A stretch of DNA of 37,908 nucleotides. Source: a virus. How positions within the stretch are numbered: position 1 is the stretch's first letter; each line of letters begins with the position of its first letter. Made by a program: the position numbers and the translations under genes. This document shows, in pieces, positions 1 to 37,908 of this stretch. The notes under the pieces were generated by a model that did no database searches, had not been told where the DNA came from, and saw only the letters and a program-made list of their open reading frames with translations. The stretch covers positions 1-37,908 of the IMG/VR virus record IMGVR_UViG_3300017917_000591; one strand, 5' to 3'.

Positions 1-1
1 G

Positions 2-111
2 TGTAGACGGTAGGATTCGAACCTACAAAGCCGCCATATTGGCTGGGCCCGATCCCCCTGTGGCCGTTCGTTACACCACAGGGGAGGTCTACCAATTCCG
101 CTCACGTCCAC
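2..111 (-). tRNA. Oversized tRNA-like gene, isotype unresolved
   Basis: Read on the minus strand, a 7-bp acceptor stem (GTGGACG with CGTCTAC, one G-U pair), a D-arm-like segment and a perfect T arm (GTAGG, TTCGAAT, CCTAC) are clear. The sequence ends in A-C at the window edge, consistent with A73 and the start of an encoded CCA. The middle does not fit a normal tRNA: a 9-bp hairpin (CCCCTGTGG with CCACAGGGG, 12-nt loop) follows the D arm, and a second short hairpin lies before the T arm, giving about 110 nt. I could not place a 7-nt anticodon loop with U33. A near-consensus promoter ends just upstream. It may be a chimeric or decayed tRNA, or a tRNA-like RNA. Confidence 0.6.
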
Positions 112-117
112 ATGCAT

Positions 118-146
118 AGTATATATTCATTTTTGGTTAAAGTCAA
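118..146 (-). promoter_or_regulatory. Sigma70-type promoter for the tRNA-like gene
   Basis: On the minus strand the -35 box TTGACT (141-146) and -10 box TATACT (118-123) are separated by exactly 17 nt. Transcription would start close to position 111, the 5' end of the tRNA-like gene, so that gene is probably transcribed independently of any array to the left of the window. Confidence 0.75.
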
Positions 147-187
147 CTTATTTTGGACCCTAGACGAATCACTATTAAATACTCCTG

Positions 188-1165
188 ATGCGATTCAACC
201 AAATACCATTTGAACAAATTGTCCGTTTTGGACAACAAACAATGTTGGACCGACCCTTGTTTTCCGTTAGTTGGATACTGGGTCGATTCTGTAATTATAA
301 CTGTAGTTACTGCTGGCCTTATGCTAGATCGGACAAAGTCGACCACTTGCCGTTAGATGTCTATTGCCAAACTATTGACCAAATAAAACAGCAGGCTAGA
401 CAAAATGGGTTTAATGAATTTCACTGGAGTTTTAGTGGTGGAGAGCCTACTGCATACAAACATCTTCCAGAGTTAATTAAACATTTGGATGAAACCGAAA
501 GCTCTTACCAAAGCATACACATGACAACAAATTTGAGCCCAGGTAGCAAGTGGTGGAAGTCTTGGTGCGAGCACACTAGTTTGTTACAGCGTAGAAGTAT
601 TACGGCTAGTTTCCACGATGAGTTTGCACGAGAACAAGAATTTGGAGACAAATGTTTACAGTTGATGTACGAGCTAGTCCACGTGACCATTAACCAAGTG
701 ATGGTTCCAGAAAAGTTTTACGAGCTATACGAACGTATGGAACGCTTTCATAAACGAGGAATCAACGTGACTCTAAAACCCCAAAGCGATGTAACTGCAA
801 GTCATGTTGTAGACGGATATACTGAAGACATGATACACCTAATGCAAGAAGGATTTCCTCAAAAGTCGCAGGGAGAAGACCTCTATCAAATTAGACTTAA
901 TGACGGTGCCAAAGATTATTACTTTGATCAAGCAGAAAGATTCAATGCATTTGGGTTTAACAAATTTAAAGATTGGACTTGCAATTCAGGATATCAAAGT
1001 GTTATAATTAGAGGTAATGAGGTCAAAAGAAGTTATAGCTGTAAAGATATGCCATTGGGAACATTAACCGATGGTTTTACGCTATTCGACAGTCCGCAAC
1101 GGTGTATTACCAATACCTGTGTAAGTTCGGCTGATTCTAAGATTCCCAAGGTAAAAAATGATTAA
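188..1165 (+). CDS. Radical SAM protein A
   Basis: This 325-residue protein is a radical SAM enzyme. The [4Fe-4S]-binding motif CNYNCSYC lies at residues 35-42 and the SAM-binding GGEPT at 84-88. Further cysteines in the C-terminal third (around WTCNSG, YSCKD and CITNTC) suggest an auxiliary Fe-S domain of the SPASM/twitch kind. It shares layout and motifs with the proteins at 3897 and 6563, so the three are probably paralogs. It heads an eight-gene co-directional run in which each gene overlaps the next, implying translational coupling. No strong ribosome binding site precedes the ATG, and a TAAATA-type motif ends only 6 nt upstream. The substrate is unknown; auxiliary clusters are common in peptide-modifying radical SAM enzymes. 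Confidence 0.88.
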   Translation: MRFNQIPFEQIVRFGQQTMLDRPLFSVSWILGRFCNYNCSYCWPYARSDKVDHLPLDVYCQTIDQIKQQARQNGFNEFHWSFSGGEPTAYKHLPELIKHLDETESSYQSIHMTTNLSPGSKWWKSWCEHTSLLQRRSITASFHDEFAREQEFGDKCLQLMYELVHVTINQVMVPEKFYELYERMERFHKRGINVTLKPQSDVTASHVVDGYTEDMIHLMQEGFPQKSQGEDLYQIRLNDGAKDYYFDQAERFNAFGFNKFKDWTCNSGYQSVIIRGNEVKRSYSCKDMPLGTLTDGFTLFDSPQRCITNTCVSSADSKIPKVKND

Positions 1166-1898
1166 CGGTATTGACTATAAAAAATTTGAAGCTGAGTTTT
1201 TACAAACAGACATAGGTAAACAAATAGTTAAGGATTTTGACCATGTAACATGCTCCGCATATAATATGCCTAGCATTATTTTTATGCGACATAAGTTCTC
1301 GGCTACTTGTAGAGAATTACTAGGTAGCAATGATCTCGCTGTTAAAAAACCAGTTACCCTTGTTTCAATTGTAACATTTTATTACCTACAATTTTTACAA
1401 GAAATAAATCCAAGTAAAATTTACGATATAGGCTGCGGATGGAATCTGTGGAAACGATACATTCCTAAAATTCACGGCGTTGATTGTAACGGTCCTTATG
1501 CAGACGAGATTGCTTACTATAATAAAGAATGGGTAGACAAACATGCAGGTACATTAGAGGCCGCCTTTACAGTTAACATGGATGTTGGACTAAAGGACAA
1601 TGTGCCCTGTACATTTGATAACATGTCGGAGCAAATATTAGAATTTGCTAGATTAATTCGTCCAGGCGGTCGTGGCTATATAAGCCTAGCAGTCTGGAGT
1701 CTTTACAAATCAACAAATCCTAACTGGTATAGAGATAATAATTGTAACCCCTATGATCCTGAAAGCATAAGACAGAAGACTAAAGAAATTATCTTGAAAC
1801 TTCCTCTTGACATAATTTGCTTAGACTGCGAGTTTGATATCTTTAAAAATATTCCTGCGCACGACGGCGAACTACGACTAGTGTTTGGAGTAAAGTAA
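1158..1898 (+). CDS. Class I SAM-dependent methyltransferase
   Basis: This 246-residue protein has a Rossmann-type motif I (YDIGCGWNLW, residues 89-98) followed by an acidic motif II region (HGVDCNG). A later segment, EFARLIRPGGRGYISLAVW, resembles the post-motif III region of class I methyltransferases. About 85 residues of unrecognised sequence precede the fold. The start codon lies inside the 3' end of the preceding radical SAM gene, and the stop overlaps the next methyltransferase at a TAATG junction. A methyl-transfer role is well supported by motif; the acceptor is unknown, and the operon context suggests it acts on the same substrate as the radical SAM enzymes. Confidence 0.75.
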   Translation: MINGIDYKKFEAEFLQTDIGKQIVKDFDHVTCSAYNMPSIIFMRHKFSATCRELLGSNDLAVKKPVTLVSIVTFYYLQFLQEINPSKIYDIGCGWNLWKRYIPKIHGVDCNGPYADEIAYYNKEWVDKHAGTLEAAFTVNMDVGLKDNVPCTFDNMSEQILEFARLIRPGGRGYISLAVWSLYKSTNPNWYRDNNCNPYDPESIRQKTKEIILKLPLDIICLDCEFDIFKNIPAHDGELRLVFGVK

Positions 1899-2518
1899 TG
1901 ACATGGAAGTTTGATAAACATGTATCCGAATACTACCTAGAGCATGTTCGCAGTCATATTCCGGACTTTAATACAGTAATTGATAAAACTATTGAATGCT
2001 GTATTAGTAGTTGTGATAAAGAGGATTTGATACTAGACTTTGGTTGTGCCACGGGTTACACATTGGACAAGCTACATCAGGCAGGTTTTAGAAATTTGTG
2101 CGGCGCAGACTCTAGTCAAGACATGTTAAACAAATGTGTTTCGCCTGCGAAATATATCTGTACCGATAATATACCTAAACTTCAATTTAAAGCAATAATT
2201 GCCAATTGGGTTTTACATTTTAACTTTAACAAAGAGCAGTTGATTAAAAATATCTATGATCAATTAGAAAATAACGGTATTGCAATAATAAGCGATAAGT
2301 TATCTCAAAGTAAATTTATTCAGGATAGATACTATAATTGGAAACAGTCGCAAGGTGTGTCTATTGATGATATACAACGTAAAGAGCAATCTTTAATTGG
2401 TGTTATGAATTTACACCCGATAGGCTACTATTATGACACGTTAACTTCTGTTGGTTTTAAATCTGTTGAAGTGTTTCACGGCAGTTGGGGGTTTGTTAGT
2501 TTACTGGCAAGAAAATAA
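1898..2518 (+). CDS. Class I SAM-dependent methyltransferase
   Basis: This 206-residue protein carries a typical motif I (LILDFGCATGYTLDKL, residues 45-60), then GADSSQDML as the acidic loop that contacts the SAM ribose. The size and order fit a small UbiE/BioC-like fold. It starts at a TAATG overlap with the gene before and ends at the same kind of junction with the gene after. It is the second of two adjacent methyltransferases between two radical SAM genes. They are not obviously close paralogs, which suggests different acceptor positions rather than a simple tandem duplication. The substrate is unknown. Confidence 0.78.
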   Translation: MTWKFDKHVSEYYLEHVRSHIPDFNTVIDKTIECCISSCDKEDLILDFGCATGYTLDKLHQAGFRNLCGADSSQDMLNKCVSPAKYICTDNIPKLQFKAIIANWVLHFNFNKEQLIKNIYDQLENNGIAIISDKLSQSKFIQDRYYNWKQSQGVSIDDIQRKEQSLIGVMNLHPIGYYYDTLTSVGFKSVEVFHGSWGFVSLLARK

Positions 2519-3900
2519 TGAGCAAAGCAAAAGAATACATTCAATCGATTGAAAATAAAACAGGTAGCAAAACTTTTTGCATATTACCTTGGATACATGT
2601 AGCTACACGACCAAACGGAGATGCTAGGCTTTGTTGCGGTAGTAATGCTAGTCAAGCAACTAACGGTATACTAGATGCAGGACTAGTTAAGACAGAAAAC
2701 GGCGAGCCTGCAAACTTTGGTAAAGATGGTTTACTAAGTGCAATTAATAACGAGTACATGCGGGATGTGCGTAAGACCATGTTAGCAGGAAAGATTCCTC
2801 TTAGTTGTGCAAAATGTTTTGAAGAAGAACAAAATGGTATTATCAGCAAACGAGTATGGGAGCTGTACTATTGGGAAAATGAAGGGCTTGATCTTAAAGA
2901 AATTATCGACAGTACTGATATCGATGGAACAATACCTCCTGTAATAAAATATCTGGATCTTCGACTAGGACATACCTGTAATTTAAAATGTGTAATGTGT
3001 ACACCACACGATAGTAGTCGCTGGGTACAAGATCATGCCGCAATAACTAAAACTGTTAAAAGTCCTATTGTGCTTAAACAGATCATGTGGGATGCTGACA
3101 AGTTTGACAACTACTGGTACGAGAAGCCAGAACTATGGACTGAAATCTTTAATCAAATTCCTAACATTCGTCAATTATATTTTGCTGGTGGCGAACCTTT
3201 AATGATTAAAGAACACAAACGTTTTTTAGAGGAAATAGTTGCTAGAGGATACGCAAAGAATATTACTGTAAGATATAACAGTAACGGACTTTTTGTAGAC
3301 GACTACATTATCAACTTGTGGAGTAATTTTAAAGAAGTTCGCTTTGCCTTTAGTATCGACGCAGTTGGCGACAGGAATCACTACATTAGGTATCCAGCAG
3401 ACTGGGACACTATCGTAAAGAACTTGCACATACTAGACAACACACCAGACAATATAAAAATTGGTATAGCCTGTGCTGTACAGATTTTTAATGTAAAGCA
3501 TATTATTGATTTTGCCAAATGGAAAATACAACAAAACTTTAAAAAAATCAACTTGTTTAAAGTAAACGAAGTCGTTGCTGGCGGCGGCATCATTAATATG
3601 CACATGTTGTACATACCCACATTCTTAAGTGCAAGAATGTTGCCTAAAGAAGACAAAGACCAGTTAATCAAAGACTTTGCAGATTTTAAAGATTGGCTGT
3701 GGAATAACTATACTCAAGATGATGATTTCTGGAAACACAATCCTAACGGATGGAAACGTTGGGAGGGTATACTCAGCTTTGTTCTTGCAGAAGATCACAG
3801 TAACCAACTTTCAGATTTTAAAGAATATGTCAGTAACTTAGATCAGATAAGAGGACTAGATGCTAAAACTATATTTCCCGAGTTGGCGCATATATTATGA
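2518..3900 (+). CDS. Radical SAM protein B with N-terminal twitch-like cysteines
   Basis: This is the largest radical SAM protein of the run, 460 residues. The cluster motif CNLKCVMC is at about 154-161 and GGEP at 224-227. Unusually, cysteine-rich segments precede the core: FCILPWIHVATRPNGDARLCC starts near residue 20, and a CAKC pair is at 97-100. The phrase around CILPWIH is known to me from phage proteins annotated as twitch-domain radical SAM proteins. This points to an auxiliary cluster bound by N-terminal residues. It starts at a TAATG overlap and runs 4 nt into the next radical SAM gene. The substrate is unknown. Confidence 0.87.
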   Translation: MSKAKEYIQSIENKTGSKTFCILPWIHVATRPNGDARLCCGSNASQATNGILDAGLVKTENGEPANFGKDGLLSAINNEYMRDVRKTMLAGKIPLSCAKCFEEEQNGIISKRVWELYYWENEGLDLKEIIDSTDIDGTIPPVIKYLDLRLGHTCNLKCVMCTPHDSSRWVQDHAAITKTVKSPIVLKQIMWDADKFDNYWYEKPELWTEIFNQIPNIRQLYFAGGEPLMIKEHKRFLEEIVARGYAKNITVRYNSNGLFVDDYIINLWSNFKEVRFAFSIDAVGDRNHYIRYPADWDTIVKNLHILDNTPDNIKIGIACAVQIFNVKHIIDFAKWKIQQNFKKINLFKVNEVVAGGGIINMHMLYIPTFLSARMLPKEDKDQLIKDFADFKDWLWNNYTQDDDFWKHNPNGWKRWEGILSFVLAEDHSNQLSDFKEYVSNLDQIRGLDAKTIFPELAHIL

Positions 3901-4892
3901 AAGAACTTATTCAAATAGAAAATAATAAAAAAGACACGCTTAGGATCATGTATAACCTAAGCAATGTCTGCAACTATAAATGTTGGTATTGTTTTCCCGG
4001 ATGTAATGACGGTACTGTAGGCTGGCCCGACTTGACCACTGCCAAATTGAATATGAAGCATTTATTGGAATACTATTTTAATAATGGTACAAATGACATC
4101 AATTTAAATTTAATAGGCGGTGAGCCATCCTTGTGGAGAGATTTAGGTGAGTTTGTACAGTACATAAAAGATAACGTTAATAAAAAATGGTATCAAAAAA
4201 TTCGAATCAGTATGCAGACCAATGCTTCCAGAACATTAAGATGGTGGGAAGAATACGGACACTATTTTGACCATGTTAGTATCAGTGTGCATGGTGAACG
4301 TGCTGATCCGCTACACATATCTAAAGTGGGACAAATTTTAGTAGATAAAGGCGTTTTTTGTTTTGCTTCTGTATTAATGGATCACAAACATTGGGACAAG
4401 TCTGTTGAGTTAGTTGATACAATTTTATCTACAAAGACATCCTTTATGGTACAGGTTAAACCAATACATGTAAATGGAATTTATAACTACACTGATTCTC
4501 AGAATTCTTATTTGTCAGAAACTATTAAAAGAAAACCAAGTATCAGTCAAGCTATTAAGAACTATAAAACTATATCTTCTATACCAACTATCACCGCATC
4601 GTATAGCGACGGCTCTAAAATAAAAACCAAAGTTGCTTACAAGATAGTTCAGGAGGGTATTCAAAGCTTCACAGGATGGAGTTGTAGTATTGGACAGACT
4701 TGGATATACATTAACCTAGAAGGCAATATAACCGGAACCTGCGGCAATAAATTATACGGAGTCGATTATTTCTACAACATAAATGACAAAGATTTTGTCA
4801 ATAAATTTGCACCAAAACTTACATCAGTTATTTGCGAAAAAGGAAACTGTAGTTGCGAAGGTGAAATAGTATTAGCAAAAAAGAAAATATGA
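3897..4892 (+). CDS. Radical SAM protein C
   Basis: This 331-residue radical SAM protein has CNYKCWYC at residues 25-32 and GGEPS at 74-78. The C-terminal region holds several more cysteines (GWSCSIGQ, TGTCGNK, VICEKGNCSC), consistent with a SPASM/twitch auxiliary cluster. It aligns by eye with the proteins at 188 and 6563: same N-terminal distance to the cluster, same GGEP context, and a shared aromatic-cysteine segment before the C-terminal cysteines. It begins 4 nt inside the preceding gene and its stop overlaps the start of the next methyltransferase (ATGA). The substrate is unknown. Confidence 0.87.
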   Translation: MKELIQIENNKKDTLRIMYNLSNVCNYKCWYCFPGCNDGTVGWPDLTTAKLNMKHLLEYYFNNGTNDINLNLIGGEPSLWRDLGEFVQYIKDNVNKKWYQKIRISMQTNASRTLRWWEEYGHYFDHVSISVHGERADPLHISKVGQILVDKGVFCFASVLMDHKHWDKSVELVDTILSTKTSFMVQVKPIHVNGIYNYTDSQNSYLSETIKRKPSISQAIKNYKTISSIPTITASYSDGSKIKTKVAYKIVQEGIQSFTGWSCSIGQTWIYINLEGNITGTCGNKLYGVDYFYNINDKDFVNKFAPKLTSVICEKGNCSCEGEIVLAKKKI

Positions 4893-5491
4893 ACATAGAT
4901 ACAGAACACATACATCATTGGATGCGAGCTATTCGTAATAGTAAAAATCCTATGCGTACCATGGACGCTTTTTGGAGTGGACAAATAAAAAGCAAAGAAT
5001 GGATTATCACCGAGTTGAATAAGGTAAGGCACTATACAGTAGATTGGCCTACCGTAGATATACACGGTGGTTGGGTCGGTGTATTAGCCAGTATGTTATT
5101 TCAAAGTAACTTGTATCTGAAGAATATTAGATCTGTAGATATTGATCCAGAATGCGAAGCAATCGCTAACGACATGAACCAACTAGAATTAGAAGCTGGC
5201 AAGTTTCGAGCTGTTACCGCAGATATGTGTGACTTGCGCAGTGATGCTGATATTATAATCAACACTAGCTTTGAACATATAACACAAGATCAATACGACC
5301 TATGGCTATCAGGACTTCCTCAAAATAGTTTAATAATTTTACAAAGTAATGACTACAAGATACCAGAGCATGTTAGAACTGCTAGTACCTTAGAAGAGTT
5401 TAAAGTACAATCGGGGCTGACACGCATATTCTACTCGGGTGAATTAGAATTGCCGCTCTATACAAGATTTATGATAATTGGTAGCAAATAA
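4889..5491 (+). CDS. Probable class I methyltransferase
   Basis: This 200-residue protein is probably a SAM-binding methyltransferase, although motif I is degenerate. The segment VDIHGGWVGVLASMLF takes the motif I position, NIRSVDIDPECEAIAND gives a clear acidic motif II, and FRAVTADMCDL plus DIIINTSFEHI resemble the next two strands. No catalytic NPPY-type motif is visible. It starts at an ATGA overlap and ends at a TAATG overlap, so it belongs to the same coupled operon. An alternative is a SAM-binding protein that has lost methyl transfer. The acceptor is unknown. Confidence 0.62.
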   Translation: MNIDTEHIHHWMRAIRNSKNPMRTMDAFWSGQIKSKEWIITELNKVRHYTVDWPTVDIHGGWVGVLASMLFQSNLYLKNIRSVDIDPECEAIANDMNQLELEAGKFRAVTADMCDLRSDADIIINTSFEHITQDQYDLWLSGLPQNSLIILQSNDYKIPEHVRTASTLEEFKVQSGLTRIFYSGELELPLYTRFMIIGSK

Positions 5492-6570
5492 TGTTTAACT
5501 TTCAAGACCTCAAAACCGTTCATTTGGAAATCAGTACAAGGTGCCAAGCATCTTGTCCTATGTGTCCACGCAACTATCACGGAGGTTTAGAAAATCCTAA
5601 TTTAAAAATAGCCGATTGGACTTATGCAGATTTTATACGTATTTTCGACACCGATACTTTAAAGCAGATAACTGGCATTTATTTTTGCGGAAACTTCGGC
5701 GACCCTATCATGAACGATGATTTGATACTCATGTGCCAATATCTAAAGGACCATGCTCCAACAATTGATTTAAGAATTCATACAAACGGTGGCGCAAGAA
5801 GTACTCGTTGGTGGCAGGCTCTTAGACAGTCGTTGCCAGACAAGCACGTAGTCATATTTGCCTTAGATGGATTAGAAGATACACACCATTTATATCGTAT
5901 TGGCACTAAGTATGAAAATGTAATACGTAATGCGTCTACTTTTATTAACGAAGGCGGAACAGCTGAATGGGTCTTTATTAAATTTAAGCATAATGAGCAT
6001 CAAGTTGAAGAAGCCGAACGCAGAAGCAAACAACTAGGTTTTGCTAGATTTGCTGTGAAGAATACAATTAGATTTATTGGAGAACCTAAGTTTAGCGTAC
6101 TAGACAAAAACGGAGAACACAAATACTATTTAGAACCTCCAGAAACTAATCAAGTTATTTTAATCGATCGGCAGGCAGTAGAGAATTTTAATACTTGGTA
6201 TAAGGAAACTGAAATAGAATGTTACGCTCAGGTTAATAAAGAAATTTATATTGATGCTCATAGAAATTTATTCCCTTGTTGCTTTTTAGCCAGCGCACCT
6301 TATAACCACAGTTATTCACAGCCGTTACTTACAGATATTAGAAACAAGATTGTTGAACAGTATCACGGTTTAGTAGACAGTATAGGCGGTATAAACAATC
6401 TAAGTTTAGACAGCCATTCTATCAAAGAAGTAGTTAATAGTACTGCTTGGCAAACAGTATGGGACGAATACTGGACTAGTAAAAAACTTATTACCTGTGC
6501 TAGAACCTGCGGTAAAACAAATTTGTCAAAACCCAAAGACCAATTTGTTAAGAGAACTAATAATGAATAA
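5491..6570 (+). CDS. Radical SAM protein D, SPASM-like
   Basis: This 359-residue protein has the cluster motif CQASCPMC at residues 18-25 in a context (LEISTRCQASCPMCPRN) typical of SPASM-type radical SAM proteins. The GGEP position reads CGNFGDPIM, a recognised variant in this subgroup. The C-terminal half has ECYAQVN, LFPCCFL and CARTCGKT, enough cysteines for one or two auxiliary clusters. It is less like the A/C/E trio than those are to each other. Its last 8 nt overlap the start of the next radical SAM gene. SPASM proteins often modify peptides, so a peptide or protein substrate is plausible but unproven. Confidence 0.86.
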   Translation: MFNFQDLKTVHLEISTRCQASCPMCPRNYHGGLENPNLKIADWTYADFIRIFDTDTLKQITGIYFCGNFGDPIMNDDLILMCQYLKDHAPTIDLRIHTNGGARSTRWWQALRQSLPDKHVVIFALDGLEDTHHLYRIGTKYENVIRNASTFINEGGTAEWVFIKFKHNEHQVEEAERRSKQLGFARFAVKNTIRFIGEPKFSVLDKNGEHKYYLEPPETNQVILIDRQAVENFNTWYKETEIECYAQVNKEIYIDAHRNLFPCCFLASAPYNHSYSQPLLTDIRNKIVEQYHGLVDSIGGINNLSLDSHSIKEVVNSTAWQTVWDEYWTSKKLITCARTCGKTNLSKPKDQFVKRTNNE

Positions 6571-7639
6571 GTTTTTTGCTATTCATCCTGTTAATCAAGA
6601 TCCATTTATTATCACGTGGGACCTTGGCCGTAGATGTAATTACGACTGTAGTTACTGCCCTAGTCATAGGCATGATAATTTTAGCTCTCACGCAAGTTTA
6701 GAAGAACTAAAAGATAGCACAGAGTTTTTGTTTGCGTATATTTCAACAGTATCAGAACAGAGAATCAATAAAGATTTTCACGTGAGCTTTACTGGAGGGG
6801 AACCAACAGTAAACCCAAACTTCATAGCATTTGTCAGTTACTTGAAAGAAAGATACCATTCCTCATTTGCAAATAAGTTTAATTTGCAACTTGACTTAAC
6901 TACCAACGGCGCAATGAGTGAAAAAATGGCCCAGGCAGTTATCAAAGAATTTGATTATGTTACAGTTAGCTATCATGCAGAAGCTGTAGACAAATTAAAA
7001 ACTCAGGTCATTGAAAGAATTGAACAGTTTCACAATAGTGATATTAAATTAAAAGTTAATGTAATGTTTCATGCACAGTATTTTTCTGAATGTCAGGACT
7101 TGTGCGAACAATTTAAAATACTAGGTATTCGCTACATACCTAGGTTGATAGGTGATGATCCTGACAGCAAGTCTAGTCAAGCACATTTGTACACAGCAGA
7201 ACAAAAATCATGGCTTACAGAATTCTGGGGAATTGATTTTAACCCTACAGGACGACCTTGCTGTGGAGGAAGGACATTTGGTGTATGTAGTTCGGACGGT
7301 GTTGAACACACCAAGTACTTGAATAACAGGGAATTTAAAGATTGGTATTGTAGTGTAAACTGGTTTTTCTTACATATAGAACAGCAAACAAAATTAATCT
7401 TTCATCATCAAACCTGTCAAGCAAGATTAGATGGCACCCGAGGACATATTGGATCACTTGAAAACTGGACGAGCATTATAGACAATTTAGAAACTATGCT
7501 GTCTCAAAAAGAAATGCCGTTGGTTGTTTGCCCTAATAAACTTTGTGGCTGTGGGTTATGTACACCTAAAAGTGAAAACAGGCACAACTTACTAGAAGTC
7601 ATGCCTGCAATAGTCAAAGATATTTCAGTTTTTAATTAA
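6563..7639 (+). CDS. Radical SAM protein E
   Basis: This 358-residue radical SAM protein has CNYDCSYC at residues 25-32 and GGEPT at 78-82. It is rich in C-terminal cysteines (RPCCGG, VCSS, WYCSV, QTCQA, VCPNKLCGCGLC), arguing for one or more auxiliary Fe-S clusters. I chose the ATG at 6563 because it lies at the usual distance before the cluster motif, matches the paralogs at 188 and 3897, and overlaps the preceding stop by only 8 nt; an in-frame ATG at 6497 would add 22 residues with no family counterpart. It is the last gene of the left operon and converges with the fibre-like gene, the stops overlapping by 4 nt with no terminator visible. Confidence 0.87.
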   Translation: MNKFFAIHPVNQDPFIITWDLGRRCNYDCSYCPSHRHDNFSSHASLEELKDSTEFLFAYISTVSEQRINKDFHVSFTGGEPTVNPNFIAFVSYLKERYHSSFANKFNLQLDLTTNGAMSEKMAQAVIKEFDYVTVSYHAEAVDKLKTQVIERIEQFHNSDIKLKVNVMFHAQYFSECQDLCEQFKILGIRYIPRLIGDDPDSKSSQAHLYTAEQKSWLTEFWGIDFNPTGRPCCGGRTFGVCSSDGVEHTKYLNNREFKDWYCSVNWFFLHIEQQTKLIFHHQTCQARLDGTRGHIGSLENWTSIIDNLETMLSQKEMPLVVCPNKLCGCGLCTPKSENRHNLLEVMPAIVKDISVFN

Positions 7640-8757
7640 CTTAGGTCAACCCATTCAGGAGTAACACCGCCAGTGTTTTGATACCCTTGGAACGTGTTTG
7701 TAGTTGTATTATAAATCATTTGACCAAATGCCGGTGTTAATGCATTTCTTTGTGTTGTAGTATAACTAGCGATTTGAAGCACTTTATTTGCACTAATACC
7801 GTCGCCACTAATAGCAAACGAACTTTGCAATACACCTGTGCTATCTGCTGCACGGAAAACCCATGCTGAAGGCGCAATACCAGAACTTACAGTTCCGTTA
7901 GTCAAGCACACAATAGCACCTGCAGGGCTATAGGCGCTGCCGGTGTACGCCGCAACAGAGAAATTCAATAACTGGTCGTTTTGTAGTACAGTAGTTGGAC
8001 TAACTGTTGTTCCTCTACTTCTAGCAAAAGTAACCGAACTCACAGCTGCGTTAGACCCTTGATTCTGTAGGAATGATATCCAAGGATTGCTTGGGTTGTA
8101 AGATTGAGTAACAAATGCACTACTTGTAGTTGACACAACTAGTTGGTTCCCAGAAATTGTTCCGCCACCTGAATTAAATGCAATAGAACTGATAGTTAAC
8201 GCTTTTGATGTTCCATTTACAATCGTCGACGAGTCTGAAGCTAAAAGATTACCAGTAAACGATGTTCCTTTGACTGTTCCAGTAATATCAATATTACCAG
8301 TTCCTGTGATGTTATTTGAGTTTAAGTTTAAGTTACCACCCAACATTGGGTTAGTATCGTCTTCAATTGCTGCAAGCCCTACCCCGTCAAGAGTTACTGT
8401 AGCATTAATTTTGTTCTCTACATCGTCGTACAAAAACGAAATGTTTGAGTGAGTTCCAGTTGTAAACAAACTAGCAGCCGCTTCTTGAGCTAGTAGCGGT
8501 GAGAAATATTGTCTATTTAAATTTGTACCTTGTTCAATATCGTCAGTAGATAGTCCTGCTACTTCTAATACTTGATCTATTGCGTTGTAAGTTAAACCAT
8601 AACCAGCAACGTTGTTACCTATTACAGGCACACCGCCAGCAGTAATACCGTCTCCGACCCATAGTTGTTGACCATCGATAGTCCATACTATTTCACCAGT
8701 TTCAAATACTTTTCCTGTGCGTTGGGCGTCTGTGCCGCGTCTGATCTTTAGCGCCAT
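7636..8757 (-). CDS. Phage fibre-like structural protein
   Basis: This 373-residue protein starts with an IRRGTDAQR segment, then WTIDGQQLWVGDG, a known N-terminal module of phage fibre and appendage proteins. The middle has low-complexity, beta-rich sequence with repeated T, S, N and G (GGNLNLNSNNITGTGNID). The end, MIYNTTTNTFQGYQNTGG, is also common at fibre C-termini. It is the only recognisable structural gene in the enzyme block and is read toward the radical SAM operon. A TAAATA motif about 40 nt upstream and a GAGG-type ribosome binding site support late expression. Its place in the virion cannot be told. It is one candidate target of the neighbouring enzymes. Confidence 0.75.
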   Translation of the reverse strand: MALKIRRGTDAQRTGKVFETGEIVWTIDGQQLWVGDGITAGGVPVIGNNVAGYGLTYNAIDQVLEVAGLSTDDIEQGTNLNRQYFSPLLAQEAAASLFTTGTHSNISFLYDDVENKINATVTLDGVGLAAIEDDTNPMLGGNLNLNSNNITGTGNIDITGTVKGTSFTGNLLASDSSTIVNGTSKALTISSIAFNSGGGTISGNQLVVSTTSSAFVTQSYNPSNPWISFLQNQGSNAAVSSVTFARSRGTTVSPTTVLQNDQLLNFSVAAYTGSAYSPAGAIVCLTNGTVSSGIAPSAWVFRAADSTGVLQSSFAISGDGISANKVLQIASYTTTQRNALTPAFGQMIYNTTTNTFQGYQNTGGVTPEWVDLS

Positions 8758-8797
8758 TGTGCTATCCTCGTTATTTTAGGGCTTGAGCCATATAATG

Positions 8798-8805
8798 TAT
8801 TTATT
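8798..8805 (-). promoter_or_regulatory. Late-promoter-like motif before the fibre-like gene
   Basis: On the minus strand the sequence reads AATAAATA, one or two changes from the T4 late -10 element TATAAATA. It lies about 40 nt before the fibre-like start codon. The assignment rests on similarity to the other TAAATA motifs in this block, not on any proof of function. Confidence 0.4.
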
Positions 8806-9376
8806 AAAGATGCGCCCAACGTTCTTTATTGATTTTTGCAATTTCTAGGGTTTTTCGCAAGCCTTTAGGGTCGTACCAAACACAGAACTGAAAACAGTCT
8901 TTACACTCTGCAGGACAGCATTGATAAAGCAAATCGTCGTACTCCAGCTGATAGCCCGTAGTTTTTTCTAGGAATTTACAAAACTTAACAAACTTTTTAT
9001 AGCTGATTTCTGCATTATCGTACTGTACACCTCTAGATATAAACAGCACATCTTTGCCCCACTGATTGTAATTATCTAGTACAAACTTGATATTTGCGCT
9101 GGTAATTTCTAAACCCTGCCCTAAAGTTCTAAAATACGGATTAATGTAAGCTCTATTGCAGATTCTAGAAACATTAGCAGGCCAACGACCGTTATTGTAT
9201 ATTCCATGGAACGCAGCTGGTTTTCCGTCTCTTACGTTAACAATCATATGTTCATAGTCTGTTAACTCAATGGACTGGTAATTTTTCCAGAGATTATGAG
9301 TTTTATCTTCTCGTGCAATATTATAAATTTCTTGCCATTCAGATGTTGACTCATTTATTACGCTGTATTGATCCAT
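8804..9376 (-). CDS. Possible GNAT-like protein with C-terminal cysteine cluster
   Basis: This 190-residue protein of uncertain function contains DGKPAAFHGIYNN followed by ICNRAYINPYFR, which resembles the central strands of GNAT N-acyltransferases. Near the C-terminus is CCPAECKDCFQFC, a dense cysteine cluster that could bind zinc or Fe-S. The ATG at 9376 is preferred over an upstream in-frame TTG because it is an ATG and limits the overlap with the preceding radical SAM gene to 26 nt. It follows that gene on the same strand, so the two are probably cotranscribed. The GNAT idea is weak; the cysteine cluster is what the sequence shows directly. Confidence 0.6.
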   Translation of the reverse strand: MDQYSVINESTSEWQEIYNIAREDKTHNLWKNYQSIELTDYEHMIVNVRDGKPAAFHGIYNNGRWPANVSRICNRAYINPYFRTLGQGLEITSANIKFVLDNYNQWGKDVLFISRGVQYDNAEISYKKFVKFCKFLEKTTGYQLEYDDLLYQCCPAECKDCFQFCVWYDPKGLRKTLEIAKINKERWAHL

Positions 9377-10811
9377 AAATTTTCTTTTTATAATCTGTGA
9401 CAAGCTCAATTAATCGCTGTTGCCCACGAGCCATAATTTCTGGTGGAACAGATTTAGCTCTAAGTTTTTGCAGTTCATTAATTGGCAATACTCCTAAAGA
9501 TGCAACTGCAAATAAAAACCAAGAATGCAAATAGTTATTAGTTGCATTGTTATATTTCATGGCTATCTCATTTGCTTGATTAAAATTTGTAAATTCATTT
9601 TCCCAGTAATTACTTTCTCCAGTTATTTTATAACCATACTTTTCATAATTCTGGTCAATATCACTTTTATAGCGAGCCTTGTGTCGTATAAACAAGGGCA
9701 AGTATAACGAGTTAATATCGTGAGCTTGATTCCATTCAAACGTTTTTTCTACACTTTTTAAGTCCTCGTAAGGTAACCCTAGTATAAACGAACATATAAA
9801 ATTGATGTCTTCTTTAAAATGATCTTGTCTCAACTCTAGAAGAAAGTCTTTAACTTTATCACTTGCCATGCCCTTACCTATTGCTTTTGCTGTCTTAGGG
9901 TTGTAGCTTTCAATTCCAAAAAATGCACTTTTAAGACCTAGCTCTTTTACCAACTGTATTTGTTCTCGATGAGCATATAATAAATCCAAACGCATATATG
10001 TGGTAAAGTTTATTTTAAAAGGTAAATCTGTAATAGCTTTGTGCAACTGTTCTAATTTGAACATACTATCGTTGAATGTGTCGTCTGCAAATGTATAATT
10101 TACAGTTCCAAAGTTTTCATAGTTGTAGATTAATTCGTCTTTTAATATGCTGACATCTCTAAGATAATCGAGTTTGTTTTTACCAGTTAATTGAAAGTTA
10201 CAAAATTTACATTTAAAAATACAACCTCTGCTTATCTCTATTGGAAGTGTTTCTCCTGGCATAATGAAATCGTTAGGTAACCATTTGTGTGTTAAGTGTT
10301 CAACATTTACAGGGTGTTCTTCTCCTTCTATAAATGACATACCTAACTTTTTTGGCCAGAGTCTGTGATTGTTTTCTATGTACTCGATGATTGAAGTATC
10401 GCTGTAACTATGGAATACAGCATCAAAGAAAGGATACTGTTCATAATAACCAGAGTTCGCACCACCTAAAAGAAATTTAATATTTGGAAATTCTTGTTTT
10501 AACTTTTTAATAGTATTAACAATGTTGTCAGGTAGCCCAATTTCAAAATTTTTATCTAACCAAGAATCAGAGGTGCCGTTTAAATTTTGTCTTTGATAAA
10601 AAGTTGAACTCACTCCTATGAATTTTGTCTCAGGTCCAATAAATCCTTTTACAGCATGATACAACTCTTCTCCAAAGAAGTAATCAGTGTAGTCGATTAC
10701 TTGCACAGTTCTTCCTGTTTGCCTGACAGCATGGGCAACAGCATACGCACCAATAGCCCTAGTAAGCATGGCGGACATTGTTACTCCTGTGAGTATAATC
10801 ATATTATACAT
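9351..10811 (-). CDS. Radical SAM protein F with N-terminal B12-binding-like domain
   Basis: This 486-residue protein has an N-terminal Rossmann-like region of about 180 residues (TGVTMSAMLTRAIGAY, TVQVIDYTDYF, FLLGGANSGYY) like the cobalamin-binding domain of class B radical SAM proteins. The core motif RGCIFKCKFCNF has cysteines at about 197, 201 and 204. No DxHxxG motif is visible, so any cobalamin would bind base-off without the usual histidine, or the domain may not bind B12. It is a clear paralog of the protein at 16986. The gene starts 8 nt inside the preceding oxygenase-like gene; an ATG three codons later is an equal alternative and matches that paralog better. Confidence 0.85.
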   Translation of the reverse strand: MYNMIILTGVTMSAMLTRAIGAYAVAHAVRQTGRTVQVIDYTDYFFGEELYHAVKGFIGPETKFIGVSSTFYQRQNLNGTSDSWLDKNFEIGLPDNIVNTIKKLKQEFPNIKFLLGGANSGYYEQYPFFDAVFHSYSDTSIIEYIENNHRLWPKKLGMSFIEGEEHPVNVEHLTHKWLPNDFIMPGETLPIEISRGCIFKCKFCNFQLTGKNKLDYLRDVSILKDELIYNYENFGTVNYTFADDTFNDSMFKLEQLHKAITDLPFKINFTTYMRLDLLYAHREQIQLVKELGLKSAFFGIESYNPKTAKAIGKGMASDKVKDFLLELRQDHFKEDINFICSFILGLPYEDLKSVEKTFEWNQAHDINSLYLPLFIRHKARYKSDIDQNYEKYGYKITGESNYWENEFTNFNQANEIAMKYNNATNNYLHSWFLFAVASLGVLPINELQKLRAKSVPPEIMARGQQRLIELVTDYKKKIYGSIQRNK

Positions 10812-11376
10812 TATTTTGCTCCGTTATTACTAAATGTATTCTTGGCTCCCATCCACCATTGTAAACAAAATGTGTTTGTGTTGTGTCTACTTTGTAAAAA
10901 TGACCATCAGCTGGTATATGATAGCAGTTTGCTACTGTAGGTTCTTCTCCAGTGTAGTGACCAAATAGTGCGTGTGGGTTTGTTTCTAGAACATAGTGAT
11001 ACCGTTTCTCATTATCAGAATGTATACTTAATCCAGACTTTGGCATTAACCTCATATAACGTATTCTACCAAATTTTATATTTTCAAAAGTCGCAAGTTT
11101 TTCCAGGATAGATTTAGTGTAGGAAGGCAAGTGCGGATTATATTCAGTGAAGTCGGATTCTTTGGCCAGCACTTCGCCAGTTAACCTGTCTACTAAACTA
11201 CCTTGCCCGTCAGTCCATACATCGTCGGCATTTGGTCTATGTGTGATTCCTAGCTGATTTCCAGGAGTTTTTTTAAAAACATGTTCTGGCCAAGGACGAA
11301 CACTTAGTAGATATTGTAAGTCTGCAGACATTTTTTCCTTGTCAGCTGTAAAATTTAATTTTGTTATAAAGCTCAT
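10804..11376 (-). CDS. Aspartyl/asparaginyl beta-hydroxylase-like oxygenase
   Basis: This 190-residue protein looks like a cupin-fold 2-oxoglutarate/Fe(II) oxygenase of the aspartyl/asparaginyl beta-hydroxylase type. Candidate metal ligands are H119 and D121 in LSIHSDNEKRYHYVL and H169 in THFVYNGG, with R179 (PRIHLV) as the likely 2-oxoglutarate contact. Such enzymes hydroxylate peptides or free amino acids. It lies between two radical SAM genes and overlaps both neighbours by 4-8 nt, so it is part of the minus-strand operon running from 13371 down to about 8804. The substrate is unknown. Confidence 0.75.
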   Translation of the reverse strand: MSFITKLNFTADKEKMSADLQYLLSVRPWPEHVFKKTPGNQLGITHRPNADDVWTDGQGSLVDRLTGEVLAKESDFTEYNPHLPSYTKSILEKLATFENIKFGRIRYMRLMPKSGLSIHSDNEKRYHYVLETNPHALFGHYTGEEPTVANCYHIPADGHFYKVDTTQTHFVYNGGWEPRIHLVITEQNNV

Positions 11377-12536
11377 ATCTTAATTGGAATAACTTTTTTA
11401 ATTGTTCCTGGTTGTTGGTCTTTATCTAGTGTCCAGTCAAACTCTTTAATAGATACTGGCCCTTGCCAGTTATCTTTCCAGTAGTTAAATTCACTGCCAG
11501 TCATGGGCCTGTATCTATAACGTTCAGGTATACTGTCTAGCATAGGCATGTCCATATTGATAAAGGCGTCTCTTGTAATAACTTGATGTACAAAATTGCT
11601 TATAGGTCCATCATAGAACTGACACCAGGGACCTGTAGCAAGTTCTTCTAAATCTATATTTGTAACATCGGGCCATTGTATCAACCGAAGTATAATACCG
11701 TTCCAGTCTAACATAACATGATAGGGATTGTCGTCGCCTGAATATGGCCTAACATCTTCTCCAATTAGCTCTTTAATTTTTTTAACCAGTATGCTTAGAT
11801 AGCTTCTCTGTTTATCGTTGCTACGTCCTATGAAACTCCCACAACGTATCCTAAAGTGTGTGATTTGTTTGTTGGCTAGACTTTTAATTTCATTTAATAT
11901 AAAAGGAAGATGATCATAGCTTTCTATAGTGTAGCCTACATAACCAATATCATACCCAACATCCAACATGTTTTGTAAACCACGCAACTGTTTCTTGTGT
12001 ACAGTTTCTCCCTGGTAACTAGGATGGTTAAGTCCCAAGCACATGGTTTTTAATCCTGCATCAAAAACATTTTGTGTAAATTCTTTGTCGGCAAATCTAA
12101 CACCGTTAGACAACAGTTCAATCTGTTTGAATCCAAGACTATTGATAGCTCTACAGAATTCTGTAAAGTCTGGTCTTAGTGTAGGTTCTGCGCCTGCTAT
12201 CATCGGTTTACAGTCTTTAGGAAACTGTTCTAACTGCACTACCAGTTGATCAATAGGCTTGTCCTGTATTTTGTTATCAGGAAGGTGATAACAATGCGGG
12301 CAGCTTAACTGGCAACGATCAGATGCTTCAAACAGTACTTGATCAAAATGTTCAACGTCTCTGTCGTGTTGTAAACTGTAATAGAACTCTGTGTCTACTT
12401 CTACAGTACTGATCATCTCCCCGTGCTCCTCACAGCGTTTGGCCATGAGTATTTTTCCGTCGTCTTCATAAACAACGGCTGGTATGTGTCTATAGCATTT
12501 ATCGCATAGACTGACTGTTTTATGAATGAATAACAT
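11373..12536 (-). CDS. Radical SAM protein G, tetraether-synthase-like
   Basis: This 387-residue radical SAM protein has CQLSCPHC at residues 75-82 and GAEPT at 115-119, a G-to-A variant of GGEPT. The N-terminus, CDKC at 11-14 then KRCEEHG at 34-39, forms a metal-binding motif characteristic of the family that includes the archaeal tetraether lipid synthase Tes, where it precedes the radical SAM core. The protein is shorter than Tes, and I do not infer a lipid substrate from the motif alone. It starts 17 nt inside the QueC-like gene and overlaps the downstream hydroxylase-like gene by 4 nt. Of the eight radical SAM genes here it is the most distinct in family. Confidence 0.85.
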   Translation of the reverse strand: MLFIHKTVSLCDKCYRHIPAVVYEDDGKILMAKRCEEHGEMISTVEVDTEFYYSLQHDRDVEHFDQVLFEASDRCQLSCPHCYHLPDNKIQDKPIDQLVVQLEQFPKDCKPMIAGAEPTLRPDFTEFCRAINSLGFKQIELLSNGVRFADKEFTQNVFDAGLKTMCLGLNHPSYQGETVHKKQLRGLQNMLDVGYDIGYVGYTIESYDHLPFILNEIKSLANKQITHFRIRCGSFIGRSNDKQRSYLSILVKKIKELIGEDVRPYSGDDNPYHVMLDWNGIILRLIQWPDVTNIDLEELATGPWCQFYDGPISNFVHQVITRDAFINMDMPMLDSIPERYRYRPMTGSEFNYWKDNWQGPVSIKEFDWTLDKDQQPGTIKKVIPIKI

Positions 12537-13371
12537 TTTCTAATTCTATCCTACGATGCTTGATTACATCTGTTTCGTATTCTGTTTGATCTTCTACATC
12601 GCCTAAAATTTTAAATGCATCCCATCTTTGCTGACAATTAAAACATTTTCCACAATGTTTTCCAACACGAGTTAAACTGTCTTGTATACAAGAGCTAGTT
12701 CCATATAATATATCCAGTATTCCTAGTTGTCTATAAAAATCTACTACTTCGCTCTTATTGATATTTTCAAAAGGGCTTTTAATAAAACTTGAAGATCCTC
12801 GCAATAACGGATACACTTCTGCCGGAATATCAATGTCCAGTAGATGATTAGTGTAAACGTCAGTGGGCAAGTGAAATTCTTCTATAGTTGATTTAAACTT
12901 TTCTGGGTTACTAGACGCAATTCTTTTTACTTCTTCGATAGTCATTCCTGGCTGTTTGAATTCTTCTACTTCAAAGAATAATTTTGTAAAACCAAACATA
13001 ACAAAATCCACCGAGTATGTTTCTTTTAAATTTAGCATTTTATCTTCGATGGATTGTTTTCTGTTTGTCACGTGAGCTGTATAATCAAAATTCAAGTATG
13101 TGGGTGTTATGTTTAATAGTTTTGCTGCTCTTGAAATATTAGTGTTTATGTGTGTATTCTTGTCTACATCGTTACAACTAAAAATATCATCAGAGTAAAA
13201 AAACAAAACATTTTCTTTCCCATAAATTTTGTCAGCTAGATAACTTATGAGACAAGACTCCATTCCTCCGGATAAAAATACTCCCATTTTTCGATTAGGG
13301 GAGAGTTTTGGAAAATGGACGTCCAATACAAAATTAACATTGTTTGGTTTTAGAGTGTACACGGGTTTCAT
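12520..13371 (-). CDS. QueC-like PP-loop ATPase
   Basis: This 283-residue protein has the N-type ATP pyrophosphatase signature as SGGMES (residues 34-39), where the usual SGGxDS aspartate is glutamate. The C-terminus has C228 and then CGKCFNC (240-246) followed by QQR, which matches the four-cysteine zinc site of 7-cyano-7-deazaguanine synthase QueC. QueC makes preQ0 from carboxydeazaguanine, and relatives also amidate other carboxylates. The length exceeds usual QueC by about 50 residues, and no QueD, QueE or FolE partner is in the window. It is the first gene of the minus-strand operon, divergent from the methyltransferase at 13439. A role in amide or nitrile formation on the pathway's substrate is as likely as nucleoside synthesis. 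Confidence 0.72.
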   Translation of the reverse strand: MKPVYTLKPNNVNFVLDVHFPKLSPNRKMGVFLSGGMESCLISYLADKIYGKENVLFFYSDDIFSCNDVDKNTHINTNISRAAKLLNITPTYLNFDYTAHVTNRKQSIEDKMLNLKETYSVDFVMFGFTKLFFEVEEFKQPGMTIEEVKRIASSNPEKFKSTIEEFHLPTDVYTNHLLDIDIPAEVYPLLRGSSSFIKSPFENINKSEVVDFYRQLGILDILYGTSSCIQDSLTRVGKHCGKCFNCQQRWDAFKILGDVEDQTEYETDVIKHRRIELENVIHS

Positions 13372-13398
13372 AATGTATATATCTGCATTTAACTGCCT

Positions 13399-13406
13399 AC
13401 TAAATA
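13399..13406 (+). promoter_or_regulatory. Late-promoter-like motif ACTAAATA
   Basis: The plus-strand octamer ACTAAATA lies 33 nt before the start at 13439, in the short divergent gap. The same octamer occurs 27 nt before the gene at 16986, and GATAAATA 31 nt before the gene at 19361. The constant distance and shared TAAATA core suggest a phage late promoter -10 element. Confidence 0.45.
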
Positions 13407-13438
13407 GATCATGAACCTCACATAGGGACTAAAACACC

Positions 13439-14068
13439 ATGGAACGAATTACAGAACCTGAATTAATGACAGATCCTGATCAGGCAATATCCTATCACGA
13501 GAATGATAGAAACCAAATTAAACATTTATTTAAAGTAGCCTATCAAGCAGCTAAAAAACAAATACCAGAAACACTAGTGGATCTAGGATGCGGCCCGGGG
13601 GATTTAACCTATGAGATTGCTGAAATGTATCCTTCAGCAAACGTTACCGGAATAGACGATAGTGAAGAAATGCTATCCTTGGCCAAGACTCGAGACAATC
13701 TTAAGTTTGTAAAAATGCCTATAACTGAAGTAACTGATCATTACGCTAGGGTCATATCGTCATTAACCTTGCATCATTTTCACGATCCTTTACAATTTTG
13801 GAATTCAATAAAAAGAATAGCACCACGAGATATTTTTATATTAGATTTTATTCGTCCTGAAAGTGAAGAAGATTTACAACGAATAGTTCAACATCGCGGA
13901 TACCTGGAAGGAAAATTCAAAGAAGATTTTGAAAATAGTCTAAGAGCTTGTTTTACTATAGATGAAATAAAGCAACAATTAGAAGATTGTAATTTAAAAT
14001 TAACAGTTCACGAAGTAGATCAGTTTCACCTTAAGGCAGGAGTTGTTATAATTTCGGGCGTTTTATGA
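13439..14068 (+). CDS. Class I SAM-dependent methyltransferase
   Basis: This 209-residue protein is a textbook small methyltransferase: TLVDLGCGPGDLTYEIA (residues 45-61) is motif I, GIDDSEEML is the acidic loop, and ISSLTLHHFHDP plus IKRIAPRDIFILDF follow. It heads a plus-strand run of five overlapping or closely spaced genes with a dehydrogenase, two cupins and an oxygenase. Its last codons overlap the dehydrogenase start by 4 nt. The acceptor is unknown; together with the dehydrogenase and cupins it suggests tailoring of a small molecule or side chain. Confidence 0.85.
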   Translation: MERITEPELMTDPDQAISYHENDRNQIKHLFKVAYQAAKKQIPETLVDLGCGPGDLTYEIAEMYPSANVTGIDDSEEMLSLAKTRDNLKFVKMPITEVTDHYARVISSLTLHHFHDPLQFWNSIKRIAPRDIFILDFIRPESEEDLQRIVQHRGYLEGKFKEDFENSLRACFTIDEIKQQLEDCNLKLTVHEVDQFHLKAGVVIISGVL

Positions 14069-14628
14069 GAATAGCAATCACTGGACATAGCCAAGGTCTC
14101 GGCAAAGCAATCGCAGATCATTTTCAAAATTTTGGACATACTGTTATAGGTTATAGCAGAACAAATGGGTTTGACATTTCCCAGGAAGATACTAGAAACA
14201 AAATTATTGAAGAATTAAAATCTTGCGATGTTTTTATCAATAATGCATACGCTCCTTTTGCACAAAAAGACCTTTTAGTTAGAGCTATCGATTTATGGAA
14301 AAATGATAACAAAACAATTATCAATATCAATAGTAAATCAACATTAATAGCTGTTTGTCCAGATTACATGAAAGAATATGCTGCTGATAAACAACAGCAA
14401 CAAAAGATAATACGAGATCGAATCTTTAAAGCAAGACCTTATATTATGAATTTTACACCTGGTTTAATTGACACAGCTATGTCTGAAAATTTTAAATCAA
14501 AAAAATTAAATACAAAAAAGTTAGCTGAATTTATATATGTACTGCTAGAATTTAAAGATAGTATAGCAATACAAGATGTGTTAGTAGAAGTTCCTGATTT
14601 AGATTGGAACGACATCGAGAGACTATAA
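14065..14628 (+). CDS. Short-chain dehydrogenase/reductase
   Basis: This 187-residue protein belongs to the SDR family. It has the nucleotide-binding glycine motif TGHSQGLG (residues 6-13), the structural FINNAYAP segment (58-64, equivalent to NNAG), a serine in ININSKS and a candidate catalytic YAADK (Y105-K109). It is shorter than the usual 230-250 residues, so the C-terminal substrate region is reduced. SDR enzymes interconvert alcohols and ketones using NAD(P)H. It is coupled to the methyltransferase before it and to the cupin after it by overlaps of a few nucleotides. The substrate is unknown. Confidence 0.78.
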   Translation: MRIAITGHSQGLGKAIADHFQNFGHTVIGYSRTNGFDISQEDTRNKIIEELKSCDVFINNAYAPFAQKDLLVRAIDLWKNDNKTIININSKSTLIAVCPDYMKEYAADKQQQQKIIRDRIFKARPYIMNFTPGLIDTAMSENFKSKKLNTKKLAEFIYVLLEFKDSIAIQDVLVEVPDLDWNDIERL

Positions 14629-15128
14629 TGTGGAATACACTAGAAGAATTTGTTAAATGGTATGAAGACGAAGGATACCCTATTCGTCCGCCTCAGCATA
14701 ATTCTATTTTTAGAACTAATAATGCCAGTGCATTGGTATTATACAGAGAAGGTCAATTTCAAGTAGAATTATATATTGCCGACGGAGGGCAAGGAACACC
14801 CGAACACGCACATCCAGGTGTTAATAGTGTAATAGTATTTCTAGCAGGACAGGGTAACACTACGATTAATGGTCAAACTATAGCAGATCCTACACCATTT
14901 TTTGATAAAGTAAATAAGGACGGCACAAGTATTCTTTTTAAACAAAAGTTGTTTTTAAACCCCAACGATACACATGGGCTTATAACATATTCGCAAGGAT
15001 TTGCATTCTTAAGTATAGAGCAATGGCCCGAGGGCGTTAGCCCATCTAGTGTAACAGTTCACTGGTCGGGGGAAACCACAGGCAACATACATAACGAAAC
15101 TATACGCAAAACTAAAGAAAATAAATAA
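14628..15128 (+). CDS. Cupin-like protein, first copy
   Basis: This 166-residue protein has one cupin-type motif, GTPEHAHPGVNSV (residues 57-69), whose two histidines could bind a metal, and a later DTHG histidine. The N-terminus (EEFVKWYEDEGYPIRPP) and the segment REGQFQVELYI match the next gene (FADWWMQAGMPIIFP and RHGRFQVEMYLI), so the two are paralogs. I chose the ATG at 14628 because it overlaps the preceding stop as TAATG and gives the shared N-terminus. Single-domain cupins can be isomerases, dioxygenases or ligand sensors; none can be selected here. Confidence 0.75.
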   Translation: MWNTLEEFVKWYEDEGYPIRPPQHNSIFRTNNASALVLYREGQFQVELYIADGGQGTPEHAHPGVNSVIVFLAGQGNTTINGQTIADPTPFFDKVNKDGTSILFKQKLFLNPNDTHGLITYSQGFAFLSIEQWPEGVSPSSVTVHWSGETTGNIHNETIRKTKENK

Positions 15129-15132
15129 TTAT

Positions 15133-15696
15133 ATGAGCGAAACAGTTTTTCATAGACCCGATTTAAACATGTCCTTTTTTCCTTCTATCAATCCTCACAA
15201 GGATTTAGAGATTCCTGAAACTTGGGCAAATGTAAAAGAGTTTGCCGATTGGTGGATGCAAGCAGGAATGCCTATTATATTTCCCAAGAACCCTGAAGTC
15301 TTCTTATCCGATGATGCATCTGCTGTTGCAATTTTTAGGCACGGAAGATTTCAAGTAGAGATGTATCTGATACATCCTCATCCAAAAGTTCCAGAACACG
15401 AACATCCAGATGTTGAGGTCATTAAAATGCGCTTGGGCAATACTAAAACGCCTATCATGAGCGGAGTATTAAAAAATGGCCAAGCACACGGTGCTGGTAT
15501 GCGTATGGAAGCAGAAACACTTGGTTTTCCATTACTTGCGTTTCAGCACTGGTTAACACGTGACCCAACAACTGTTGCGTCTATGTGGAAGGGTACAACC
15601 GTAGGACCGTTACAAGAAGCTCTTATCAAGAGATTTAATCCAGATGCTTATGTTGTGGATGGCTATGCAGATATTACAAGAACGAGTAATGAATGA
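15133..15696 (+). CDS. Cupin-like protein, second copy
   Basis: This 187-residue protein is a paralog of the preceding cupin, sharing the tryptophan-rich N-terminal helix, the GRFQVEMYLI strand and the histidine motif VPEHEHPDVEV (residues 86-96). It carries an extra N-terminal stretch of about 30 residues and lacks the long insert that follows the motif in the first copy. A C-terminal tail (VVDGYADITRTSN) is unique. The start lies 4 nt after the preceding stop, and its own stop overlaps the oxygenase start. A complex between the two cupins is possible but not shown. Confidence 0.75.
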   Translation: MSETVFHRPDLNMSFFPSINPHKDLEIPETWANVKEFADWWMQAGMPIIFPKNPEVFLSDDASAVAIFRHGRFQVEMYLIHPHPKVPEHEHPDVEVIKMRLGNTKTPIMSGVLKNGQAHGAGMRMEAETLGFPLLAFQHWLTRDPTTVASMWKGTTVGPLQEALIKRFNPDAYVVDGYADITRTSNE

Positions 15697-16316
15697 GTAC
15701 GCTGGATCTGTTCGCAGTAAAAATTTATAAAACTCAGTACCCGCAAGTTGACGTTATTCGCGAGCAACTTTTTCCCAAGCTAATAGACCTGTTTGAACAA
15801 ACTAAGAATAATAATGTAGAATCGATGTATAACGGTACATTATGTACTTACAATACCAACGCATTACTTCAAACTTACCCAGAGACACAAGAGCTAATAG
15901 CATTTGCAGAACTTCATGCTAGGCAATATTGGAAACAATTAAAATACTCGCCTTTGCTCGAACCAAAAGTTATTCAAGTATGGGCGAACGAAACACCGCA
16001 CAGTGGTTGGGTAAGAAGTCACTTACACGGATCTATGCCATTAACAGCAGTTTTGTATGTGAGCGCAGAAAAGGGTATGGGTAACTTAGTAATTGAAAAT
16101 CCATTAGACGCAATATTATCATCACAGCCAATGGATTATAAGGAACAAGAATTACTACATCACGAAGTAGAAGTTACTACTGGCGACTTTGTAATGTTTC
16201 CTGGCTGGATTAGACACCATGTTAAACCTAACACGACAAACGAGAAGCGTTTGATAATAGGTATTAACTTTGGGTCTAAAGGAAACTATCTCACAGGTCA
16301 GTGGGTTTCGGCATAA
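15693..16316 (+). CDS. Putative 2OG-Fe(II) oxygenase (TIGR02466/PF13759-like), first copy
   Basis: This 207-residue protein resembles a family of putative 2-oxoglutarate/Fe(II) oxygenases that is frequent in marine phages. Typical features are QVWANETPHSGWVRSHLHG with H110 and H112 as candidate ligands, the strand AVLYVSAEKGMGNLVIENP, then FVMFPGWIRHHVKPN (H175/H176) and a C-terminal arginine (KRLIIGINF) that may bind 2-oxoglutarate. It is the last gene of the plus-strand run and converges with its paralog on the opposite strand, the 3' ends overlapping by 26 nt. The substrate is unknown. Confidence 0.75.
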   Translation: MSTLDLFAVKIYKTQYPQVDVIREQLFPKLIDLFEQTKNNNVESMYNGTLCTYNTNALLQTYPETQELIAFAELHARQYWKQLKYSPLLEPKVIQVWANETPHSGWVRSHLHGSMPLTAVLYVSAEKGMGNLVIENPLDAILSSQPMDYKEQELLHHEVEVTTGDFVMFPGWIRHHVKPNTTNEKRLIIGINFGSKGNYLTGQWVSA

Positions 16317-16941
16317 ACTTTTGCCAACAGCCAATATTAAATCCAAACACATATCTATTTTCTTTAGTTCGGTTACTACGAGTATGATGACGTAACCACC
16401 CAGGAAACATAATTAACTTTCCTGGTTTGACTGTTATTGTTTCAGAATTTAGATAGGGTTTTTCAAGGAAGTCTTTAGGTTGTTTACCAACAACCATCTC
16501 TAAAGGATTTTCTAAATATAAATTCCCCATGTCTGGTTCTGCATTTATGTAAAATGCTCCTGCAAGAGGAACAGGGTTGTGATTATGTGCAGGAGTAAAT
16601 CCACCAGGCGGAATGCAGTTAGCCCATAGTTGCAGTATGTACGGATCTTTTTTTGATGTGAGCTCGCTTTGTTTCCAATATTCTCTTCCGTGAAATTCAA
16701 TAAAATCTACAACTTCTTTTAAATTAGGATCCTTATGTAAATCATGATTGGATCTTATAATCATAGGAGTTCCGTCGCCAAAAATATAATCATTTCCGTA
16801 GGCTGGCGTCTTAAGATCAAATTTAGGAACAATAGCATCTAATATTCTATCTTTAATCATTTCAAAATTTGGATAGTCGGCTTCGTAAATTTTTATAGGA
16901 AAAATATCTCTGCCTTGGCTCGGAGAAAAAATGTCTGACAT
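16291..16941 (-). CDS. Putative 2OG-Fe(II) oxygenase (TIGR02466/PF13759-like), second copy
   Basis: This 216-residue protein is a paralog of the facing gene, with the same order of motifs: LQLWANCIPPGGFTPAHNHN, AFYINAEPDMGNLYLENP, LIMFPGWLRHHTRSN and NRYVFGFNIG. I chose the ATG at 16941 rather than an upstream TTG, because it aligns with the paralog's start and sits 25 nt after a GTTAAATA motif that could be its late promoter. The tail-to-tail arrangement of two paralogs with overlapping 3' ends suggests inverted duplication or independent acquisition, not tandem duplication. The substrate is unknown. Confidence 0.74.
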   Translation of the reverse strand: MSDIFSPSQGRDIFPIKIYEADYPNFEMIKDRILDAIVPKFDLKTPAYGNDYIFGDGTPMIIRSNHDLHKDPNLKEVVDFIEFHGREYWKQSELTSKKDPYILQLWANCIPPGGFTPAHNHNPVPLAGAFYINAEPDMGNLYLENPLEMVVGKQPKDFLEKPYLNSETITVKPGKLIMFPGWLRHHTRSNRTKENRYVFGFNIGCWQKFMPKPTDL

Positions 16942-16951
16942 AAAAGTACTC

Positions 16952-16959
16952 ACTAAATA
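16952..16959 (+). promoter_or_regulatory. Late-promoter-like motif ACTAAATA
   Basis: This ACTAAATA copy lies 27 nt before the start at 16986 and is identical to the octamer before the gene at 13439. On the opposite strand of the same small divergent region, GTTAAATA at 16967-16974 sits at a similar distance from the gene ending at 16291, so both divergent genes may share the late program. Confidence 0.45.
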
Positions 16960-16985
16960 ACTCAACTATTTAACACAGATCAACC

Positions 16986-18527
16986 ATGCACGGAATTATT
17001 TTAACAGGGGCGTCAGCAATGCTTAACAACGCACCCCAGTTCAAAAGAACTGGTGGCGCCCATAGAATCGCAACATACCTTAGAGATAGAAACTGGGATG
17101 TAGAAGTTTTAGATTTTGTAATGGGTTGGAATTTGGATCAGTTGAAAGAATTTACTAGATCTAGGCTGCATAGTAAATCTGTATTTGTAGGCTTTGGAGG
17201 AACTTTTCCAATTTGGTCAGACACTTTAGAAAAGTATTTCTCCTGGTTAAAGCAAGAGTATCCTGAAATAAAAATTATTGCAGGTGGCCAAATTAGCAAC
17301 ATTTACAAAATTAATGCTGATTGGTATGTTGACGGTTTTGGAGAACGTGCTCTTGAAGAGTTGTTAAAACATATTACTGGCTCTAGCTCAGAAAAGTTAA
17401 AATACCAGTTAGGCATTAATGGAAGAAAAATTTTAAAAGGTAACTTAGATTATCCGAGCTTTCCAATGTCTGAACTTCATATTAGATACGAAGACAGAGA
17501 TTTTATCATGCCTGATGAAACATTGGTTACAGAGTTAGGCAGAGGCTGTATCTTTAATTGTGCATTCTGTAATTTTCCTATACTAGGTGTAAAAGAAGAT
17601 CATTCAAGGTCTGCTGAAAATTTTAGAATGGAATTACAAGATACATATGACAGGTTCGGTGTAACCAAGTATGTTATAGCAGATGAAACAGTAAATGACT
17701 ATACAGCAAAGTTAGAAAAGTTTGCAGTAGCAACAAAGCAGTTAACATTCCGTCCTAGATTATTTGGATTTGCAAGAGGGGATTTGCTGGTTGCTAGAAA
17801 ACAAGATTGGGATATAATGTTAGAACTAGGATTCACTGGACATCATTATGGAATAGAATCTGCGAATCCAGCAAGCCTTAAAGTTATAGGCAAGGGTATG
17901 CACCCGGACAAATTATTGCCAGGGTTGCTTGAAGCAAGAAATTATTTTAAAAAGCATTCAATATACAAAGGACAAGTTAGTTTAATTGTAGGACTTCCTT
18001 ACGAAACTAGGGAAACATTAAACAGTACACTTAAATGGTTTGAAAGTAATTGGAAGAAAGAAAATTTACAAATGTTTCCGCTATACATTCCAAAAGCAGA
18101 TGGTGCGGACAACGCTTCGAAGTTTTCTAACGATTGGGGGAAATATGGATTTAGAAAAACTGCAATAGATTTATATCCTGCGGTAAAAACATTGTTTCGT
18201 TCGATTCCCACACAGTATGGTGTGGGGGATAATTTTTTAGAAGATACAGGAATTAGTTGGGAAACAGATGAATGGAATTTAATCGATGCTTGTAAGATTG
18301 TTGCTGATTTTTATCTCAACGATTACACAAAAAACTACGGTCCGGTGATATGGAACTACGGGGACTTAGAGTCTGTGTTTAATAAACCTTACGATTTTTT
18401 TATAGATAAAACTATATCAGAAATTTTTGACAATACAGGCTGTAATGATTTTACTGATTTCTATACAGCATCAACAATTCGCATTAACGATTATATTACT
18501 AAAAAATTAAACTGGACACCTAGTTAG
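16986..18527 (+). CDS. Radical SAM protein H with N-terminal B12-binding-like domain
   Basis: This 513-residue protein parallels the one at 9351. It has an N-terminal Rossmann-like region (IILTGASAMLNNAPQ, WDVEVLDFVMGW, VFVGFGGTFPIWSD, IIAGGQISNIY) and the radical SAM motif LGRGCIFNCAFCNF with cysteines at 188, 192 and 195. Both proteins share FIMPxETL before the cluster and a YGIES or FGIES segment downstream. No DxHxxG is seen, so cobalamin binding is uncertain. Class B radical SAM enzymes often methylate unactivated carbon or phosphorus. The gene stands alone on the plus strand and converges with a methyltransferase by 4 nt. Confidence 0.85.
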   Translation: MHGIILTGASAMLNNAPQFKRTGGAHRIATYLRDRNWDVEVLDFVMGWNLDQLKEFTRSRLHSKSVFVGFGGTFPIWSDTLEKYFSWLKQEYPEIKIIAGGQISNIYKINADWYVDGFGERALEELLKHITGSSSEKLKYQLGINGRKILKGNLDYPSFPMSELHIRYEDRDFIMPDETLVTELGRGCIFNCAFCNFPILGVKEDHSRSAENFRMELQDTYDRFGVTKYVIADETVNDYTAKLEKFAVATKQLTFRPRLFGFARGDLLVARKQDWDIMLELGFTGHHYGIESANPASLKVIGKGMHPDKLLPGLLEARNYFKKHSIYKGQVSLIVGLPYETRETLNSTLKWFESNWKKENLQMFPLYIPKADGADNASKFSNDWGKYGFRKTAIDLYPAVKTLFRSIPTQYGVGDNFLEDTGISWETDEWNLIDACKIVADFYLNDYTKNYGPVIWNYGDLESVFNKPYDFFIDKTISEIFDNTGCNDFTDFYTASTIRINDYITKKLNWTPS

Positions 18528-19282
18528 CATTTAGTCCACATAGCTCGCCAACCAGATACAGATAATCCATCGGGTGGTGCCATATTATCAACATGTTTTG
18601 GTAGTCGTTTATCAAACGGTTGAAGCACAGGCTCGCTTTTCATTATTTCAGATATTTCTCCAAGCACATCTGTGTCCTTCAGTGCTCGTAGATCCATTAC
18701 TAGTTTGCCGCCTTTCTTTAAACTATTGTAGGCCTTGTTCCAATAAGTGTCTACAGGATAGTGCCACCCCCAGGATAGATACGATGTAACACAATCTACT
18801 TCTTCAGGAAAGTCTGATTTTTCTCCTAACAGAGTAAAACGGTCAAGTCCTAGGTTAGACGCTTGTATGGCATCAACTACCGGCGCCCAATTATGATACA
18901 TAGGATAATTTTTATCATAATATATCCCGGGCTTAAATTCAAATCCTTCTTTATCAACTAACCAAAATTTACTGTTAGGTATATAAGATGCTAGTAATAA
19001 ATCTATAACAGAAACGCCACATCCTATATCTATAATTTTAGCGTTCTCTGGCAAATTAAACACACCCTGTTCATAGCGTTGATTCCAGAAGTGCTGGTAC
19101 CATCTTGGAAAGTATTCAAAAAAGAGCTGCAAACTTGATGGCTGGTTTTGTAAATATAGCCCTGCTTGAATGTTAGACCATTTTGCTAGTTCATCTACAT
19201 CGTTCCACTTTACCGTTAAATCGCCTTTATCTGTGGCAATTTTAAGTGTGTATGTTGTCCATTCTTTGATATATTCTTGCAT
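18524..19282 (-). CDS. Class I SAM-dependent methyltransferase
   Basis: This 252-residue protein has motif I as AKIIDIGCGVSVIDLLLA, WLVDKEGF as the acidic region, DCVTSYLSWGWHYP as motif II/III and NSLKKGGKLVMDLRAL as the post-III strand. About 90 residues with many aromatics (YLQNQPSSLQLFFEYF) precede the fold and may form a substrate lid. A TATAAATA motif, identical to the T4 late promoter, sits 19 nt upstream and a GAGGA ribosome binding site precedes the ATG. The substrate is unknown. Confidence 0.8.
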   Translation of the reverse strand: MQEYIKEWTTYTLKIATDKGDLTVKWNDVDELAKWSNIQAGLYLQNQPSSLQLFFEYFPRWYQHFWNQRYEQGVFNLPENAKIIDIGCGVSVIDLLLASYIPNSKFWLVDKEGFEFKPGIYYDKNYPMYHNWAPVVDAIQASNLGLDRFTLLGEKSDFPEEVDCVTSYLSWGWHYPVDTYWNKAYNSLKKGGKLVMDLRALKDTDVLGEISEIMKSEPVLQPFDKRLPKHVDNMAPPDGLSVSGWRAMWTKC

Positions 19283-19301
19283 TTAGCGTTCCTCGTGAAG
19301 G

Positions 19302-19309
19302 TATTTATA
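19302..19309 (-). promoter_or_regulatory. Perfect T4-type late promoter -10 (TATAAATA)
   Basis: The minus-strand octamer TATAAATA is identical to the T4 late -10 element and lies 19 nt before the methyltransferase start at 19282, leaving room for a start site and the GAGGA ribosome binding site. It is the best single match in the window and anchors the looser TAAATA motifs nearby. Confidence 0.55.
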
Positions 19310-19322
19310 GAGTTATATTTTA

Positions 19323-19330
19323 GATAAATA
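19323..19330 (+). promoter_or_regulatory. Late-promoter-like motif GATAAATA
   Basis: GATAAATA on the plus strand lies 31 nt before the start at 19361, divergent to the TATAAATA copy 14 nt away. Its distance matches the motifs before the genes at 13439 and 16986. Confidence 0.45.
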
Positions 19331-19360
19331 AGAATGTGAAGCACTTAAGGGCGTCTAAAT

Positions 19361-20080
19361 ATGGATTTTTCGTTTATATCAAATATCATTTCTAATACCG
19401 AACAGTCAGAGCTGTTTGACAGTCTGAACGAACGTTTTGAATATTGGAATAGTTATAACAGAATTGGGTTATTTTATAACAACTTACCTCACAGAGATGC
19501 GATTGATTTTGCGACTGAGGTATTTAAAGATGGCTTTATAATTGTAACAAGCCAGTCAATTTTTTATGACAATTTATCAACAGGAGATTGTCACAGTTTA
19601 GAAAAAACATGGGACGATAACAGTTATAGTTTATTCTGTCAGTTATCTGAAAGTGCTACACCGGTTAGAATTGATTATGCAGCAGATAGACGAATTGTAG
19701 ATATAGGCGGTACACAGTGGATGTATACTAAGTATGTAGCTCCTAACAAGGAGTACGGTGAATCAATTATGTTACAGCCCCAGGACGCCTATAGCGTAGC
19801 ATCTAAATTTGTAGATGAAGCAGCTTTGATAATTGAAAAAGTTCAATCAATATCGATTCACAGAGCACCAATACGTATGCTTAACCCTTGTAACTGGTAT
19901 AAGGATAGCATAGGGTGGTTTTGGGCAAACTTGTATGATTGGTCTTCAGATTTAGAAACAGAAAAGTCTAACGGCCTTTTGTACTTTAAAATGACCTTAG
20001 ATACTAGTTTAGCGGCAAATAAAATGAATAGTAGTCAAGTAGAAGAACTATTAGCCTATGCAAAAACTAAGTGGAGATAA
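19361..20080 (+). CDS. Hypothetical protein
   Basis: I do not recognise this 239-residue protein. It is rich in aromatic residues and acidic patches, with no signal peptide, membrane segment or cysteine motif. Segments such as GFIIVTSQSIFYDNL and SNGLLYFKMTLDTSL look like beta strands of a soluble globular protein. A late-promoter-like motif lies upstream and AAGGG precedes the start at a suitable distance. It is followed by a small gene on the same strand after 1 nt, so the two are probably coexpressed. Its place between methyltransferase and oxygenase genes is the only clue to a role. Confidence 0.7.
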   Translation: MDFSFISNIISNTEQSELFDSLNERFEYWNSYNRIGLFYNNLPHRDAIDFATEVFKDGFIIVTSQSIFYDNLSTGDCHSLEKTWDDNSYSLFCQLSESATPVRIDYAADRRIVDIGGTQWMYTKYVAPNKEYGESIMLQPQDAYSVASKFVDEAALIIEKVQSISIHRAPIRMLNPCNWYKDSIGWFWANLYDWSSDLETEKSNGLLYFKMTLDTSLAANKMNSSQVEELLAYAKTKWR

Positions 20081-20081
20081 T

Positions 20082-20285
20082 ATGAAAGAATTCTACAAAT
20101 TAGAGATTTACAAAAATGCCGAACTAGTACATACACAAGAAGGCCATTTTTCGATAATGTACAGATTGCTCTTTCAATGGTACTATCCAAACTCCCCTTA
20201 TACCGTAAAATTAAAAGCGATAACAGGCAAGCAAATTGATGTTACTCAAATTCCTTCTTTGCTAGAAGAGAGTATTAAATTGTAA
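20082..20285 (+). CDS. Small hypothetical protein
   Basis: This 67-residue protein of unknown function starts MKEFYKLEIYKNAE and ends VTQIPSLLEESIKL. It is mixed beta/alpha by appearance, with several aromatics (LLFQWYYPNSPYTVKL) and no cysteine. I use the ATG at 20082, which is preceded by GGAGA and follows the upstream stop by 1 nt; the upstream in-frame start lies inside the preceding gene. Its 3' end overlaps the convergent oxygenase-like gene by 40 nt. It lacks the double-glycine or cysteine-rich core expected of a modified precursor peptide. Confidence 0.6.
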   Translation: MKEFYKLEIYKNAELVHTQEGHFSIMYRLLFQWYYPNSPYTVKLKAITGKQIDVTQIPSLLEESIKL

Positions 20286-20956
20286 GCACTAGGTAGTACA
20301 CTTAAGAAAAATTGATATACTGGGCCTGTTGCTGCTGCATCGTGTACTAGGCTAGTATCGATTACATAAATTCTTCCAGACTCAACAGGCTCTATTTTAA
20401 TAGGGCCTTTTTTATCGTAAAAACAAATTTCCATATTATTTGCATCTGTTGTGCCCCACAGTCTTATCCAAGGAGAAGGAACAACTGTATCAATGTGCGG
20501 CATAAATCTTGCACCGTTATCCCATTTAAGGATATTAGATCTACACCAATGACCGTCAAATAATTTCAGTAGTCTTAAACTTGGTAAATCTAGTACTTCT
20601 GTTGAAGTTAAACAATCAGTTTCTAATAATGAACTGTTTGGATGTTTATTATTCCACTCGTATAAAGATCCGTTTATAGGATCATTTAATTTTAAAACTC
20701 CATCTTGATTAACAACTGCCAGACCTAGTCTAGGAAGTTCTGTAAATTGCGAGCCCCATTGTTCAAAATATACTTTATATTGTTCTATCTCTTCTTTAAA
20801 TTTATCACAATCAATCTTTATGTTTAATGGAGTAAGGGGTTTTGTATGTAATCTGTGGTAGTCTTCTTGACTTATTTTAGACAAAGCATTCAGCCGACTT
20901 TGACTATTGGCAAACACATTTAATGTATTGTCTATAATACTATCGATATCAATCAC
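20246..20956 (-). CDS. Putative 2OG-Fe(II) oxygenase
   Basis: This 236-residue protein has a plausible 2-His-1-Asp facial triad: H154 and D156 in ARFMPHIDTVVP and H205 in DTSLVHDAA, separated by the distance usual for double-stranded beta-helix oxygenases. The strand SGRIYVIDTSLVHD resembles the aspartyl/prolyl hydroxylase type in phages. The arginine expected to hold 2-oxoglutarate is not obvious after H205. It overlaps the preceding oxygenase-like gene by 8 nt, so the two are coexpressed. The substrate is unknown. Confidence 0.7.
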   Translation of the reverse strand: MIDIDSIIDNTLNVFANSQSRLNALSKISQEDYHRLHTKPLTPLNIKIDCDKFKEEIEQYKVYFEQWGSQFTELPRLGLAVVNQDGVLKLNDPINGSLYEWNNKHPNSSLLETDCLTSTEVLDLPSLRLLKLFDGHWCRSNILKWDNGARFMPHIDTVVPSPWIRLWGTTDANNMEICFYDKKGPIKIEPVESGRIYVIDTSLVHDAAATGPVYQFFLSVLPSAYNLILSSSKEGI

Positions 20957-21413
20957 GGATGTACTTTCCTATCTTAGCAGCTACTTGTTCGAACGTTTCG
21001 TTGAAGATAGAAATCTTAAACATGATTCGTTCAGTTTCGTTGTTTTTTACCGAGTGCGGTTTTGTAGTGTCTATTAGCACAGACTCGTAAAAGTAATCTT
21101 TATCGCCGTAGGATATAGGACTTGCATTGTCAGTGAGTATAAAATTTAAACCGCATAGTGTACCGTTGTCTATATGTTCTGGGATTACAGCAAACGGTTT
21201 AAGCCAATAAAACCTAGGCTTACCTGCTACACCAAAGTCAGTCATAATCTTTTCTATGTAAGGACTCGATGCGTGACCTATTAACCAATCGTCCATTTTA
21301 AGATTAGGATATCGTGAATCAGTGTAGCCTGTTGCAAGACTTTTGACTTGCAGAGCTTCTTGTAAAAGTTGCTGTTTATCTAATTGGTAATTTAGATGTA
21401 TTACTGGTTCCAT
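20949..21413 (-). CDS. Putative small 2OG-Fe(II) oxygenase
   Basis: This 154-residue protein carries H80 and D82 in VIPEHIDNGTLCGLNFIL, H120 in IDTTKPHSVKNNE and R129 (ERIMFKISI), a complete set for a compact 2-oxoglutarate/Fe(II) oxygenase. The HSVxN context resembles aspartyl/asparaginyl hydroxylase-like phage proteins. It is the first gene of a two-gene unit with the larger oxygenase-like protein. A CTATAAAATC segment 20-25 nt upstream could be a variant promoter. It lies just downstream of the rIIB terminator, which marks the border between the modification block and the early-type genes. Confidence 0.7.
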   Translation of the reverse strand: MEPVIHLNYQLDKQQLLQEALQVKSLATGYTDSRYPNLKMDDWLIGHASSPYIEKIMTDFGVAGKPRFYWLKPFAVIPEHIDNGTLCGLNFILTDNASPISYGDKDYFYESVLIDTTKPHSVKNNETERIMFKISIFNETFEQVAAKIGKYIRD

Positions 21414-21442
21414 CTAGTACTTATACTTCTAGATTTTATAGC

Positions 21443-21472
21443 CAAAATAATAGGGCCCAAAGGCCCTATTAT
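21443..21472 (-). terminator. Rho-independent-type terminator after rIIB
   Basis: An 11-bp perfect stem (ATAATAGGGCC with GGCCCTATTAT, loop CAAA) lies between the rIIB stop and the next gene. On the minus strand a T-rich ATTATTTT follows. The GGGCC-N4-GGCCC core recurs in two other hairpins at 24737 and 30449. Confidence 0.75.
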
Positions 21473-21484
21473 AGTTATAGTCGA

Positions 21485-22450
21485 TTACTTTGTTGGAAAC
21501 GGCCAAGCACCGTTGTCGACTTTAATAGGAGCAACGTAGCGATAGCGTTCTTGATTGCCCCACATACGGTCCTGACTGCCTTTAGCATAACCTTCGCTAT
21601 AGTCAGTACGGTCTTTGCCTTGCAAATCTCCGCTAGTGTTATACTCGTTACGGAAGCCGGCAGTATAACCTCTGTAGAAATTGCTGGTACCAGTCTTCAT
21701 AACCTGCGGGCGGAAACCATTGCTTTGAACTGATTGGGTGAAAGCTGCATCTGCTTTATCCTGATCAATCTCGCCAACGACTTCGTAGCGGCAAGCACGA
21801 CCCTTAGTTTGGTTGTAGTCACTAGGAATGCTTACAACGTCACGTGGGTTAATCTTAACGATAACTGTACGTTCGCCACCGAAACTGTTCAAGTAGTCTT
21901 TGCTACAGAAGTGCAGTCCTGTTGAGCAGGTATTGTCCTTGTTGTCGTCAACATCGTAACGTTCCATTTCAACAATCTTACCAACACTATTATCCATAGT
22001 GCCACTGTGGCAGTCCAAGTAATTGGCACGAACTTTCTTATAGGCCAAGAAGTGACCGTCTGGAGTAATGGGCAGGTTACCTTTTTCCAGGAAGCCATAC
22101 AGTTCGTCGACTGCTCGCTTGCTAGGATTCTGGTACAGGTTGTCCATGAAATTAACCATCGGTTCGATTGGGAAGCCTTCGCGGAGCATATCAATCATTT
22201 TAACTGCCAAAGTAGTATGCAGTTCCTTACCCTTCCAGAACAAAGTTTCACCTTGAATGGAAACATTGCCCTGTCCATAATTGAGCACAACCTTTTTAGG
22301 CTCAATTGCTTCTTTAACGGCATCCCAATCGCCTGCCTTAATTGCGTCCACAACCTTTGAGTAGGTAATGTGGGTCTTATTAATGGTGTGGGGTTTATTG
22401 TCAATTACAACAACAACATTATCACCTTGAATCAAAAACGGATAACTCAT
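21485..22450 (-). CDS. rIIB: rIIB-like protein
   Basis: This 321-residue protein matches T4 rIIB in its conserved C-terminal half: LPITPDGHFLAYKKVRANY followed by DCHSGTMDNSVG and TCSTGLHFCSKDYLNSFGG. In T4, rIIA and rIIB act together in exclusion by lambda and in lysis timing; the molecular function is still unclear. I place the start at the ATG at 22450, preceded by AGAAAGG at the end of rIIA, rather than ten codons upstream inside rIIA. The gene follows rIIA with a gap of 1 nt after its stop, the classic rII order. It ends before a strong terminator. Confidence 0.9.
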   Translation of the reverse strand: MSYPFLIQGDNVVVVIDNKPHTINKTHITYSKVVDAIKAGDWDAVKEAIEPKKVVLNYGQGNVSIQGETLFWKGKELHTTLAVKMIDMLREGFPIEPMVNFMDNLYQNPSKRAVDELYGFLEKGNLPITPDGHFLAYKKVRANYLDCHSGTMDNSVGKIVEMERYDVDDNKDNTCSTGLHFCSKDYLNSFGGERTVIVKINPRDVVSIPSDYNQTKGRACRYEVVGEIDQDKADAAFTQSVQSNGFRPQVMKTGTSNFYRGYTAGFRNEYNTSGDLQGKDRTDYSEGYAKGSQDRMWGNQERYRYVAPIKVDNGAWPFPTK

Positions 22451-22451
22451 T

Positions 22452-24614
22452 TTAAACACCTTTCTGTGTGTCAATATCATTAATATACTGTGCTAACTCT
22501 CCGGCAGGTACACTTCTCAGGTACGCCAGCAACGGATAACGATTTGTAATTGAATGGCATTCGTTTACAAACTTCTTAACTTGTGCCTCTGGACTAAAAG
22601 TTACACCTTGAGCATAACGTTCGCACAGTCTCTTCAAGCTAGATTCGTTATATCGAATTTTTTCGAAACCTTTCAACTTTGAAACAAAAACTTTATAAGG
22701 ACTTTTTTCGTTCGCAATAAAGTCTACGATGTTGTTATTATAAGCAACATTGTTATAGTTGTCAATAGCCTGCAACACCAAACTCATAATAAGTTTGTTA
22801 TCAATTGGCTTAGCCAACACACCAGCAATATGCTCTTCGATATTGACCCAATTCTTTTGTGTACGAATGAACTCGATATCAGTTTTACGAACACCGTAAA
22901 TGGTAGTCTTAAGTCCATCGATGCCACAGTCCTTCAAGTCGTTGTAGAACTGTTTAGCATCTGTCATACCATACTTGCTTTGGATTTCAAATCCGCTCAA
23001 AGGCAAATAGTAGTAAGTACCGTTAGAATCAAAGCTGTCAGCTTTGCCAGCATCACGCCATACCATTTCCTTTTCACGATAGTAGCCACCGTTGCCACGC
23101 TCTTGCAGGCTCAGGATAGTCACGTTCTTAGCAATACCTGCTTGACGTTCTTTCTTGTCTAAATCGCTGGCAATGGACACATAGTTTTCGGGAGGAGAAC
23201 TAAGAGCTTTAAAGAAAGCCTTGAGCTTCATTTCCTTGGTCTTATCGGCCTTGTCCAATACATACACGCGAGCATTATGATCAGGCTTGTGGGTACGGTA
23301 GTGATACTTGGCACGTTCAACAGCACCAACTTTAGTATCGTTGACAATAAATCGAACACTAGAACTAACATTGAATCCCCAGTAGTGCCACATATCGTAA
23401 CTGTTGGTTGCAGGGTTACGAGTGTCGCTGTACTGTGTGCTAGACTTCAAATTAGGGTAAGCCTTTTGATGCTTACTGTAGTCAAACCCTCGAACAACGA
23501 TATTGTACTTTGCGGCGAGTTCATCAATACCCATCTTAAACTCTTTAGTTCCACCGTAACGTACCACATCAAAAGTAGGCAGTTTAGTATCAGTAGCAAA
23601 CTTCTTAACCGCAGCATTCCACAGACTGTGATTTGACTTGTTAGCAAGGAAGATAGCACGTTCCCACAAGTTACCAATAACGTTTGCTTCTTTGGCGATG
23701 ACAACCGACAGCGCATCGTTGACAGCAATCAGTTTGTTCTTGATAGCTTCAACAGTTTGCGGAATGTAAGACAGGCCTTCGCGACTAGCTTGGAAGTCCA
23801 ACTCGCCAATTGCAAAGTGCATCTCCAACCCACAGCTCAGCAGATTATTCAACCCACCTACATCACTGCCTTGAGGCAGTTCAATAGGATAGGCAATATT
23901 ACCCATAATAGCAATACTACGGCGAGCGTCTTTGTAACTATGAACACCTGGAATGATATTCTCAGTTTCGTAGTCTACATCGCGGAACGCAAATGTAGAG
24001 TCACCAGTAACCACTGGACGTAGTTTAAAGTATGTATAGACATGTCGTGCTTCGTCGCGGAACTTTGAAAAATCGTAGCGGTCGTTAACACTGAACTTGA
24101 CTTCAACACCGCTAGGCTCGTCGGTATTCTCGCTGGTCATCAATGCGATACTAGGCACACCTTGGTCATTAATAAAGGCAGTATAGATACCTTTGACACC
24201 GTCTTTGATTGCAGTAACAGTAAAGTTATCAGTATAAGAGAAAGGACTCTTACTACCCAAACCTAACGCACCGATAAATTCATTACTTGAAGTCTTAGTA
24301 GATTCAAAATAAGTGGTGTAAATGTTTGTAACTTGGTCGTGGTTCAAACCAGTGCCATAGTCGCGAATAGCGAACCAAGGTTCCAATTGATTGGGAAGGT
24401 GAACATCAAACGGAGTATCAGTCTTGCCTGCGGCGATATGACTGTCTACCGCATTACAAGACAGTTCACGGATGATAGCACGGACCTTATTGGCATACAA
24501 GCCTGAGCTCAAAATGTTAAATGCTTTAGCAGAGTTGCGAATACGGAACTCACCAATCTCGCCTACGTTGGACATAATTGCTTCGTTCTGCGGAGTAGAA
24601 TTGATAATTGCCAT
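22452..24614 (-). CDS. rIIA: rIIA-like GHKL ATPase
   Basis: This 720-residue protein is an rIIA homolog with a GHKL-type ATP-binding fold at the N-terminus: ELSCNAVDSHIAAGK (N box, from about 49), IRDYGTGLNHDQV (G1) and GALGLGSKSPFSYTDNF (G2). The remaining 450 residues have no recognised domain. In T4, rIIA is a membrane-associated partner of rIIB. The length is close to T4 rIIA (725). A near-perfect sigma70 promoter lies 40 nt upstream and AAAGG precedes the ATG. The neighbours are early-type genes. Confidence 0.92.
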   Translation of the reverse strand: MAIINSTPQNEAIMSNVGEIGEFRIRNSAKAFNILSSGLYANKVRAIIRELSCNAVDSHIAAGKTDTPFDVHLPNQLEPWFAIRDYGTGLNHDQVTNIYTTYFESTKTSSNEFIGALGLGSKSPFSYTDNFTVTAIKDGVKGIYTAFINDQGVPSIALMTSENTDEPSGVEVKFSVNDRYDFSKFRDEARHVYTYFKLRPVVTGDSTFAFRDVDYETENIIPGVHSYKDARRSIAIMGNIAYPIELPQGSDVGGLNNLLSCGLEMHFAIGELDFQASREGLSYIPQTVEAIKNKLIAVNDALSVVIAKEANVIGNLWERAIFLANKSNHSLWNAAVKKFATDTKLPTFDVVRYGGTKEFKMGIDELAAKYNIVVRGFDYSKHQKAYPNLKSSTQYSDTRNPATNSYDMWHYWGFNVSSSVRFIVNDTKVGAVERAKYHYRTHKPDHNARVYVLDKADKTKEMKLKAFFKALSSPPENYVSIASDLDKKERQAGIAKNVTILSLQERGNGGYYREKEMVWRDAGKADSFDSNGTYYYLPLSGFEIQSKYGMTDAKQFYNDLKDCGIDGLKTTIYGVRKTDIEFIRTQKNWVNIEEHIAGVLAKPIDNKLIMSLVLQAIDNYNNVAYNNNIVDFIANEKSPYKVFVSKLKGFEKIRYNESSLKRLCERYAQGVTFSPEAQVKKFVNECHSITNRYPLLAYLRSVPAGELAQYINDIDTQKGV

Positions 24615-24652
24615 GTTAAGCCTTTCAGTGCCTGTTTGTTTAGTATGTGTAT

Positions 24653-24681
24653 ATTATAGCAAAGAATGCCAGGTATGTCAA
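24653..24681 (-). promoter_or_regulatory. Consensus sigma70 promoter for rIIA-rIIB
   Basis: On the minus strand the -35 box is TTGACA (24676-24681) and the -10 box TATAAT (24653-24658), both perfect, with a 17-nt spacer. The leader to the rIIA start is about 32 nt and contains an AAAGG ribosome binding site. A promoter this close to consensus suggests strong early transcription by unmodified host polymerase. Confidence 0.88.
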
Positions 24682-24724
24682 CTGTCGATGGTTCCAAAAT
24701 TTGGAGTCATTGACAGGATTTTGC

Positions 24725-24753
24725 CCAAAATAAATGGGCCCGAAGGCCCATTT
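24725..24753 (-). terminator. Rho-independent-type terminator
   Basis: A 9-bp stem (AAATGGGCC with GGCCCATTT, loop CGAA) is followed on the minus strand by ATTTT. It lies downstream of the 70-residue gene ending at 24845 and upstream of the rIIA promoter, so it separates the two units. Between the hairpin and that gene is a short open frame (about 24757-24835, minus) that reads LLCFRADGKLVKSITFEQV but has no ATG or ribosome binding site; I do not call it. Confidence 0.7.
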
Positions 24754-24844
24754 TGGTTAGGCTTTGGCGTTAGCTCTTACTTGTTCAAAAGTAATCGATT
24801 TAACCAATTTGCCATCTGCCCTGAAACAGAGCAAGTGTTTTTGG

Positions 24845-25057
24845 TTATCTTACTGGGCCTACATAATCGGCACGTACATACCAGTCGGGAGCATAGCCTA
24901 GGTTGTTGTGTTCTTTGTTGTAGTTAGTGGCCCAATCACGGGCTTCCTGCTCATTATCAAAATACTTGGTGTCCCAATGTTTTCGACCCCAACCACGCTC
25001 ATATTCAGTTAGCTCTACGCGGAAAGCAACTACATTTGGTTTTTCAATTCTGGGCAT
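24845..25057 (-). CDS. Small hypothetical protein
   Basis: I do not recognise this 70-residue protein. It reads as a compact alpha/beta domain: VVAFRVELTEYERGWG, an acidic EQEARDWATNYNKEH helix and YVRADYVGPV at the end. An AAGGAG ribosome binding site lies at the ideal distance from the ATG and a near-consensus promoter is immediately upstream, so it is almost certainly expressed as its own early unit. Small proteins of this kind in T4-like phages are often host-takeover factors, but nothing in the sequence shows which. Confidence 0.78.
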   Translation of the reverse strand: MPRIEKPNVVAFRVELTEYERGWGRKHWDTKYFDNEQEARDWATNYNKEHNNLGYAPDWYVRADYVGPVR

Positions 25058-25098
25058 TTTGGGCTCCTTGTCTACCAGTTGTGTTATCTGGTACTTTT

Positions 25099-25126
25099 AG
25101 TATAACATCACTGCCAGAAAAGTCAA
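25099..25126 (-). promoter_or_regulatory. Sigma70-type promoter
   Basis: Minus-strand TTGACT (25121-25126) and TATACT (25099-25104) with a 16-nt spacer precede the 70-residue gene at 24845-25057. The -35 box abuts the poly-T tail of the terminator for the upstream AAA ATPase gene. Confidence 0.75.
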
Positions 25127-25128
25127 CC

Positions 25129-25165
25129 AAAAAAAAAAAGGGTGTTGTATTTCTACAACACCCTT
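25129..25165 (-). terminator. Strong rho-independent terminator after the AAA ATPase gene
   Basis: The minus strand forms AAGGGTGTTGTA, GAAA loop, TACAACACCCTT, then a run of eleven T residues. This is the most classical terminator in the window. Its GTTGTA-GAAA-TACAAC part is repeated in the hairpin at 30477-30492. Confidence 0.88.
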
Positions 25166-25206
25166 TTCCACATAGTGCCAGTGACTAGTTGAACGGCTAT
25201 GTGATC

Positions 25207-26283
25207 TTAAAAGGCATCCCAGTAACGGTAGCCCTGTTCCTTGACTTTGGTAAGCACAAGGGTATTACCATTTGAAGCAACGAAAACATACTTGTTGCCG
25301 TTGTCATCAATCTTCTTAAGGTTAGCAGGTTCGAAAACCATGCTGTCCCAATCCCAAATATCATCACCATCTTCGTCCTTTTCATAGGCCTTGAAGTTGA
25401 TGTGAACACGCTTGTTCAAAGGATTACCTTGCCATTCCTTTTCTTCAAAGTTGGTCTCAGCCATTTCTTCACCGTTGACAAGGAGTTTAACCTTGTAACG
25501 TGATTCCTCTGAGTACTCAGGTTTAGCATTCAGCATCTGCATAGCCTCTTGAGGAGTTTCACCAAATCGGTTCATTTCTTCAACAAGAGCTTTGAGCATG
25601 TCGAAGTTGAACTGACCAAAAGTACCAGCAATGCCAATAATCTTTTCAATGTGTTCCTTGGCCTTAAGGTTATCTTCACAGTATTCACGAATGAAGTCTG
25701 CTTCGAGCCCTTTGTACTCTAGAGAGTAGAACACACGACCTGGACGATTCCGCATGTGTTGATTAACACGCCACTTGTCGTTACAGGTAAGAACAAACAG
25801 CTTCTTAGTTGGATACACGCCATCCAGCAAAGTCAGCATGGCTTCTTGTTCGTGCTCGTCATAGACCTTTTCGAACTCGTCAAACACAACAATCACAGGT
25901 TGCTCAATGCTTTGAATAAATGCGTTGAACGCATCGCCACACCAAGGAGCATTAATTACGATTGTAGGAATGCTTTGCTCGTAGCCTTTGATAGACAGCA
26001 TCTTAGCCAAGAGGGTCTTGCCTGAACCTTTTTCACCGGTAAGCATTACACCAGTAGTAGCAGGCCGGTCGTTAAAAGCATAAAGAATACGGTCGGCACG
26101 TTTCAGAGTGTCTCCATAAACCTTACCTTTGAATTCAAATTTATCAATGGCTTCAAGGAACAGTTCACCAGTCATTTCATTCTTCTTAATGACATAGTTA
26201 CCAGCAGGGAGGCGCTCTGACAGATCCAGTGCTTCCTTTTTGGTTACTTTGTAAGTGTTGCCTTGTTTGAGAAAATAGGTCAT
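25207..26283 (-). CDS. AAA-family ATPase
   Basis: This 358-residue protein has a Walker A motif GEKGSGKT (residues 83-90), Walker B IVVFDEFEK (131-139), a sensor-1-like LFVLTCND and an arginine-rich HMRNRPGR segment. The N-terminal 60 residues and the beta-rich C-terminal 100 (KVKLLVNGEEMAE, VFVASNGNTLVLTKV) are not recognised. AAA ATPases of this size act as remodellers or clamp-loader-like machines; no partner is visible. It has its own consensus promoter overlapped by an inverted repeat, unusual among the units here, and is followed by a strong terminator. It is therefore a single-gene unit that may be separately regulated. Confidence 0.83.
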   Translation of the reverse strand: MTYFLKQGNTYKVTKKEALDLSERLPAGNYVIKKNEMTGELFLEAIDKFEFKGKVYGDTLKRADRILYAFNDRPATTGVMLTGEKGSGKTLLAKMLSIKGYEQSIPTIVINAPWCGDAFNAFIQSIEQPVIVVFDEFEKVYDEHEQEAMLTLLDGVYPTKKLFVLTCNDKWRVNQHMRNRPGRVFYSLEYKGLEADFIREYCEDNLKAKEHIEKIIGIAGTFGQFNFDMLKALVEEMNRFGETPQEAMQMLNAKPEYSEESRYKVKLLVNGEEMAETNFEEKEWQGNPLNKRVHINFKAYEKDEDGDDIWDWDSMVFEPANLKKIDDNGNKYVFVASNGNTLVLTKVKEQGYRYWDAF

Positions 26284-26326
26284 TGCCTTAAATCTTTCAA
26301 TGAGTGAATAAAAACTGTATGCATCT

Positions 26327-26355
26327 ATTATATGTGTTTAGACGCATACAGTCAA
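26327..26355 (-). promoter_or_regulatory. Consensus sigma70 promoter with flanking inverted repeat
   Basis: The minus strand has TTGACT (26350-26355), a 17-nt spacer and TATAAT (26327-26332). An imperfect inverted repeat, CTGTATGCGTC and GATGCATACAG (10 of 11 positions paired), brackets the -10 box. This looks like an operator or an RNA hairpin at the 5' end of the ATPase transcript. No repressor gene is evident in the window. Confidence 0.8.
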
Positions 26356-26365
26356 CTTCGTTTGG

Positions 26366-26827
26366 TTAAGTATACCAGATTTCTTTGAAGCCTTCTTCTT
26401 CAGTTGGCATTTCAAAATTATCAATCATGCTGTGCATAACATTATCTGGAATGTTCTTGCCTGGACGGCTAGCCAATCGACGTGCCAATTCTTCCTTTTC
26501 AGGAGTTTTGAAAACAACAGCAATGTGCTCGTATCCTGGCAAGGTATTGAACTTACGCTTACGCGAAGCAATAGTAGTACTGGTTTGATCCCAGATAACA
26601 TCCAAGCCGTTGGCTTGACAAACCAAGGCTTGGTTAGCCATTAACTTGACAGCAATTGGCATGTAGTCTTTGAAAACTTCGTTGTAAGTCTTACCTTGTT
26701 CTTTGGCATAAGCTTCAACAAAATTATCTGTACTGACTACAGGAATATCCTTGGCCCAATCTTGTTCCTTGATCCAAGTACTTTTGCCGGCACCTGGCAC
26801 ACCGATTAATTGATAACACTTTGGCAT
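26366..26827 (-). CDS. Polynucleotide kinase-like P-loop kinase
   Basis: This 153-residue protein has a P-loop GVPGAGKST (residues 9-17), then VVSTDNFVEAY with a candidate catalytic Asp, IWDQTSTT and ASRKRKFN. This order matches the 5'-kinase domain of T4 polynucleotide kinase. The 3'-phosphatase domain of T4 Pnk is missing, so only 5' phosphorylation would be expected. Its ATG overlaps the preceding stop as TGATG, chosen over an adjacent GTG. It is the last gene of an operon whose second gene is an RNA ligase, so the pair could repair RNA breaks such as anticodon cuts by host nucleases. Confidence 0.82.
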   Translation of the reverse strand: MPKCYQLIGVPGAGKSTWIKEQDWAKDIPVVSTDNFVEAYAKEQGKTYNEVFKDYMPIAVKLMANQALVCQANGLDVIWDQTSTTIASRKRKFNTLPGYEHIAVVFKTPEKEELARRLASRPGKNIPDNVMHSMIDNFEMPTEEEGFKEIWYT

Positions 26828-27051
26828 CACTGTCCCATTCTATCTGGATTAAGTTCCCAACCCATGTCACTGACACGCTGTCGTAAACGTTCTATTTCAT
26901 CTGCGGCTTCGTCTAGTAGGTTAGCAATCTTATCCGGTTTCCCTTCTGTGACTGCTAACCTTCCTGGAATCTGCCTACGAATTTCCGCCCGCTTGCGTAG
27001 ACGGAAGACTAAACTTTGTTCCGCTACTGGTAAATGACTTTCGTCTTTCAT
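26827..27051 (-). CDS. Small helical hypothetical protein
   Basis: This 74-residue protein contains a charged LRKRAEIRRQIP segment and a probable coiled-coil helix (KIANLLDEAADEIERLRQRV). Similar short charged proteins are common in large phages without an assigned function. An AGGAG ribosome binding site precedes the ATG, and the gene overlaps both its neighbours by a few nucleotides inside the RNA-ligase operon. A role as a small partner of the ligase or kinase is conceivable but unsupported. Confidence 0.75.
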   Translation of the reverse strand: MKDESHLPVAEQSLVFRLRKRAEIRRQIPGRLAVTEGKPDKIANLLDEAADEIERLRQRVSDMGWELNPDRMGQ

Positions 27052-27146
27052 GGTACTCTCCTATTAAAGACAAATCCTTTTGAGTAGACGAAGAAGGATC
27101 TTAGAGCCCTCTTCATCTCTTTCCAATAGTATTGACGATATGTCAT
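27048..27146 (-). CDS. Very small protein (32 residues) in the RNA ligase operon
   Basis: A 32-codon frame starting MTYRQYYWKEMKRALRSF fills the gap between the RNA ligase and the 74-residue gene. Its ATG overlaps the ligase stop (ATGA) and its stop overlaps the next ATG, so every base of the gap is coding on the same strand. The peptide is basic and aromatic. No separate ribosome binding site is needed if it is coupled. It could still be chance, since the frame is short, but the exact fit at both ends argues for a real gene. Confidence 0.55.
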   Translation of the reverse strand: MTYRQYYWKEMKRALRSFFVYSKGFVFNRRVP

Positions 27147-28042
27147 GCTAGTTGTTCCCTTACCCAAGCCAAACGAGCTTGCTCGTCCATTGCTGTGTAT
27201 TGTACTATATTAGCACGGATAGCGTCAACTAGTGGATAGTATTCTTCATCAAGATTATGCTTGATGTCCTTGTTCAAATCTACTAACTTGTCTGTACGTG
27301 GATTGCGAGCAACCCACTTTGAAGTCAAATAGTATGGTGACTTGATCTTAGCACTTACACCATCTTCTGTATAGAATACAAATCCTTCGTGTCGTACATT
27401 CTTAGTCTGTTCAACTAAGTTGCCAACAGTAGTTTCGTAAACTTCTGGCATGTAGCAGTTAAACTCTTTGCTCATAATTTCAAGAACACGAGGGTTATGT
27501 CCAATCTTGCTACACCATTCGTTTTCGCGATAGCCTAGCACATACATGCCTGCCTTTTCTGGAATGATGTGTGGGTCATTTGGATGAACACACTCGAACA
27601 TTACAGTTAGACCTTGCATGTCTGCATTAGCAAAAGCCAATTGCCAGTCAGCCCACGACATATGAGTCAGCATCATTTCTTTTGCCATAGCAACATATTC
27701 GCTGTCTGTAGAGCCAGTAGTAGATACTAGGACATCTCCGTTATACCAAGTACAAGAAACCATAAAGCCGTTAACCTTACGGAATGCCAACACTTCGGTA
27801 TCGTTAGCCAGCACTGGTGCTTCCTTTTCGATACCATAGTTGTAGATCTTTGTAAATGGATAAGCAACCAAGTTGAAATCCTTGTCTACGATAGACCCAC
27901 GGCATTCAGCAATGTAGTCATTCCATAGGTTGTCATAGAAGACTTTCTTTTTGTACTTTAAAACAAAGATGTCGTTGCCACAATCCTTCATGTTAACCAA
28001 TCCGGATGTAGCAACATACTCCTTTAGTTCATCCTTAAACAT
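27143..28042 (-). CDS. RNA ligase, T4 Rnl1-like
   Basis: This 299-residue protein is a nucleotidyltransferase-fold RNA ligase. Motif I is RKVNGF with the adenylated lysine at about 89, preceded by AECRGSIV as in T4 Rnl1. Motif III is VMFECVHPNDPHI, motif IV EGFVFYT and motif V AKIKSPYYL. The enzyme would join 5'-phosphate and 3'-hydroxyl RNA ends. I prefer the ATG at 28042, preceded by GGAG at the correct spacing and just after the preceding stop, over one five codons upstream. It shares an operon with a polynucleotide kinase, as needed for tRNA repair, and the phage carries a large tRNA array. Confidence 0.87.
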   Translation of the reverse strand: MFKDELKEYVATSGLVNMKDCGNDIFVLKYKKKVFYDNLWNDYIAECRGSIVDKDFNLVAYPFTKIYNYGIEKEAPVLANDTEVLAFRKVNGFMVSCTWYNGDVLVSTTGSTDSEYVAMAKEMMLTHMSWADWQLAFANADMQGLTVMFECVHPNDPHIIPEKAGMYVLGYRENEWCSKIGHNPRVLEIMSKEFNCYMPEVYETTVGNLVEQTKNVRHEGFVFYTEDGVSAKIKSPYYLTSKWVARNPRTDKLVDLNKDIKHNLDEEYYPLVDAIRANIVQYTAMDEQARLAWVREQLA

Positions 28043-28043
28043 T

Positions 28044-28547
28044 TTAAACTCCAACATTCTTACGGGCCATGGCCATTAATGTAACATCGCCCTTGGTCAT
28101 AACTTCTAACAATAATCTCTTTTCCTCTAAGTAAGTCTTTGCAAACTTTTCGTCGTGTGCCATGATGCTACGAGTGTTAGAGATTAAGTCAGCTAACTTA
28201 ACTGTTTGTGCTTCAGCAGGAGCGGCCGCCGAATGTGCTCTGTCCACTGCCTTGCGAGCAGCTCTGTTGCCATGATCTGGACGACTAACGTCAGTTAACC
28301 AACCAACTAAGGTAGCAACTTCATCGCCAAACTCTGCACGGATAGTTTCTAATGTAACACCAGTATCTTCTACTGTGTCATGTAACCATGCCGCAGCCAA
28401 CATTGCCTCAGTGTGCGGAACACTCCTAACAATGCTGACAACTTCGGCAGGGTGGACGATGTAGGGCTCGTTGGTGTACTTGCGAAGTTGGGCCACTGCT
28501 GCGTGTGCCGCTGTAGCAAATACTCTAGCTCTTTCTACCATTGTCAT
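28044..28547 (-). CDS. SpoT/MESH1-like HD-domain hydrolase
   Basis: This 167-residue protein has the HD pattern of (p)ppGpp hydrolases: [20 protein letters not shown] (metal His and the YIxHP motif), then [13 protein letters not shown] (HD plus ED) and a later [11 protein letters not shown] (Asp ligand). No synthetase or TGS domain follows, so it is the small hydrolase-only type. It could lower host alarmone or cleave a related nucleotide. The ATG at 28547 follows AAGGAG and sits just after a consensus promoter; a longer upstream frame lies inside another gene. It heads the operon with the RNA ligase and kinase. Confidence 0.82.
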
Positions 28548-28577
28548 TGTCTGCTCCTTGTTTCTCACTATATGCAT

Positions 28578-28606
28578 ATTATAGCACCAAATCGAAGAAC
28601 AGTCAA
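28578..28606 (-). promoter_or_regulatory. Consensus sigma70 promoter for the HD hydrolase-RNA ligase-kinase operon
   Basis: Minus-strand TTGACT (28601-28606) and TATAAT (28578-28583) have a 17-nt spacer. The last spacer bases, TTTGGTGC, are identical to those before the -10 box at 30411, suggesting a common promoter template. Confidence 0.85.
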
Positions 28607-28621
28607 TGTAATACTTGAGTA

Positions 28622-29170
28622 TTAGGTATGATGTCCTTTGATTTCCTTGTCTTTGATCATGCGAATTGCACGATCCAAACCAATTACAATCTCGCCAGTA
28701 GAGTCCATGCCTACGTCCATGGCGCGATACTTTTCCAATCCACTGGTACCACCGTGCAAGTGTCCGTGAAAGTGCAGGGCTCCTCTGTGCATTTGGTCCC
28801 ATTCGGCAATTGGATAGTGGAACATGACAATCTTGTGACCGTCGTGTGTAATATCCAAATACTTGTGTACTTCCTTAAATGCACGAAAGAATGTTGCGTC
28901 CTTCAATGTCTTACGGTCGTGGTTACCTTCGACTAAAATCTTATCGCCGTTAAGACGCATCATCATCTTGCCAGCATCGCTACCTGACATGAATGCCACG
29001 TCGCCTAGAATGTAAACCAAGTCCTCAGGTTGAACCTTGGCGTTCCATTCTTCAACCATTGCGTTATTCATGTAGACAACATCGTTGTTAAAACGTGCTC
29101 GTGTCTCTGGGCAGAACGTCATAATGTTCTTGTGCCCAAAGTGCAAGTCACTTGTTATCCATGTTTTCAT
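28622..29170 (-). CDS. Metallophosphoesterase
   Basis: This 182-residue protein is a calcineurin-like phosphoesterase. It shows SDLHFGHKN (D8 and H10), [18 protein letters not shown] and the C-terminal FHGHLHGG, the complete set of dinuclear metal ligands. It could cleave phosphomonoesters or diesters; similar small phage enzymes are unassigned. It is the last gene of a four-gene operon and is preceded, after 9 nt, by a tyrosine-phosphatase-like gene. Two phosphatases in tandem suggest removal of host phosphate marks or nucleotide signals. Confidence 0.87.
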
Positions 29171-29179
29171 TTCTAATCC

Positions 29180-29650
29180 TTAAAAATCGTTGCTGAATTT
29201 TCTCCAGTCGTCGATATTGTGTTGCTCGTCGGCATCGTATGTCCAACCTAGTGCCTTCATCATACGATGCTTTACTAACAGGTTAGGGCTACGGAATCTT
29301 TCAGTATCTTGAAAGCCCATCATAACACCAACTTCGCAGACTGCACCGCTACGACAAATGCCTGCAAAACAATGCACAATAACGTCCATGTTATTATCCA
29401 GAGCATGTTGTAGCAAGCGAACAAGCTCTGCGGCCTGCTCATGACTGCACTTCATAGCTTCGTCATCAACGTGATCCTTTTCCTCTACATCTAAAAATTC
29501 AAACTGATGAACTTCCTTGAACTGATGCTTTGGAGTAGGAAACCAGCTGGCAGGATCTGCAATCTGTATCAGCATACTGTTTTCTTTTACAGCCACATGA
29601 AAGCCCTTTGGGATATCATCTGCTGCACAATTTTGAATCCAGGGCATCAT
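29180..29650 (-). CDS. Protein tyrosine/dual-specificity phosphatase-like
   Basis: This 156-residue protein has the Cys-based phosphatase loop HCFAGICRSG (CX5R) with a following helix AVCEVGVMMGF. The general acid would lie upstream, possibly in the acidic VEEKDHVDDE region. It resembles short dual-specificity phosphatases in phage genomes. The target may be host phosphoproteins or phosphorylated RNA ends. A GGAGA site precedes the start. It lies between a small gene that overlaps it by 4 nt and the metallophosphoesterase gene, which it probably shares a transcript with. Confidence 0.78.
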   Translation of the reverse strand: MMPWIQNCAADDIPKGFHVAVKENSMLIQIADPASWFPTPKHQFKEVHQFEFLDVEEKDHVDDEAMKCSHEQAAELVRLLQHALDNNMDVIVHCFAGICRSGAVCEVGVMMGFQDTERFRSPNLLVKHRMMKALGWTYDADEQHNIDDWRKFSNDF

Positions 29651-29847
29651 CGTCTCCTCTTTTTCCAGGTATAGTCAACACCGTCGGGGCATTTGCCGTC
29701 CTTGATGCTGTCTGCTCCAAACTTACCTACAAGTTCCATACCATTAACTTTAATCGTAACGAACTCACCTAATTCTTTAGCCCAGTCCATTGCTAGGGCT
29801 AGTGTTTCAAATTCTCTTGAATCTGTTTTACCTTTTACTTCTATCAA
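29647..29847 (-). CDS. Small hypothetical protein
   Basis: I do not recognise this 66-residue protein. It reads as a compact alpha/beta fold (MIEVKGKTDSREFET, MDWAKELGEFVTIKVNG) with a basic end (TWKKRRR). It overlaps its neighbours by 4 nt on each side, so it is translated within the operon. Confidence 0.72.
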   Translation of the reverse strand: MIEVKGKTDSREFETLALAMDWAKELGEFVTIKVNGMELVGKFGADSIKDGKCPDGVDYTWKKRRR

Positions 29848-30404
29848 ATCTTTCCTTCTTTTTTACGTTTTCTATATGTTTCGCTATTACAGTAGGGCCA
29901 AATTGCTGGGATTACTGCTTCTTCAATTTCACTAATTTGTTCAGCGGTCAAATGATCCAAATTCCAAACTAGTACTTCTAGTGTGTCTACATCAACTTTG
30001 TGTGTCACTGGAAAGTCTAGCACACCAGGTGCTACTCGCTTTTTGCCAATCTTTACATAATGACTAGGAATCTCTTCCACACCTTCGATGATGTATTTAC
30101 AAACACCTTCTTTCCATCCTTCTGGGAACATCCATTTTGGTTCCACTTTTTCAACAGGCGTACTGTACAATGTTGCCAAATCAACGTCTAATTTTGGACG
30201 ATGAGTCATATGGCGATTGATTACAGTATTAGTTGCCGCCTTACCAAAATAAAAGTTAACCGCTGGGTAAATGTAATACAAACCTCTGTGATTACCCACT
30301 TCTTCTCGGTTAATTGCACCTTCGGTTGTACTGTAGGGCTCAACCCATTCGTGGCCCAGTTGCTCAAATACTTCTCGAATTTTGGTAAGATTTTGTTTCA
30401 TCAT
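29844..30404 (-). CDS. Hypothetical protein, possibly GIY-YIG-like
   Basis: This 186-residue protein contains GLYYIYPAVNFYFGKA followed by an R and H (TVINRHMTHRPKL). This loosely resembles the GIY-YIG endonuclease motif, where the two tripeptides would be GLY and YFG. No clear catalytic Glu in an N-terminal-to-middle position is certain. A long C-terminal half (VPEHYVKIG-like strands, then acidic helix) is not recognised. The promoter -10 box ends 7 nt before its ATG, so the message may be leaderless. It heads the phosphatase operon. The nuclease idea is tentative. Confidence 0.68.
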   Translation of the reverse strand: MMKQNLTKIREVFEQLGHEWVEPYSTTEGAINREEVGNHRGLYYIYPAVNFYFGKAATNTVINRHMTHRPKLDVDLATLYSTPVEKVEPKWMFPEGWKEGVCKYIIEGVEEIPSHYVKIGKKRVAPGVLDFPVTHKVDVDTLEVLVWNLDHLTAEQISEIEEAVIPAIWPYCNSETYRKRKKEGKI

Positions 30405-30410
30405 AGTAGT

Positions 30411-30439
30411 ATTATAGCACCAAATTTTGGTTGCGTCAA
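30411..30439 (-). promoter_or_regulatory. Sigma70-type promoter abutting a start codon
   Basis: Minus-strand TTGACG (30434-30439), 17-nt spacer and TATAAT (30411-30416). The ATG of the gene at 29844-30404 begins 7 nt after the -10 box, where transcription would start, so the transcript would have little or no leader. A second ATG follows directly. Confidence 0.82.
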
Positions 30440-30442
30440 GTT

Positions 30443-30468
30443 AAAAAAATAGGGCCCTAAGGCCCTAT
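30443..30468 (-). terminator. Rho-independent terminator after the Ro-like gene
   Basis: The stem ATAGGGCC with GGCCCTAT is followed on the minus strand by a run of seven T residues. It ends the transcript of the TROVE/vWA gene and lies directly upstream of the next promoter. Confidence 0.82.
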
Positions 30469-30476
30469 CTAAAACC

Positions 30477-30492
30477 GTTGTATTTCTACAAC
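30477..30492 (-). terminator. Second hairpin before the main terminator
   Basis: A GTTGTA-GAAA-TACAAC hairpin lies just 7 nt after the Ro-like stop and before the GGGCC terminator. It is the same stem and loop as in the terminator at 25129. Without its own T tract it may slow polymerase or protect the 3' end. Confidence 0.45.
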
Positions 30493-30498
30493 ACTTTT

Positions 30499-31911
30499 TT
30501 ACGCAAGGTCGTAGCGTGGGACCATTACAGTCTTAAGCATGATACCTTCTGGAGTGAACTGATCAAGATCAGCACTCAACAGCGCCTTCATGATGCTTGG
30601 GCTGAACCCAGACACTAGAGCGGCACCGCTCTTGTCGGCCTTGACTGGAACGTTATCACTTGCGTTTAAGTTCCAGAACACAATTTGTGGAACGGTGTAA
30701 CCCGCATCCGCAAACTTGCGTTCGATCATTTCCATTGCGCTGTCATCGTAACGAGCGCATTGGTTGAACTGCATGTCTGACAAGATCAGCAACATGGCTG
30801 GCATGTCGCTTTGTGGAACATTACCCTTAACTGCAACGCTAAGAATCTTGTTCATAGCGGCATGCAGGTTAGTGCTTATATCCCAGTTGCTCTTAGACAT
30901 TTGGTCTACCTTTTGAACAATGTTACCCTTTAGAGTAACAAGCTCTGGCTTGTCTGAGAAAGTCAAGAATGTGTCCTTGAACACGCCCTTGTTCTTGTCT
31001 GCTAGGTACAAGCCTAGACCAACTGCTACATCCAAACAACGAACGTTAGTGTTCTTACCTGCTGGGCAAGTCATAGAACCTGAAACGTCAACAATTGGCA
31101 TGATGCTTGCATCACCAACGTAGTTTGGCAGAGCTTCCCATTGTGCGATGATATGATCTGTTTCAGTCTTATCATGCTTCACATATGAGTGAGCGATACC
31201 CTTGATAACATCATGTGGGAAGATTGCGTCAGCGTTAACCTTGACAGTCTTATCACCACTTACCAACTTCGCAACATACTCAGCGAATGCTGGAGTATGG
31301 CGGTTGAATGCCTTCTTGTACAGACGAGCTGCAACAGAAGGAACGTGCGAGAAGTTGATGTTATCCCAGTCGTTGGCACACATTTGTGTTTCAACAACCT
31401 TTGTAAGAGCAACAAGGCTCTTACGGTATTGCTTTGGAGACATTCCGAAGAATGCTCGGATTTCAGCCGCAACCTTGCCTTTACGTGGAGTCCACTTAGC
31501 GGCAAGACCGTTACGTTCACGCAGGGCATCGCCCAACATGGTATAAGCGGCTGTCTTCAAAGTTGGTGTAGTGAAGACAAAGATGTCATCCCAACGACCA
31601 ACTTCGGGAACCTTGCGAAGCAGAGCCATAGCGGCATCTGGTTCATGCTTTTCCAAGTAGACAAGGATGTCACGGAAAAGTTGACGTTCACCCGCACCAC
31701 CACGGACATCACGTGCCCATTGTGCGATGCGTAGCGCAAGGTCAGAGTTTTCTACGTATGCGGCCACAAAGTCCTTGGTAATGTCCTTACCACGACTTGC
31801 ACCGATCTTGTAGAAAAGATCAACAGTCTTCTTAGCTGTTGATGCACGAGCCTTCATACCGTTTGCGGTACGGGCTTCTTGATTTGCTACTGCGTTTACA
31901 AATGCGTTCAT
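30499..31911 (-). CDS. Ro60/Rsr-like protein (TROVE plus vWA)
   Basis: This 470-residue protein has an N-terminal helical-repeat region of about 270 residues (ALRIAQWARDVRGGAGERQ, VPEVGRWDDIFVF, KAFNRHTPAFAEYVAKL) like the TROVE/DUF2828 HEAT-repeat ring. A vWA domain follows with the MIDAS motif VDVSGSM near residue 283 and LLILSDMQF later. Ro60 and bacterial Rsr bind Y RNAs and misfolded RNAs through this ring. RNA ligase and kinase genes and a tRNA array are nearby, and a structured leader precedes this operon, so an RNA-handling role is likely. AAAGG precedes the ATG. It follows a 76-residue gene. Confidence 0.8.
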   Translation of the reverse strand: MNAFVNAVANQEARTANGMKARASTAKKTVDLFYKIGASRGKDITKDFVAAYVENSDLALRIAQWARDVRGGAGERQLFRDILVYLEKHEPDAAMALLRKVPEVGRWDDIFVFTTPTLKTAAYTMLGDALRERNGLAAKWTPRKGKVAAEIRAFFGMSPKQYRKSLVALTKVVETQMCANDWDNINFSHVPSVAARLYKKAFNRHTPAFAEYVAKLVSGDKTVKVNADAIFPHDVIKGIAHSYVKHDKTETDHIIAQWEALPNYVGDASIMPIVDVSGSMTCPAGKNTNVRCLDVAVGLGLYLADKNKGVFKDTFLTFSDKPELVTLKGNIVQKVDQMSKSNWDISTNLHAAMNKILSVAVKGNVPQSDMPAMLLILSDMQFNQCARYDDSAMEMIERKFADAGYTVPQIVFWNLNASDNVPVKADKSGAALVSGFSPSIMKALLSADLDQFTPEGIMLKTVMVPRYDLA

Positions 31912-31922
31912 TTTGTTACCTT

Positions 31923-32153
31923 TCAGAATGTATTTTGTTTTCGATATGCTTGAAAATTTTGAATTGCTGTTAACATTCTATTGTTAAACAGGATAGCCGG
32001 AACAGTTTTTATTTTCTGCTTGGCCCCATCCCCTGTATATTGGTTCAGTTCCCCAAGCCTATCATGTGAGTTCTGCACATGAACATATATGTCTTCCCAT
32101 AAGCCATTAGTTCCATTAGCGTCTAGTATTTCTACTAGATATAAAGGTTCCAC
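31923..32153 (-). CDS. Small protein with a thioredoxin-like cis-Pro segment
   Basis: This 76-residue protein ends with KTVPAILFNNRMLTAIQNF, which resembles the cis-proline loop and last helix of glutaredoxins. The N-terminal LVEILDANGTNGLWEDI lies where the active-site CxxC should be but has no cysteine, so it would not be a redox enzyme. The GTG at 32153, 8 nt after AAGG, is a better start than a TTG two codons upstream. It lies immediately upstream of the Ro-like gene and downstream of the long leader. The fold suggestion is tentative. Confidence 0.62.
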   Translation of the reverse strand: MEPLYLVEILDANGTNGLWEDIYVHVQNSHDRLGELNQYTGDGAKQKIKTVPAILFNNRMLTAIQNFQAYRKQNTF

Positions 32154-32394
32154 CTTCAAAGCCTTGCGGCTCCAGTGTACACCAGCCTTGCGGGCCGCCG
32201 TCTACTACATTAAGTGCATCAGTATAAAGTTAAAGGTTGCTGTATCTATCCTAGAAATCAACAGATTAGTTTTTTGCCAGTTGTTTTACCTGTACTAGCA
32301 CCAGGGTTGATAGGCTATGAAGTTATCTCTGCCCATCCGTTGATGCGATTATTAGTCGCTGTTGGTTGCTGTAACTAATCTAAAATCTTACAAT
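32154..32394 (-). ncRNA. Structured leader or ncRNA upstream of the Ro-like operon
   Basis: About 240 nt without a gene follow a consensus-like promoter. On the minus strand the segment holds repeated TACAGCAACC (twice), a GATTAGT...ACTAATAATC stem and two GCAAGGCT copies flanking GGTGTACACTGGAGCC just before the start of the downstream gene. No tRNA T-arm motif or known riboswitch core was seen. It could be a regulatory leader, or a Y-RNA-like RNA for the Ro-like protein encoded downstream. The boundaries are estimated from the promoter and the gene start. Confidence 0.45.
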
Positions 32395-32400
32395 AGTTCT

Positions 32401-32429
32401 ATTGTATGTTCTTAGTTGCTGAGAGTCAA
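32401..32429 (-). promoter_or_regulatory. Sigma70-type promoter for the leader and Ro-like operon
   Basis: Minus-strand TTGACT (32424-32429), 17-nt spacer and TACAAT (32401-32406). The -35 box abuts the stop of the GT9-like gene and lies in a TTAGTTG...CAACTAA hairpin. TACAATAG...CTATTGTA forms a second perfect palindrome at the -10 box. Confidence 0.75.
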
Positions 32430-33392
32430 CTAATTTTGGTTAACTTGATAGCCAAATTGTTGACGCTGACTTCTTTCCCATTTTTGGTAGTAGTTTCGTG
32501 CTACAAATTCAGCAGCCAAACTATCACCAAACATCGGAGGTGCAGTCAATACAGACTGCCCTGATCGATCATATACAGTTACATCACCATATATACGATC
32601 AGCAAACTCAAATCTGTGTGAGCCAGATAAGAATCTGTTATTAGTTCTTCCGTCTTTTAATTTATCAACTGTACGGTTGAAATCAGTATTATTCCAATTT
32701 AAAATTTCTTCATCGTCTCGTACTATGTAGACGCTTTTAGACATGTGTACAAAGTCACAGTGAAAGTGATCTAATGTTGTACTTTCTGTAGGAAACGTCC
32801 AGTCAATTAAAAAACACGGAATGCCTAACATATGAGCTAAATGGGCCATGCCACCTTCGTAGCTAATAACAGCACGACAATGTTTGACCATTAACTCTAT
32901 TTTATTTTCTAAATCAAAGCCGGGACGGTCTATAGTGATTACTTCGTAATCCAAAGACTTTGCCCAAGCAAATATTTTGGCCCAGTATTCGACAGGTCTG
33001 TGTTTACACCAAGGCCATTCGTTTTTATTATTATCTGGCTTGTCTGCATAGAATCCTGCGATTGCTATACAGCGTTTGTTATTATTGTTATATGTTGGAA
33101 GAATCTGTCCGTTGACATTAACATAAGACGGTCTGTAGTATTCAGTTAACAGTTTAACTGGCCAACCCGTATTGTTAAAGTTTCCGTTTGAATCTGTTTC
33201 TTCTATAGATAGTTTGGATAACGGAATTCTAAATATACGAGCATACTGTTTCAGACGATTCAAAGTATTATGTTCATTAGAAACATGAAGCACTACTTTG
33301 TCTTGTGCATTGGCCAAGGCAGATATTAGACACAAATTATCGCCAAGGCCAACACTATGTTCGTTGTTTAGGTGAACATTAATTTCTTGCAT
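32430..33392 (-). CDS. GT9-like glycosyltransferase fold protein
   Basis: This 320-residue protein resembles the GT-B fold of ADP-heptosyltransferase-type (GT9) proteins. The N-terminal HSVGLGDNLCLISAL matches their first glycine loop, and ISYEGGMAHLAHMLGIPCFLID the donor-binding region. A 100-residue tail after this is not recognised. It could transfer sugar to a phage or host glycan, but it is not close to the fibre-like gene. Its start overlaps the DksA/TraR-like gene by 14 nt, giving a unit of omega-like, tRNA-Val, DksA-like and this gene. Confidence 0.68.
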   Translation of the reverse strand: MQEINVHLNNEHSVGLGDNLCLISALANAQDKVVLHVSNEHNTLNRLKQYARIFRIPLSKLSIEETDSNGNFNNTGWPVKLLTEYYRPSYVNVNGQILPTYNNNNKRCIAIAGFYADKPDNNKNEWPWCKHRPVEYWAKIFAWAKSLDYEVITIDRPGFDLENKIELMVKHCRAVISYEGGMAHLAHMLGIPCFLIDWTFPTESTTLDHFHCDFVHMSKSVYIVRDDEEILNWNNTDFNRTVDKLKDGRTNNRFLSGSHRFEFADRIYGDVTVYDRSGQSVLTAPPMFGDSLAAEFVARNYYQKWERSQRQQFGYQVNQN

Positions 33393-33624
33393 TCTTTTTT
33401 TCTAAATATGTTTGACAATCAATACACATTTTACATCCACTAATGGCTTCTTGCCTAGCCTTAGGAATCTCTTCGCCGCACTCTTCGCAATGACTTAGAC
33501 TAGGACCTTTTCCTATTTTTGCTCTAATAGCATCTACTGCGGCTGTGTTTCGTTGTAATGCAAGAATCTGTGCAATCTCTGCTTCTTCTTCATTGTTACT
33601 TTCAAAAGTCTCTAAATCAGACAT
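33379..33624 (-). CDS. DksA/TraR-family zinc finger protein
   Basis: This 81-residue protein has the C4 zinc finger HCEECGEEIP (residues 45-54) and GCKMCIDCQ (63-71), plus KARQEAISG between, matching the TraR/DksA C-terminal signature. The short N-terminal helix (EEEAEIAQILALQRN) fits TraR-sized members, which bind the RNA polymerase secondary channel and mimic DksA plus ppGpp. AAGGA precedes the ATG. The neighbouring omega-like gene also encodes a polymerase-binding protein, suggesting host polymerase adjustment. Confidence 0.85.
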   Translation of the reverse strand: MSDLETFESNNEEEAEIAQILALQRNTAAVDAIRAKIGKGPSLSHCEECGEEIPKARQEAISGCKMCIDCQTYLEKKNARN

Positions 33625-33642
33625 CTACGCTTCCTTGTTTGG

Positions 33643-33714
33643 TACCTGGACACGGTTTCGAACCGCGGACCTTCGCCGTGTAAAGGCGTTGCTCTACCCC
33701 TGAGCTATCCAGGC
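33643..33714 (-). tRNA. tRNA-Val(TAC)
   Basis: A complete cloverleaf on the minus strand: acceptor GCCTGGA, D stem GCTC/GAGC, anticodon loop TTTACAC, T loop TTCGAAA. The CCA end is encoded at 33640-33642. It lies between the omega-like and DksA-like genes. Confidence 0.93.
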
Positions 33715-33719
33715 AAATT

Positions 33720-33938
33720 TTATTTAACTTTATTAATATATTCTGGACCAAGTTTACCGTCTTGAAATTCTTCTAAGGCAGTGACTGGTGTATGAATATG
33801 TTCAAATCTTGTACTACTAGATTGTTGTCTGCGGATTTCTCTTGCACGAGCCGATGCCATTAACACTAGATTAAATCTATTGCCACCAGCATTTTCGACA
33901 CAACGTTCTAGGTCTAAGTTCATACTTCGTTCACTCAT
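33720..33938 (-). CDS. RNA polymerase omega (RpoZ)-like protein
   Basis: This 72-residue protein matches bacterial omega in its conserved core: CVENAGGNRFNLVLMASARAR corresponds to the first helices of RpoZ, and TPVTALEEFQDGKL to its second helical region. RpoZ promotes assembly of RNA polymerase and, with DksA, forms a ppGpp-binding site. The protein lacks part of the variable C-terminus. I use the ATG at 33938, which follows GGAG, over a TTG four codons upstream. A near-consensus promoter precedes it. It may bind host polymerase in place of host omega. Confidence 0.8.
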   Translation of the reverse strand: MSERSMNLDLERCVENAGGNRFNLVLMASARAREIRRQQSSSTRFEHIHTPVTALEEFQDGKLGPEYINKVK

Positions 33939-33956
33939 ATCATACTCCAAAATATA

Positions 33957-33985
33957 ATTGTAACATACTTATCATTGTGTGTCAA
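33957..33985 (-). promoter_or_regulatory. Sigma70-type promoter for the omega-like gene
   Basis: Minus-strand TTGACA (33980-33985), 17-nt spacer and TACAAT (33957-33962), followed by a GGAG ribosome binding site and the ATG at 33938. Confidence 0.8.
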
Positions 33986-33992
33986 TATCTGG

Positions 33993-34064
33993 CCTCGCCA
34001 GTAGGAATCGAACCTACATTTAATTCTTAGGAGGAACTCGTTCTATCCATTGAACTATAGCGAG
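33993..34064 (-). tRNA. tRNA-Arg(CCT)
   Basis: Acceptor CTCGCTA with TGGCGAG, anticodon loop CTCCTAA, T loop TTCGATT; discriminator G and CCA encoded at 33990-33992. Confidence 0.93.
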
Positions 34065-34070
34065 AGGATT

Positions 34071-34136
34071 GCATCTATGCCGTTTTCAATCGAAGGTGGC
34101 CGTTCCTCGTACTTAGCTTATAGTTAAGTTAGATGC
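34071..34136 (-). repeat. Short element closed by a 7-bp inverted repeat
   Basis: GCATCTA and TAGATGC bound a 66-nt spacer between tRNA-Arg and the Ile-type tRNA, with an internal ACTTA...TAAGT stem. It has roughly tRNA length but no T arm or anticodon arm, so it may be a decayed tRNA or a small folded RNA. Confidence 0.35.
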
Positions 34137-34144
34137 AAAATTGG

Positions 34145-34241
34145 TGCCTCTAGCAGGACTCGAACCTGCACACGCCGGCTTATCTGGCCGGTGCTTTGGT
34201 GAGGTATAAGCTCACGTCTTTACCAATTAAGCTATAGAGGC
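34145..34241 (-). tRNA. Oversized tRNA-Ile-type gene (GAT, alternatively TAT)
   Basis: Acceptor GCCTCTA, T arm GCAGG/TTCGAGT/CCTGC, discriminator A and encoded CCA are normal, but the gene is 97 nt. One reading places a 24-nt hairpin insert (GTGAG...CTCAC) near the D arm and an anticodon arm CCGGC/CAGATAA/GCCGG (GAT, but A33 in place of U33). The other reading uses the hairpin CTTATAC loop as anticodon TAT with U33, leaving a 29-nt variable arm. Both would decode isoleucine codons. Confidence 0.75.
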
Positions 34242-34251
34242 AGGAGATTGG

Positions 34252-34325
34252 TTGCGGAGGTTGGATTCGAACCAACGATTCTTGGCTTATGAGACCAAGC
34301 GGATAGACCACTTCCATACACCGCG
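34252..34325 (-). tRNA. Initiator-type tRNA-fMet(CAT)
   Basis: Anticodon loop CTCATAA. The acceptor has C1 opposite A72, the unpaired end typical of bacterial initiator tRNAs, and G11-C24 (purine-pyrimidine) also fits. The anticodon stem has two G-C pairs and a U-G instead of three G-C pairs. A73 and CCA are encoded. Confidence 0.87.
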
Positions 34326-34384
34326 TCAAATTCGTTACACACTACTTGTCCTATTATACGCCATGTGTAAGGGCGAGATTTTGG

Positions 34385-34458
<74 letters not shown>

Positions 34459-34466
34459 ATATACTT

Positions 34467-35516
34467 TTAATTCCTTAATCTGTCATGATCTTCTACAAGA
34501 AGGTCATATGTTGTTTTAAACGGTTCTTGAAAATAAGGATTAACATTACCTACTAAGTTAGTATATGTATGTTGAATCCTATAGCAGAGCCTGTTATCAG
34601 TACTGCCAAGACGTCTGTGTAATGTAATACTGTTATCAAACAGACACAAATCGTTGTCCTGTTGATACCAGTGATCATAGATAAATTTATCAACAAATAA
34701 TGTTTTATCGATGTAATCAAATATTGCACGAGACTCTTTATCTGTCATTCCTTTGATACCATTTATAGTATTAACACTATAATGTAAACCTTTTATGCCT
34801 CCAGGACTTTGAATTACCAACGGTATCTCTGCAGGTTCTGGACACATGTTTTTGTACATAAGATCATCTTGATCTGCATTTAGTCCTGGATTAATCCGTC
34901 CAGGAGAAAATCTGTGTTCGATGATCATTTCATCAAGTTCGCTTCTGAAACTTTCTGATTGCTCTTCATACCAGTCTGGTGTTGTAAGAAAACCAGTACA
35001 ACTTCCAACCATACCAGTATGACCCAACAAGCTAACACCGGGTGTAAACCCTAAGTTTCCAGATTCATTACTGTGCCATAGCAACTCGCCTTCTTTGAAC
35101 ATTCCAAGTGGATTGCCATGTTTATCTTTCATACCAGAAACTCTTAATACCTTTGTGTCTGGTGAAATATCAAATGCTACAATCCTACCTAACTCCATGA
35201 CCCATTTTCTATCTTCTTCTTCTAATGGGATTCCGTTTGCAGAATTATAAACTAATAACTGTCTAAGTTCAGAAAGATTTTTAAGTTTATACTTATTAGC
35301 CAGTCTGTAGTTGTGTAATACGTTAGGATAGCCAAATTGACTTATCCTAGTCTCGTAGTCAGTTAGTTTAATATTAGTATTTCTAATGATAGTAACTAAC
35401 TTTTCCAAATGAAGTTTACCAATTTCTAGCCATTCTTCATTGGAGATATTATTAAAATCCAAGTCATCTACAAAGACCCCAAATCTTCCTAAACCTGGTA
35501 TTTTTGTTATTTTCAT
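34467..35516 (-). CDS. TauD-like 2OG-Fe(II) dioxygenase
   Basis: This 349-residue protein resembles the TauD/TfdA or clavaminate-synthase-like oxygenases. ELLWHSNESG takes the place of the usual WHTDxS motif, with Asn in the Asp ligand position; LCLFDNSITLHRR supplies the distal histidine and an arginine that may hold 2-oxoglutarate. Sequence around HYSVNTINGI and MFKEGELLW also fits the fold. It lies inside the tRNA array, between tRNA-Pro and tRNA-Gly, away from the other oxygenase genes. A GAGGA site precedes the ATG. The Asp-to-Asn change, if the alignment is right, would weaken iron binding, so its activity is uncertain. Confidence 0.73.
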   Translation of the reverse strand: MKITKIPGLGRFGVFVDDLDFNNISNEEWLEIGKLHLEKLVTIIRNTNIKLTDYETRISQFGYPNVLHNYRLANKYKLKNLSELRQLLVYNSANGIPLEEEDRKWVMELGRIVAFDISPDTKVLRVSGMKDKHGNPLGMFKEGELLWHSNESGNLGFTPGVSLLGHTGMVGSCTGFLTTPDWYEEQSESFRSELDEMIIEHRFSPGRINPGLNADQDDLMYKNMCPEPAEIPLVIQSPGGIKGLHYSVNTINGIKGMTDKESRAIFDYIDKTLFVDKFIYDHWYQQDNDLCLFDNSITLHRRLGSTDNRLCYRIQHTYTNLVGNVNPYFQEPFKTTYDLLVEDHDRLRN

Positions 35517-35534
35517 CAGCTATCCTCAATTTGG

Positions 35535-35609
35535 AGCGGGTAGGGAGAGTCGAACTCCGCGATCTTCAGCTTGGAAGGCTGCTGGACGCCCCTTGTCCTG
35601 TCTACCCGC
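35535..35609 (-). tRNA. tRNA-Gly(TCC)
   Basis: Acceptor GCGGGTA with TACCCGC, anticodon loop CTTCCAA, CCA encoded at 35532-35534. The D arm (GGAC/GTCC placed late) and a C-C mismatch in the T stem are unusual. Discriminator T. Confidence 0.85.
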
Positions 35610-35694
35610 ACTTTTATATAACACACTAAGAACGACCACAACATCAAAAAGACCTGGAAGCCAAGTGTTGTGCATAATGCATTATATAAAAGTG
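35610..35694 (-). ncRNA. Hairpin RNA element directly 5' of tRNA-Gly
   Basis: A 13-bp perfect inverted repeat (CACTTTTATATAA at 35682-35694 on the minus strand, partner ending at 35609) encloses nested stems CACAACA/TGTTGTG and CTTGG/CCAGG. The last paired base is G1 of tRNA-Gly. It resembles a structured precursor segment or a small stable RNA like T4 RNAs C and D. No open frame of note. Confidence 0.42.
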
Positions 35695-35696
35695 TC

Positions 35697-35895
35697 TAGC
35701 TACCTACACCACATAGGCCCTAAACTGAGCTGTTACTCTGTCCACGTATTTTTCCATTTAGACGGGTTAGCGTCCCGCCTTTGTGATTTCTCAAGTCGCC
35801 CATATAGCGGGCCTTGCGGCAGATCCAATGCGCCGTGTCAGTATGGCTGCGACAATCGCCCACTTTAATTAACAGTACAAAGTGTAACCCGGGTG
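35697..35895. other. About 200 nt without a gene in the tRNA array
   Basis: No plausible gene is seen between the hairpin element and tRNA-Thr. Minus-strand local stems include CACTTT...AAAGTG, GGGACGCTAACCC and GCCCGCTATATGGGC. CCGCAAGGC, also present in the leader before the Ro-like operon, occurs once. No T-arm motif, so no tRNA is called. Function unknown. Confidence 0.4.
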
Positions 35896-35900
35896 TTTGG

Positions 35901-35972
35901 TGCTGGTTGTCGGATTTGAACTGACGACCTACTGCTTACAAGGCAGTTGCTCTACCCCTGAGCTAAACCAGC
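35901..35972 (-). tRNA. tRNA-Thr(TGT)
   Basis: Acceptor GCTGGTT with AACCAGC, anticodon loop CTTGTAA, T loop TTCAAAT; A73 and CCA encoded. Confidence 0.93.
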
Positions 35973-35978
35973 ATAAAC

Positions 35979-36131
35979 TTATTTAATTCTTGCTTCAACT
36001 ATTTTAATACGATTTAGAATTTTTGCCTTGTCTTTTGGACGACTTGTTTTCTCTGCCATTTCTTTTAGTTGGGCCAGACTAAGCGGACCTAGTCTTGGCT
36101 TACCTGTTTTATATGTCATTGGATTTGCCAT
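35979..36131 (-). CDS. Very small phage protein (50 residues)
   Basis: A 50-codon gene encodes a basic peptide containing KPRLGPLSLAQLKEMAEK and SRPKDKAKILNRI. GAGG precedes the ATG at the right distance. The composition and the GKPRLGPLSLAQL type of motif resemble small conserved proteins of large phages, which have no assigned function. It sits between tRNA-Thr and tRNA-Ala on the same strand. The basic character could fit nucleic-acid binding, but nothing more specific can be said. Confidence 0.78.
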   Translation of the reverse strand: MANPMTYKTGKPRLGPLSLAQLKEMAEKTSRPKDKAKILNRIKIVEARIK

Positions 36132-36148
36132 AATTTCCTCTTATGTGG

Positions 36149-36221
36149 TGGAAGTGACAGGGATCGAACCTGCGACATTCTGCTTGCAAAGCAGACGCTC
36201 TCCCAACTGAGCTACACCCCC
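36149..36221 (-). tRNA. tRNA-Ala(TGC)
   Basis: Acceptor GGGGGTG with CACTTCC (two G-U pairs), anticodon loop TTTGCAA, T loop TTCGATC; CCA encoded. Confidence 0.93.
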
Positions 36222-36222
36222 A

Positions 36223-36456
36223 TTAATTTTTTCTAACGCTTGTACAACTATCGTTCCAAATTTCTTGTGCTTGACGCTTGTAATCTTCTAACGCTGCATC
36301 TACACAATCCTCTGTACTTAGTACATCTTGGTATTCGTTTTTGTCTGTACCTGTGTTATCTTCTTTTTTACTAAAGATCCTATCCCAGTTATTATCAAAA
36401 GTTTTTTGATCAACACTAAATGGTCTTGGCTTTGAACCTTTTCCACCGTCTGACAT
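36223..36456 (-). CDS. Small conserved phage protein
   Basis: This 77-residue protein starts with a glycine/basic segment GGKGSKPRPFSVDQKTFDNN and then NWDRIF, a pattern I recall in short hypothetical proteins of many tailed phages. The rest is acidic and helical. An AAGGAG site precedes the ATG. It ends 2 nt before the tRNA-Ala 5' end. Function unknown. Confidence 0.76.
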   Translation of the reverse strand: MSDGGKGSKPRPFSVDQKTFDNNWDRIFSKKEDNTGTDKNEYQDVLSTEDCVDAALEDYKRQAQEIWNDSCTSVRKN

Positions 36457-36475
36457 AACATCTCCTTATTCTTGG

Positions 36476-36548
36476 CTCCCCGAGCTGGGCTCGAACCAGC
36501 GACCAACGGATTAACAGTCCGGCACTCTACCAACTGAGCTATCAGGGA
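36476..36548 (-). tRNA. tRNA-Asn(GTT)
   Basis: Acceptor TCCCTGA with TCGGGGA, anticodon loop CTGTTAA, T loop TTCGAGC; discriminator G, CCA encoded. Confidence 0.93.
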
Positions 36549-36559
36549 ATAGAAATTAT

Positions 36560-36772
36560 TTATTCATTAACTGGTGTTGCACTATTGCTTGTGGTATTGT
36601 AAGCACCACCGGTTCGTTCACGCTTGGTAGTCTTAGGAACAATACTAGCAGCATGTTCAGCTTCAATAAACATACGCTTCCAACCATTTCGATGTTCGTT
36701 TGTTCCACCCATCAAAGCAATCATGCGTTTTGCTGTTTTACTCAATTTAAATGATGCACCAGTCTTTGCCAT
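36560..36772 (-). CDS. Small basic hypothetical protein
   Basis: This 70-residue protein is rich in Lys, Arg and Thr (KLSKTAKRMIALMGG, KTTKRERTGG) with no recognised fold. An AAGGA site precedes the ATG and the gene fits between tRNA-Asn and tRNA-Ser. It might bind nucleic acid, judged only from charge. Confidence 0.7.
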   Translation of the reverse strand: MAKTGASFKLSKTAKRMIALMGGTNEHRNGWKRMFIEAEHAASIVPKTTKRERTGGAYNTTSNSATPVNE

Positions 36773-36795
36773 ATCTTTTTCCTTTTTAAATTTGG

Positions 36796-36887
36796 CGGAG
36801 TGTATTGGATTCGAACCAATGATCAGAGTTTTTGCCCCGATGCCTTCTTAGCAGGAAGGTGCCTTCGACCAACTCGGCCAACACTCC
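36796..36887 (-). tRNA. tRNA-Ser(GCT)
   Basis: Class II tRNA with acceptor GGAGTGT/ACACTCC, anticodon loop CTGCTAA and a long variable arm; discriminator G, CCA encoded. Confidence 0.93.
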
Positions 36888-36895
36888 ATATTTGG

Positions 36896-36977
36896 TGCGA
36901 CTGCCCGGAATCGAACCGGGACGCTGTTAAGCGAGAGATTTTAAGTCTCTTGTGTCTACCTATTTCACCACAGTCGC
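36896..36977 (-). tRNA. tRNA-Leu(TAA)
   Basis: Class II tRNA with acceptor GCGACTG/CAGTCGC, anticodon loop CTTAAAA, variable arm CGCTTAACAGCG; CCA encoded. Confidence 0.93.
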
Positions 36978-36985
36978 GTAAATCT

Positions 36986-37013
36986 ATTATAGCACAAATT
37001 TCTAATGCTACAA
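36986..37013 (-). promoter_or_regulatory. Possible promoter within the tRNA array
   Basis: Minus-strand TTGTAG (37008-37013), 16-nt spacer and TATAAT (36986-36991) precede tRNA-Leu(TAA). The -10 box is perfect; the -35 box has three changes from consensus. Confidence 0.5.
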
Positions 37014-37022
37014 ATTATTTGG

Positions 37023-37093
37023 CGTACCCCCAGGGACTCGAACCCCGACCAACGGTTTTGGAGACCGGTATGCTGCCATTACACTAGGGATAC
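37023..37093 (-). tRNA. tRNA-Trp(CCA)
   Basis: Acceptor GTATCCC with GGGGTAC, anticodon loop CTCCAAA, T loop TTCGAGT; discriminator G, CCA encoded. Confidence 0.92.
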
Positions 37094-37101
37094 AAACTTG
37101 G

Positions 37102-37177
37102 CGACCCGTACCGGATTCGAACCGGTGATCTCCGCCGTGACAGGGCGGCGCCTTAGGCCAGACTGAGCTAACGGGCC
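37102..37177 (-). tRNA. tRNA-Asp(GTC)
   Basis: Acceptor GGCCCGT with ACGGGTC, anticodon loop CTGTCAC, T loop TTCGAAT; discriminator G, CCA encoded. Confidence 0.93.
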
Positions 37178-37186
37178 AATGTTTGG

Positions 37187-37273
37187 CGGAAGCGGTGAGA
37201 TTCGAACTCACGGTGCCTTTCGACACGGCAGTTTTCAAGACTGCTGCAATAAACCGGACTCTGCCACACTTCC
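37187..37273 (-). tRNA. tRNA-Ser(TGA)
   Basis: Class II tRNA with acceptor GGAAGTG/CGCTTCC, anticodon loop CTTGAAA and a long variable arm; discriminator G, CCA encoded. Confidence 0.93.
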
Positions 37274-37282
37274 ATTGATTGG

Positions 37283-37362
37283 TGCCCCAAGCGAGACTCG
37301 AACTCGCACACCGAAGTACTGGCTTCTAAGACCAGCGTGTCTACCAATTCCACCATCGGGGC
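37283..37362 (-). tRNA. tRNA-Leu(TAG)
   Basis: Class II tRNA with acceptor GCCCCGA/TTGGGGC, anticodon loop CTTAGAA and a short hairpin variable arm; CCA encoded. Confidence 0.92.
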
Positions 37363-37370
37363 ATATTTGG

Positions 37371-37442
37371 AGGTCAGGGTAGGAGTTTAACCTACCTGTA
37401 GTCGGTTTGCAATCGACAGCATAAACGCTCTGCCACCTGACC
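37371..37442 (-). tRNA. tRNA-Cys(GCA)
   Basis: Acceptor GGTCAGG with CCTGACC, anticodon loop TTGCAAA, discriminator T as expected for Cys, CCA encoded. The T loop TTAAACT is unusual. Confidence 0.9.
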
Positions 37443-37450
37443 ATAATTTA

Positions 37451-37574
37451 CCATTAATGTTGTCATCTGCACTATTTGCCTACGTTCAACAGCTTTACTC
37501 GAGTTTACTGTTTATTGCGTAGGTTACATAACGCTTGATCATGCCTCTGTGCTTACAGAAGACAACATTAATGG
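37451..37574 (-). ncRNA. Branched RNA element between tRNA-Glu and tRNA-Cys
   Basis: A 14-bp perfect inverted repeat (CCATTAATGTTGTC and GACAACATTAATGG) closes a 124-nt segment. Inside are hairpin TTCTGT-AAGC-ACAGAG and a longer arm CCTACG...CGTAGG containing AACAG...CTGTT, which together make a three-way junction. The 5' arm of the repeat includes the CCA of tRNA-Glu. No open frame or T-arm motif. It looks like a stable small RNA processed from the tRNA transcript, comparable in place to T4 RNAs C and D. Confidence 0.5.
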
Positions 37575-37647
37575 TACTCGGTAGGGGAATCGAACCCCTC
37601 TTCCCGCCGTGAAAGGGCGGTGTCCTAGACCGATAGACGAACCGAGC
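37575..37647 (-). tRNA. tRNA-Glu(TTC)
   Basis: Acceptor GCTCGGT with ACCGAGT, anticodon loop CTTTCAC, T loop TTCGATT; A73 and CCA encoded, the CCA being part of the adjacent inverted repeat. Confidence 0.92.
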
Positions 37648-37710
37648 ACAATGTCTTTTAAATTTTTAACGAACGAAAGAACTGTTAGTGTTTTAACTAA
37701 CTAAGCCACT

Positions 37711-37739
37711 ATTATATAGCATAAACGCAGTCGTGTCAA
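37711..37739 (-). promoter_or_regulatory. Consensus sigma70 promoter for the distal tRNA array
   Basis: Minus-strand TTGACA (37734-37739), 17-nt spacer and TATAAT (37711-37716), about 65 nt before tRNA-Glu. It would drive tRNA-Glu and the genes to its left. Confidence 0.85.
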
Positions 37740-37762
37740 CTATATTTTGATAGTTTGGTTGG

Positions 37763-37834
37763 CCGGGCTTGCAGGAATCGAACCCACACCCTCTGTTTCG
37801 AAGACAGAGATGATATCCATTTCACCAAAGCCCG
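37763..37834 (-). tRNA. tRNA-Arg(TCG)
   Basis: Acceptor CGGGCTT with AAGCCCG, anticodon loop CTTCGAA, T loop TTCGATT; discriminator G, CCA encoded. Confidence 0.93.
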
Positions 37835-37848
37835 TTGACTATTTATGG

Positions 37849-37908
37849 CACCGCGAGTTGGACTCGAACCAACATCTTACGCTTTAGAAGAGCGTTGCCT
37901 ATCCTTTA
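37849..37908 (-). tRNA. tRNA-Arg(TCT), 5' end outside the window
   Basis: The 3' part is seen: anticodon loop CTTCTAA, T arm GTTGG/TTCGAGT/CCAAC, acceptor strand TCGCGGT, discriminator G and encoded CCA. The D arm is only partly inside the window, so the array continues to the right. Confidence 0.88.

Follow-up and report, generated by a model that had tools for sequence, protein, structure and literature searches.

The window, i.e., the whole 37,908-nucleotide stretch of DNA that was analyzed, carries a block of 26 open reading frames (g1–g26) at positions 188–21413, all of them confirmed. They encode eight radical SAM proteins, five methyltransferases, five 2OG-oxygenases, two cupins, one SDR and one QueC-like ATPase, as the first-pass annotation had stated. 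Its remark that structural genes are almost missing holds as well, the sole one in the block being the tail-fibre-like g9. The features are as follows:

1–111, minus strand: tRNA-Leu-like RNA, in the window phage without a standard anticodon arm (covariance model R1, 92.5 bits; covariation)
188–1165, plus: g1, radical SAM with conserved C-terminal Cys (twitch/SPASM-like), core (PF04055, 44 bits)
1158–1898, plus: g2, putative methyltransferase (weak), lineage-specific (Methyltransf_11, E 0.095; DIGCGWN motif)
1898–2518, plus: g3, methyltransferase, lineage-specific (Methyltransf_23, 1.4e-9; phrog_4752, 4.5e-30)
2518–3900, plus: g4, N-terminal-twitch radical SAM, core (NF033640, 391.9 bits, cut-off 170)
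3897–4892, plus: g5, radical SAM, core-associated (PF04055, 43 bits)
4889–5491, plus: g6, class I SAM methyltransferase fold, core (AF2 model, pLDDT 92.6; Foldseek matches to methyltransferases)
5491–6570, plus: g7, radical SAM, core (phrog_21308, 4.7e-22; 342 relatives in viral contigs)
6563–7639, plus: g8, radical SAM, ATG at 6563 (PF04055, 45.7 bits)
7636–8757, minus: g9, tail-fibre-like protein (Mtd_N, E 2e-4, under cut-off)
8804–9409, minus: g10, putative GNAT-like acyltransferase, ATG at 9376 (conserved motif alone)
9351–10811, minus: g11, B12-type radical SAM (PF04055, 64.6 bits; PhpK-like)
10804–11376, minus: g12, Asp/Asn beta-hydroxylase-type 2OG-oxygenase (PF05118, 31 bits; HSD..H)
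11373–12536, minus: g13, radical SAM with HMPTM zinc ribbon, Tes-like (PF23545 and PF04055)
12520–13371, minus: g14, QueC-like PP-loop ATPase (PF06508, 34 bits)
13439–14068, plus: g15, methyltransferase (Methyltransf_31, 2.2e-15)
14065–14628, plus: g16, short-chain dehydrogenase, SDR (PF00106, 34 bits)
14604–15128, plus: g17, cupin (PF07883, E 0.0023, under cut-off; HxH motif)
15133–15696, plus: g18, cupin-like protein (HxHxxxE motif; no Pfam match)
15693–16316, plus: g19, 2OG-Fe(II) oxygenase (PF13759, 56.5 bits)
16291–16965, minus: g20, 2OG-Fe(II) oxygenase (PF13759, 61.2 bits)
16986–18527, plus: g21, B12-binding radical SAM (PF04055, 53 bits; PF02310, E 4e-4)
18524–19282, minus: g22, putative methyltransferase (weak Pfam; IDIGCG motif; kept in the block across relatives)
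19361–20080, plus: g23, no match in family searches
20058–20285, plus: g24, small protein (apparent relatives in five related loci, by eye)
20246–20956, minus: g25, 2OG-oxygenase-like (HID...H motif; kept in the block across relatives)
20949–21413, minus: g26, 2OG-oxygenase-like (HID...H motif; kept in the block across relatives)

PF04055 matched at exactly eight places in the block, i.e., eight in 18 kb. Seven of these radical SAM proteins scored above the Pfam cut-off; g7 reached 28.3 bits against a cut-off of 29.5, and its identity is backed by phrog_21308. The number in the block is beyond chance, compared with one match in the 147 kb of the cultured T4-like pelagiphage HTVC008M and 11 in the 178 kb of Campylobacter phage CP220. 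The first-pass annotation had allowed for degenerate catalytic motifs; CxxxCxxC was intact in 8/8 proteins. In an alignment of 22 rows, all radical SAM cysteines and four C-terminal cysteines of g1 were invariant. g4 cleared the curated cut-off of NF033640 (twitch domain-containing radical SAM protein), a model whose name implies no function, and g13 matched the solved structure 7tol (6.5e-21). Several specific assignments were rejected on their cut-offs, i.e., prokaryotic viperin (NF038283) for g1, g5 and g8 (36, 49 and 44 bits vs. 180), PhpK-type B12 radical SAM methyltransferase (TIGR04479) for g11 and g21 (75 and 64 bits vs. 600), tetraether lipid synthase Tes (NF045702) for g13 (89 bits vs. 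450) and QueC (TIGR00364) for g14 (28.2 bits vs. 150.3). On the block, PADLOC returned nothing beyond a generic resemblance of radical SAM proteins to viperins, a weak match to QueC, and PDC-M51A.

Among the methyltransferases, g3 and g15 are clear in Pfam. g6 had no Pfam match and no match in a sequence search of solved structures (PDB); its confident AlphaFold model matched class I SAM methyltransferases of the PDB. Pfam supports g2 and g22 only weakly (E 0.095 and 0.0086); each has a glycine-rich SAM-type motif. Three oxygenases (g12, g19, g20) were recognized by Pfam, g25 and g26 by HxD...H alone. The PP-loop SGGxxS and CxxC (Cys zinc) motifs of g14, which lies over the Pfam cut-off, were invariant in six homologues. 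g10 had neither a Pfam nor a PDB match. Reading frames overlap within the block, rIIA/rIIB and the tail-fibre-like gene lie within or close to it, and 18 tRNA genes are close by. We tentatively describe the block as two modules, a core (g1–g8) and an accessory half (g10–g26), located in the tail-fibre (host-recognition) region of phages from an uncultured T4-superfamily lineage.

The core operon (188–7639) recurs in about 340 viral contigs. Around g7, the viral loci have g6 adjacent in 80/80 cases and contain g1 in 38/39 and g4 in 34/39, and most accessory families recur together in about ten contigs; the genes are thus not scattered singly in related genomes. Over 16 genes of the close pair L223/L282, dN/dS was 0.009–0.17, i.e., the genes compared are under purifying selection. 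Accessory content differs from lineage to lineage, and g2 and g3 had no homologues within the fetched loci. Relatives of the window phage carry T4-type replication genes; close cultured-phage relatives of g1, g4, g6 and g7 were not found. Because synteny is conserved and catalytic motifs are intact, one multi-step tailoring locus, as proposed by the first-pass annotation, is the natural reading; that all its enzymes share a substrate we infer.

An assembly this complete had seemed without parallel, which is wrong for phages generally, as dense phage radical SAM clusters are already known. Campylobacter phages CP220 and CPt10 (Firehammervirus) encode 11–12 radical SAM proteins, including a five-gene interchangeable module (PMC2853527). 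CP220 is T4-related, and five of its radical SAM genes are clustered between baseplate and tail-fibre genes; the block fits this island type, i.e., at least five clustered radical SAM genes near tail fibres in a T4-related phage. However, protein identity to the window is about 24–28% at best, the g7 match covers half its length, the CP220 cluster has a glycine amidinotransferase that the window lacks, and the CP220 paper mentions no oxygenase (PMC2853527), whereas the block has five. In one relative (G001), amidinotransferase-like ORFs were noticed by eye, with no Pfam match. Pelagimyophages have a large variable host-recognition island beside tail fibres, in some genomes with radical SAM cassettes, but it consists mainly of tail fibres and LPS glycosyltransferases, with no core like g1–g8 described (PMC7029224). 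VrlC and gp14, which border that island, were not detected in the relatives' flanks, and the window ends at g1; HTVC008M structural proteins were too diverged to serve as far-flank markers. Apparently new are the lineage itself, the division into two modules and the sharing between phage and bacterium.

The core genes g1, g4, g6 and g7 are also found on Bdellovibrionota chromosomes, g1 in 22 of 369 genomes. These chromosomal multi-radical-SAM loci (e.g., L141, L143, L145) have homologues of g1 (48–53% identical), g4, g7 and g6 together with similar SDR, QueC-like and B12-type proteins, but their accessory genes differ from those of the window, and most have an additional gene, F3. A literature search returned no description of their function. 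In one genome (G020), SerRS and a GmhA-like SIS protein flank the cluster; in another (G030), Bac_transf and Polysacc_synt_2 genes are found at a distance of about 4 kb, the only polysaccharide-gene neighbourhood among the bacterial loci examined. In the g1 tree, the phage sequences fall into two or more distinct groups, one of which sits within bacterial sequences; a bacterial row on a very long branch (B_G259_002) was not relied on. Two loci were left out of the bacterial evidence, L155 ("Neomarinimicrobiota"), whose F3 gene matches a viral contig at 100% identity, and L140 ("Thermoplasmata", 3.5 kb) as probable viral contamination. The core may have been exchanged between phages and Bdellovibrionota chromosomes.

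F3 is present in most bacterial clusters; of the 12 clustered regions that have it, 11 belong to Bdellovibrionota. Most phages that are not part of the window's sub-lineage have F3 immediately before g1. The DxD motif of F3 is invariant, and the top Foldseek matches of its model are GT-A glycosyltransferases, at weak scores (TM ~0.4, best E 8e-5). F3 is therefore possibly a GT-A-fold glycosyltransferase-like partner of the core in bacteria and most phages, and it is lost in the window phage lineage. The first-pass annotation noted that no glycosyltransferase is present in the block, but this is partly an effect of lineage and of the window edge. The window contig ends just past g1, where syntenic contigs continue with KdsA, GT-like genes, a tail fibre, a baseplate connector, IscU and IscA. 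For phage host inference, KdsA was 57% identical to one gammaproteobacterial MAG and up to 56% to Bdellovibrionota.

The tRNA-Leu-like RNA is conserved and divergent to g1; the end of the contig truncates it on the 3' side. ARAGORN did not call it, and Rfam gave no match at the gathering threshold. A highly improbable role for this phage-encoded RNA would be that, leucylated and without a decoding arm, it is dedicated to supplying the aminoacyl group of a surface or secreted conjugate tailored by radical SAM enzymes, with the enzyme core common to Bdellovibrionota.

The reading we prefer, though at less than even confidence, is that the block tailors one host-surface glycoconjugate during infection. 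The core, one operon, would supply twitch-type radical SAM enzymes and a class I methyltransferase. The accessory half would add B12-type C-methylation and O/N-methylation, hydroxylation through the five 2OG-oxygenases, a reduction and, by way of the QueC-like protein, an ATP-dependent step of the amidation type. LPS core, an O-antigen-like sugar or a glycolipid may be the target, modified successively in infection, and the outcome could be a receptor altered against competing phages or a stabilized infected cell. In favour of a glycoconjugate are the bacterial home of the core, the possible GT-A-like partner, the polysaccharide genes near the G030 cluster, and the KdsA and GT-like genes of syntenic contigs. 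Counting against it are the absence of any sugar-nucleotide enzyme from the window's block, the loss of F3 there, the weak GT-A match of F3 and the fact that a single bacterial locus adjoins polysaccharide genes; radical SAM and twitch enzymes also modify peptides, lipids and nucleotides.

Virion proteins, chiefly the neighbouring tail fibres, could instead be hydroxylated, methylated, epimerized or cross-linked for adhesin stability or specificity. This is rather unlikely, although g9 lies inside the block, g13, SDR g16 and tail fibre g9 stand in fixed order in many other contigs, giant tail-fibre genes flank the block of one relative (G007), in HTVC008M four 2OG-oxygenases separate the tail fibres from gp13, and the CP220 cluster is similarly placed. 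The core also occurs on bacterial chromosomes without tail-fibre genes, and such a bacterial home argues against a phage-only substrate; moreover, Pfam scans found no RRE/PqqD domain in the block's radical SAM proteins. The toolkit of radical SAM, B12-type radical SAM, methyltransferases and hydroxylases resembles peptide tailoring clusters, and a small molecule, i.e., a peptide- or aminoacyl-derived natural product directed at competitors or host, might be fed by the adjacent tRNA-like RNA. That RNA lies 34–77 nt from g1 in 57/79 loci, with a g10-like gene directly after it in L028, but away from g1 in 20 loci. RRE, NRPS and PKS are all absent, the latter two as first annotated. As for a precursor peptide, also noted as missing at first, the search turned up nothing convincing: no small ORF near the core recurred in at least 3 of 19 bacterial regions, and two small ORFs are conserved in phages but not precursor-like. 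We consider such a product unlikely.

Independent auxiliary genes may also have gathered at a recombination hot spot with no common pathway. T4-like phages have hypervariable islands at such places (PMC7029224), accessory content varies, g2 and g3 lack homologues in the fetched loci, and g13 elsewhere adjoins primase, nrdA/B, uvsW or baseplate genes. Such an origin is quite unlikely, given that g6 and g7 are adjacent in 80/80 loci, that reading frames overlap and that bacteria have the same core. Very unlikely is nucleic-acid modification, either a 7-deazaguanine-type modification of DNA or one of phage tRNAs, to which QueC-like g14, a PTPS (QueD-like) gene in the G007 flank, the nearby tRNA genes and the phrog_4752 "tRNA methyltransferase" match of g3 would point. 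g14 is far under the QueC equivalog cut-off, no protein reached that of QueE, and the 119 kb of G001, which has the core, yielded no tRNA gene.

What looked like a single-contig oddity is a defined, widespread module of at least three twitch-type radical SAM proteins and a methyltransferase, accompanied in most phages and bacteria by a GT-A-like partner. It is common to uncultured aquatic T4-like phages and Bdellovibrionota chromosomes and forms a putative tailoring pathway. The bacterial version offers a laboratory entry to the chemistry of the module that no phage of the lineage yet provides. If the product is indeed a surface glycoconjugate, this would represent a novel form of envelope remodelling by phages, one based on radical chemistry.

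The block (188–21413) was annotated anew with Pfam, PHROGs and NCBIfam. The first-pass annotation had seen here a dense tailoring assembly, and its tally stands: eight radical SAM, five methyltransferase-like, five oxygenase-like and two cupin-like proteins, one SDR and one QueC-like protein among 26 ORFs (g1–g26 in order), where part of the family assignments is based on weak scores or motifs. PF04055 matched in exactly eight places, and all eight radical SAM proteins keep the CxxxCxxC motif. g6 lacked a Pfam match; its AlphaFold model (pLDDT 92.6) resembles class I methyltransferases.

A g7 scan found 342 relatives in viral contigs, and neighbourhood counts were based on 80 of them. g6 was near g7 in all 80 loci; counting only loci with room on both sides of g7, g1 was present in 38 and g4 in 34 of 39. 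Radical SAM matches numbered up to 15 per contig (331 kb), with 13 in a contig of 66 kb. Most of g11–g26 was found in the same or nearly the same order in related genomes and loci (G005, G006, G007, G008, L222, L223, L228, L285), and also in L231, but rearranged. g15 and g18 are shared by few relatives, and the fetched related loci contained no homologue of g2 or g3. In the closely related pair L223 and L282, sixteen genes had dN/dS values of 0.009–0.17. Scattered genes or degenerate motifs, named at first pass as evidence against an assembly, were not what we observed, i.e., gene order is conserved and motifs are intact. The enzyme set is a conserved, intact and co-inherited unit.

Beyond g1, the block-sharing genomes G005, G007 and G008 encode ThyX, PTPS (QueD-like), a KdsA/DAHP-synthase-family protein and GT-like ORFs. 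A tryptophan-halogenase-like protein is found there in G007 and G008, and IscU and IscA in G007. Pfam confirmed these proteins in G007 and G008, with the GT-like ORFs judged by eye. Both Fe-S assembly proteins of G007, IscU (NifU_N, 181 bits) and the IscA-type one, are encoded near the radical SAM island (L112:19322–20157). Further out, G007 has a tail-fibre protein of 2,529 aa and a connector between baseplate and tail fibre. The window, a 37.9 kb IMG/VR fragment, stops short of this ThyX-to-tail-fibre stretch.

To the right of the block follow rIIB, rIIA, an RNA ligase/tail-fibre attachment protein, a phage RNA-binding protein (phrog_850) and a tRNA cluster. Relatives carry T4-type genes (e.g., gp43, gp44, gp46/47, gp55) with 24–36% identity to HTVC008M, and from these sequences we take the lineage to be uncultured T4-superfamily phages. 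Cultured phages contained no close homologues of g1, g4, g6 or g7. Three further features were observed in the right part of the window:

32430–33392 (−), ORF resembling a GT9-type heptosyltransferase by eye, without Pfam or PHROG match
34145–34241 (−), 97-nt tRNA by Rfam, missed by ARAGORN; its variable arm is long and its anticodon possibly UAU
34467–35516 (−), TauD-type dioxygenase within the tRNA cluster, with a 48% homologue within the G001 block

A genome scan with g4 led to MAGs of Bdellovibrionota, in several cases on contigs between 100 kb and 1.6 Mb long. In these, the core genes g1 (48–53%), g4 (42–50%) and g7 (33–38%) occur together, joined in several MAGs by a g6 homologue (33–37%) within a larger protein. 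g1 was present in 22 of 369 Bdellovibrionota genomes. The cluster of G020 is flanked by SerRS on one side and a GmhA-like SIS protein on the other, MurA is close by, and the cluster is therefore chromosomal; it also includes an SDR and a PP-loop protein that is QueC-like. In G030, the cluster is preceded at a distance of about 4 kb by Bac_transf and Polysacc_synt_2 genes. In the maximum-likelihood tree of g1, viruses form two or more groups, and one group, of six viruses, stands among bacterial rows (support 97/94). Given this split, transfer between viruses and bacteria has taken place more than once, either direction being possible. Two other contigs were assigned to MAGs: L155 (PBPT01000016.1, 335 kb, Neomarinimicrobiota) has a gene 100% identical to the viral contig L015 and is probably a jumbo phage placed in a bacterial bin, and L140 (PUNK01000001.1, 3.5 kb, 'Thermoplasmata'), with core radical SAM genes of up to 59% identity, is probably viral contamination.

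A partner family, F3, is absent from the window's sub-lineage; in most phages outside it, the F3 end directly precedes g1. F3 comprises about 225–310 aa, at times as part of a longer protein, and was found in 12 clustered regions out of 21; all but one of the 12 are Bdellovibrionota. Its DxD motif is invariant, and the best PDB matches of its AlphaFold model (pLDDT 89.5) were glycosyltransferases, although weak (E 8e-5, TM about 0.4).

Beside g1 the window encodes a tRNA-Leu-like RNA (1–111, −), found also at L228:1394–1494, L090:8264–8376, L040:4327–4436 and about 100 further loci. Its acceptor, D and T stems are paired in 98.6% of cells, five pairs show compensatory changes, and most copies have an NUA triloop on the variable arm. 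The 3′-terminal ACCA is encoded by 13 of 14 aligned sequences; the window copy is cut. ARAGORN made no call where tested, Rfam at E 0.05 gave no match in three loci, and cultured phages gave none. A strict anticodon-arm test, which recovers 13 of 18 window tRNAs and hence misses some true tRNAs, was failed by 58 of 63 distinct copies. Five copies have the arm, four with a CTCATAG loop (CAU). Among 79 copies, 57 lie divergently at 34–77 nt from g1 and 20 are elsewhere (two not judgeable); the RNA is thus a phage-lineage feature favouring the g1 locus, which may have a role in the pathway.

Campylobacter phages of the CP220 type (PMC2853527) and also pelagimyophages (PMC7029224) have radical SAM clusters in a comparable genomic position; a phage radical SAM cluster as such is therefore already known. 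For the set of core genes, and for the fact that Bdellovibrionota share it, the open-access literature searched contained no description. Two amidinotransferase-like ORFs, seen by eye in the enlarged block of G001 (L106; 84387–85373 and 88273–89259; one tested, without Pfam match), echo the amidinotransferase of the CP220 cluster.

We infer a single substrate for all block enzymes. Modification of virion proteins would fit the tail-fibre position of the block but leaves the bacterial copies unexplained. We tentatively favour a surface glycoconjugate as the substrate, given the GT-A-like partner, the occurrence of the core in bacteria and the nearby KdsA and polysaccharide genes.
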